DNA of 64,000 nt, taken from the NCBI GenBank assembly GCA_038049695.1, contig CP142457.1, forward strand, positions 23,636,501 to 23,700,500. The letters run 5' to 3'. Below, piece by piece: positions 1-64,000 of this stretch (positions are counted from its first letter, which is position 1; each line of letters opens with the position of its first letter). Both the position numbers and the translations under genes were made by a program. Below the pieces are notes generated by a model. The model did not search any database. It saw only the letters and a program-made list of their open reading frames with translations, and had not been told where the DNA came from. The DNA comes from Cinnamomum chago (taxonomy: Eukaryota; Streptophyta; Magnoliopsida; Laurales; Lauraceae).

Positions 1-126
1 ACTTGATCCCGGATATTTCTAGAGGTTGACTTTGTACACAGAGTCGCAACAAACAAGGTGTGGAGTCAACAATTTCCTAGTGCCGCAAAGATTCTGCTTT
101 ACTACATAAGTATCGTACGTCCCGCG

Positions 127-135
127 CGAAGTTCG
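127..135. other. Conserved 9-bp dyad in monomer A
   Basis: The sequence cgaagttcg reads almost the same on both strands (CGAA-n-TTCG) and sits in the wider cccgcgcgaagttcggg, which adds an outer CCCG/CGGG pair. The same dyad is in B at 451-459, and C has a version with one extra c (cgaagttccg, 776-785). It is present in nearly every copy; the exception noticed is unit 58 at about 55210, where the A copy reads gaagtttagg. It could be a protein-binding site, but that is inference only. It does not fit the CENP-B box pattern. Confidence 0.45.
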
Positions 136-189
136 GGTTTTCTCCTTTACAACCAGAGAACTCCCCGAAAGTGTTTACCATACCCAAGG

Positions 190-215
190 TTCGCCCGAAA
201 CCCGTTTTAAACCGA
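190..215 (+). repeat. 26-bp A/B identity tract, recombination hotspot
   Basis: The 26 bases starting ttcgcccgaaa in A are identical in B at 514-539. Both shortened dimeric units in the window (51 and 64) changed from A to B within or just upstream of this tract. It is the longest A/B identity I found by eye, so it is the natural substrate for out-of-register exchange by one monomer. Confidence 0.8.
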
Positions 216-323
216 GAAGTAGCTCGAAATATCCTAAAATGTGCATCTCAACCCAGAATACCTTCAAATGGATTTCGAGACGTGAGACAAGAGAAGGACA
301 CCCGAAACCCCTTCTAGAGTAAA

Positions 324-647
324 ACGTCATCCTGGAATTCTCTAGAGGGAGTCTTTGGACCAAGAGTCGCATTAAAACACAGTGTAGAGTCAACCATATG
401 CTCGAGCCGCATAGATTGTGTTTTCGTACTAAAGGACCGTACGACCCGCACGAAGTTCGGGTTTCCGCCTTTACAAACACTGAACTCCCCGAATGTGTCT
501 TCCCTACCCAAGATTCGCCCGAAACCCGTTTTAAACCGAAAAGTAGCTCGAAATATCTTAAAGAGCGCATCTCAACCCAGAATCCCTTCAAATGGATTTG
601 GAGCCGTAAGGAAAGATAGAGACACCCGAAACCCCATTTAGAGTAAA
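324..647 (+). repeat. Satellite monomer type B (324 bp)
   Basis: Middle monomer, from acgtcatcctgg to catttagagtaaa. It holds the only EcoRI (335-340) and XhoI (401-406) sites of the unit. The 26 bp at 514-539, from ttcgcccgaaa to taaaccga, are identical to A 190-215, exactly 324 bp apart. Most indels in the array fall in this monomer: the 60-bp loss in units 63 and 66, the 3-bp loss in unit 12, the single-base gains in units 13, 34, 52 and 61, and single-base losses in units 53 and 58. Main variants are acgtc/atgtc (325), cccgcac/cctgcac (447), cccgttt/cccattt (528) and gacaccc/gacgccc (624). Confidence 0.95.
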
Positions 648-972
648 ACGCAATCCCGGATTATTCCAAACGGAGTCTTTGGACCAAGAGTCGCATGAAA
701 CACAGTGTTGAGTCAACAACTTTCTAGAGCCGCACAGATTATGTTTTCGTTCAAAAGTACCGTACGACCCTCGCACGAAGTTCCGGTTCTCGCCCTGGCA
801 AACACTGAACTCCCCGAAAGTGATTTCCACACCCAAGACTCGCCCGAAACCCGTAGTAAACCGAAGTGTAGCTCGGAACATCCTAAAAATCGCATCTCAT
901 CCCAAAATCCCTTCATATGGATTTAGAGGCGTACGACAAGACAGGGACATCCGAAACCCCTTTTAGTTTAAA
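648..972 (+). repeat. Satellite monomer type C (325 bp)
   Basis: Third monomer, from acgcaatcccgg to ttttagtttaaa. Its start matches B over ggagtctttggaccaagagtcgcat, the stretch where the B/C exchange in unit 61 took place. It carries an extra c in the conserved dyad (cgaagttccg, 776-785) and ctcgccctgg where A and B have ctccttta or gcctttac. Variants that sort units into families are cggattatt/cggagtatt, tttctag/tttgtag, tcgcccg/tcgctcg, gtagtaaacc/gtagtaagcc/gtagtaaccc, catccca/catcgca and gacaggg/gactggg. Confidence 0.95.
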
Positions 973-3900
973 ACTTGATCCCGGATATTTCTAGAGGTTG
1001 ACTTTGTACACAGAGTCGCAACAAACAAGGTGTGGAGTCAACAATTTCCTAGTGCCGCAAAGATTCTGCTTTACTACATAAGTATCGTACGTCCCGCGCG
1101 AAGTTCGGGTTTTCTCCTTTACAACCAGAGAACTCCCCGAAAGTGTTTACCATACCCAAGGTTCGCCCGAAACCCGTTTTAAACCGAGAAGTAGCTCGAA
1201 ATATCCTAAAATGTGCATCTCAACCCAGAATACCTTCAAATGGATTTCGAGGCGTGAGACAAGAGAAGGACACCCGAAACCCCTTCTAGAGTAAAACGTC
1301 ATCCTGGAATTCTCTAGAGGGAGTCTTTGGACCAAGAGTCGCATTAAAACACAGTGTAGAGTCAACCATATGCTCGAGCCGCATAGATTGTGTTTTCGTA
1401 CTAAAGGACCGTACGACCCGCACGAAGTTCGGGTTTCCGCCTTTACAAACACTGAACTCCCCGAATGTGTCTTCCCTACCCAAGATTCGCCCGAAACCCG
1501 TTTTAAACCGAAAAGTAGCTCGAAATATCTTAAAGAGCGCATCTCAACCCAGAATCCCTTCAAATGGATTTGGAGCCGTAAGGAAAGATAGAGACGCCCG
1601 AAACCCCATTTAGAGTAAAACGCAATCCCGGATTATTCCAAACGGAGTCTTTGGACCAAGAGTCGCATGAAACACAGTGTTGAGTCAACAACTTTCTAGA
1701 GCCGCACAGATTATGTTTTCGTTCAAAAGTACCGTACGACCCTCGCACGAAGTTCCGGTTCTCGCCCTGGCAAACACTGAACTCCCCGAAAGTGATTTCC
1801 ACACCCAAGACTCGCTCGAAACCCGTAGTAAACCGAAGTGTAGCTCGGAACATCCTAAAAATCGCATCTCATCGCAAAATCCCTTCATATGGATTTAGAG
1901 GCGTACGACAAGACTGGGACATCCGAAACCCCTTTTAGTTTAAAACTTGATCCCGGATATTTCTAGAGGTTGACTTTGTACACAGAGTCGCAACAAACAA
2001 GGTGTGGAGTCAACAATTTCCTAGTGCCGCAAAGATTCTGCTTTACTACATAAGTATCGTACGTCCCGCGCGAAGTTCGGGTTTTCTCCTTTACAACCAG
2101 AGAACTCCCCGAAAGTGTTTACCATACCCAAGGTTCGCCCGAAACCCGTTTTAAACCGAGAAGTAGCTCGAAATATCCTAAAATGTGCATCTCAACCCAG
2201 AATACCTTCAAATGGATTTCGAGGCGTGAGACAAGAGAAGGACACCCGAAACCCCTTCTAGAGTAAAATGTCATCCTGGAATTCTCTAGAGGGAGTCTTT
2301 GGACCAAGAGTCGCATTAAAACACAGTGTAGAGTCAACCATATGCTCGAGCCGCATAGATTGTGTTTTCGTACTAAAGGACCGTACGACCTGCACGAAGT
2401 TCGGGTTTCCGCCTTTACAAACACTGAACTCCCCGAATGTGTCTTCCCTACCCAAGATTCGCCCGAAACCCATTTTAAACCGAAAAGTAGCTCGAAATAT
2501 CTTAAAGAGCGCATCTCAACCCAGAATCCCTTCAAATGGATTTGGAGCCGTAAGGAAAGATAGAGACACCCGAAACCCCATTTAGAGTAAAACGCAATCC
2601 CGGATTATTCCAAACGGAGTCTTTGGACCAAGAGTCGCATGAAACACAATGTTGAGTCAACAACTTTGTAGAGCCGCACAGATTATGTTTTCGTTCAAAA
2701 GTACCGTACGACCCTCGCACGAAGTTCCGGTTCTCGCCCTGGCAAACACTGAACTCCCCGAAAGTGATTTCCACACCCAAGACTCGCCCGAAACCCGTAG
2801 TAAGCCGAAGTGTAGCTCGGAACATCCTAAAAATCGCATCTCATCCCAAAATCCCTTCATATGGATTTAGAGGCGTACGACAAGACAGGGACATCCGAAA
2901 CCCCTTTTAGTTTAAAACTTGATCCCGGATATTTCTAGAGGTTGACTTTGTACACAGAGTCGCAACAAACAAGGTGTGGAGTCAACAATTTCCTAGTGCC
3001 GCAAAGATTCTGCTTTACTACATAAGTATCGTACGTCCCGCGCGAAGTTCGGGTTTTCTCCTTTACAACCAGAGAACTCCCCGAAAGTGTTTACCATACC
3101 CAAGGTTCGCCCGAAACCCGTTTTAAACCGAGAAGTAGCTCGAAATATCCTAAAATGTGCATCTCAACCCAGAATACCTTCAAATGGATTTCGAGGCGTG
3201 AGACAAGAGAAGGACACCCGAAACCCCTTCTAGAGTAAAACGTCATCCTGGAATTCTCTAGAGGGAGTCTTTGGACCAAGAGTCGCATTAAAACACAGTG
3301 TAGAGTCAACCTTATGCTCGAGCCGCATAGATTGTGTTTTCGTACTAAAGGACCGTACGACCCGCACGAAGTTCGGGTTTCCGCCTTTACAAACACTGAA
3401 CTCCCCGAATGTGTCTTCCCTACCCAAGATTCGCCCGAAACCCGTTTTAAACTGAAAAGTAGCTCGAAATATCTTAAAGAGCGCATCTCAACCCAGAATC
3501 CCTTCAAATGGATTTGGAGCCGTAAGGAAAGATAGAGACGCCCGAAACCCCATTTAGAGTAAAACGCAATCCCGGAGTATTCCAAACGGAGTCTTTGGAC
3601 CAAGAGTCGCATGAAACACAGTGTTGAGTCAACAACTTTCTAGAGCCGCACAGATTATGTTTTCGTTCAAAAGTACCGTACGACCCTCGCACGAAGTTCC
3701 GGTTCTCGCCCTGGCAAACACTGAACTCCCCGAAAGTGATTTCCACACCCAAGACTCGCCCGAAACCCGTAGTAAGCCGAAGTGTAGCTCGGAACATCCT
3801 AAAAATCGCATCTCATCCCAAAATCCCTTCATATGGATTTAGAGGCGTACGACAAGACAGGGACATCCGAAACCCCTTTTAGTTTAAAACTTGATCCCGG

Positions 3901-4860
3901 ATATTTCTAGAGGTTGACTTTGTACACAGAGTCGCAACAAACAAGGTGTGGAGTCAACAATTTCCTAGTGCCGCAAAGATTCTGCTTTACTACATAAGTA
4001 TCGTACGTCCCGCGCGAAGTTCGGGTTTTCTCCTTTACAACCAGAGAACTCCCCGAAAGTGTTTACCATACCCAAGGTTCGCCCGAAACCCGTTTTAAAC
4101 CGAGAAGTAGCTCGAAATATCCTAAAATGTGCATCTCAACCCAGAATACCTTCAAATGGATTTCGAGGCGTGAGACAAGAGAAGGACACCCGAAACCCCT
4201 TCTAGAGTAAAACGTCATCCTGGAATTCTCTAGAGGGAGTCTTTGGACCAAGAGTCGCATTAAAACACAGTGTAGAGTCAACCATATGCTCGAGCCGCAT
4301 AGATTGTGTTTTCGTACTAAAGGACCGTACGACCTGCACGAAGTTCGGGTTTCCGCCTTTACAAACACTGAACTCCCCGAATGTGTCTTCCCTACCCAAG
4401 ATTCGTCCGAAACCCGTTTTAAACCGAAAAGTAGCTCGAAATATCTTAAAGAGCGCATCTCAACCCAGAATCCCTTCAAATGGATTTGGAGCCGTAAGGA
4501 AAGATAGAGACACCCGAAACCCCATTTAGAGTAAAACGCAATCCCGGAGTATTCCAAACGGAGTCTTTGGACCAAGAGTCGCATGAAACACAGTGTTGAG
4601 TCAACAACTTTGTAGAGCCGCACAGATTATGTTTTCGTTCAAAAGTACCGTACGACCCTCGCACGAAGTTCCGGTTCTCGCCCTGGCAAACACTGAACTC
4701 CCCGAAAGTGATTTCCACACCCAAGACTCGCCCGAAACCCGTAGTAAGCCGAAGTGTAGCTCGGAACATCCTAAAAATCGCATCTCATCCCAAAATCCCT
4801 TCATATGGATTTAGAGGCGTACGACAAGACAGGGACATCCGAAACCCCTTTTAGTTTAAA

Positions 4861-6804
4861 ACTTGATCCCGGATATTTCTACAGGTTGACTTTGTACACA
4901 GAGTCGCAACAAACAAGGTGTGGAGTCAACAATTTCCTAGTGCCGCAAAGATTCTGCTTTACTACATAAGTATCGTACGTCCCGCGCGAAGTTCGGGTTT
5001 TCTCCTTTACAACCAGAGAACTCCCCGAAAGTGTTTACCATACCCAAGGTTCGCCCGAAACCCGTTTTAAACCGAGAAGTAGCTCGAAATATCCTAAAAT
5101 GTGCATCTCAACCCAGAATACCTTCAAATGGATTTCGAGGCGTGAGACAAGAGAAGGACACCCGAAACCCCTTCTAGAGTAAAACGTCATCCTGGAATTC
5201 TCTAGAGGGAGTCTTTGGACCAAGAGTCGCATTAAAACACAGTGTAGAGTCAACCATATGCTCGAGCCGCATAGATTGTGTTTTCGTACTAAAGGACCGT
5301 ACGACCTGCACGAAGTTCGGGTTTCCGCCTTTACAAACACTGAACTCCCCGAATGTGTCTTCCCTACCCAAGATTCGTCCGAAACCCGTTTTAAACCGAA
5401 AAGTAGCTCGAAATATCTTAAAGAGCGCATCTCAACCCAGAATCCCTTCAAATGGATTTGGAGCCGTAAGGAAAGATAGAGACACCCGAAACCCCATTTA
5501 GAGTAAAACGCAATCCCGGAGTATTCCAAACGGAGTCTTTGGACCAAGAGTCGCATGAAACACAGTGTTGAGTCAACAACTTTGTAGAGCCGCACAGATT
5601 ATGTTTTCGTTCAAAAGTACCGTACGACCCTCGCACGAAGTTCCGGTTCTCGCCCTGGCAAACACTGAACTCCCCGAAAGTGATTTCCACACCCAAGACT
5701 CGCCCGAAACCCGTAGTAAGCCGAAGTGTAGCTCGGAACATCCTAAAAATCGCATCTCATCCCAAAATCCCTTCATATGGATTTAGAGGCGTACGACAAG
5801 ACAGGGACATCCGAAACCCCTTTTAGTTTAAAACTTGATCCCGGATATTTCTAGAGGTTGACTTTGTACACAGAGTCGCAACAAACAAGGTGTGGAGTCA
5901 ACAATTTCCTAGTGCCGCAAAGATTCTGCTTTACTACATAAGTATCGTACGTCCCGTGCGAAGTTCGGGTTTTCTCCTTTACAACCAGAGAACTCCCCGA
6001 AAGTGTTTACCATACCCAAGGTTCGCCCGAAACCCGTTTTAAACCGAGAAGTAGCTCGAAATATCCTAAAATGTGCATCTCAACCCAGAATACCTTCAAA
6101 TGGATTTCGAGGCGTGAGACAAGAGAAGGACACCCGAAACCCCTTCTAGAGTAAAACGTCATCCTGGAATTCTCTAGAGGGAGTCTTTGGACCAAGAGTC
6201 GCATTAAAACACAGTGTAGAGTCAACCATATGCTCGAGCCGCATAGATTGTGTTTTCGTACTAAAGGACCGTACGACCCGCACGAAGTTCGGGTTTCCGC
6301 CTTTACAAACACTGAACTCCCCGAATGTGTCTTCCCTACCCAAGATTCGCCCGAAACCCGTTTTAAACCGAAAAGTAGCTCGAAATATCTTAAAGAGCGC
6401 ATCTCAACCCAGAATCCCTTCAAATGGATTTGGAGCCGTAAGGAAAGATAGAGACGCCCGAAACCCCATTTAGAGTAAAACGCAATCCCGGATTATTCCA
6501 AACGGAGTCTTTGGACCAAGAGTCGCATGAAACACAGTGTTGAGTCAACAACTTTCTAGAGCCGCACAGATTATGTTTTCGTTCAAAAGTACCGTACGAC
6601 CCTCGCACGAAGTTCCGGTTCTCGCCCTGGCAAACACTGAACTCCCCGAAAGTGATTTCCACACCCAAGACTCGCTCGAAACCCGTAGTAAACCGAAGTG
6701 TAGCTCGGAACATCCTAAAAATCGCATCTCATCGCAAAATCCCTTCATATGGATTTAGAGGCGTACGACAAGACTGGGACATCCGAAACCCCTTTTAGTT
6801 TAAA
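4861..6804 (+). repeat. HOR units 6-7
   Basis: Unit 6 (4861) is almost a copy of unit 5 beside it (D family) but starts with ctacaggttgac, a mark otherwise seen in L-family units (24, 27, 30, 43), so it looks chimeric near its 5' end. Unit 7 (5833) is an F-family unit close to unit 2, with a private cccgtgcg in A (about 5956). Confidence 0.85.
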
Positions 6805-8748
6805 ACTTGATCCCGGATATTTCTAGAGGTTGACTTTGTACACAGAGTCGCAACAAACAAGGTGTGGAGTCAACAATTTCCTAGTGCCGCAAAGATTCTG
6901 CTTTACTACATAAGTATCGTACGTCCCGCGCGAAGTTCGGGTTTTCTCCTTTACAACCAGAGAACTCCCCGAAAGTGTTTACCATACCCAAGGTTCGCCC
7001 GAAACCCGTTTTAAACCGAGAAGTAGCTCGAAATATCCTAAAATGTGCATCTCAACCCAGAATACCTTCAAATGGATTTCGAGGCGTGAGACAAGAGAAG
7101 GACACCCGAAACCCCTTCTAGAGTAAAATGTCATCCTGGAATTCTCTAGAGGGAGTCTTTGGACCAAGAGTCGCATTAAAACACAGTGTAGAGTCAACCA
7201 TATGCTCGAGCCGCATAGATTGTGTTTTCGTACTAAAGGACCGTACGACCCGCACGAAGTTCGGGTTTCCGCCTTTACAAACACTGAACTCCCCGAATGT
7301 GTCTTCCCTACCCAAGATTCGCCCGAAACCCATTTTAAACCGAAAAGTAGCTCGAAATATCTTAAAGAGCGCATCTCAACCCAGAATCCCTTCAAATGGA
7401 TTTGGAGCCGTAAGGAAAGATAGAGACACCCGAAACCCCATTTAGAGTAAAACGCAATCCCGGATTATTCCAAACGGAGTCTTTGGACCAAGAGTCGCAT
7501 GAAACACAGTGTTGAGTCAACAACTTTCTAGAGCCGCACAGATTATGTTTTCGTTCAAAAGTACCGTACGACCCTCGCACGAAGTTCCGGTTCTCGCCCT
7601 GGCAAACACTGAACTCCCCGAAAGTGATTTCCACACCCAAGACTCGCCCGAAACCCGTAGTAAGCCGAAGTGTAGCTCGGAACATCCTAAAAATCGCATC
7701 TCATCCCAAAATCCCTTCATATGGATTTAGAGGCGTACGACAAGACAGGGACATCCGAAACCCCTTTTAGTTTAAAACTTGATCCCGGATATTTCTAGAG
7801 GTTGACTTTGTACACAGAGTCGCAACAAACAAGGTGTGGAGTCAACAATTTCCTAGTGCCGCAAAGATTCTGCTTTACTACATAAGTATCGTACGTCCCG
7901 CGCGAAGTTCGGGTTTTCTCCTTTACAACCAGAGAACTCCCCGAAAGTGTTTACCATACCCAAGGTTCGCCCGAAACCCGTTTTAAACCGAGAAGTAGCT
8001 CGAAATATCCTAAAATGTGCATCTCAACCCAGAATACCTTCAAATGGATTTCGAGGCGTGAGACAAGAGAAGGACACCCGAAACCCCTTCTAGAGTAAAA
8101 CGTCATCCTGGAATTCTCTAGAGGGAGTCTTTGGACCAAGAGTCGCATTAAAACACAGTGTAGAGTCAACCATATGCTCGAGCCGCATAGATTGTGTTTT
8201 CGTACTAAAGGACCGTACGACCCGCACGAAGTTCGGGTTTCCGCCTTTACAAACACTGAACTCCCCGAATGTGTCTTCCCTACCCAAGATTCGCCCGAAA
8301 CCCGTTTTAAACCGAAAAGTAGCTCGAAATATCTTAAAGAGCGCATCTCAACCCATAATCCCTTCAAATGGATTTGGAGCTGTAAGGAAAGATAGAGACA
8401 CCCGAAACCCCATTTAGAGTAAAACGCAATCCCGGATTATTCCAAACGGAGTCTTTGGACCAAGAGTCGCATGAAACACAGTGTTGAGTCAACAACTTTC
8501 TAGAGCCGCACAGATTATGTTTTCGTTCAAAAGTACCGTACGACCCTCGCACGAAGTTCCGGTTCTCGCCCTGGCAAACACTGAACTCCCCGAAAGTGAT
8601 TTCCACACCCAAGACTCGCCCGAAACCCGTAGTAACCCGAAGTGTAGCTCGGAACATCCTAAAAATCGCATCTCATCCCAAAATCCCTTCATATGGATTT
8701 AGAGGCGTACGACAAGACAGGGACATCCGAAACCCCTTTTAGTTTAAA
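6805..8748 (+). repeat. HOR units 8-9, first copy of a 1,944-bp tandem pair
   Basis: Unit 8 (6805) carries atgtc and cccattt in B. Unit 9 (7777) carries acccataatccc in B (about 8355) and gtagtaaccc in C (about 8633). The same two-unit set follows directly at 8749. Unit 9 alone has gagctgtaag, so it changed after the duplication or was the source of it. Confidence 0.85.
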
Positions 8749-10692
8749 ACTTGATCCCGGATATTTCTAGAGGTTGACTTTGTACACAGAGTCGCAACAA
8801 ACAAGGTGTGGAGTCAACAATTTCCTAGTGCCGCAAAGATTCTGCTTTACTACATAAGTATCGTACGTCCCGCGCGAAGTTCGGGTTTTCTCCTTTACAA
8901 CCAGAGAACTCCCCGAAAGTGTTTACCATACCCAAGGTTCGCCCGAAACCCGTTTTAAACCGAGAAGTAGCTCGAAATATCCTAAAATGTGCATCTCAAC
9001 CCAGAATACCTTCAAATGGATTTCGAGGCGTGAGACAAGAGAAGGACACCCGAAACCCCTTCTAGAGTAAAATGTCATCCTGGAATTCTCTAGAGGGAGT
9101 CTTTGGACCAAGAGTCGCATTAAAACACAGTGTAGAGTCAACCATATGCTCGAGCCGCATAGATTGTGTTTTCGTACTAAAGGACCGTACGACCCGCACG
9201 AAGTTCGGGTTTCCGCCTTTACAAACACTGAACTCCCCGAATGTGTCTTCCCTACCCAAGATTCGCCCGAAACCCATTTTAAACCGAAAAGTAGCTCGAA
9301 ATATCTTAAAGAGCGCATCTCAACCCAGAATCCCTTCAAATGGATTTGGAGCCGTAAGGAAAGATAGAGACACCCGAAACCCCATTTAGAGTAAAACGCA
9401 ATCCCGGATTATTCCAAACGGAGTCTTTGGACCAAGAGTCGCATGAAACACAGTGTTGAGTCAACAACTTTCTAGAGCCGCACAGATTATGTTTTCGTTC
9501 AAAAGTACCGTACGACCCTCGCACGAAGTTCCGGTTCTCGCCCTGGCAAACACTGAACTCCCCGAAAGTGATTTCCACACCCAAGACTCGCCCGAAACCC
9601 GTAGTAAGCCGAAGTGTAGCTCGGAACATCCTAAAAATCGCATCTCATCCCAAAATCCCTTCATATGGATTTAGAGGCGTACGACAAGACAGGGACATCC
9701 GAAACCCCTTTTAGTTTAAAACTTGATCCCGGATATTTCTAGAGGTTGACTTTGTACACAGAGTCGCAACAAACAAGGTGTGGAGTCAACAATTTCCTAG
9801 TGCCGCAAAGATTCTGCTTTACTACATAAGTATCGTACGTCCCGCGCGAAGTTCGGGTTTTCTCCTTTACAACCAGAGAACTCCCCGAAAGTGTTTACCA
9901 TACCCAAGGTTCGCCCGAAACCCGTTTTAAACCGAGAAGTAGCTCGAAATATCCTAAAATGTGCATCTCAACCCAGAATACCTTCAAATGGATTTCGAGG
10001 CGTGAGACAAGAGAAGGACACCCGAAACCCCTTCTAGAGTAAAACGTCATCCTGGAATTCTCTAGAGGGAGTCTTTGGACCAAGAGTCGCATTAAAACAC
10101 AGTGTAGAGTCAACCATATGCTCGAGCCGCATAGATTGTGTTTTCGTACTAAAGGACCGTACGACCCGCACGAAGTTCGGGTTTCCGCCTTTACAAACAC
10201 TGAACTCCCCGAATGTGTCTTCCCTACCCAAGATTCGCCCGAAACCCGTTTTAAACCGAAAAGTAGCTCGAAATATCTTAAAGAGCGCATCTCAACCCAT
10301 AATCCCTTCAAATGGATTTGGAGCCGTAAGGAAAGATAGAGACACCCGAAACCCCATTTAGAGTAAAACGCAATCCCGGATTATTCCAAACGGAGTCTTT
10401 GGACCAAGAGTCGCATGAAACACAGTGTTGAGTCAACAACTTTCTAGAGCCGCACAGATTATGTTTTCGTTCAAAAGTACCGTACGACCCTCGCACGAAG
10501 TTCCGGTTCTCGCCCTGGCAAACACTGAACTCCCCGAAAGTGATTTCCACACCCAAGACTCGCCCGAAACCCGTAGTAACCCGAAGTGTAGCTCGGAACA
10601 TCCTAAAAATCGCATCTCATCCCAAAATCCCTTCATATGGATTTAGAGGCGTACGACAAGACAGGGACATCCGAAACCCCTTTTAGTTTAAA
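8749..10692 (+). repeat. HOR units 10-11, second copy of the 1,944-bp tandem pair
   Basis: Unit 10 (8749) repeats the variants of unit 8 and unit 11 (9721) repeats acccataatccc (about 10299) and gtagtaaccc (about 10577) of unit 9. I saw the taaccc variant only in these two units. Confidence 0.85.
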
Positions 10693-11661
10693 ACTTGATC
10701 CCGGATATTTCTAGAGGTTGACTTTGTACACAGAGTCGCAACAAACAAGGTGTGGAGTCAACAATTTCCTAGTGCCGCAAAGATTCTGCTTTACTACATA
10801 AGTATCGTACGTCCCGCGCGAAGTTCGGGTTTTCTCCTTTACAACCAGAGAACTCCCCGAAAGTGTTTACCATACCCAAGGTTCGCCCGAAACCCGTTTT
10901 AAACCGAGAAGTAGCTCGAAATATCCTAAAATGTGCATCTCAACCCAGAATACCTTCAAATGGATTTCGAGGCGTGAGACAAGAGAAGGACACCCGAAAC
11001 CCCTTCTAGAGTAAAACGTCATCCTGGAATTCTCTAGAGGGAGTCTTTGGACCAAGAGTCGCATTAAAACACAGTGTAGAGTCAACCTTATGCTCGAGCC
11101 GCATAGATTGTGTTTTCGTACTAAAGGACCGTACGACCCGCACGAAGTTCGGGTTTCCGCCTTTACAAACACTGAACTCCCCGAATGTGTCTTCCCTACC
11201 CAAGATTCGCCCGAAACCCGTTTTAAACCGAAAAGTAGCTCGAAATATCTTAAAGAGCGCATCTCAACCCAGAATCCCTTCAAATGGATTTGGAGCCGTA
11301 AGGAAAGATCACACCCGAAACCCCATTTAGAGTAAAACGCAATCCCGGAGTATTCCAAACGGAGTCTTTGGACCAAGAGTCGCATGAAACAGAGTGTTGG
11401 GTCAACAACTTTCTAGAGCCGCACAGATTATGTTTTCGTTCAAAAGTACCGTACGACCCTCGCACGAAGTTCCGGTTCTCGCCCTGGCAAACACTGAACT
11501 CCCCGAAAGTGATTTCCACACCCAAGACTCGCCCGAAACCCGTAGTAAGCCGAAGTGTAGCTCGGAACATCCTAAAAATCGCATCTCATCCCAAAATCCC
11601 TTCATATGGATTTAGAGGCGTACGACAAGACAGGGACATCCGAAACCCCTTTTAGTTTAAA
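10693..11661 (+). repeat. HOR unit 12, 969 bp
   Basis: B is 3 bp short near 11309-11312, where gatagagacaccc has become gatcacaccc. C carries cagagtgttggg (about 11391), a mark also in units 17 and 38. The 3-bp loss was seen in no other unit. Confidence 0.9.
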
Positions 11662-14600
11662 ACTTGATCCCGGATATTTCTAGAGGTTGACTTTGTACAC
11701 AGAGTCGCAACAAACAAGGTGTGGAGTCAACAATTTCCTAGTGCCGCAAAGATTCTGCTTTACTACATAAGTATCGTACGTCCCGCGCGAAGTTCGGGTT
11801 TTCTCCTTTACAACCAGAGAACTCCCCGAAAGTGTTTACCATACCCAAGGTTCGCCCGAAACCCGTTTTAAACCGAGAAGTAGCTCGAAATATCCTAAAA
11901 TGTGCATCTCAACCCAGAATACCTTCAAATGGATTTCGAGGCGTGAGACAAGAGAAGGACACCCGAAACCCCTTCTAGAGTAAAACGTCATCCTGGAATT
12001 CTCTAGAGGGAGTCTTTGGACCAAGAGTCGCATTAAAACACAGTGTAGAGTCAACCATATGCTCGAGCCGCATAGATTGTGTTTTCGTACTAAAAGGACC
12101 GTACGACCCGCACGAAGTTCGAGTTTCCGCCTTTACAAACACTGAACTCCCCGAATGTGTCTTCCCTACCCAAGATTCGCCCGAAACCCGTTTTAAACCG
12201 AAAAGTAGCTCGAAATATCTTAAAGAGCGCATCTCAACCCAGAATCCCTTCAAATGGATTTGGAGCCGTAAGGAAAGATAGAGACGCCCGAAACCCCATT
12301 TAGAGTAAAACGCAATCCCGGATTATTCCAAACGGAGTCTTTGGACCAAGAGTCGCATGAAACACAGTGTTGAGTCAACAACTTTCTAGAGCCGCACAGA
12401 TTATGTTTTCGTTCAAAAGTACCGTACGACCCTCGCACGAAGTTCCGGTTCTCGCCCTGGCAAACACTGAACTCCCCGAAAGTGATTTCCACACCCAAGA
12501 CTCGCCCGAAACCCGTAGTAAGCCGAAGTGTAGCTCGGAACATCCTAAAAATCGCATCTCATCCCAAAATCCCTTCATATGGATTTAGAGGCGTACGACA
12601 AGACAGGGACATCCGAAACCCCTTTTAGTTTAAAACTTGATCCCGGATATTTCTAGAGGTTGACTTTGTACACAGAGTCGCAACAAACAAGGTGTGGAGT
12701 CAACAATTTCCTAGTGCCGCAAAGATTCTGCTTTACTACATAAGTATAGTACGTCCCGCGCGAAGTTCGGGTTTTCTCCTTTACAACCAGAGAACTCCCC
12801 GAAAGTGTTTACCATACCCAAGGTTCGCCCGAAACCCGTTTTAAACCGAGAAGTAGCTCGAAATATCCTAAAATGTGCATCTCAACCCAGAATACCTTCA
12901 AATGGATTTCGAGGCGTGAGACAAGAGAAGGACACCCGAAACCCCTTCTAGAGTAAAACGTCATCCTGGAATTCTCTAGAGGGAGTCTTTGGACCAAGAG
13001 TCGCATTAAAACACAGTGTAGAGTCAACCATATGCTCGAGCCGCATAGATTGTGTTTTCGTACTAAAGGACCGTACGACCCGCACGAAGTTCGGGTTTCC
13101 GCCTTTACAAACACTGAACTCCCCGAATGTGTCTTCCCTACCCAAGATTCGCCCGAAACCCGTTTTAAACCGAAAAGTAGCTCGAAATATCTTAAAGAGC
13201 GCATCTCAACCCAGAATCCCTTCAAATGGATTTGGAGCCGTAAGGAAAGATAGAGACACCCGAAACCCCATTTAGAGTAAAACGCAATCCCGGATTATTC
13301 CAAACGGAGTCTTTGGACCAAGAGTCGCATGAAACACAGTGTTGAGTCAACAACTTTCTAGAGCCGCACAGATTATGTTTTCGTTCAAAAGTACCGTACG
13401 ACCCTCGCACGAAGTTCCGGTTCTCGCCCTGGCAAACACTGAACTCCCCGAAAGTGATTTCCACACCCAAGACTCGCCCGAAACCCGTAGTAAGCCGAAG
13501 TGTAGCTCGGAACATCCTAAAAATCGCATCTCATCGCAAAATCCCTTCATATGGATTTAGAGGCGTACGACAAGACAGGGACATCCGAAACCCCTTTTAG
13601 TTTAAAACTTGATCCCGGATATTTCTAGAGGTTGACTTTGTACACAGAGTCGCAACAAACAAGGTGTGGAGTCAACAATTTCCTAGTGCCGCAAAGATTC
13701 TGCTTTACTACATAAGTATTGTACGTCCCGCGCGAAGTTCGGGTTTTCTCCTTTACAACCAGAGAACTCCCCGAAAGTGTTTACCATACCCAAGGTTCGC
13801 CCGAAACCCGTTTTAAACCGAGAAATAGCTCGAAATATCCTAAAATGTGCATCTCAACCCAGAATACCTTCAAATGGATTTCGAGGCGTGAGACAAGAGA
13901 AGGACACCCGAAACCCCTTCTAGAGTAAAACGTCATCCTGGAATTCTCTAGAGGGAGTCTTTGGACCAAGAGTCGCATTAAAACACAGGGTAGAGTCAAC
14001 CTTATGCTCGAGCCGCATAGATTGTGTTTTCGTACTAAAGGACCGTACGACCCGCACGAAGTTCGGGTTTCCGCCTTTACAAACACTGAACTCCCCGAAT
14101 GTGTCTTCCCTACCCAAGATTCGCCCGAAACCCGTTTTAAACCGAAAAGTAGCTCGAAATATCTTAAAGAGCGCATCTCAACCCAGAATCCCTTCAAATG
14201 GATTTGGAGCCGTAAGGAAAGATAGAGACGCCCGAAACCCCATTTAGAGTAAAACGCAATCCCGGATTATTCCAAACGGAGTCTTTGGACCAAGAGTCGC
14301 ATGAAACACAGTGTTGAGTCAACAACTTTGTAGAGCCGCACAGATTATGTTTTCGTTCAAAAGTACCGTACGACCCTCGCACGAAGTTCCGGTTCTCGCC
14401 CTGGCAAACACTGAACTCCCCGAAAGTGATTTCCACACCCAAGACTCGCCCGAAACCCGTAGTAAGCCGAAGTGTAGCTCGGAACATCCTAAAAATCGCA
14501 TCTCATCCCAAAATCCCTTCATATGGATTTAGAGGCGTACGACAAGACAGGGACATCCGAAACCCCTTTTAGTTTAAAACTTGATCCCGGATATTTCTAG

Positions 14601-17494
14601 AGGTTGACTTTGTACACAGAGTCGCAACAAACAAGGTGTGGAGTCAACAATTTCCTAGTGCCGCAAAGATTCTGCTTTACTACATAAGTATCGTACGTCC
14701 CGCGCGAAGTTCGGGTTTTCTCCTTTACAACCAGAGAACTCCCCGAAAGTGTTTACCATACCCAAGGTTCGCCCGAAACCCGTTTTAAACCGAGAAGTAG
14801 CTCGAAATATCCTAAAATGTGCATCTCAACCCAGAATACCTTCAAATGGATTTCGAGGCGTGAGACAAGAGAAGGACACCCGAAACCCCTTCTAGAGTAA
14901 AACGTCATCCTGGAATTCTCTAGAGGGAGTCTTTGGACCAAGAGTCGCATTAAAACACAGTGTAGAGTCAACCATATGCTCGAGCCGCATAGATTGTGTT
15001 TTCGTACTAAAGGACCGTACGACCCGCACGAAGTTCGGGTTTCCGCCTTTACAAACACTGAACTCCCCGAATGTGTCTTCCCTACCCAAGATTCGCCCGA
15101 AACCCGTTTTAAACCGAAAAGTAGCTCGAAATATCTTAAAGAGCGCATCTCAACCCAGAATCCCTTCAAATGGATTTGGAGCCGTAAGGAAAGATAGAGA
15201 CACCCGAAACCCCATTTAGAGTAAAACGCAATCCCGGATTATTCCAAACGGAGTCTTTGGACCAAGAGTCGCATGAAACACAGTGTTGAGTCAACAACTT
15301 TCTAGAGCCGCACAGATTATGTTTTCGTTCAAAAGTACCGTACGACCCTCGCACGAAGTTCCGGTTCTCGCCCTGGCAAACACTGAACTCCCCGAAAGTG
15401 ATTTCCACACCCAAGACTCGCCCGAAACCCGTAGTAAACCGAAGTGTAGCTCGGAACATCCTAAAAATCGCATCTCATCCCAAAATCCCTTCATATGGAT
15501 TTAGAGGCGTACGACAAGACAGGGACATCCGAAACCCCTTTTAGTTTAAAACTTGATCCCGGATATTTCTAGAGGTTGACTTTGTACACAGAGTCGCAAC
15601 AAACAAGGTGTGGAGTCAACAATTTCCTAGTGCCGCATAGATTCTGCTTTACTACATAAGTATCGTACGTCCCGCGCGAAGTTCGGGTTTTCTCCTTTAC
15701 AACCAGAGAACTCCCCGAAAGTGTTTACCATACCCAAGGTTCGCCCGAAACCCGTTTTAAACCGAGAAGTAGCTCGAAATATCCTAAAATGTGCATCTCA
15801 ACCCAGAATACCTTCAAATGGATTTCGAGGCGTGAGACAAGAGAAGGACACCCGAAACCCCTTCTAGAGTAAAACGTCATCCTGGAATTCTCTAGAGGGA
15901 GTCTTTGGACCAAGAGTCGCATTAAAACACAGTGTAGAGTCAACCTTATGCTCGAGCCGCATAGATTGTGTTTTCGTACTAAAGGACCGTACGACCCGCA
16001 CGAAGTTCGGGTTTCCGCCTTTACAAACACTGAACTCCCCGAATGTGTCTTCCCTACCCAAGATTCGCCCGAAACCCGTTTTAAACCGAAAAGTAGCTCG
16101 AAATATCTTAAAGAGCGCATCTCAACCCAGAATCCCTTCAAATGGATTTGGAGCCGTAAGGAAAGATAGAGACACCCGAAACCCCATTTAGAGTAAAACG
16201 CAATCCCGGAGTATTCCAAACGGAGTCTTTGGACCAAGAGTCGCATGAAACAGAGTGTTGGGTCAACAACTTTCTAGAGCCGCACAGATTATGTTTTCGT
16301 TCAAAAGTACCGTACGACCCTCGCACGAAGTTCCGGTTCTCGCCCTGGCAAACACTGAACTCCCCGAAAGTGATTTCCACACCCAAGACTCGCCCGAAAC
16401 CCGTAGTAAGCCGAAGTGTAGCTCGGAACATCCTAAAAATCGCATCTCATCCCAAAATCCCTTCATATGGATTTAGAGGCGTACGACAAGACAGGGACAT
16501 CCGAAACCCCTTTTAGTTTAAAACTTGATCCCGGATATTTCTAGAGGTTGACTTTGTACACAGAGTCGCAACAAACAAGGTGTGGAGTCAACAATTTCCT
16601 AGTGCCGCAAAGATTCTGCTTTACTACATAAGTATCGTACGTCCCGCGCGAAGTTCGGGTTTTCTCCTTTACAACCAGAGAACTCCCCGAAAGTGTTTAC
16701 CATACCCAAGGTTCGCCCGAAACCCGTTTTAAACCGAGAAGTAGCTCGAAATATCCTAAAATGTGCATCTCAACCCAGAATACCTTCAAATGGATTTCGA
16801 GGCGTGAGACAAGAGAAGGACACCCGAAACCCCTTCTAGAGTAAAACGTCATCCTGGAATTCTCTAGAGGGAGTCTTTGGACCAAGAGTCGCATTAAAAC
16901 ACAGGGTAGAGTCAACCTTATGCTCGAGCCGCATAGATTGTGTTTTCGTACTAAAGGACCGTACGACCCGCACGAAGTTCGGGTTTCCGCCTTTACAAAC
17001 ACTGAACTCCCCGAATGTGTCTTCCCTACCCAAGATTCGCCCGAAACCCGTTTTAAACCGAAAAGTAGCTCGAAATATCTTAAAGAGCGCATCTCAACCC
17101 AGAATCCCTTCAAATGGATTTGGAGCCGTAAGGAAAGATAGAGACGCCCGAAACCCCATTTAGAGTAAAACGCAATCCCGGATTATTCCAAACGGAGTCT
17201 TTGGACCAAGAGTCGCATGAAACACAGTGTTGAGTCAACAACTTTCTAGAGCCGCACAGATTATGTTTTCGTTCAAAAGTACCGTACGACCCTCGCACGA
17301 AGTTCCGGTTCTCGCCCTGGCAAACACTGAACTCCCCGAAAGTGATTTCCACACCCAAGACTCGCCCGAAACCCGTAGTAAGCCGAAGTGTAGCTCGGAA
17401 CATCCTAAAAATCGCATCTCATCCCAAAATCCCTTCATATGGATTTAGAGGCGTACGACAAGACAGGGACATCCGAAACCCCTTTTAGTTTAAA
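11662..17494 (+). repeat. HOR units 13-18, left copy of a 20,413-bp-offset duplication
   Basis: Starts are 11662 (973 bp), 12635, 13607, 14579, 15551 and 16523. Unit 13 has one extra a in B (aaaa at 12092-12095) and cgagtttcc instead of cgggtttcc. Unit 14 has tatagtacg in A (12748). Units 15 and 18 have cagggtagag in B. Unit 17 has cagagtgttggg in C. All these marks recur, in the same order and spacing, in units 34-39; the match continues into unit 19 / unit 40. Confidence 0.88.
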
Positions 17495-20400
17495 ACTTGA
17501 TCCCGGATATTTCTAGAGGTTGACTTTGTACACAGAGTCGCAACAAACAAGGTGTGGAGTCAACAATTTCCTAGTGCCGCAAAGATTCTGCTTTACTACA
17601 TAAGTATCGTACGTCCCGCGCGAAGTTCGGGTTTTCTCCTTTACAACCAGAGAACTCCCCGAAAGTGTTTACCATACCCAAGGTTCGCCCGAAACCCGTT
17701 TTAAACCGAGAAGTAGCTCGAAATATCCTAAAATGTGCATCTCAACCCAAAATACCTTCAAATGGATTTCGAGACGTGAGACAAGAGAAGGACACCCGAA
17801 ACCCCTTCTAGAGTAAAACGTCATCCTGGAATTCTCTAGAGGGAGTCTTTGGACCAAGAGTCGCATTAAAACACAGTGTAGAGTCAACCATATGCTCGAG
17901 CCGCATAGATTGTGTTTTCGTACTAAAGGACCGTACGACCCGCACGAAGTTCGGGTTTCCGCCTTTACAAACACTGAACTCCCCGAATGTGTCTTCCCTA
18001 CCCAAGATTCGCCCGAAACCCGTTTTAAACCGAAAAGTAGCTCGAAATATCTTAAAGAGCGCATCTCAACCCAGAATCCCTTCAAATGGATTTGGAGCCG
18101 TAAGGAAAGATAGAGACACCCGAAACCCCATTTAGAGTAAAACGCAATCCCGGATTATTCCAAACGGAGTCTTTGGACCAAGAGTCGCATGAAACACAGT
18201 GTTGAGTCAACAACTTTCTAGAGCCGCACAGATTATGTTTTCGTTCAAAAGTACCGTACGACCCTCGCACGAAGTTCCGGTTCTCGCCCTGGCAAACACT
18301 GAACTCCCCGAAAGTGATTTCCACACCCAAGACTCGCCCGAAACCCGTAGTAAACCGAAGTGTAGCTCGGAACATCCTAAAAATCGCATCTCATCCCAAA
18401 ATCCCTTCATATGGATTTAGAGGCGTACGACAAGACAGGGACATCCGAAACCCCTTTTAGTTTAAAACTTGATCCCGGATATTTCTAGAGGTTGACTTTG
18501 TACACAGAGTCGCAACAAACAAGGTGTGGAGTCAACAATTTCCTAGTGCCGCAAAGATTCTGCTTTACTACATAAGTATCGTACGTCCCGCGCGAAGTTC
18601 GGGTTTTCTCCTTTACAACCAGAGAACTCCCCGAAAGTGTTTACCATACCCAAGGTTCGCCCGAAACCCGTTTTAAACCGAGAAGTAGCTCGAAATATCC
18701 TAAAATGTGCATCTCAACCCAGAATACCTTCAAATGGATTTCGAGGCGTGAGACAAGAGAAGGACACCCGAAACCCCTTCTAGAGTAAAACGTCATCCTG
18801 GAATTCTCTAGAGGGAGTCTTTGGACCAAGAGTCGCATTAAAACACAGTGTAGAGTCAACCATATGCTCGAGCCGCATAGATTGTGTTTTCGTACTAAAG
18901 GACCGTACGACCCGCACGAAGTTCGGGTTTCCGCCTTTACAAACACTGAACTCCCCGAATGTGTCTTCCCTACCCAAGATTCGCCCGAAACCCGTTTTAA
19001 ACCGAAAAGTAGCTCGAAATATCTTAAAGAGCGCATCTCAACCCAGAATCCCTTCAAATGGATTTGGAGCAGTAAGGAAAGATAGAGACGCCCGAAACCC
19101 CATTTAGAGTAAAACGCAATCCCGGATTATTCCAAACGGAGTCTTTGGACCAAGAGTCGCATGAAACACAGTGTTGAGTCAACAACTTTCTAGAGCCGCA
19201 CAGATTATGTTTTCGTTCAAAAGTACCGTACGACCCTCGCACGAAGTTCCGGTTCTCGCCCTGGCAAACACTGAACTCCCCGAAAGTGATTTCCACACCC
19301 AAGACTCGCTCGAAACCCGTAGTAAACCGAAGTGTAGCTCGGAACATCCTAAAAATCGCATCTCATCGCAAAATCCCTTCATATGGATTTAGAGGCGTAC
19401 GACAAGACTGGGACATCCGAAACCCCTTTTAGTTTAAAACTTGATCCCGGATATTTCTAGAGGTTGACTTTGTACACAGAGTCGCAACAAACAAGGTGTG
19501 GAGTCAACAATTTCCTAGTGCCGCAAAGATTCTGCTTTACTACATAAGTATCGTACGTCCCGCGCGAAGTTCGGGTTTTCTCCTTTACAACCAGAGAACT
19601 CCCCGAAAGTGTTTACCATACCCAAGGTTCGCCCGAAACCCGTTTTAAACCGAGAAGTAGCTCGAAATATCCTAAAATGTGCATCTCAACCCAGAATACC
19701 TTCAAATGGATTTCGAGGCGTGAGACAAGAGAAGGACACCCGAAACCCCTTCTAGAGTAAAATGTCATCCTGGAATTCTCTAGAGGGAGTCTTTGGACCA
19801 AGAGTCGCATTAAAACACAGTGTAGAGTCAACCATATGCTCGAGCCGCATAGATTGTGTTTTCGTACTAAAGGACCGTACGACCTGCACGAAGTTCGGGT
19901 TTCCGCCTTTACAAACACTGAACTCCCCGAATGTGTCTTCCCTACCCAAGATTCGCCCGAAACCCATTTTAAACCGAAAAGTAGCTCGAAATATCTTAAA
20001 GAGCGCATCTCAACCCAGAATCCCTTCAAATGGATTTGGAGCCGTAAGGAAAGATAGAGACACCCGAAACCCCATTTAGAGTAAAACGCAATCCCGGATT
20101 ATTCCAAACGGAGTCTTTGGACCAAGAGTCGCATGAAACACAATGTTGAGTCAACAACTTTGTAGAGCCGCACAGATTATGTTTTCGTTCAAAAGTACCG
20201 TACGACCCTCGCACGAAGTTCCGGTTCTCGCCCTGGCAAACACTGAACTCCCCGAAAGTGATTTCCACACCCAAGACTCGCCCGAAACCCGTAGTAAGCC
20301 GAAGTGTAGCTCGGAACATCCTAAAAATCGCATCTCATCCCAAAATCCCTTCATATGGATTTAGAGGCGTACGACAAGACAGGGACATCCGAAACCCCTT

Positions 20401-21382
20401 TTAGTTTAAAACTTGATCCCGGATATTTCTAGAGGTTGACTTTGTACACAGAGTCGCAACAAACAAGGTGTGGAGTCAACAATTTCCTAGTGCCGCAAAG
20501 ATTCTGCTTTACTACATAAGTATCGTACGTCCCGCGCGAAGTTCGGGTTTTCTCCTTTACAACCAGAGAACTCCCCGAAAGTGTTTACCATACCCAAGGT
20601 TCGCCCGAAACCCGTTTTAAACCGAGAAGTAGCTCGAAATATCCTAAAATGTGCATCTCAACCCAGAATACCTTCAAATGGATTTCGAGGCGTGAGACAA
20701 GAGAAGGACACCCGAAACCCCTTCTAGAGTAAAACGTCATCCTGGAATTCTCTAGAGGGAGTCTTTGGACCAAGAGTCGCATTAAAACACAGTGTAGAGT
20801 CAACCTTATGCTCGAGCCGCATAGATTGTGTTTTCGTACTAAAGGACCGTACGACCCGCACGAAGTTCGGGTTTCCGCCTTTACAAACACTGAACTCCCC
20901 GAATGTGTCTTCCCTACCCAAGATTCGCCCGAAACCCGTTTTAAACGGAAAAGTAGCTCGAAATATCTTAAAGAGCGCATCTCAACCCAGAATCCCTTCA
21001 AATGGATTTGGAGCCGTAAGGAAAGATAGAGACGCCCGAAACCCCATTTAGAGTAAAACGCAATCCCGGAGTATTCCAAACGGAGTCTTTGGACCAAGAG
21101 TCGCATGAAACACAGTGTTGAGTCAACAACTTTCTAGAGCCGCACAGATTATGTTTTCGTTCAAAAGTACCGTACGACCCTCGCACGAAGTTCCGGTTCT
21201 CGCCCTGGCAAACACTGAACTCCCCGAAAGTGATTTCCACACCCAAGACTCGCCCGAAACCCGTAGTAAGCCGAAGTGTAGCTCGGAACATCCTAAAAAT
21301 CGCATCTCATCCCAAAATCCCTTCATATGGATTTAGAGGCGTACGACAAGACAGGGACATCCGAAACCCCTTTTAGTTTAAA
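17495..21382 (+). repeat. HOR units 19-22, right copy of the 17,494-bp-offset duplication
   Basis: Starts are 17495, 18467, 19439 and 20411. They match units 1-4 one by one: gagacgtgag in unit 19 as in unit 1, F-family C in unit 20 as in unit 2, atgtc/cctgcac/cccattt with tttgtag in unit 21 as in unit 3, and ccttatg with cggagtatt in unit 22 as in unit 4. Private changes are acccaaaatacc (unit 19), gagcagtaag (unit 20) and aaacggaaa (unit 22). The match continues into unit 23 (as unit 5). Confidence 0.85.
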
Positions 21383-24298
21383 ACTTGATCCCGGATATTT
21401 CTAGAGGTTGACTTTGTACACAGAGTCGCAACAAACAAGGTGTGGAGTCAACAATTTCCTAGTGCCGCAAAGATTCTGCTTTACTACATAAGTATCGTAC
21501 GTCCCGCGCGAAGTTCGGGTTTTCTCCTTTACAACCAGAGAACTCCCCGAAAGTGTTTACCATACCCAAGGTTCGCCCGAAACCCGTTTTAAACCGAGAA
21601 GTAGCTCGAAATATCCTAAAATGTGCATCTCAACCCAGAATACCTTCAAATGGATTTCGAGGCGTGAGACAAGAGAAGGACACCCGAAACCCCTTCTAGA
21701 GTAAAACGTCATCCTGGAATTCTCTAGAGGGAGTCTTTGGACCAAGAGTCGCATTAAAACACAGTGTAGAGTCAACCATATGCTCGAGCCGCATAGATTG
21801 TGTTTTCGTACTAAAGGACCGTACGACCTGCACGAAGTTCGGGTTTCCGCCTTTACAAACACTGAACTCCCCGAATGTGTCTTCCCTACCCAAGATTCGT
21901 CCGAAACCCGTTTTAAACCGAAAAGTAGCTCGAAATATCTTAAAGAGCGCATCTCAACCCAGAATCCCTTCAAATGGATTTGGAGCCGTAAGGAAAGATA
22001 GAGACACCCGAAACCCCATTTAGAGTAAAACGCAATCCCGGAGTATTCCAAACGGAATCTTTGGACCAAGAGTCGCATGAAACACAGTGTTGAGTCAACA
22101 ACTTTGTAGAGCCGCACAGATTATGTTTTCGTTCAAAAGTACCGTACGACCCTCGCACGAAGTTCCGGTTCTCGCCCTGGCAAACACTGAACTCCCCGAA
22201 AGTGATTTCCACACCCAAGACTCGCCCGAAACCCGTAGTAAGCCGAAGTGTAGCTCGGAACATCCTAAAAATCGCATCTCATCCCAAAATCCCTTCATAT
22301 GGATTTAGAGGCGTACGACAAGACAGGGACATCCGAAACCCCTTTTAGTTTAAAACTTGATCCCGGATATTTCTACAGGTTGACTTTGTACACAGAGTCG
22401 CAACAAACAAGGTGTGGAGTCAACAATTTCCTAGTGCTGCAAAGATTCTGCTTTACTACATAAGTATCGTACGTCCCGCGCGAAGTTCGGGTTTTCTCCT
22501 TTACAACCAAAGAACTCCCCGAAAGTGTTTACCATACCCATGGTTCGCCCGAAACCCGTTTTAAACCGAGAAGTAGCTCGAAATATCCTAAAATGTGCAT
22601 CTCAACCCAGAATACCTTCAAATGGATTTCGAGGCGTGAGAGAAGAGAAGGACACCCGAAACCCCTTCTAGAGTAAAACGTCATCCTGGAATTCTCTAGA
22701 GGGAGTCTTTGGACCAAGAGTCGCATTAAAACACAGTGTAGAGTCAACCATATGCTCGAGCCGCATAGATTGTGTTTTCGTACTAAAGGACCGTACGACC
22801 CGCACGAAGTTCGGGTTTCCGCCTTTACAAACACTGAACTCCCCGAATGTGTCTTCCCTACCCAAGATTCGCCCGAAACCCGTTTTAAACCGAAAAGTAG
22901 CTCGAAATATCTTAAAGAGCGCATCTCAACCCAGAATCCCTTCAAATGGATTTGGAGCCGTAAGGAAAGATAGAGACACCCGAAACCCCATTTAGAGTAA
23001 AACGCAATCCCGGATTATTCCAAACGGAGTCTTTGGACCAAGAGTCGCATGAAACACAGTGTTGAGTCAACAACTTTCTAGAGCCGCACAGATTATGTTT
23101 TCGTTCAAAAGTACCGTACGACCCTCGCACGAAGTTCCGGTTCTCGCCCTGGCAAACACTGAACTCCCCGAAAGTGATTTCCACACCCAAGACTCGCCCG
23201 AAACCCGTAGTAAACCGAAGTGTAGCTCGGAACATCCTAAAAATCGCATCTCATCCCAAAATCCCTTCATATGGATTTAGAGGCGTACGACAAGACAGGG
23301 ACATCCGAAACCCCTTTTAGTTTAAAACTTGATCCCGGATATTTCTAGAGGTTGACTTTGTACACAGAGTCGCAACAAACAAGGTGTGGAGTCAACAATT
23401 TCCTAGTGCCGCAAAGATTCTGCTTTACTACATAAGTATCGTACGTCCCGCGCGAAGTTCGGGTTTTCTCCTTTACAACCAGAGAACTCCCCGAAAGTGT
23501 TTACCATACCCAAGGTTCGCCCGAAACCCGTTTTAAACCGAGAAGTAGCTCGAAATATCCTAAAATGTGCATCTCAACCCAGAATACCTTCAAATGGATT
23601 TCGAGGCGTGAGACAAGAGAAGGACACCCGAAACCCCTTCTAGAGTAAAACGTCATCCTGGAATTCTCTAGAGGGAGTCTTTGGACCAAGAGTCGCATTA
23701 AAACACAGTGTAGAGTCAACCATATGCTCGAGCCGCATAGATTGTGTTTTCGTACTAAAGGACCGTACGACCCGCACGAAGTTCGGGTTTCCGCCTTTAC
23801 AAACACTGAACTCCCCGAATGTGTCTTCCCTACCCAAGATTCGCCCGAAACCCGTTTTAAACCGAAAAGTAGCTCGAAATATCTTAAAGAGCGCATCTCA
23901 ACCCAGAATCCCTTCAAATGGATTTGGAGCCGTAAGGAAAGATAGAGACGCCCGAAACCCCATTTAGAGTAAAACGCAATCCCGGATTATTCCAAACGGA
24001 GTCTTTGGACCAAGAGTCGCATGAAACACAGTGTTGAGTCAACAACTTTCTAGAGCCGCACAGATTATGTTTTCGTTCAAAAGTACCGTACGACCCTCGC
24101 ACGAAGTTCCGGTTCTCGCCCTGGCAAACACTGAACTCCCCGAAAGTGATTTCCACACCCAAGACTCGCTCGAAACCCGTAGTAAACCGAAGTGTAGCTC
24201 GGAACATCCTAAAAATCGCATCTCATCGCAAAATCCCTTCATATGGATTTAGAGGCGTACGACAAGACTGGGACATCCGAAACCCCTTTTAGTTTAAA
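21383..24298 (+). repeat. 2,916-bp super-HOR copy 1 (units 23-25, D-L-F)
   Basis: Three units of distinct families in fixed order. D (21383) has cctgcac and attcgtccg in B and tttgtag in C. L (22355) has ctacaggttg, gtgctgc, accaaagaac, catggttcg and gagagaag in A. F (23327) has ctcgctcg, catcgca and gactggg in C. D of this copy differs from the next two by acgtc instead of atgtc in B and by a private ggaatctttgg in C. Confidence 0.9.
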
Positions 24299-27214
24299 AC
24301 TTGATCCCGGATATTTCTAGAGGTTGACTTTGTACACAGAGTCGCAACAAACAAGGTGTGGAGTCAACAATTTCCTAGTGCCGCAAAGATTCTGCTTTAC
24401 TACATAAGTATCGTACGTCCCGCGCGAAGTTCGGGTTTTCTCCTTTACAACCAGAGAACTCCCCGAAAGTGTTTACCATACCCAAGGTTCGCCCGAAACC
24501 CGTTTTAAACCGAGAAGTAGCTCGAAATATCCTAAAATGTGCATCTCAACCCAGAATACCTTCAAATGGATTTCGAGGCGTGAGACAAGAGAAGGACACC
24601 CGAAACCCCTTCTAGAGTAAAATGTCATCCTGGAATTCTCTAGAGGGAGTCTTTGGACCAAGAGTCGCATTAAAACACAGTGTAGAGTCAACCATATGCT
24701 CGAGCCGCATAGATTGTGTTTTCGTACTAAAGGACCGTACGACCTGCACGAAGTTCGGGTTTCCGCCTTTACAAACACTGAACTCCCCGAATGTGTCTTC
24801 CCTACCCAAGATTCGTCCGAAACCCGTTTTAAACCGAAAAGTAGCTCGAAATATCTTAAAGAGCGCATCTCAACCCAGAATCCCTTCAAATGGATTTGGA
24901 GCCGTAAGGAAAGATAGAGACACCCGAAACCCCATTTAGAGTAAAACGCAATCCCGGAGTATTCCAAACGGAGTCTTTGGACCAAGAGTCGCATGAAACA
25001 CAGTGTTGAGTCAACAACTTTGTAGAGCCGCACAGATTATGTTTTCGTTCAAAAGTACCGTACGACCCTCGCACGAAGTTCCGGTTCTCGCCCTGGCAAA
25101 CACTGAACTCCCCGAAAGTGATTTCCACACCCAAGACTCGCCCGAAACCCGTAGTAAGCCGAAGTGTAGCTCGGAACATCCTAAAAATCGCATCTCATCC
25201 CAAAATCCCTTCATATGGATTTAGAGGCGTACGACAAGACAGGGACATCCGAAACCCCTTTTAGTTTAAAACTTGATCCCGGATATTTCTACAGGTTGAC
25301 TTTGTACACAGAGTCGCAACAAACAAGGTGTGGAGTCAACAATTTCCTAGTGCTGCAAAGATTCTGCTTTACTACATAAGTATCGTACGTCCCGCGCGAA
25401 GTTCGGGTTTTCTCCTTTACAACCAAAGAACTCCCCGAAAGTGTTTACCATACCCATGGTTCGCCCGAAACCCGTTTTAAACCGAGAAGTAGCTCGAAAT
25501 ATCCTAAAATGTGCATCTCAACCCAGAATACCTTCAAATGGATTTCGAGGCGTGAGAGAAGAGAAGGACACCCGAAACCCCTTCTAGAGTAAAACGTCAT
25601 CCTGGAATTCTCTAGAGGGAGTCTTTGGACCAAGAGTCGCATTAAAACACAGTGTAGAGTCAACCATATGCTCGAGCCGCATAGATTGTGTTTTCGTACT
25701 AAAGGACCGTACGACCCGCACGAAGTTCGGGTTTCCGCCTTTACAAACACTGAACTCCCCGAATGTGTCTTCCCTACCCAAGATTCGCCCGAAACCCGTT
25801 TTAAACCGAAAAGTAGCTCGAAATATCTTAAAGAGCGCATCTCAACCCAGAATCCCTTCAAATGGATTTGGAGCCGTAAGGAAAGATAGAGACACCCGAA
25901 ACCCCATTTAGAGTAAAACGCAATCCCGGATTATTCCAAACGGAGTCTTTGGACCAAGAGTCGCATGAAACACAGTGTTGAGTCAACAACTTTCTAGAGC
26001 CGCACAGATTATGTTTTCGTTCAAAAGTACCGTACGACCCTCGCACGAAGTTCCGGTTCTCGCCCTGGCAAACACTGAACTCCCCGAAAGTGATTTCCAC
26101 ACCCAAGACTCGCCCGAAACCCGTAGTAAACCGAAGTGTAGCTCGGAACATCCTAAAAATCGCATCTCATCCCAAAATCCCTTCATATGGATTTAGAGGC
26201 GTACGACAAGACAGGGACATCCGAAACCCCTTTTAGTTTAAAACTTGATCCCGGATATTTCTAGAGGTTGACTTTGTACACAGAGTCGCAACAAACAAGG
26301 TGTGGAGTCAACAATTTCCTAGTGCCGCAAAGATTCTGCTTTACTACATAAGTATCGTACGTCCCGCGCGAAGTTCGGGTTTTCTCCTTTACAACCAGAG
26401 AACTCCCCGAAAGTGTTTACCATACCCAAGGTTCGCCCGAAACCCGTTTTAAACCGAGAAGTAGCTCGAAATATCCTAAAATGTGCATCTCAACCCAGAA
26501 TACCTTCAAATGGATTTCGAGGCGTGAGACAAGAGAAGGACACCCGAAACCCCTTCTAGAGTAAAACGTCATCCTGGAATTCTCTAGAGGGAGTCTTTGG
26601 ACCAAGAGTCGCATTAAAACACAGTGTAGAGTCAACCATATGCTCGAGCCGCATAGATTGTGTTTTCGTACTAAAGGACCGTACGACCCGCACGAAGTTC
26701 GGGTTTCCGCCTTTACAAACACTGAACTCCCCGAATGTGTCTTCCCTACCCAAGATTCGCCCGAAACCCGTTTTAAACCGAAAAGTAGCTCGAAATATCT
26801 TAAAGAGCGCATCTCAACCCAGAATCCCTTCAAATGGATTTGGAGCCGTAAGGAAAGATAGAGACGCCCGAAACCCCATTTAGAGTAAAACGCAATCCCG
26901 GATTATTCCAAACGGAGTCTTTGGACCAAGAGTCGCATGAAACACAGTGTTGAGTCAACAACTTTCTAGAGCCGCACAGATTATGTTTTCGTTCAAAAGT
27001 ACCGTACGACCCTCGCACGAAGTTCCGGTTCTCGCCCTGGCAAACACTGAACTCCCCGAAAGTGATTTCCACACCCAAGACTCGCTCGAAACCCGTAGTA
27101 AACCGAAGTGTAGCTCGGAACATCCTAAAAATCGCATCTCATCGCAAAATCCCTTCATATGGATTTAGAGGCGTACGACAAGACTGGGACATCCGAAACC
27201 CCTTTTAGTTTAAA
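24299..27214 (+). repeat. 2,916-bp super-HOR copy 2 (units 26-28, D-L-F)
   Basis: Starts are 24299 (D), 25271 (L) and 26243 (F). All family marks of copy 1 recur at +2,916 bp, including the five A-monomer variants of the L unit. The D unit has atgtc at the start of B, shared with copy 3. Confidence 0.9.
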
Positions 27215-30130
27215 ACTTGATCCCGGATATTTCTAGAGGTTGACTTTGTACACAGAGTCGCAACAAACAAGGTGTGGAGTCAACAATTTCCTAGTGCCGC
27301 AAAGATTCTGCTTTATTACATAAGTATCGTACGTCCCGCGCGAAGTTCGGGTTTTCTCCTTTACAACCAGAGAACTCCCCGAAAGTGTTTACCATACCCA
27401 AGGTTCGCCCGAAACCCGTTTTAAACCGAGAAGTAGCTCGAAATATCCTAAAATGTGCATCTCAACCCAGAATACCTTCAAATGGATTTCGAGGCGTGAG
27501 ACAAGAGAAGGACACCCGAAACCCCTTCTAGAGTAAAATGTCATCCTGGAATTCTCTAGAGGGAGTCTTTGGACCAAGAGTCGCATTAAAACACAGTGTA
27601 GAGTCAACCATATGCTCGAGCCGCATAGATTGTGTTTTCGTACTAAAGGACCGTACGACCTGCACGAAGTTCGGGTTTCCGCCTTTACAAACACTGAACT
27701 CCCCGAATGTGTCTTCCCTACCCAAGATTCGTCCGAAACCCGTTTTAAACCGAAAAGTAGCTCGAAATATCTTAAAGAGCGCATCTCAACCCAGAATCCC
27801 TTCAAATGGATTTGGAGCCGTAAGGAAAGATAGAGACACCCGAAACCCCATTTAGAGTAAAACGCAATCCCGGAGTATTCCAAACGGAGTCTTTGGACCA
27901 AGAGTCGCATGAAACACAGTGTTGAGTCAACAACTTTGTAGAGCCGCACAGATTATGTTTTCGTTCAAAAGTACCGTACGACCCTCGCACGAAGTTCCGG
28001 TTCTCGCCCTGGCAAACACTGAACTCCCCGAAAGTGATTTCCACACCCAAGACTCGCCCGAAACCCGTAGTAAGCCGAAGTGTAGCTCGGAACATCCTAA
28101 AAATCGCATCTCATCCCAAAATCCCTTCATATGGATTTAGAGGCGTACGACAAGACAGGGACATCCGAAACCCCTTTTAGTTTAAAACTTGATCCCGGAT
28201 ATTTCTACAGGTTGACTTTGTACACAGAGTCGCAACAAACAAGGTGTGGAGTCAACAATTTCCTAGTGCTGCAAAGATTCTGCTTTACTACATAAGTATC
28301 GTACGTCCCGCGCGAAGTTCGGGTTTTCTCCTTTACAACCAAAGAACTCCCCGAAAGTGTTTACCATACCCATGGTTCGCCCGAAACCCGTTTTAAACCG
28401 AGAAGTAGCTCGAAATATCCTAAAATGTGCATCTCAACCCAGAATACCTTCAAATGGATTTCGAGGCGTGAGAGAAGAGAAGGACACCCGAAACCCCTTC
28501 TAGAGTAAAACGTCATCCTGGAATTCTCTAGAGGGAGTCTTTGGACCAAGAGTCGCATTAAAACACAGTGTAGAGTCAACCATATGCTCGAGCCGCATAG
28601 ATTGTGTTTTCGTACTAAAGGACCGTACGACCCGCACGAAGTTCGGGTTTCCGCCTTTACAAACACTGAACTCCCCGAATGTGTCTTCCCTACCCAAGAT
28701 TCGCCCGAAACCCGTTTTAAACCGAAAAGTAGCTCGAAATATCTTAAAGAGCGCATCTCAACCCAGAATCCCTTCAAATGGATTTGGAGCCGTAAGGAAA
28801 GATAGAGACACCCGAAACCCCATTTAGAGTAAAACGCAATCCCGGATTATTCCAAACGGAGTCTTTGGACCAAGAGTCGCATGAAACACAGTGTTGAGTC
28901 AACAACTTTCTAGAGCCGCACAGATTATGTTTTCGTTCAAAAGTACCGTACGACCCTCGCACGAAGTTCCGGTTCTCGCCCTGGCAAACACTGAACTCCC
29001 CGAAAGTGATTTCCACACCCAAGACTCGCCCGAAACCCGTAGTAAACCGAAGTGTAGCTCGGAACATCCTAAAAATCGCATCTCATCCCAAAATCCCTTC
29101 ATATGGATTTAGAGGCGTACGACAAGACAGGGACATCCGAAACCCCTTTTAGTTTAAAACTTGATCCCGGATATTTCTAGAGGTTGACTTTGTACACAGA
29201 GTCGCAACAAACAAGGTGTGGAGTCAACAATTTCCTAGTGCCGCAAAGATTCTGCTTTACTACATAAGTATCGTACGTCCCGCGCGAAGTTCGGGTTTTC
29301 TCCTTTACAACCAGAGAACTCCCCGAAAGTGTTTACCATACCCAAGGTTCGCCCGAAACCCGTTTTAAACCGAGAAGTAGCTCGAAATATCCTAAAATGT
29401 GCATCTCAACCCAGAATACCTTCAAATGGATTTCGAGGCGTGAGACAAGAGAAGGACACCCGAAACCCCTTCTAGAGTAAAACGTCATCCTGGAATTCTC
29501 TAGAGGGAGTCTTTGGACCAAGAGTCGCATTAAAACACAGTGTAGAGTCAACCATATGCTCGAGCCGCATAGATTGTGTTTTCGTACTAAAGGACCGTAC
29601 GACCCGCACGAAGTTCGGGTTTCCGCCTTTACAAACACTGAACTCCCCGAATGTGTCTTCCCTACCCAAGATTCGCCCGAAACCCGTTTTAAACCGAAAA
29701 GTAGCTCGAAATATCTTAAAGAGCGCATCTCAACCCAGAATCCCTTCAAATGGATTTGGAGCCGTAAGGAAAGATAGAGACGCCCGAAACCCCATTTAGA
29801 GTAAAACGCAATCCCGGATTATTCCAAACGGAGTCTTTGGACCAAGAGTCGCATGAAACACAGTGTTGAGTCAACAACTTTCTAGAGCCGCACAGATTAT
29901 GTTTTCGTTCAAAAGTACCGTACGACCCTCGCACGAAGTTCCGGTTCTCGCCCTGGCAAACACTGAACTCCCCGAAAGTGATTTCCACACCCAAGACTCG
30001 CTCGAAACCCGTAGTAAACCGAAGTGTAGCTCGGAACATCCTAAAAATCGCATCTCATCGCAAAATCCCTTCATATGGATTTAGAGGCGTACGACAAGAC
30101 TGGGACATCCGAAACCCCTTTTAGTTTAAA
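27215..30130 (+). repeat. 2,916-bp super-HOR copy 3 (units 29-31, D-L-F)
   Basis: Starts are 27215 (D), 28187 (L) and 29159 (F). It differs from copy 2 by a private ctttattaca in A of the D unit (about 27316). The near-identity of copies 2 and 3 points to very recent amplification. Confidence 0.9.
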
Positions 30131-32074
30131 ACTTGATCCCGGATATTTCTAGAGGTTGACTTTGTACACAGAGTCGCAACAAACAAGGTGTGGAGTCAAC
30201 AATTTCCTAGTGCCGCAAAGATTCTGCTTTACTACATAAGTATCGTACGTCCCGCGCGAAGTTCGGGTTTTCTCCTTTACAACCAGAGAACTCCCCGAAA
30301 GTGTTTACCATACCCAAGGTTCGCCCGAAACCCGTTTTAAACCGAGAAGTAGCTCGAAATATCCTAAAATGTGCATCTCAACCCAGAATACCTTCAAATG
30401 GATTTCGAGGCGTGAGACAAGAGAAGGACACCCGAAACCCCTTCTAGAGTAAAATGTCATCCTGGAATTCTCTAGAGGGAGTCTTTGGACCAAGAGTCGC
30501 ATTAAAACACAGTGTAGAGTCAACCATATGCTCGAGCCGCATAGATTGTGTTTTCGTACTAAAGGACCGTACGACCCGCACGAAGTTCGGGTTTCCGCCT
30601 TTACAAACACTGAACTCCCCGAATGTGTCTTCCCTACCCAAGATTCGCCCGAAACCCATTTTAAACCGAAAAGTAGCTCGAAATATCTTAAAGAGCGCAT
30701 CTCAACCCAGAATCCCTTCAAATGGATTTGGAGCCGTAAGGAAAGATAGAGACACCCGAAACCCCATTTAGAGTAAAACGCAATCCCGGATTATTCCAAA
30801 CGGAGTCTTTGGACCAAGAGTCGCATGAAACACAGTGTTGAGTCAACAACTTTGTAGAGCCGCACAGATTATGTTTTCGTTCAAAAGTACCGTACGACCC
30901 TCGCACGAAGTTCCGGTTCTCGCCCTGGCAAACACTGAACTCCCCGAAAGTGATTTCCACACCCAAGACTCGCCCGAAACCCGTAGTAAGCCGAAGTGTA
31001 GCTCGGAACATCCTAAAAATCGCATCTCATCCCAAAATCCCTTCATATGGATTTAGAGGCGTACGACAAGACAGGGACATCCGAAACCCCTTTTAGTTTA
31101 AAACTTGATCCCGGATATTTCTAGAGGTTGACTTTGTACACAGAGTCGCAACAAACAAGGTGTGGAGTCAACAATTTCCTAGTGCCGCAAAGATTCTGCT
31201 TTACTACATAAGTATCGTACGTCCCGCGCGAAGTTCGGGTTTTCTCCTTTACAACCAGAGAACTCCCCGAAAGTGTTTACCATACCCAAGGTTCGCCCGA
31301 AACCCGTTTTAAACCGAGAAGTAGCTCGAAATATCCTAAAATGTGCATCTCAACCCAGAATACCTTCAAATGGATTTCGAGGCGTGAGACAAGAGAAGGA
31401 CACCCGAAACCCCTTCTAGAGTAAAACGTCATCCTGGAATTCTCTAGAGGGAGTCTTTGGACCAAGAGTCGCATTAAAACACAGTGTAGAGTCAACCATA
31501 TGCTCGAGCCGCATAGATTGTGTTTTCGTACTAAAGGACCGTACGACCCGCACGAAGTTCGGGTTTCCGCCTTTACAAACACTGAACTCCCCGAATGTGT
31601 CTTCCCTACCCAAGATTCGCCCGAAACCCGTTTTAAACCGAAAAGTAGCTCGAAATATCTTAAAGAGCGCATCTCAACCCAGAATCCCTTCAAATGGATT
31701 TGGAGCCGTAAGGAAAGATAGAGACACCCGAAACCCCATTTAGAGTAAAACGCAATCCCGGATTATTCCAAACGGAGTCTTTGGACCAAGAGTCGCATGA
31801 AACACAGTGTTGAGTCAACAACTTTCTAGAGCCGCACAGATTATGTTTTCGTTCAAAAGTACCGTACGACCCTCGCACGAAGTTCCGGTTCTCGCCCTGG
31901 CAAACACTGAACTCCCCGAAAGTGATTTCCACACCCAAGACTCGCCCGAAACCCGTAGTAAGCCGAAGTGTAGCTCGGAACATCCTAAAAATCGCATCTC
32001 ATCCCAAAATCCCTTCATATGGATTTAGAGGCGTACGACAAGACAGGGACATCCGAAACCGCTTTTAGTTTAAA
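30131..32074 (+). repeat. HOR units 32-33
   Basis: Unit 32 (30131) has atgtc and cccattt in B and tttgtag in C. Unit 33 (31103) is close to the general consensus but ends in accgctttt instead of accccttt (g at 32061), a mark shared only with the end of unit 34. Confidence 0.85.
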
Positions 32075-35000
32075 ACTTGATCCCGGATATTTCTAGAGGT
32101 TGACTTTGTACACAGAGTCGCAACAAACAAGGTGTGGAGTCAACAATTTCCTAGTGCCGCAAAGATTCTGCTTTACTACATAAGTATAGTACGTCCCGCG
32201 CGAAGTTCGGGTTTTCTCCTTTACAACCAGAGAACTCCCCGAAAGTGTTTACCATACCCAAGGTTCGCCCGAAACCCGTTTTAAACCGAGAAGTAGCTCG
32301 AAATATCCTAAAATGTGCATCTCAACCCAGAATACCTTCAAATGGATTTCGAGGCGTGAGACAAGAGAAGGACACCCGAAACCCCTTCTAGAGTAAAACG
32401 TCATCCTGGAATTCTCTAGAGGGAGTCTTTGGACCAAGAGTCGCATTAAAACACAGTGTAGAGTCAACCATATGCTCGAGCCGCATAGATTGTGTTTTCG
32501 TACTAAAAGGACCGTACGACCCGCACGAAGTTCGAGTTTCCGCCTTTACAAACACTGAACTCCCCGAATGTGTCTTCCCTACCCAAGATTCGCCCGAAAC
32601 CCGTTTTAAACCGAAAAGTAGCTCGAAATATCTTAAAGAGCGCATCTCAACCCAGAATCCCTTCAAATGGATTTGGAGCCGTAAGGAAAGATAGAGACGC
32701 CCGAAACCCCATTTAGAGTAAAACGCAATCCCGGATTATTCCAAACGGAGTCTTTGGACCAAGAGTCGCATGAAACACAGTGTTGAGTCAACAACTTTCT
32801 AGAGCCGCACAGATTATGTTTTCGTTCAAAAGTACCGTACGACCCTCGCACGAAGTTCCGGTTCTCGCCCTGGCAAACACTGAACTCCCCGAAAGTGATT
32901 TCCACACCCAAGACTCGCCCGAAACCCGTAGTAAGCCGAAGTGTAGCTCGGAACATCCTAAAAATCGCATCTCATCCCAAAATCCCTTCATATGGATTTA
33001 GAGGCGTACGACAAGACAGGGACATCCGAAACCGCTTTTAGTTTAAAACTTGATCCCGGATATTTCTAGAGGTTGACTTTGTACACAGAGTCGCAACAAA
33101 CAAGGTGTGGAGTCAACAATTTCCTAGTGCCGCAAAGATTCTGCTTTACTACATAAGTATAGTACGTCCCGCGCGAAGTTCGGGTTTTCTCCTTTACAAC
33201 CAGAGAACTCCCCGAAAGTGTTTACCATACCCAAGGTTCGCCCGAAACCCGTTTTAAACCGAGAAGTAGCTCGAAATATCCTAAAATGTGCATCTCAACC
33301 CAGAATACCTTCAAATGGATTTCGAGGCGTGAGACATGAGAAGGACACGCGAAACCCCTTCTAGAGTAAAACGTCATCCTGGAATTCTCTAGAGGGAGTC
33401 TTTGGACCAAGAGTCGCATTAAAACACAGTGTAGAGTCAACCATATGCTCGAGCCGCATAGATTGTGTTTTCGTACTAAAGGACCGTACGACCCGCACGA
33501 AGTTCGGGTTTCCGCCTTTACAAACACTGAACTCCCCGAATGTGTCTTCCCTACCCAAGATTCGCCCGAAACCCGTTTTAAACCGAAAAGTAGCTCGAAA
33601 TATCTTAAAGAGCGCATCTCAACCCAGAATCCCTTCAAATGGATTTGGAGCCGTAAGGAAAGATAGAGACACCCGAAACCCCATTTAGAGTAAAACGCAA
33701 TCCCGGATTATTCCAAACGGAGTCTTTGGACCAAGAGTCGCATGAAACACAGTGTTGAGTCAACAACTTTCTAGAGCCGCACAGATTATGTTTTCGTTCA
33801 AAAGTACCGTACGACCCTCGCACGAAGTTCCGGTTCTCGCCCTGGCAAACACTGAACTCCCCGAAAGTGATTTCCACACCCAAGACTCGCCCGAAACCCG
33901 TAGTAAGCCGAAGTGTAGCTCGGAACATCCTAAAAATCGCATCTCATCGCAAAATCCCTTCATATGGATTTAGAGGCGTACGACAAGACAGGGACATCCG
34001 AAACCCCTTTTAGTTTAAAACTTGATCCCGGATATTTCTAGAGGTTGACTTTGTACACAGAGTCGCAACAAACAAGGTGTGGAGTCAACAATTTCCTAGT
34101 GCCGCAAAGATTCTGCTTTACTACATAAGTATCGTACGTCCCGCGCGAAGTTCGGGTTTTCTCCTTTACAACCAGAGAACTCCCCGAAAGTGTTTACCAT
34201 ACCCAAGGTTCGCCCGAAACCCGTTTTAAACCGAGAAATAGCTCGAAATATCCTAAAATGTGCATCTCAACCCAGAATACCTTCAAATGGATTTCGAGGC
34301 GTGAGACAAGAGAAGGACACCCGAAACCCCTTCTAGAGTAAAACGTCATCCTGGAATTCTCTAGAGGGAGTCTTTGGACCAAGAGTCGCATTAAAACACA
34401 GGGTAGAGTCAACCTTATGCTCGAGCCGCATAGATTGTGTTTTCGTACTAAAGGACCGTACGACCCGCACGAAGTTCGGGTTTCCGCCTTTACAAACACT
34501 GAACTCCCCGAATGTGTCTTCCCTACCCAAGATTCGCCCGAAACCCGTTTTAAACCGAAAAGTAGCTCGAAATATCTTAAAGAGCGCATCTCAACCCAGA
34601 ATCCCTTCAAATGGATTTGGAGCCGTAAGGAAAGATAGAGACGCCCGAAACCCCATTTAGAGTAAAACGCAATCCCGGATTATTCCAAACGGAGTCTTTG
34701 GACCAAGAGTCGCATGAAACACAGTGTTGAGTCAACAACTTTGTAGAGCCGCACAGATTATGTTTTCGTTCAAAAGTACCGTACGACCCTCGCACGAAGT
34801 TCCGGTTCTCGCCCTGGCAAACACTGAACTCCCCGAAAGTGATTTCCACACCCAAGACTCGCCCGAAACCCGTAGTAAGCCGAAGTGTAGCTCGGAACAT
34901 CCTAAAAATCGCATCTCATCCCAAAATCCCTTCATATGGATTTAGAGGCGTACGACAAGACAGGGACATCCGAAACCCCTTTTAGTTTAAAACTTGATCC

Positions 35001-38000
35001 CGGATATTTCTAGAGGTTGACTTTGTACACAGAGTCGCAACAAACAAGGTGTGGAGTCAACAATTTCCTAGTGCCGCAAAGATTCTGCTTTACTACATAA
35101 GTATCGTACGTCCCGCGCGAAGTTCGGGTTTTCTCCTTTACAACCAGAGAACTCCCCGAAAGTGTTTACCATACCCAAGGTTCGCCCGAAACCCGTTTTA
35201 AACCGAGAAGTAGCTCGAAATATCCTAAAATGTGCATCTCAACCCAGAATACCTTCAAATGGATTTCGAGGCGTGAGACAAGAGAAGGACACCCGAAACC
35301 CCTTCTAGAGTAAAACGTCATCCTGGAATTCTCTAGAGGGAGTCTTTGGACCAAGAGTCGCATTAAAACACAGTGTAGAGTCAACCATATGCTCGAGCCG
35401 CATAGATTGTGTTTTCGTACTAAAGGACCGTACGACCCGCACGAAGTTCGGGTTTCCGCCTTTACAAACACTGAACTCCCCGAATGTGTCTTCCCTACCC
35501 AAGATTCGCCCGAAACCCGTTTTAAACCGAAAAGTAGCTCGAAATATCTTAAAGAGCGCATCTCAACCCAGAATCCCTTCAAATGGATTTGGAGCCGTAA
35601 GGAAAGATAGAGACACCCGAAACCCCATTTAGAGTAAAACGCAATCCCGGATTATTCCAAACGGAGTCTTTGGACCAAGAGTCGCATGAAACACAGTGTT
35701 GAGTCAACAACTTTCTAGAGCCGCACAGATTATGTTTTCGTTCAAAAGTACCGTACGACCCTCGCACGAAGTTCCGGTTCTCGCCCTGGCAAACACTGAA
35801 CTCCCCGAAAGTGATTTCCACACCCAAGACTCGCCCGAAACCCGTAGTAAACCGAAGTGTAGCTCGGAACATCCTAAAAATCGCATCTCATCCCAAAATC
35901 CCTTCATATGGATTTAGAGGCGTACGACAAGACAGGGACATCCGAAACCCCTTTTAGTTTAAAACTTGATCCCGGATATTTCTAGAGGTTGACTTTGTAC
36001 ACAGAGTCGCAACAAACAAGGTGTGGAGTCAACAATTTCCTAGTGCCGCAAAGATTCTGCTTTACTACATAAGTATCGTACGTCCCGCGCGAAGTTCGGG
36101 TTTTCTCCTTTACAACCAGAGAACTCCCCGAAAGTGTTTACCATACCCAAGGTTCGCCCGAAACCCGTTTTAAACCGAGAAGTAGCTCGAAATATCCTAA
36201 AATGTGCATCTCAACCCAGAATACCTTCAAATGGATTTCGAGGCGTGAGACAAGAGAAGGACACCCGAAACCCCTTCTAGAGTAAAACGTCATCCTGGAA
36301 TTCTCTAGAGGGAGTCTTTGGACCAAGAGTCGCATTAAAACACAGTGTAGAGTCAACCTTATGCTCGAGCCGCATAGATTGTGTTTTCGTACTAAAGGAC
36401 CGTACGACCCGCACGAAGTTCGGGTTTCCGCCTTTACAAACACTGAACTCCCCGAATGTGTCTTCCCTACCCAAGATTCGCCCGAAACCCGTTTTAAACC
36501 GAAAAGTAGCTCGAAATATCTTAAAGAGCGCATCTCAACCCAGAATCCCTTCAAATGGATTTGGAGCCGTAAGGAAAGATAGAGACACCCGAAACCCCAT
36601 TTAGAGTAAAACGCAATCCCGGAGTATTCCAAACGGAGTCTTTGGACCAAGAGTCGCATGAAACAGAGTGTTGGGTCAACAACTTTCTAGAGCCGCACAG
36701 ATTATGTTTTCGTTCAAAAGTACCGTACGACCCTCGCACGAAGTTCCGGTTCTCGCCCTGGCAAACACTGAACTCCCCGAAAGTGATTTCCACACCCAAG
36801 ACTCGCCCGAAACCCGTAGTAAGCCGAAGTGTAGCTCGGAACATCCTAAAAATCGCATCTCATCCCAAAATCCCTTCATATGGATTTAGAGGCGTACGAC
36901 AAGACAGGGACATCCGAAACCCCTTTTAGTTTAAAACTTGATCCCGGATATTTCTAGAGGTTGACTTTGTACACAGAGTCGCAACAAACAAGGTGTGGAG
37001 TCAACAATTTCCTAGTGCCGCAAAGATTCTGCTTTACTACATAAGTATCGTACGTCCCGCGCGAAGTTCGGGTTTTCTCCTTTACAACCAGAGAACTCCC
37101 CGAAAGTGTTTACCATACCCAAGGTTCGCCCGAAACCCGTTTTAAACCGAGAAGTAGCTCGAAATATCCTAAAATGTGCATCTCAACCCAGAATACCTTC
37201 AAATGGATTTCGAGGCGTGAGACAAGAGAAGGACACCCGAAACCCCTTCTAGAGTAAAACGTCATCCTGGAATTCTCTAGAGGGAGTCTTTGGACCAAGA
37301 GTCGCATTAAAACACAGGGTAGAGTCAACCTTATGCTCGAGCCGCATAGATTGTGTTTTCGTACTAAAGGACCGTACGACCCGCACGAAGTTCGGGTTTC
37401 CGCCTTTACAAACACTGAACTCCCCGAATGTGTCTTCCCTACCCAAGATTCGCCCGAAACCCGTTTTAAACCGAAAAGTAGCTCGAAATATCTTAAAGAG
37501 CGCATCTCAACCCAGAATCCCTTCAAATGGATTTGGAGCCGTAAGGAAAGATAGAGACGCCCGAAACCCCATTTAGAGTAAAACGCAATCCCGGATTATT
37601 CCAAACGGAGTCTTTGGACCAAGAGTCGCATGAAACACAGTGTTGAGTCAACAACTTTCTAGAGCCGCACAGATTATGTTTTCGTTCAAAAGTACCGTAC
37701 GACCCTCGCACGAAGTTCCGGTTCTCGCCCTGGCAAACACTGAACTCCCCGAAAGTGATTTCCACACCCAAGACTCGCCCGAAACCCGTAGTAAGCCGAA
37801 GTGTAGCTCGGAACATCCTAAAAATCGCATCTCATCCCAAAATCCCTTCATATGGATTTAGAGGCGTACGACAAGACAGGGACATCCGAAACCCCTTTTA
37901 GTTTAAAACTTGATCCCGGATATTTCTAGAGGTTGACTTTGTACACAGAGTCGCAACAAACAAGGTGTGGAGTCAACAATTTCCTAGTGCCGCAAAGATT

Positions 38001-38879
38001 CTGCTTTACTACATAAGTATCGTACGTCCCGCGCGAAGTTCGGGTTTTCTCCTTTACAACCAGAGAACTCCCCGAAAGTGTTTACCATACCCAAGGTTCG
38101 CCCGAAACCCGTTTTAAACCGAGAAGTAGCTCGAAATATCCTAAAATGTGCATCTCAACCCAGAATACCTTCAAATGGATTTCGAGGCGTGAGACAAGAG
38201 AAGGACACCCGAAACCCCTTCTAGAGTAAAACGTCATCCTGGAATTCTCTAGAGGGAGTCTTTGGACCAAGAGTCGCATTAAAACACAGTGTAGAGTCAA
38301 CCATATGCTCGAGCCGCATAGATTGTGTTTTCGTACTAAAGGACCGTACGACCCGCACGAAGTTCGGGTTTCCGCCTTTACAAACACTGAACTCCCCGAA
38401 TGTGTCTTCCCTACCCAAGATTCGCCCGAAACCCGTTTTAAACCGAAAAGTAGCTCGAAATATCTTAAAGAGCGCATCTCAACCCAGAATCCCTTCAAAT
38501 GGATTTGGAGCCGTAAGGAAAGATAGAGACACCCGAAACCCCATTTAGAGTAAAACGCAATCCCGGATTATTCCAAACGGAGTCTTTGGACCAAGAGTCG
38601 CATGAAACACAGTGTTGAGTCAACAACTTTCTAGAGCCGCACAGATTATGTTTTCGTTCAAAAGTACCGTACGACCCTCGCACGAAGTTCCGGTTCTCGC
38701 CCTGGCAAACACTGAACTCCCCGAAAGTGATTTCCACACCCAAGACTCGCCCGAAACCCGTAGTAAACCGAAGTGTAGCTCGGAACATCCTAAAAATCGC
38801 ATCTCATCCCAAAATCCCTTCATATGGATTTAGAGGCGTACGACAAGACAGGGACATCCGAAACCCCTTTTAGTTTAAA
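32075..38879 (+). repeat. HOR units 34-40, right copy of the 20,413-bp-offset duplication
   Basis: Starts are 32075 (973 bp), 33048, 34020, 34992, 35964, 36936 and 37908. Matching marks to units 13-19 are the extra a (32505-32508) with cgagtttcc in unit 34, tatagtacg in unit 35 (33161), cagggtagag in units 36 and 39 and cagagtgttggg in unit 38. Unit 35 has private changes in A (gagacatgag, gacacgcga). Confidence 0.88.
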
Positions 38880-39851
38880 ACTTGATCCCGGATATTTCTA
38901 GAGGTTGACTTTGTACACAGAGTCGCAACAAACAAGGTGTGGAGTCAACAATTTCCTAGTGCCGCAAAGATTCTGCTTTACTACATAAGTATCGTACGTC
39001 CCGCGCGAAGTTCGGGTTTTCTCCTTTACAACCAGAGAACTCCCCGAAAGTGTTTACCATACCCAAGGTTCGCCCGAAACCCGTTTTAAACCGAGAAGTA
39101 GCTCGAAATATCCTAAAATGTGCATCTCAACCCAGAATACCTTCAAATGGATTTCGAGGCGTGAGACAAGAGAAGGACACCCGAAGCCCCTTCTAGAGTA
39201 AAACGTCATCCTGGAATTCTCTAGAGGGAGTCTTTGGACCAAGAGTCGCATTAAAACACAGTGTAGAGTCAACCATATGCTCGAGCCGCATAGATTGTGT
39301 TTTCGTACTAAAGGACCGTACGACCCGCACGAAGTTCGGGTTTCCGCCTTTACAAACACTGAACTCCCCGAATGTGTCTTCCCTACCCAAGATTCGCCCG
39401 AAACCCGTTTTAAACCGAAAAGTAGCTCGAAATATCTTAAAGAGCGCATCTCAACCCAGAATCCCTTCAAATGGATTTGGAGCCGTAAGGAAAGATAGAG
39501 ACACCCGAAACCCCATTTAGAGTAAAACGCAATCCCGGAGTATTCCAAACGGAGTCTTTGGACCAAGAGTTGCATGAAACACAGTGTTGAGTCAACAACT
39601 TTCTAGAGCCGCACAGATTATGTTTTCGTTCAAAAGTACCGTACGACCCTCGCACGAAGTTCCGGTTCTCGCCCTGGCAAACACTGAACTCCCCGAAAGT
39701 GATTTCCACACCCAAGACTCGCCCGAAACCCGTAGTAAGCCGAAGTGTAGCTCGGAACATCCTAAAAATCGCATCTCATCCCAAAATCCCTTCATATGGA
39801 TTTAGAGGCGTACGACAAGACAGGGACATCCGAAACCCCTTTTAGTTTAAA
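38880..39851 (+). repeat. HOR unit 41
   Basis: Regular 972-bp unit with private ccgaagcccc at the end of A (about 39185) and gagttgcatg in C (about 39570), the latter a CpG-to-TpG change. Confidence 0.85.
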
Positions 39852-42767
39852 ACTTGATCCCGGATATTTCTAGAGGTTGACTTTGTACACAGAGTCGCAA
39901 CAAACAAGGTGTGGAGTCAACAATTTCCTAGTGCCGCAAAGATTCTGCTTTACTACATAAGTATCGTACGTCCCGCGCGAAGTTCGGGTTTTCTCCTTTA
40001 CAACCAGAGAACTCCCCGAAAGTGTTTACCATACCCAAGGTTCGCCCGAAACCCGTTTTAAACCGAGAAGTAGCTCGAAATATCCTAAAATGTGCATCTC
40101 AACCCAGAATACCTTCAAATGGATTTCGAGGCGTGAGACAAGAGAAGGACACCCGAAACCCCTTCTAGAGTAAAACGTCATCCTGGAATTCTCTAGAGGG
40201 AGTCTTTGGACCAAGAGTCGCATTAAAACACAGTGTAGAGTCAACCATATGCTCGAGCCGCATAGATTGTGTTTTCGTACTAAAGGACCGTACGACCTGC
40301 ACGAAGTTCGGGTTTCCGCCTTTACAAACACTGAACTCCCCGAATGTGTCTTCCCTACCCAAGATTCGTCCGAAACCCGTTTTAAACCGAAAAGTAGCTC
40401 GAAATATCTTAAAGAGCGCATCTCAACCCAGAATCCCTTCAAATGGATTTGGAGCCGTAAGGAAAGATAGAGACACCCGAAACCCCATTTAGAGTAAAAC
40501 GCAATCCCGGAGTATTCCAAACGGAGTCTTTGGACCAAGAGTCGCATGAAACACAGTGTTGAGTCAACAACTTTCTAGAGCCGCACAGATTATGTTTTCG
40601 TTCAAAAACACCGTACGACCCTCGCACGAAGTTCCGGTTCTCGCCCTGGCAAACACTGAACTCCCCGAAAGTGATTTCCACACCCAAGACTCGCCCGAAA
40701 CCCGTAGTAAGCCGAAGTGTAGCTCGGAACATCCTAAAAATCGCATCTCATCCCAAAATCCCTTCATATGGATTTAGAGGCGTACGACAAGACAGGGACA
40801 TCCGAAACCCCTTTTAGTTTAAAACTTGATCCCGGATATTTCTACAGGTTGACTTTGTACACAGAGTCGCAACAAACAAGGTGTGGAGTCAACAATTTCC
40901 TAGTGCTGCAAAGATTCTGCTTTACTACATAAGTATCGTACGTCCCGCACGAAGTTCGGGTTTTCTCCTTTACAACCAAAGAACTCCCCGAAAGTGTTTA
41001 CCATACCCATGGTTCGCCCGAAACCCGTTTTAAACCGAGAAGTAGCTCGAAATATCCTAAAATGTGCATCTCAACCCAGAATACCTTCAAATGGATTTCG
41101 AGGCGTGAGAGAAGAGAAGGACACCCGAAACCCCTTCTAGAGTAAAACGTCATCCTGGAATTCTCTAGAGGGAGTCTTTGGACCAAGAGTCGCATTAAAA
41201 CACAGTGTAGAGTCAACCATATGCTCGAGCCGCATAGATTGTGTTTTCGTACTAAAGGACCGTACGACCCGCACGAAGTTCGGGTTTCCGCCTTTACAAA
41301 CACTGAACTCCCCGAATGTGTCTTCCCTACCCAAGATTCGCCCGAAACCCGTTTTAAACCGAAAAGTAGCTCGAAATATCTTAAAGAGCGCATCTCAACC
41401 CAGAATCCCTTCAAATGGATTTGGAGCCGTAAGGAAAGATAGAGACACCCGAAACCCCATTTAGAGTAAAACGCAATCCCGGATTATTCCAAACGGAGTC
41501 TTTGGACCAAGAGTCGCATGAAACACAGTGTTGAGTCAACAACTTTCTAGAGCCGCACAGATTATGTTTTCGTTCAAAAGTACCGTACGACCATCGCACG
41601 AAGTTCCGGTTCTCGCCCTGGCAAACACTGAACTCCCCGAAAGTGATTTCCACACCCAAGACTCGCCCGAAACCCGTAGTAAGCCGAAGTGTAGCTCGGA
41701 ACATCCTAAAAATCGCATCTCATCGCAAAATCCCTTCATATGGATTTAGAGGCGTACGACAAGACAGGGACATCCGAAACCCCTTTTAGTTTAAAACCTT
41801 ATCCCGGATATTTCTAGAGGTTGACTTTGTACACAGAGTCGCAACAAACAAGGTGTGGAGTCAACAATTTCCTAGTGCCGCAAAGATTCTGCTTTACTAC
41901 ATAAGTATCGTACGTCCCGCGCGAAGTTCGGGTTTTCTCCTTTACAACCAGAGAACTCCCCGAAAGTGTTTACCATACCCAAGGTTCGCCCGAAACCCGT
42001 TTTAAACCGAGAAATAGCTCGAAATATCCTAAAATGTGCATCTCAACCCAGAATACCTTCAAATGGATTTCGAGGCGTGAGACAAGAGAAGGACACCCGA
42101 AACCCCTTCTAGAGTAAAACGTCATCCTGGAATTCTCTAGAGGGAGTCTTTGGACCAAGAGTCGCATTAAAACACAGTGTAGAGTCAACCTTATGCTCGA
42201 GCCGCATAGATTGTGTTTTCGTACTAAAGGACCGTACGACCCGCACGAAGTTCGGGTTTCCGCCTTTACAAACACTGAACTCCCCGAATGTGTCTTCCCT
42301 ACCCAAGATTCGCCCGAAACCCGTTTTAAACCGAAAAGTAGCTCGAAATATCTTAAAGAGCGCATCTCAACCCAGAATCCCTTCAAATGGATTTGGAGCC
42401 GTAAGGAAAGATAGAGACGCCCGAAACCCCATTTAGAGTAAAACGCAATCCCGGATTATTCCAAACGGAGTCTTTGGACCAAGAGTCGCATGAAACACAG
42501 TGTTGAGTCAACAACTTTCTAGAGCCGCACAGATTATGTTTTCGTTCAAAAGTACCGTACGACCCTCGCACGAAGTTCCGGTTCTCGCCCTGGCAAACAC
42601 TGAACTCCCCGAAAGTGATTTCCACACCCAAGACTCGCTCGAAACCCGTAGTAAACCGAAGTGTAGCTCGGAACATCCTAAAAATCGCATCTCATCGCAA
42701 AATCCCTTCATATGGATTTAGAGGCGTACGACAAGACTGGGACATCCGAAACCCCTTTTAGTTTAAA
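39852..42767 (+). repeat. Diverged D-L-F module (units 42-44)
   Basis: Starts are 39852 (D-like, with cctgcac and attcgtccg but tttctag in C), 40824 (L, with all five A-monomer marks) and 41796 (F-family C joined to A/B like unit 15). This is the same three-family order as 21383-30130 but with more differences, such as caaaaacacc in unit 42, ccatcgcacg in unit 43 and accttatccc at the start of unit 44. It looks like an older relative of the 2,916-bp module. Confidence 0.75.
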
Positions 42768-45700
42768 ACTTGATCCCGGATATTTCTAGAGGTTGACTTT
42801 GTACACAGAGTCGCAACAAACAAGGTGTGGAGTCAACAATTTCCTAGTGCCGCATAGATTCTGCTTTACTACATAAGTATCGTACGTCCCGCGCGAAGTT
42901 CGGGTTTTCTCCTTTACAACCAGAGAACTCCCCGAAAGTGTTTACCATACCCAAGGTTCGCCCGAAACCCGTTTTAAACCGAGAAGTAGCTCGAAATATC
43001 CTAAAATGTGCATCTCAACCCAGAATACCTTCAAATGGATTTCGAGGCGTGAGACAAGAGAAGGACACCCGAAACCCCTTCTAGAGTAAAATGTCATCCT
43101 GGAATTCTCTAGAGGGAGTCTTTGGACCAAGAGTCGCATTAAAACACAGTGTAGAGTCAACCATATGCTCGAGCCGCATAGATTGTGTTTTCGTACTAAA
43201 GGACCGTACGACCCGCACGAAGTTCGGGTTTCCGCCTTTACAAACACTGAACTCCCCGAATGTGTCTTCCCTACCCAAGATTCGCCCGAAACCCATTTTA
43301 AACCGAAAAGTAGCTCGAAATATCTTAAAGAGCGCATCTCAACCCAGAATCCCTTCAAATGGATTTGGAGCCGTAAGGAAAGATAGAGACACCCGAAACC
43401 CCATTTAGAGTAAAACGCAATCCCGGAGTATTCCAAACGGAGTCTTTGGACCAAGAGTCGCATGAAACACAGTGCTGAGTCAACAACTTTCTAGAGCCGC
43501 ACAGATTATGTTTTCGTTCAAAAGTACCGTACGACCCTCGCACGAAGTTCCGGTTCTCGCCCTGGCAAACACTGAACTCCCCGAAAGTGATTTCCACACC
43601 CAAGACTCGCCCGAAACCCGTAGTAAGCCGAAGTGTAGCTCGGAACATCCTAAAAATCGCATCTCATCCCAAAATCCCTTCATATGGATTTAGAGGCGTA
43701 CGACAAGACAGGGACATCCGAAACCCCTTTTAGTTTAAAACTTGATCCCGGATATTTCTAGAGGTTGACTTTGTACACAGAGTCGCAACAAACAAGGTGT
43801 GGAGTCAACAATTTCCTAGTGCCGCAAAGATTCTGCTTTACTACATAAGTATCGTACGTCCCGCGCGAAGTTCGGGTTTTCTCCTTTACAACCAGAGAAC
43901 TCCCCGAAAGTGTTTACCATACCCAAGGTTCGCCCGAAACCCGTTTTAAACCGAGAAGTAGCTCGAAATATCCTAAAATGTGCATCTCAACCCAGAATAC
44001 CTTCAAATGGATTTCGAGGCGTGAGACAAGAGAAGGACACCCGAAACCCCTTCTAGAGTAAAACGTCATCCTGGAATTCTCTAGAGGGAGTCTTTGGACC
44101 AAGAGTCGCATTAAAACACAGTGTAGAGTCAACCTTATGCTCGAGCCGCATATATTGTGTTTTCGTACTAAAGGACCGTACGACCCGCACGAAGTTCGGG
44201 TTTCCGCCTTTACAAACACTGAACTCCCCGAATGTGTCTTCCCTACCCAAGATTCGCCCGAAACCCGTTTTAAACCGAAAAGTAGCTCGAAATATCTTAA
44301 AGAGCGCATCTCAACCCAGAATCCCTTCAAATGGATTTGGAGCCGTAAGGAAAGATAGAGACACCCGAAACCCCATTTAGAGTAAAACGCAATCCCGGAG
44401 TATTCCAAACGGAGTCTTTGGACCAAGAGTCGCATGAAACACAGTGTTGAGTCAACAACTTTCTAGAGCCGCACAGATTATGTTTTCGTTCAAAAGTACC
44501 GTACGACCCTCGCACGAAGTTCCGGTTCTCGCCCTGGCAAACACTGAACTCCCCGAAAGTGATTTCCACACCCAAGACTCGCCCGAAACCCGTAGTAAGC
44601 CGAAGTGTAGCTCGGAACATCCTAAAAATCGCATCTCATCCCAAAATCCCTTCATATGGATTTAGAGGCGTACGACAAGACAGGGACATCCGAAACCCCT
44701 TTTAGTTTAAAACTTGATCCCGGATATTTCTAGAGGTTGACTTTGTACACAGAGTCGCAACAAACAAGGTGTGGAGTCAACAATTTCCTAGTGCCGCAAA
44801 GATTCTGCTTTACTACATAAGTATCGTACGTCCCGCGCGAAGTTCGGGTTTTCTCCTTTACAACCAGAGAACTCCCCGAAAGTGTTTACCATACCCAAGG
44901 TTCGCCCGAAACCCGTTTTAAACCGAGAAGTAGCTCGAAATATCCTAAAATGTGCATCTCAACCCAGAATACCTTCAAATGGATTTCGAGGCGTGAGACA
45001 AGAGAAGGACACCCGAAACCCCTTCTAGAGTAAAACGTCATCCTGGAATTCTCTAGAGGGAGTCTTTGGACCAAGAGTCGCATTAAAACACAGTGTAGAG
45101 TCAACCATATGCTCGAGCCGCATAGATTGTGTTTTCGTACTAAAGGACCGTACGACCCGCACGAAGTTCGGGTTTCCGCCTTTACAAACACTGAACTCCC
45201 CGAATGTGTCTTCCCTACCCAAGATTCGCCCGAAACCCGTTTTAAACCGAAAAGTAGCTCGAAATATCTTAAAGAGCGCATCTCAACCCAGAATCCCTTC
45301 AAATGGATTTGGAGCCGTAAGGAAAGATAGAGACACCCGAAACCCCATTTAGAGTAAAACGCAATCCCGGATTATTCCAAACGGAGTCTTTGGACCAAGA
45401 GTCGCATGAAACACAGTGTTGAGTCAACAACTTTCTAGAGCCGCACAGATTATGTTTTCGTTCAAAAGTACCGTACGACCCTCGCACGAAGTTCCGGTTC
45501 TCGCCCTGGCAAACACTGAACTCCCCGAAAGTGATTTCCACACCCAAGACTCGCCCGAAACCCGTAGTAAGCCGAAGTGTAGCTCGGAACATCCTAAAAA
45601 TCGCATCTCATCCCAAAATCCCTTCATATGGATTTAGAGGCGTACGACAAGACAGGGACATCCGAAACCCCTTTTAGTTTAAAACTTGATCCCGGATATT

Positions 45701-48599
45701 TCTAGAGATTGACTTTGTACACAGAGTCGCAACAAACAAGGTGTGGAGTCAACAATTTCCTAGTGCCGCATAGATTCTGCTTTACTACATAAGTATCGTA
45801 CGTCCCGCGCGAAGTTCGGGTTTTCTCCTTTACAACCAGAGAACTCCCCGAAAGTGTTTACCATACCCAAGGTTCGCCCGAAACCCGTTTTAAACCGAGA
45901 AGTAGCTCGAAATATCCTAAAATGTGCATCTCAACCCAGAATACCTTCAAATGGATTTCGAGGCGTGAGACAAGAGAAGGACACCCGAAACCCCTTCTAG
46001 AGTAAAACGTCATCCTGGAATTCTCTAGAGGGAGTCTTTGGACCAAGAGTCGCATTAAAACACAGTGTAGAGTCAACCTTATGCTCGAGCCGCATAGATT
46101 GTGTTTTCGTACTAAAGGACCGTACGACCCGCACGAAGTTCGGGTTTCCGCCTTTACAAACACTGAACTCCCCGAATGTGTCTTCCCTACCCAAGATTCG
46201 CCCGAAACCCGTTTTAAACCGAAAAGTAGCTCGAAATATCTTAAAGAGCGCATCTCAACCCAGAATCCCTTCAAATGGATTTGGAGCCGTAAGGAAAGAT
46301 AGAGACGCCCGAAACCCCATTTAGAGTAAAACGCAATCCCGGATTATTCCAAACGGAGTCTTTGGACCAAGAGTCGCATGAAACACAGTGTTGAGTCAAC
46401 AACTTTCTAGAGCCGCACAGATTATGTTTTCGTTCAAAAGTACCGTACGACCCTCGCACGAAGTTCCGGTTCTCGCCCTGGCAAACACTGAACTCCCCGA
46501 AAGTGATTTCCACACCCAAGACTCGCCCGAAACCCGTAGTAAGCCGAAGTGTAGCTCGGAACATCCTAAAAATCGCATCTCATCCCAAAATCCCTTCATA
46601 TGGATTTAGAGGCGTACGACAAGACAGGGACATCCGAAACCCCTTTTAGTTTAAAACTTGATCCCGGATATTTCTAGAGGTTGACTTTGTACACAGAGTC
46701 GCAACAAACAAGGTGTGGAGTCAACAATTTCCTAGTGCCGCAAAGATTCTGCTTTACTACATAAGTATCGTACGTCCCGCGCGAAGTTCGGGTTTTCTCC
46801 TTTACATCCAGAGAACTCCCCGAAAGTGTTTACCATACCCAAGGTTCGCCCGAAACCCGTTTTAAACCGAGAAGTAGCTCGAAATATCCTAAAATGTGCA
46901 TCTCAACCCAGAATACCTTCAAATGGATTTCGAGGCGTGAGACAAGAGAAGGACACCCGAAACCCCTTCTAGAGTAAAACGTCATCCTGGAATTCTCTAG
47001 AGGGAGTCTTTGGACCAAGAGTCGCATTAAAACACAGTGTAGAGTCAACCTTATGCTCGAGCCGCATAGATTGTGTTTTCGTACTAAAGGACCGTACGAC
47101 CCGCACGAAGTTCGGGTTTCCGCCTTTACAAACACTGAACTCCCCGAATGTGTCTTCCCTACCCAAGATTCGCCCGAAACCCGTTTTAAACCGAAAAGTA
47201 GCTCGAAATATCTTAAAGAGCGCATCTCAACCCAAAATCCCTTCAAATGGATTTGGAGCCGTAAGGAAAGATAGAGACACCCGAAACCCCATTTAGAGTA
47301 AAACGCAATCCCGGAGTATTCCAAACGGAGTCTTTGGACCAAGAGTCGCATGAAACACAGTGTTGAGTCAACAACTTTCTAGAGCCGCACAGATTATGTT
47401 TTCGTTCAAAAGTACCGTACGACCCTCGCACGAAGTTCCGGTTCTCGCCCTGGCAAACACTAAACTCCCCGAAAGTGATTTCCACACCCAAGACTCGCCC
47501 GAAACCCGTAGTAAGCCGAATTGTAGCTCGGAACATCCTAAAAATCGCATCTCATCCCAAAATCCCTTCATATGGATTTAGAGGCGTACGACAAGACAGG
47601 GACATCCGAAACCCCTTTTAGTTTAAAACTTGATCCCGGATATTTCTAGAGGTTGACTTTGTACACAGAGTCGCAACAAACAAGGTGTGGAGTCAACAAT
47701 TTCCTAGTGCCGCAAAGATTCTGCTTTACTACATAAGTATCGTACGTCCCGCGCGAAGTTCGGGTTTTCTCCTTTACAACCAGAGAACTCCCCGAAAGTG
47801 TTTACCATACCCAAGGTTCGCCCGAAACCCGTTTTAAACCGAGAAGTAGCTCGAAATATCCTAAAATGTGCATCTCAACCCAGAATACCTTCAAATGGAT
47901 TTCGAGGCGTGAGAGAAGAGAAGGACACCCGAAACCCCTTCTAGAGTAAAACGTCATCCTGGAATTCTCTAGAGGGAGTCTTTGGACCAAGAGTCGCATT
48001 AAAACACAGTGTAGAGTCAACCATATGCTCGAGCCGCATAGATTGTGTTTTCGTACTAAAGGACCGTACGACCCGCACGAAGTTCGGGTTTCCGCCTTTA
48101 CAAACACTGAACTCCCCGAATGTGTCTTCCCTACCCAAGATTCGCCCGAAACCCGTTTTAAACCGAAAAGTAGCTCGAAATATCTTAAAGAGCGCATCTC
48201 AACCCAGAATCCCTTCAAATGGATTTGGAGCCGTAAGGAAAGATAGAGACACCCGAAACCCCATTTAGAGTAAAACGCAATCCCGGATTATTCCAAACGG
48301 ATTCTTTGGACCAAGAGTCGCATGAAACACAGTGTTGAGTCAACAACTTTGTAGAGCCGCACAGATTATGTTTTCGTTCAAAAGTACCGTACGACCCTCG
48401 CACGAAGTTCCGGTTCTCGCCCTGGCAAACACTGAACTCCCCGAAAGTGATTTCCACACCCAAGACTCGCCCGAAACCCGTAGTAAGCCGAAGTGTAGCT
48501 CGGAACATCCTAAAAATCGCATCTCATCCCAAAATCCCTTCATATGGATTTAGAGGCGTACGACAAGACAGGGACATCCGAAACCCCTTTTAGTTTAAA
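42768..48599 (+). repeat. HOR units 45-50
   Basis: Six regular 972-bp units at 42768, 43740, 44712, 45684, 46656 and 47628. Private marks are cagtgctgag in unit 45, gcatatattg in unit 46, ctagagattgac in unit 48, ttacatccag, acactaaac and gaattgtagc in unit 49, and ggattctttgg in unit 50. Units 45 and 48 have gccgcatag in A, a variant common further right. Unit 50 shares gagagaag with the L family. Confidence 0.85.
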
Positions 48600-49247
48600 A
48601 CTTGATCCCGGATATTTCTAGAGGTTGACTTTGTACACAGAGTCGCAACAAACAAGGTGTGGAGTCAACAATTTCCTAGTGCCGCAAAGATTCTGCTTTA
48701 CTACATAAGTATCGTACGTCCCGCGCGAAGTTCGGGTTTTCTCCTTTACAACCAGAGAACTCCCCGAAAGTGTTTACCATACCCAAGATTCGCCCGAAAC
48801 CCGTTTTAAACCGAAAAGTAGCTTGAAATATCTTAAAGAGCGCATCTCAACCCAGAATCCCTTCAAATGGATTTGGAGCCGTAAGGAAAGATAGAGACGC
48901 CCGAAACCCCATTTAGAGTAAAACGCAATCCCGGAGTATTCCAAACGGAGTCTTTGGACCAAGAGTCGCATGAAACATAGTGTTGGGTCAACAACTTTCT
49001 AGAGCCGCACAGATTATGTTTTCGTTCAAAAGTACCGTACGACCCTCGCACGAAGTTCCGGTTCTCGCCCTGGCAAACACTGAACTCCCCGAAAGTGATT
49101 TCCACACCCAAGACTCGCCCGAAACCCGTAGTAAACCGAAGTGTAGCTCGGAACATCCTAAAAATCGCATCTCATCCCAAAATCCCTTCATATGGATTTA
49201 GAGGCGTACGACAAGACAGGGACATCCGAAACCCCTTTTAGTTTAAA
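48600..49247 (+). repeat. HOR unit 51, 648-bp dimer (A/B hybrid + C)
   Basis: Monomer A runs from 48600 to the A-specific base at 48779 and continues as B from the B-specific base at 48788. The exchange therefore lies in 48780-48787 (tacccaag), and exactly one monomer length (324 bp) is lost. The C monomer carries acatagtgttggg, a mark found only from here rightwards. Confidence 0.93.
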
Positions 49248-51191
49248 ACTTGATCCCGGATATTTCTAGAGGTTGACTTTGTACACAGAGTCGCAACAAA
49301 CAAGGTGTCGAGTCAACAATTTCCTAGTGCCGCATAGATTCTGCTTTACTACATAAGTATCGTACGTCCCGCGCGAAGTTCGGGTTTTCTCCTTTACAAC
49401 CAGAGAACTCCCCGAAAGTGTTTACCATACCCAAGGTTCGCCCGAAACCCGTTTTAAACCGAGAAGTAGCTCGAAATATCCTAAAATGTGCATCTCAACC
49501 CAGAATACCTTCAAATGGATTTCGAGGCGTGAGACAAGAGAAGGACACCCGAAACCCCTTCTAGAGTAAAACGTGATCCTGGAATTCTCTAGAGGGAGTC
49601 TTTGGACCAAGAGTCGCATTAAAACACAGTGTAGAGTCAACCATATGCTCGAGCCGCATAGATTGTGTTTTCGTACAAAAAGGACCGTACGACCCGCACG
49701 AAGTTCGGGTTTCCGCCTTTACAAACACTGAACTCCCCGAATGTGTCTTCCCTACCCAAGATTCGCCCGAAACCCGTTTTAAACCGAAAAGTAGCTCGAA
49801 ATATCTTAAAGAGCGCATCTCAACCCAGAATCCCTTCAAATGGATTTGGAGCCGTAAGGAAAGATAGAGAGGCCCGAAACCCCATTTAGAGTAAAACGCA
49901 ATCCCGGATTATTCCAAACGGAGTCTTTGGACCAAGAGTCGCATGAAACACAGTGTTGAGTCAACAACTTTCTAGAGCCGCACAGATTATGTTTTCGTTC
50001 AAAAGTACCGTACGACCCTCGCACGAAGTTCCGGTTCTCGCCCTGGCAAACACTGAACACCCCGAAAGTGATTTCCACACCCAAGACTCGCCCGAAACCC
50101 GTAGTAAGCCGAAGTGTAGCTCGGAACATCCTAAAAATCGCATCTCATCCCAAAATCCCTTCATATGGATTTAGAGGCGTACGACAAGACAGGGACATCC
50201 GAAACCCCTTTTAGTTTAAAACTTGATCCCGGATATTTCTAGAGGTTGACTTTGTACACAGAGTCGCAACAAACAAGGTGTGGAGTCAACAATTTCCTAG
50301 TGCCGCAAAGATTCTGCTTTACTACATAAGTATCATACGTCCCGCGCGAAGTTCGGGTTTTCTCCTTTACAACCAGAGAACTCCCCGAAAGTGTTTACCA
50401 TACCCAAGGTTCGCCCGAAACCCGTTTTAAACCGAGAAGTAGCTCGAAATATCCTAAAATGTGCATCTCAACCCAGAATACCTTCAAATGGATTTCGAGG
50501 CGTGAGACAAGAGAAGGACACCCGAAACCCCTTCTAGAGTAAAACGTCATCCTGGATTCTCTAGAGGGAGTCTTTGGACCAAGAGTCGCATTAAAACACA
50601 GTGTAGAGTCAACCATATGCTCGAGCCGCATAGATTGTGTTTTCGTACTAAAGGACCGTACGACCCGCACGAAGTTCGGGTTTCCGCCTTTACAAACACT
50701 GAACTCCCCGAATGTGTCTTCCCTACCCAAGATTCGCCCGAAACCCGTTTTAAACCGAAAAGTAGCTCGAAATATCTTAAAGAGCGCATCTCAACCCAGA
50801 ATCCCTTCAAATGGATTTGGAGCCGTAAGGAAAGATAGAGACACCCGAAACCCCATTTAGAGTAAAACGCAATCCCGGAGTATTCCAAACGGAGTCTTTG
50901 GACCAAGAGTCGCATGAAACACAGTGTTGAGTCAACAACTTTCTAGAGCCGCACAGATTATGTTTTCGTTCAAAAGTACCGTACGACCCTCGCACGAAGT
51001 TCCGGTTCTCGCCCTGGCAAACACTGAACTCCCCGAAAGTGATTTCCACACCCAAGACTCGCCCGAAACCCGTAGTAAGCCGAAGTGTAGCTCGGAACAT
51101 CCTAAAAATCGCATCTCATCCCAAAATCCCTTCATATGGATTTAGAGGCGTACGACAAGACAGGGACATCCGAAACCCCTTTTAGTTTAAA
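49248..51191 (+). repeat. HOR units 52-53 with 1-bp indels (973 and 971 bp)
   Basis: Unit 52 (49248) has a five-base a run at 49677-49681 (gtacaaaaagg instead of gtactaaagg), gagaggcccg in B, and is the first unit with acgtgatcc at the start of B. Unit 53 (50221) lacks one base at about 50556 (ctggattctc), which removes the EcoRI site, and has tatcatacg in A. Confidence 0.9.
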
Positions 51192-54100
51192 ACTTGATCC
51201 CGGATATTTCTAGAGGTTGACTTTGTACACAGAGTCGCAACAAACAAGGTGTGGAGTCAACAATTTCCTAGTGCCGCAAAGATTCTGCTTTACTACATAA
51301 GTATCGTACGTCCCGCGCGAAGTTCGGGTTTTCTCCTTTACAACCAGAGAACTCCCCGAAAGTGTTTACCATACCCAAGGTTCGCCCGAAACCCGTTTTA
51401 AACCGAGAAGTAGCTCGAAATATCCTAAAATGTGCATCTCAACCCAGAATACCTTCAAATGGATTTCGAGGCGTGAGAGAAGAGAAGGACACCCGAAACC
51501 CCTTCTAGAGTAAAACGTCATCCTGGAATTCTCTAGAGGGAGTCTTTGGACCAAGAGTCGCATTAAAACACAGTGTAGAGTCAACCATATGCTCGAGCCG
51601 CATAGATTGTGTTTTCGTACTAAAGGACCGTACGACCCGCACGAAGTTCGGGTTTCCGCCTTTACAAACACTGAACTCCCCGAATGTGTCTTCCCTACCC
51701 AAGATTCGTCCGAAACCCGTTTTAAACCGAAAAGTAGCTCGAAATATCTTAAAGAGCGCATCTCAACCCAGAATCCCTTCAAATGGATTTGGAGCCGTAA
51801 GGAAAGATAGAGACACCCGAAACCCCATTTAGAGTAAAACGCAATCCCGGAGTATTCCAAACGGAGTCTTTGGACCAAGAGTCGCATGAAACACAGTGTT
51901 GAGTCAACAACTTTGTAGAGCCGCACAGATTATGTTTTCGTTCAAAAGTACCGTACGACCATCGCACGAAGTTCCGGTTCTCGCCCTGGCAAACACTGAA
52001 CTCCCCGAAAGTGATTTCCACACCCAAGACTCGCCCGAAACCCGTAGTAAGCCGAAGTGTAGCTCGGAACATCCTAAAAATCGCATCTCATCGCAAAATC
52101 CCTTCATATGGATTTAGAGGCGTACGACAAGACAGGGACATCCGAAACCCCTTTTAGTTTAAAACTTGATCCCGGATATTTCTAGAGGTTGACTTTGTAC
52201 ACAGAGTCGCATCAAACAAGGTGTGGAGTCAACAATTTCGTAGTGCCGCAAAGATTCTGCTTTACTACATAAGTATCGTACGTCCCGCGCGAAGTTCGGG
52301 TTTTCTCCTTTACAACCAGAGAACTCCCCGAAAGTGTTTACCATACCCAAGGTTCGCCCGAAACCCGTTTTCAACCGAGAAATAGCTCGAAATATCCTAA
52401 AATGTGCATCTCAACCCAGAATACCTTCAAATGGATTTCGAGGCGTGAGACAAGAGAAGGACACCCGAAACCCCTTCTAGAGTAAAACGTCATCCTGGAA
52501 TTCTCTAGAGGGAGTCTTTGGACCAAGAGTCGCATTAAAACACAGTGTAGAGTCAACCTTATGCTCGAGCCGCATAGATTGTGTTTTCGTACTAAAGGAC
52601 CGTACGACCCGCACGAAGTTCGGGTTTCCGCCTTTACAAACACTGAACTCCCCGAATGTGTCTTCCCTACCCAAGATTCGCCCGAAACCCGTTTTAAACC
52701 GAAAAGTAGCTCGAAATATCTTAAAGAGCGCATCTCAACCCAGAATCCCTTCAAATGGATTTGGAGCCGTAAGGAAAGATAGAGACGCCCGAAACCCCAT
52801 TTAGAGTAAAACGCAATCCCGGATTATTCCAAACGGAGTCTTTGGACCAAGAGTCGCATGAAACACAGTGTTGAGTCAACAACTTTCTAGAGCCGCACAG
52901 ATTATGTTTTCGTTCAAAAGTACCGTACGACCCTCGCACGAAGTTCCGGTTCTCGCCCTGGCAAACACTGAACTCCCCGAAAGTGATTTCCACACCCAAG
53001 ACTCGCTCGAAACCCGTAGTAAACCGAAGTGTAGCTCGGAAAATCCTAAAAATCGCATCTCATCGCAAAATCCCTTCATATGGATTTAGAGGCGTACGAC
53101 AAGACTGGGACATCCGAAACCCCTTTTAGTTTAAAACTTGATCCCGGATATTTCTAGAGGTTGACTTTGTACACAGAGTCGCAACAAACAAGGTGTGGAG
53201 TCAACAATTTCCTAGTGCCGCATAGATTCTGCTTTACTACATAAGTATCGTACGTCCCGCGCGAAGTTCGGGTTTTCTCCTTTACAACCAGAGAACTCCC
53301 CGAAAGTGTTTACCATACCCAAGGTTCGCCCGAAACCCGTTTTAAACCGAGAAGTAGCTCGAAATATCCTAAAATGTGCATCTCAACCCAGAATACCTTC
53401 AAATGGATTTCGAGGCGTGAGACAAGAGAAGGACACCCGAAACCCCTTCTAGAGTAAAACGTGATCCTGGAATTCTCTAGAGGGAGTCTTTGGACCAAGA
53501 GTCGCATTAAAACACAGTGTAGAGTCAACCATATGCTCGAGCCGCATAGATTGTGTTTTCGTACTAAAGGACCGTACGACCCGCACGAAGTTCGGGTTTC
53601 CGCCTTTACAAACACTGAACTCCCCGAATGTGTCTTCCCTACCCAAGATTCGCCCGAAACCCGTTTTAAACCGAAAAGTAGCTCGAAATATCTTAAAGAG
53701 CGCATCTCAACCCAGAATCCCTTCAAATGGATTTGGAGCCGTAAGGAAAGATAGAGACACCCGAAACCCCATTTAGAGTAAAACGCAATCCCGGATTATT
53801 CCAAACGGAGTCTTTGGACCAAGAGTCGCATGAAACACAGTGTTGAGTCAACAACTTTGTAGAGCCGCACAGATTATGTTTTCGTTCAAAAGTACCGTAC
53901 GACCCTCGCACGAAGTTCCGGTTCTCGCCCTGGCAAACACTGAACTCCCCGAAAGTGATTTCCACACCCAAGACTCGCCCGAAACCCGTAGTAAGCCGAA
54001 GTGTAGCTCGGAACATCCTAAAAATCGCATCTCATCCCAAAATCCCTTCATATGGATTTAGAGGCGTACGACAAGACAGGGACATCCGAAACCCCTTTTA

Positions 54101-55079
54101 GTTTAAAACTTGATCCCGGATATTTCTAGAGGTTGACTTTGTACACAGAGTCGCAACAAACAAGGTGTGGAGTCAACAATTTCCTAGTGCCGCAAAGATT
54201 CTGCTTTACTACATAAGTATCGTACGTCCCGCGCGAAGTTCGGGTTTTCTCCTTTACAACCAGAGAACTCCCCGAAAGTGTTTACCATACCCAAGGTTCG
54301 CCCGAAACCCGTTTTAAACCGAGAAGTAGCTCGAAATATCCTAAAATGTGCATCTCAACCCAGAATACCTTCAAATGGATTTCGAGGCGTGAGACAAGAG
54401 AAGGACACCCGAAACCCCTTCTAGAGTAAAACGTCATCCTGGAATTCTCTAGAGGGAGTCTTTGGACCAAGAGTCGCATTAAAACACAGTGTAGAGTCAA
54501 CCTTATGCTCGAGCCGCATAGATTGTGTTTTCGTACTAAAGGACCGTACGACCCGCACGAAGTTCGGGTTTCCGCCTTTACAAACACTGAACTCCCCGAA
54601 TGTGTCTTCCCTACCCAAGATTCGCCCGAAACCCGTTTTAAACCGAAAAGTAGCTCGAAATATCTTAAAGAGCGCATCTCAACCCAGAATCCCTTCAAAT
54701 GGATTTGGAGCCGTAAGGAAAGATAGAGACACCCGAAACCCCATTTAGAGTAAAACGCAATCCCGGAGTATTCCAAACGGAGTCTTTGGAGCAAGAGTCG
54801 CATGAAACATAGTGTTGGGTCAACAACTTTCTAGAGCCGCACAGATTATGTTTTCGTTCAAAAGTACCGTACGACCCTCGCACGAAGTTCCGGTTCTCGC
54901 CCTGGCAAACACTGAACTCCCCGAAAGTGATTTCCACACCCAAGACTCGCCCGAAACCCGTAGTAAGCCGAAGTGTAGCTCGGAACATCCTAAAAATCGC
55001 ATCTCATCCCAAAATCCCTTCATATGGATTTAGAGGCGTACGACAAGACAGGGACATCCGAAACCCCTTTTAGTTTAAA
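51192..55079 (+). repeat. HOR units 54-57, holding copy 1 of a 3,887-bp-offset duplication
   Basis: Starts are 51192, 52164, 53136 and 54108. Unit 54 mixes an L mark in A (gagagaag) with D marks in B and C (attcgtccg, tttgtag) plus ccatcgcacg. Unit 55 has gcatcaaac, tttcgtag and cgttttcaacc in A and ggaaaatcc in C. Unit 56 has acgtgatcc. Unit 57 has ggagcaagag (g at 54791) and acatagtgttggg in C. The match to units 58-61 runs from about 51.7 to 54.8 kb. Confidence 0.85.
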
Positions 55080-57994
55080 ACTTGATCCCGGATATTTCTA
55101 GAGGTTGACTTTGTACACAGAGTCGCAACAAACAAGGTGTGGAGTCAACAATTTCCTAGTGCCGCATAGATTCTGCTTTACTACATAAGTATCGTACGTC
55201 CCGCGCGAAGTTTAGGTTTTCTCCTTTACAACCAGAGAACTCCCCGAAAGTGTTTACCATACCCAAGGTTCGCCCGAAACCCGTTTTAAACCGAGAAGTA
55301 GCTCGAAATATCCTAAAATGTGCATCTCAACCCAGAATACCTTCAAATGGATTTCGAGGCGTGAGACAAGAGAAGGACACCCGAAACCCCTTCTAGAGTA
55401 AAACGTGATCCTGGAATTCTCTAGAAGGAGTCTTTGGACCAAGAGTCGCATTAAAACACAGTGTAGAGTCAACCATATGCTCGAGCCGCATAGATTGTGT
55501 TTTCGTACTGAAGGACCGTACGACCCGCACGAAGTTCGGGTTTCCGCCTTTACAAGCACTGAACTCCCCGAATGTGTCTTCCCTACCCAAGATTCGCCCG
55601 AAACCCGTTTTAAACCGAAAAGTAGCTCGAAATATCTTAAAGAGCGCTCTCAACCCAGAATCCCTTCAAATGGATTTGGAGCCGTAAGGAAAGATAGAGA
55701 CACCCGAAACCCCATTTAGAGTAAAACGCAATCCCGGAGTATTCCAAACGGAGTCTTTGGACCAAGAGTCGCATGAAACACAGTGTTGAGTCAACAACTT
55801 TGTAGAGCCGCACAGATTATGTTTTCGTTCAAAAGTACCGTACGACCATCGCACGAAGTTCCGGTTCTCGCCCTGGCAAACACTGAACTCCCCGAAAGTG
55901 ATTTCCACACCCAAGACTCGCCCGAAACCCGTAGTAAGCCGAAGTGTAGCTCGGAACATCCTAAAAATCGCATCTCATCGCAAAATCCCTTCATATGGAT
56001 TTAGAGGCGTACGACAAGACAGGGACATCCGAAACCCCTTTTAGTTTAAAACTTGATCCCGGATATTTCTAGAGGTTGACTTTGTACACAGAGTCGCATC
56101 AAACAAGGTGTGGAGTCAACAATTTCGTAGTGCCGCAAAGATTCTGCTTTACTACATAAGTATCGTACGTCCCGCGCGAAGTTCGGGTTTTCTCCTTTAC
56201 AACCAGAGAACTCCCCGAAAGTGTTTACCATACCCAAGGTTCGCCCGAAACCCGTTTTCAACCGAGAAATAGCTCGAAATATCCTAAAATGTGCATCTCA
56301 ACCCAGAATACCTTCAAATGGATTTCGAGGCGTGAGACAAGAGAAGGACACCCGAAACCCCTTCTAGAGTAAAACGTCATCCTGGAATTCTCTAGAGGGA
56401 GTCTTTGGACCAAGAGTCGCATTAAAACACAGTGTAGAGTCAACCTTATGCTCGAGCCGCATAGATTGTGTTTTCGTACTAAAGGACCGTACGACCCGCA
56501 CGAAGTTCGGGTTTCCGCCTTTACAAACACTGAACTCCCCGAATGTGTCTTCCCTACCCAAGATTCGCCCGAAACCCGTTTTAAACCGAAAAGTAGCTCG
56601 AAATATCTTAAAGAGCGCATCTCAACCCAGAATCCCTTCAAATGGATTTGGAGCCGTAAGGAAAGATAGAGACGCCCGAAACCCCATTTAGAGTAAAACG
56701 CAATCCCGGATTATTCCAAACGGAGTCTTTGGACCAAGAGTCGCATGAAACACAGTGTTGAGTCAACAACTTTCTAGAGCCGCACAGATTATGTTTTCGT
56801 TCAAAAGTACCGTACGACCCTCGCACGAAGTTCCGGTTCTCGCCCTGGCAAACACTGAACTCCCCGAAAGTGATTTCCACACCCAAGACTCGCTCGAAAC
56901 CCGTAGTAAACCGAAGTGTAGCTCGGAAAATCCTAAAAATCGCATCTCATCGCAAAATCCCTTCATATGGATTTAGAGGCGTACGACAAGACTGGGACAT
57001 CCGAAACCCCTTTTAGTTTAAAACTTGATCCCGGATATTTCTAGAGGTTGACTTTGTACACAGAGTCGCAACAAACAAGGTGTGGAGTCAACAATTTCCT
57101 AGTGCCGCATAGATTCTGCTTTACTACATAAGTATCGTACGTCCCGCGCGAAGTTCGGGTTTTCTCCTTTACAACCAGAGAACTCCCCGAAAGTGTTTAC
57201 CATACCCAAGGTTCGCCCGAAACCCGTTTTAAACCGAGAAGTAGCTCGAAATATCCTAAAATGTGCATCTCAACCCAGAATACCTTCAAATGGATTTCGA
57301 GGCGTGAGACAAGAGAAGGACACCCGAAACCCCTTCTAGAGTAAAACGTGATCCTGGAATTCTCTAGAGGGAGTCTTTGGACCAAGAGTCGCATTAAAAC
57401 ACAGTGTAGAGTCAACCATATGCTCGAGCCGCATAGATTGTGTTTTCGTACTAAAGGACCGTACGACCCGCACGAAGTTCGGGTTTCCGCCTTTACAAAC
57501 ACTGAACTCCCCGAATGTGTCTTCCCTACCCAAGATTCGCCCGAAACCCGTTTTAAACAGAAAAGTAGCTCGAAATATCTTAAAGAGCGCATCTCAACCC
57601 AGAATCCCTTCAAATGGATTTGGAGCCGTAAGGAAAGATAGAGACACCCGAAACCCCATTTAGAGTAAAACGCAATCCCGGATTATTCCAAACGGAGTCT
57701 TTGGACCAAGAGTCGCATGAAACACAGTGTTGAGTCAACAACTTTGTAGAGCCGCACAGATTATGTTTTCGTTCAAAAGTACCGTACGACCCTCGGACGA
57801 AGTTCCGGTTCTCGCCCTGGCAAACACTGAACTCCCCGAAAGTGATTTCCACACCCAAGACTCGCCCGAAACCCGTAGTAAGCCGAAGTGTAGCTCGGAA
57901 CATCCTAAAAATCGCATCTCATCCCAAAATCCCTTCATATGGATTTAGAGGCGTACGACAAGACAGGGACATCCGAAACCCCTTTTAGTTTAAA
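55080..57994 (+). repeat. HOR units 58-60, part of copy 2 of the 3,887-bp-offset duplication
   Basis: Starts are 55080 (971 bp), 56051 and 57023. Unit 58 lacks one base at about 55647 (gagcgctctc), has aagtttagg at the A dyad, and its C matches unit 54. Unit 59 repeats all the rare A and C marks of unit 55, and unit 60 repeats unit 56 with private aaacagaaa and ctcggacg. Confidence 0.85.
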
Positions 57995-59291
57995 ACTTGA
58001 TCCCGGATATTTCTAGAGGTTGACTTTGTACACAGAGTCGCAACAAACAAGGTGTGGAGTCAACAATTTCCTAGTGCCGCAAAGATTCTGCTTTACTACA
58101 TAAGTATCGTACGTCCCGCGCGAAGTTCGGGTTTTCTCCTTTACAACCAGAGAACTCCCCGAAAGTGTTTACCATACCCAAGGTTCGCCCGAAACCCGTT
58201 TTAAACCGAGAAGTAGCTCGAAATATCCTAAAATGTGCATCTCAACCCAGAATACCTTCAAATGGATTTCGAGGCGTGAGACAAGAGAAGGACACCCGAA
58301 ACCCCTTCTAGAGTAAAACGTCATCCTGGAATTCTCTAGAGGGAGTCTTTGGACCAAGAGTCGCATTAAAACACAGTGTAGAGTCAACCTTATGCTCGAG
58401 CCGCATAGATTGTGTTTTCGTACTAAAGGACCGTACGACCCGCACGAAGTTCGGGTTTCCGCCTTTACAAACACTGAACTCCCCGAATGTGTCTTCCCTA
58501 CCCAAGATTCGCCCGAAACCCGTTTTAAACCGAAAAGTAGCTCGAAATATCTTAAAGAGCGCATCTCAACCCAGAATCCCTTCAAATGGATTTGGAGCCG
58601 TAAGGAAAGATAGAGACACCCGAAACCCCATTTAGAGTAAAACGCAATCCCGGAGTATTCCAAACGGAGTCTTTGGAGCAAGAGTCGCATTAAAACACAG
58701 TGTAGAGTCAACCATATGCTCGAGCCGCATAGATTGTGTTTTCGTACTAAAAGGACCGTACGACCCGCACGAAGTTCGGGTTTCCGCCTTTACAAACACT
58801 GAACTCCCCGAATGTGTCTTCCCTACCCAAGATTCGCCCGAAACCCGTTTTAAACCGAAAAGTAGCTCGAAATATCTTAAAGAGCGCATCTCAACCCAGA
58901 ATCCCTTCAAATGGATTTGGAGCCGTAAGGAAAGATAGAGACGCCCGAAACCCCATTTAGAGTAAAACGCAATCCCGGAGTATTCCAAACGGAGTCTTTG
59001 GACCAAGAGTCGCATGAAACATAGTGTTGGGTCAACAACTTTCTAGAGCCGCACAGATTATGTTTTCGTTCAAAAGTACCGTACGACCCTCGCACGAAGT
59101 TCCGGTTCTCGCCCTGGCAAACACTGAACTCCCCGAAAGTGATTTCCACACCCAAGACTCGCCCGAAACCCGTAGTAAGCCGAACTGTAGCTCGGAACAT
59201 CCTAAAAATCGCATCTCATCCCAAAATCCCTTCATATGGATTTAGAGGCGTACGACAAGACAGGGACATCCGAAACCCCTTTTAGTTTAAA
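57995..59291 (+). repeat. HOR unit 61, 1,297-bp tetramer (A, B, C/B hybrid, C)
   Basis: After normal A and B, a C monomer starts with cggagtatt and the mark ggagcaagag (g at 58678, as in unit 57), then becomes B from the B-specific t at 58691. The exchange is thus in 58679-58690, inside the stretch where B and C starts agree. A further B body, with one extra a (58749-58752), and a full C follow. Net gain over a normal unit is 325 bp, one monomer plus one base. Confidence 0.92.
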
Positions 59292-60263
59292 ACTTGATCC
59301 CGGATATTTCTAGAGGTTGACTTTGTACACAGAGTCGCAACAAACAAGGTGTGGAGTCAACAATTTCCTAGTGCCGCATAGATTCTGCTTTACTACATAA
59401 GTATCGTACGTCCCGCGCGAAGTTCGGGTTTTCTCCTTTACAACCAGAGAACTCCCCGAAAGTGTTTACCATACCCAAGGTTCGCCCGAAACCCGTTTTA
59501 AACCGAGAAGTAGCTCGAAATATCCTAAAATGTGCATCTCAACCCAGAATACCTTCAAATGGATTTCGAGGCGTGAGACAAGAGAAGGACACCCGAAACC
59601 CCTTCTAGAGTAAAACGTGATCCTGGAATTCTCTAGAGGGACTCTTTGGACCAAGAGTCGCATTAAAACACAGTGTAGAGTCAACCATATGCTCGAGCCG
59701 CATAGATTGTGTTTTCGTACTAAAGGACCGTACGACCCGCACGAAGTTCGGGTTTCCGCCTTTACAAACACTGAACTCCCCGAATGTGTCTTCCCTACCC
59801 AAGATTCGCCCGAAACCCGTTTTAAACCGAAAAGTAGCTCGAAATATCTTAAAGAGCGCATCTCAACCCAGAATCCCTTCAAATGGATTTGGAGCCGTAA
59901 GGAAAGATAGAGACACCCGAAACCCCATTTAGAGTAAAACGCAATCCCGGATTATTCCAAACGGAGTCTTTGGACCAAGAGTCGCATGAAACACAGTGTT
60001 GAGTCAACAACTTTCTAGAGCCGCACAGATTATGTTTTTGTTAAAAAGTACCGTACGACCCTCGCACGAAGTTCCGGTTCTCGCCCTGGCAAACACTGAA
60101 CTCCCCGAAAGTGATTTCCACACCAATGACTCGCTCGAAACCCGTAGTAAACCGAAGTGTAGCTCGGAACATCCTAAAAATCGCATCTCATCCCAAAATC
60201 CCTTCATATGGATTTAGAGGCGTACGAAAAGACTGGGACACCCGAAACCCCTTTTAGTTTAAA
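59292..60263 (+). repeat. HOR unit 62, 972 bp, diverged right-end type
   Basis: Marks are gccgcatag in A, acgtgatcc and gggactctttgg in B, and tttttgttaaaaagt, caccaatgac, ctcgctcg, acgaaaagactggg and gacacccg in C. Nearly all recur in unit 65 at +2,533 bp. Confidence 0.88.
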
Positions 60264-61176
60264 ACTTGATCCCGGATATTTCTAGAGGTTGACTTTGTAC
60301 ACAGAGTCGCAAGAAACACGGTGTGGAGTCAACAATTTCCTAGTGCCGCAAAGATTCTGCTTTACTACAAAAGTATCGTACGTCCCGCGCGAAGTTCGGG
60401 TTTTCTCCTTTACAACCAGAGAACTCCCCGAAAGTGTTTACCATACCCAAGGTTCGCCCGAAACCCGTTTTAAACCGAGAAGTAGCTCGAAATATCCTAA
60501 AAGGTGCATCCTAACACAGAATACCTTCAAATGGATTTCGAGGCGTGAGACAAGAGAAGGACACCCGAAACCCCCTTCTAGAGTAAAACGTGATCCTGGA
60601 ATTCTCTAGAGGGAGTCTTTGGACCAAGAGTCGCATTAAAACACAGTGTAGAGTCCACCATATGCTCGAGCCGCATAGATCGTGTTTTCGTACTAAAGGA
60701 CCGTACGACCCGCACGAAGTTCGGGTTTCCGCTTTTACAAACACTGAACTCCCCGAATGTGTCTTCCGTACCCAAGATTCGCAGAATCCCTTCAAATGGA
60801 TTTGGAGCCGTAAGGAAAGATAGAGACACCCGAAACCCCATTTAGAGTAAAACGCAATCCCGGATTATTCCAAACGGAGTCTTTGGACCAAGAGTCGCAT
60901 GAAACACAGTGTTGAGTCAACAACTTTCTAGAGCCGCACAGATTATGTTTTCGTTCAAAAGTACCGTACGACCCTCGCACGAAGTTCCGGTTCTCGCCCT
61001 GGCAAACACTGAACTCCCCGAAAGTGATTTCCACACCCAAGATTCGCCCGAAACCCGTGGTAAACCGAAGTGTAGCTCGGAACATCCTAAAAATCGCATC
61101 TCATCCCAAAATCCCTTCATATGGATTTAGAGGCGTACGACAAGACAGGGACATCCGAAACCCCTTTTAGTTTAAA
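60264..61176 (+). repeat. HOR unit 63, 913 bp (60-bp loss in B)
   Basis: B jumps from gattcgc to agaatccc at about 60781-60782. This removes 60 bp, including most of the conserved cgcccgaaacccg core and the gtagctcg block, and leaves a 1-bp ambiguity (c) at the join. A has one extra c (ccccctt, about 60580), and agaaacacgg, ctacaaaag and aaaaggtgc as further marks. C has aagattcgcccg and cccgtggtaaacc. Confidence 0.92.
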
Positions 61177-61824
61177 ACTTGATCCCGGATATTTCTAGAG
61201 GTTGACTTTGTACACAGAGTCGCAACAAACAAGGTGTGGAGTCAACAATTTCCTAGTGCCGCAAAGATTCTGCTTTACTACATAAGTATCGTACGTCCCG
61301 CGCGAAGTTCGGGTTTTCTCCTTTACAACCAGAGAACTCCCCGAAAGTGTTTACCATACCCAAGGTTCGCCCGAAACCCGTTTTAAACCGAAAAGTAGCT
61401 CGAAATATCTTAAAGAGCGCATCTCAACCCAGAATCCCTTCAAATGGATTTGGAGCCGTAAGGAAAGATAGAGACGCCCGAAACCCCATTTAGAGTAAAA
61501 CGCAATCCCGGAGTATTCCAAACGGAGTCTTTGGACCAAGAGTCGCATGAAACATAGTGTTGGGTCAACAACTTTCTAGAGCCGCACAGATTATGTTTTC
61601 GTTCAAAAGTACCGTACGACCCTCGCACGAAGTTCCGGTTCTCGCCCTGGCAAACACTGAACTCCCCGAAAGTGATTTCCACACCCAAGACTCGCCCGAA
61701 ACCCGTAGTAAGCCGAACTGTAGCTCGGAACATCCTAAAAATCGCATCTCATCCCAAAATCCCTTCATATGGATTTAGAGGCGTACGACAAGACAGGGAC
61801 ATCCGAAACCCCTTTTAGTTTAAA
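61177..61824 (+). repeat. HOR unit 64, 648-bp dimer (A/B hybrid + C)
   Basis: A-specific bases last to 61365 (caagg) and B-specific bases start at 61392 (ccgaaaag), so the exchange is within 61366-61391, the 26-bp A/B identity tract. This is a different place from unit 51. Its B part and C match the end of unit 61 at +2,533 bp (acatagtgttggg, cgaactgtagc). Confidence 0.93.
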
Positions 61825-62796
61825 ACTTGATCCCGGATATTTCTAGAGGTTGACTTTGTACACAGAGTCGCAACAAACAAGGTGTGGAGTCAACAATTTC
61901 CTAGTGCCGCATAGATTCTGCTTTACTACATAAGTATCGTACGTCCCGCGCGAAGTTCGGGTTTTCTCCTTTACAACCAGAGAACTCCCCGAAAGTGTTT
62001 ACCATACCCAAGGTTCGCCCGAAACCCGTTTTAAACCGAGAAGTAGCTCGAAATATCCTAAAATGTGCATCTCAACCCAGAATACCTTCAAATGGATTTC
62101 GAGGCGTGAGACAAGAGAAGGACACCCGAAACCCCTTCTAGAGTAAAACGTGATCCTGGAATTCTCTAGAGGGACTCTTTGGACCAAGAGTCGCATTAAA
62201 ACACAGTGTAGAGTCAACCATATGCTCGAGCCGCATAGATTGTGTTTTCGTACTAAAGGACCGTACGACCCGCACGAAGTTCGGGTTTCCGCCTTTACAA
62301 ACACTGAACTCCCCGAATGTGTCTTCCCTACCCAAGATTCGCCCGAAACCCGTTTTAAACCGAAAAGTAGCTCGAAATATCTTAAAGAGCGCATCTCAAC
62401 CCAGAATCCCTTCAAATGGATTTGGAGCCGTAAGGAAAGATAGAGACACCCGAAACCCCATTTAGAGTAAAACGCAATCCCGGATTATTCCAAACGGAGT
62501 CTTTGGACCAAGAGTCGCATGAAACACAGTGTTGAGTCAACAACTTTCTAGAGCCGCACAGATTATGTTTTTGTTAAAAAGTACCGTACGACCCTCGCAC
62601 GAAGTTCCGGTTCTCGCCCTGGCAAACACTGAACTCCCCGAAAGTGATTTCCACACCAAAGACTCGCTCGAAACCCGTAGTAAACCGAAGTGTAGCTCGG
62701 AACATCCTAAAAATCGCATCTCATCCCAAAATCCCTTCATATGGATTTAGAGGCGTACGAAAAGACTGGGACACCCGAAACCCCTTTTAGTTTAAA
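61825..62796 (+). repeat. HOR unit 65, copy of unit 62
   Basis: It repeats the rare marks of unit 62 (gggactctttgg, tttttgttaaaaagt, acgaaaagactggg, gacacccg). One noted difference is caccaaagac instead of caccaatgac. Confidence 0.88.
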
Positions 62797-63709
62797 ACTT
62801 GATCCCGGATATTTCTAGAGGTTGACTTTGTACACAGAGTCGCAAGAAACACGGTGTGGAGTCAACAATTTCCTAGTGCCGCAAAGATTCTGCTTTACTA
62901 CAAAAGTATCGTACGTCCCGCGCGAAGTTCGGGTTTTCTCCTTTACAACCAGAGAACTCCCCGAAAGTGTTTACCATACCCAAGGTTCGCCCGAAACCCG
63001 TTTTAAACCGAGAAGTAGCTCGAAATATCCTAAAAGGTGCATCTTAACACAGAATACCTTCAAATGGATTTCGAGGCGTGAGACAAGAGAAGGACACCCG
63101 AAACCCCCTTCTAGAGTAAAACGTGATCCTGGAATTCTCTAGAGGGAGTCTTTGGACCAAGAGTCGCATTAAAACACAGTGTAGAGTCCACCATATGCTC
63201 GAGCCGCATAGATCGTGTTTTCGTACTAAAGGACCGTACGACCCGCACGAAGTTCGGGTTTCCGCTTTTACAAACACTGAACTCCCCGAATGTGTCTTCC
63301 GTACCCAAGATTCGCAGAATCCCTTCAAATGGATTTGGAGCCGTAAGGAAAGATAGAGACACCCGAAACCCCATTTAGAGTAAAACGCAATCCCGGATTA
63401 TTCCAAACGGAGTCTTTGGACCAAGAGTCGCATGAAACACAGTGTTGAGTCAACAACTTTCTAGAGCCGCACAGATTATGTTTTCGTTCAAAAGTACCGT
63501 ACGACCCTCGCACGAAGTTCCGGTTCTCGCCCTGGCAAACACTGAACTCCCCGAAAGTGATTTCCACACCCAAGATTCGCCCGAAACCCGTGGTAAACCG
63601 AAGTGTAGCTCGGAACATCCTAAAAATCGCATCTCATCCCAAAATCCCTTCATATGGATTTAGAGGCGTACGACAAGACAGGGACATCCGAAACCCCTTT
63701 TAGTTTAAA
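62797..63709 (+). repeat. HOR unit 66, 913 bp, copy of unit 63
   Basis: It has the same 60-bp loss in B (join at about 63314-63315), the same extra c in A and the same agaaacacgg and ctacaaaag marks as unit 63. It differs in A by atcttaacac where unit 63 has atcctaacac. Confidence 0.92.
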
Positions 63710-64000
63710 ACTTGATCCCGGATATTTCTAGAGGTTGACTTTGTACACAGAGTCGCAACAAACAAGGTGTGGAGTCAACAATTTCCTAGTGCCGCAAAGA
63801 TTCTGCTTTACTACATAAGTATCGTACGTCCCGCGCGAAGTTCGGGTTTTCTCCTTTACAACTAGAGAACTCCCCGAAAGTGTTTACCATACCCAAGGTT
63901 CGCCCGAAACCCGTTTTAAACCGAGAAGTAGCTCGAAATATCCTAAAAGGTGCATCTCAACCCAGAATACCTTCAAATGGATTTCGAGGCGTGAGAGAAG
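63710..64000 (+). repeat. HOR unit 67, partial (first 291 bp of A)
   Basis: Cut by the window end within monomer A. It carries aactagagaac, aaaaggtgc (as in units 63 and 66) and gagagaag (L-family mark). Unlike unit 64, A continues as A past the identity tract, so the 2,533-bp duplication does not extend through here. Confidence 0.9.

What the first reader, a model, noticed from the sequence alone, without database searches (positions are those of the whole stretch)
1..64000. Unrecognised trimeric HOR satellite filling 64 kb without a single insertion
Seen: 66 full units, fixed A-B-C order, one orientation, no transposon or unique base. Known: diverged monomers inside near-identical multimers define HOR satellites such as human alpha satellite, and clear HORs are less often described outside primates. 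Inference: a young, actively homogenised array, possibly a functional centromere core. I do not recognise the family, so it may be undescribed.
Basis: partly seen in the sequence, partly recalled or inferred. Interest (0 to 1): 0.72.

Follow-up and report, generated by a model that had tools for sequence, protein, structure and literature searches.

The report
Putative centromere satellite of a cinnamon-tree
This stretch is part of a long block of near-identical three-part DNA repeats inside chromosome 7 of the tree Cinnamomum chago, built from a repeat already published as that tree's putative centromere motif; its layered organisation, differing from chromosome to chromosome, resembles human centromere DNA, but a centromere role has not been tested.

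Summary
The order is not perfectly fixed: of 67 A-initiated units, 61 are intact ABC, five are variants and one is cut by the window end. The source is Cinnamomum chago chromosome 7: plastid and mitochondrial lengths match its genome paper to the base. That paper prints this satellite's consensus as the 'putative centromere tandem repeat motif', so the family is not undescribed; its main text does not mention higher-order repeats. New here: the trimer forms a core of about 1.1 Mb in a layered array spanning about 2.2 Mb; sampled arrays on other chromosomes have other unit lengths; classes A, B and C are shared by chromosomes 4 and 7, while monomers of 1 and 5 intermix, much like human suprachromosomal families. 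Chimeric monomers and copied blocks point to unequal exchange or break-induced replication. Centromere function is plausible but untested; chromosomes 3, 8 and 11 showed no copies in nine limited samplings.

The parts
1..64000 (+). satellite array, core C7 trimer type; G000:C7:23636501-23700500
   Evidence: place; coverage, one strand
1..323 (+). first A monomer
324..647 (+). first B monomer
648..972 (+). first C monomer; closes the first 972-bp HOR unit
1..5047 (+). multi-HOR block duplicated at lag 17,494 (second copy 17495-22541), at least 99.8% identical in 2-kb windows
11776..19090 (+). multi-HOR block duplicated at lag 20,413 (second copy 32189-39503), at least 99.8% identical in 2-kb windows
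21271..27875 (+). stretch repeating itself every 3 HOR units (lag 2,916 bp)
48600..49247 (+). AC unit: B missing; its first monomer is an A-to-B chimera with breakpoint near base 180
57995..59291 (+). ABBC unit (extra B; the second B is best fitted with about 24 bases of C type at its start)
60264..61176 (+). ABC unit with a 60-bp deletion in B (B is 60588-60851)
61177..61824 (+). second AC unit, A-to-B chimera with breakpoint near base 189
62797..63709 (+). second ABC unit with an identical 264-bp B (B is 63121-63384)

Best explanation
The window is part of the homogenised core of the centromeric or immediately pericentromeric satellite array of Cinnamomum chago chromosome 7. SHOWN: a ~324-bp monomer family diverged into classes A, B and C; an ABC trimer is repeated head to tail, with near-identical copies over about 1.1 Mb of chromosome 7, beside more diverged ABC layers; blocks of several units are duplicated and chimeric monomers exist. 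INFERRED: the motor is unequal sister-chromatid exchange or break-induced replication, and the array supplies the repetitive, methylated chromatin on or beside which CENH3 nucleosomes and the kinetochore assemble. Roughly 0.85 that the array marks the centromere region; roughly 0.55 that the core itself binds CENH3.
For: Identity: G000 contigs C13 and C14 are 707,525 and 152,753 bp, exactly the mitochondrial and chloroplast lengths in PMC11068913, with 12 chromosomes. That paper calls this monomer the putative centromere motif (88-92% identity). Position: copies span 21.81-24.02 of 64.1 Mb of C7; 10-kb samples at 21.5, 24.2 and 25.0 Mb hold none. Core: an A-specific 33-mer has 1,075 hits within 1 mismatch, all forward; the roughly 100 places listed all lie on C7, from 22,635,201 on; near-identical units reach 23.81 Mb. 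Layers (best match among A, B, C and the published motif, for the monomers that could cut out): 0.951-0.960 at 21.85 Mb, 0.935-0.954 at 22.5, 0.988-0.997 at 23.0 and 23.81, 0.843-0.941 at 23.9, 0.861-0.892 at 24.02 Mb apart from one mis-cut piece at 0.469. Exchange: two A-to-B chimeras, 99.4% and 99.7% identical to a two-part fit; a run of 5 consecutive units matched at one lag, against at most 3 in 200 order shuffles. Methylation-type mutation: transitions per site 0.117 CG, 0.133 CHG, 0.033 CHH. WW dinucleotides recur every ~9.8 bp in the HOR (0 of 500 shuffles reach the 9.5-11 bp peak); for the single monomer 4 of 500 do.
Against: No CENH3, methylation or FISH data. Non-centromeric arrays can also form HORs: Palv148 in poplar showed no CENH3 peaks yet has HORs (PMC12046899, passages). 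In human centromere 8 CENP-A sits beside, not in, the most uniform layer (PMC8997354, passages), which weakens 'the core binds CENH3'. C3, C8 and C11 showed no copies in nine pattern samplings (five of these lists were complete, four were cut at about 100 places). C1, C2, C5, C7 and C12 also carry copies away from their main cluster. The strongest WW period in the HOR is 7.7 bp, not 9.8 bp, so the nucleosome signal is modest.
Confidence: 0.75

Rival explanations
1. A non-centromeric heterochromatic HOR block: same amplification by unequal exchange, but the kinetochore of chromosome 7 sits on other DNA.
For: Such blocks exist in poplar (PMC12046899, passages). C3, C8 and C11 showed no copies in nine pattern samplings, so centromeres in this genome may not need it; extra copies lie off the main cluster on C5 (49.0 and 56.8 Mb) and C7 (28.7 Mb).
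Against: The located copies mostly cluster in one interior region per chromosome, with exceptions; the original authors placed putative centromeres on the motif for 'most chromosomes'; core-and-flank layering like that described for human centromere 8 (PMC8997354).
Confidence: 0.2
2. Assembly artefact: the uniform trimer run is inflated or collapsed by the assembler.
For: Near-identical 972-bp units are hard to assemble; the paper's region and structure quality scores are 95.31 and 97.73, not 100.
Against: Variant patterns and chimeric units distinguish copies along the window; the paper used 80x HiFi and 30x ONT with one gap genome-wide. Array length may still be off; I did not see reads.
Confidence: 0.05
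3. Array kept by a sequence-specific binding protein (CENP-B-like) rather than by neutral homogenisation; not exclusive of the best explanation.
For: Some 20-bp blocks are slightly more conserved (about 0.93 against a mean of 0.89); several near matches to the CENP-B box core (motif recalled) with 1-2 mismatches.
Against: No exact CENP-B box core in the HOR or the family consensus; conservation along the monomer is nearly even, 0.83-0.93 in 20-bp windows (which held no C2, C6 or C12 monomers).
Confidence: 0.05

Closest known systems
Cinnamomum chago putative centromere tandem repeat motif (Tao et al. 2024, PMC11068913; outline, abstract and passages seen)
   Same: Same species and, by organelle lengths, same assembly; same ~324-bp tandem family, A/B/C 88-92% identical to the printed motif (323 bp)
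   Different: The main text holds no occurrence of higher-order, HOR, monomer or CENH3; classes, trimer and chromosome-specific arrays are not described there; supplements not seen
Avocado chromosome-specific centromeric repeats, PaCEN1016 (PMC11220182, passages)
   Same: Same family Lauraceae, 12 chromosomes, units mostly over 1 kb, seven chromosomes share a similar unit, the others differ
   Different: 1016 is near 3 x 339, which is only suggestive
Human alpha-satellite HORs and suprachromosomal families (PMC8997354, passages)
   Same: Diverged monomers inside near-identical multimers, chromosome-specific HORs, classes shared by groups of chromosomes, layers with a uniform core
   Different: 324-bp rather than 171-bp monomer; no exact CENP-B box; no CENH3 evidence; no claim of common ancestry
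Plant centromeric satellites with HORs: Arabidopsis Cen178 (named in passages of PMC12371157 and PMC12046899), Papaver PCEN338 (PMC11406182, passages), poplar Palv156 (PMC12046899, passages)
   Same: HORs of a centromeric satellite in a plant; Palv156 monomers cluster by chromosome
   Different: A different monomer length; here class sets are shared between chromosomes in the sample tree. I did not compare unit regularity or array lengths with these

Membership tests
C. chago putative centromere motif family | Sequence identity to the printed motif over full length | tested here: met
   A 0.879, B 0.917, C 0.883
C. chago putative centromere motif family | Tandem arrays of the same unit length in the same genome | tested here: met
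   323-325 bp here against a 323-bp motif; 46,512 pattern hits genome-wide within 3 mismatches, 0 in the reversed-pattern control
Higher-order-repeat satellite | Multimer copies far more alike than the monomers inside them | tested here: met
   99.17% between the 61 intact trimers against 78-83% between A, B and C
Higher-order-repeat satellite | Chromosome-specific multimers | tested here: met
   In samples: C1 3292/3295, C4 971 and 3243, C5 646, C6 3252/3069/1806, C7 972/1944, C9 633/1267/1900; the listed places of an A-specific 33-mer (about 100 of 1,075) all lie on C7. C4 also has a trimer of the same classes, less uniform (0.65 at lag 971)
Functional centromere satellite | CENH3 occupancy | not testable with these tools
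   no ChIP data at hand
Functional centromere satellite | Located at the primary constriction of every chromosome | tested here: inconclusive
   copies found on 9 of 12 chromosomes, at interior positions; C3, C8, C11 not seen, some lists capped; the constriction itself is not visible in sequence
Alpha satellite | 171-bp monomer | tested here: not met
   monomer 323-325 bp; self-identity at lag 162 is 0.24
Alpha satellite | CENP-B box in alternate monomers | tested here: not met
   no exact match to the box core (recalled) in HOR or family consensus; best has 1 mismatch
Avocado PaCEN1016 | Sequence homology | not testable with these tools
   the paper points to a supplementary table for the sequence; no supplement look-ups allowed

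The most novel reading that the evidence does not exclude
A magnoliid tree carries an alpha-satellite-like system that evolved independently: one ancestral ~324-bp monomer split into class sets shared by chromosome groups (A/B/C on 4 and 7; another on 1 and 5, with 9 nearby), each chromosome then built its own HOR core with older layers at the flanks, and degenerate relics remain on chromosomes 2 and 12. If avocado's 1,016-bp PaCEN1016 proves to be a trimer of the same monomer, the trimeric HOR would be an old, family-wide trait of Lauraceae.
Probability: 0.45. Interest if true: 0.55.

Novelty: new member of a known kind. Interest (0 to 1): 0.4.

Why it matters
It turns a published one-line centromere motif into a described HOR system with core, layers, shared classes and differing multimers. 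That makes C. chago a test case, outside primates and the usual model plants, for whether suprachromosomal families and layered expansion are general products of centromere turnover. The variant string along the window also gives markers for tracking array change between trees.

Tried and rejected
Undescribed family: rejected, the motif is in print. Non-coding RNA: no Rfam family at gathering score in window 1-6000, the only part scanned. Simple 325-bp monomeric array (TRF): rejected, best period is 972. Nucleosome-dimer origin of the monomer (2 x 162): no signal at lag 162; instead weak internal similarity at lags 147 and 108 (0 of 500 dinucleotide shuffles reach the best value). CENP-B box: no exact match. 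Conserved inverted repeat in the monomer: the best score lies below the shuffled mean. First estimate of the C1 unit as about ten monomers (notes): rejected, it is six monomers, one of them split by a 1,341-bp insert. Organism through genome-note wording and the decimal plastid length: nothing useful; a text search for short words of the satellite found the paper. Paper searches that listed no other paper on this satellite: (judged from listings). Pfam on nine open stretches beside or inside arrays: matches in 3 of 9 (DUF4283; PMD below its cut-off; RVT_1 with zf-RVT), none for the two stretches of the C1 insert.
Full report
OBSERVATION. The window is satellite from end to end. A profile built from the family covers the 64,000 bases (coverage 1.0 as rounded) with 200 hits, all on the + strand. 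TRF reports a 325-bp period, but self-identity peaks at 972 bp (0.886) and its multiples. The first unit splits into A (323 bp), B (324) and C (325), 78-83% identical to each other. Segmentation gives 198 monomers, the last one partial. Of 67 A-initiated units, 61 are intact ABC (969-973 bp), 2 are AC (648 bp), 1 is ABBC (1297 bp), 2 carry one and the same 60-bp deletion in B (913 bp), and 1 is cut by the window end. The 61 intact units differ by 8.1 sites on average (99.17% identity).

SOURCE. G000 has 12 large contigs plus C13 (707,525 bp) and C14 (152,753 bp). A text search for six short words of the satellite returned one paper, on the Cinnamomum chago genome (PMC11068913). Its text gives a chloroplast of 152,753 bp, a mitochondrion of 707,525 bp and 12 chromosomes, so the window lies in that assembly; I take contig C7 to be its chromosome 7. 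[quoted passage not shown] Put on the same strand, the motif (323 bp) is 87.9%, 91.7% and 88.3% identical to A, B and C. The paper's main text has no occurrence of higher-order, HOR, monomer or CENH3; I saw its outline, abstract and passages, and no supplements or figures.

ARRAY ON CHROMOSOME 7. Satellite copies were found from 21.81 to 24.02 Mb; 10-kb samples at 21.5, 24.2 and 25.0 Mb hold none. I sampled this span, I did not read all of it. An A-specific 33-mer has 1,075 hits within one mismatch, all forward; the places listed (about 100) all lie on C7 from 22,635,201 on. If lists run in contig order, as they appear to, there are none on C1-C6; C8-C12 are not excluded. 1,075 x 972 bp is 1.04 Mb, in line with near-identical units reaching 23.81 Mb. 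The best match of sampled monomers among A, B, C and the published motif falls from 0.988-0.997 at 23.0 and 23.81 Mb to 0.951-0.960 at 21.85, 0.935-0.954 at 22.5, 0.843-0.941 at 23.9 and 0.861-0.892 at 24.02 Mb, where one further mis-cut piece scored 0.469: a uniform core beside more diverged layers. At 22.46-22.54 Mb the repeat is a 1,944-bp doubled unit (0.997 self-identity in L024).

OTHER CHROMOSOMES. A family pattern has 37,396 forward and 9,116 reverse hits within three mismatches, with 0 in the reversed-pattern control; at about 324 bp each that is roughly 15 Mb. Sampling rare variants located copies on C1, C2, C4, C5, C6, C7, C9, C10 and C12, at interior positions. C3, C8 and C11 were not seen; five of the nine lists were complete and four were cut, and C6 and C9, which do carry large arrays, are also missing from several lists, so this is not proof of absence. 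Unit lengths in the samples differ: C1 3292/3295 bp, C4 971 and 3243, C5 646, C6 3252, 3069 and 1806, C9 633/1267/1900.

SHARED CLASSES. A tree of 185 distinct sequences (181 monomers from 19 sampled stretches, the window A/B/C and the published motif) puts A, B and C each in its own clade holding C4 and C7 monomers (local supports 0.996 for A, 0.986 for B, 0.995 for C). C1 and C5 monomers intermix in another part (support 0.957), in which the C9 monomers form their own clade (0.982); C10 and C6 lie outside these groups; C2 and C12 together form the most diverged clade (support 1.0). Several deeper nodes are weak (0.35-0.55). C2 and C12 samples are degenerate (mean 0.70-0.73 to the other chromosomes). 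This matches the logic of human suprachromosomal families (PMC8997354, passages), without implying common descent.

HOW IT CHANGES. The two AC units hold A-to-B chimeric monomers with breakpoints near bases 180 and 189; a two-part fit reaches 99.4% and 99.7%. Blocks of several units are duplicated: 1-5047 at lag 17,494, 11776-19090 at lag 20,413, and a 3-unit step over 21271-27875. Runs of consecutive matching units reach 5, against at most 3 in 200 order shuffles. Unequal exchange or break-induced replication (both discussed in PMC8997354) explain this; the data do not separate them. Counted as distinct changes from the majority base (direction not tested with an outgroup), transitions per site are 0.117 at CG, 0.133 at CHG, 0.033 at CHH and about 0.017 at A/T (Fisher p 0.002 and 0.005 against CHH; counts are small: 14, 8 and 9 events). 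This fits plant CG and CHG methylation (recalled knowledge). Yet CpG observed/expected is 1.17 in the HOR against 0.42-0.66 in three flanking samples, so turnover appears to outpace decay, or the array is partly unmethylated. In the relic samples on C2 and C12 it is 0.94 and 0.91.

FUNCTION. Position, size, layering and the authors' own assignment favour a centromere array. Against this stand the unseen C3, C8 and C11, copies away from the main clusters, and the poplar Palv148 case of HOR arrays without CENH3 peaks (PMC12046899, passages). There is no exact CENP-B box core (motif recalled). A 9.8-bp WW periodicity in the HOR is reached by 0 of 500 shuffles, but the three monomers are related; for a single monomer 4 of 500 reach it, and a 7.7-bp peak is stronger: modest support for nucleosome phasing.

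COMPARISON. In avocado (same family), 12 chromosome-specific centromeric repeats, mostly over 1 kb, were reported; seven are alike (PMC11220182, passages). I could not see their sequences. HORs were found in 76 of 171 species of plants and animals with Sanger data (PMC4053949, passages), were annotated in Papaver (PMC11406182, passages) and are called common in most plants, though lacking in hop (PMC12371157, passages). The kind is known; the organisation described here for this satellite did not turn up in the listings of my searches, which cover open-licence PubMed Central papers only.

Noticed in passing
L029:1194-2534 (C1 77.97 Mb) and L030: The C1 HOR unit (3,292 bp) is six monomers, one split by a 1,341-bp insert with an 18-bp imperfect target duplication and an A-rich 3' end; it looks like a truncated LINE captured and amplified with the HOR. 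The inserts at 77.97 and 82.40 Mb are 98.3% alike. Pfam found nothing in two open stretches, so the LINE label is inference.
   Followed up: partly
C1 77.97-78.08 Mb (+) and 81.00-81.05 and 82.40 Mb (-): Arrays with closely similar HOR units (3,292 and 3,295 bp) lie in opposite orientations on one chromosome, pointing to an inversion inside or beside the array.
   Followed up: no
C7 21.8108-21.8134 Mb: Two hits on the - strand at the left edge of the otherwise forward C7 array: a possible small inverted piece.
   Followed up: no
C7 22.46-22.54 Mb and 22.416-22.448 Mb: Cascading HORs: a 1,944-bp period over about 80 kb and a step near 4,858 bp next to it.
   Followed up: partly
C3, C8, C11: No copy of the family appeared in nine pattern samplings, four of them with cut lists; these chromosomes may have other centromere DNA.
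   Followed up: partly
C2 45.84 and 54.16-54.22 Mb, C5 42.86 and 56.7-56.8 Mb, C12 32.2 and 54.53 Mb, C1 68.7 Mb: Small clusters matching a degenerate relic subfamily, possible old centromere positions.
   Followed up: partly
family consensus, lags 147 and 108: The 323-bp monomer shows weak internal self-similarity with recurring CCCGAA words (positions 164, 194, 301), hinting at an older, shorter repeat.
   Followed up: partly
L009-L020 (contig starts): 5,000-10,000 of the first 10,000 bases of each of the 12 large contigs read N, in multiples of 2,500 (withheld or masked), so telomeres could not be checked.
   Followed up: no
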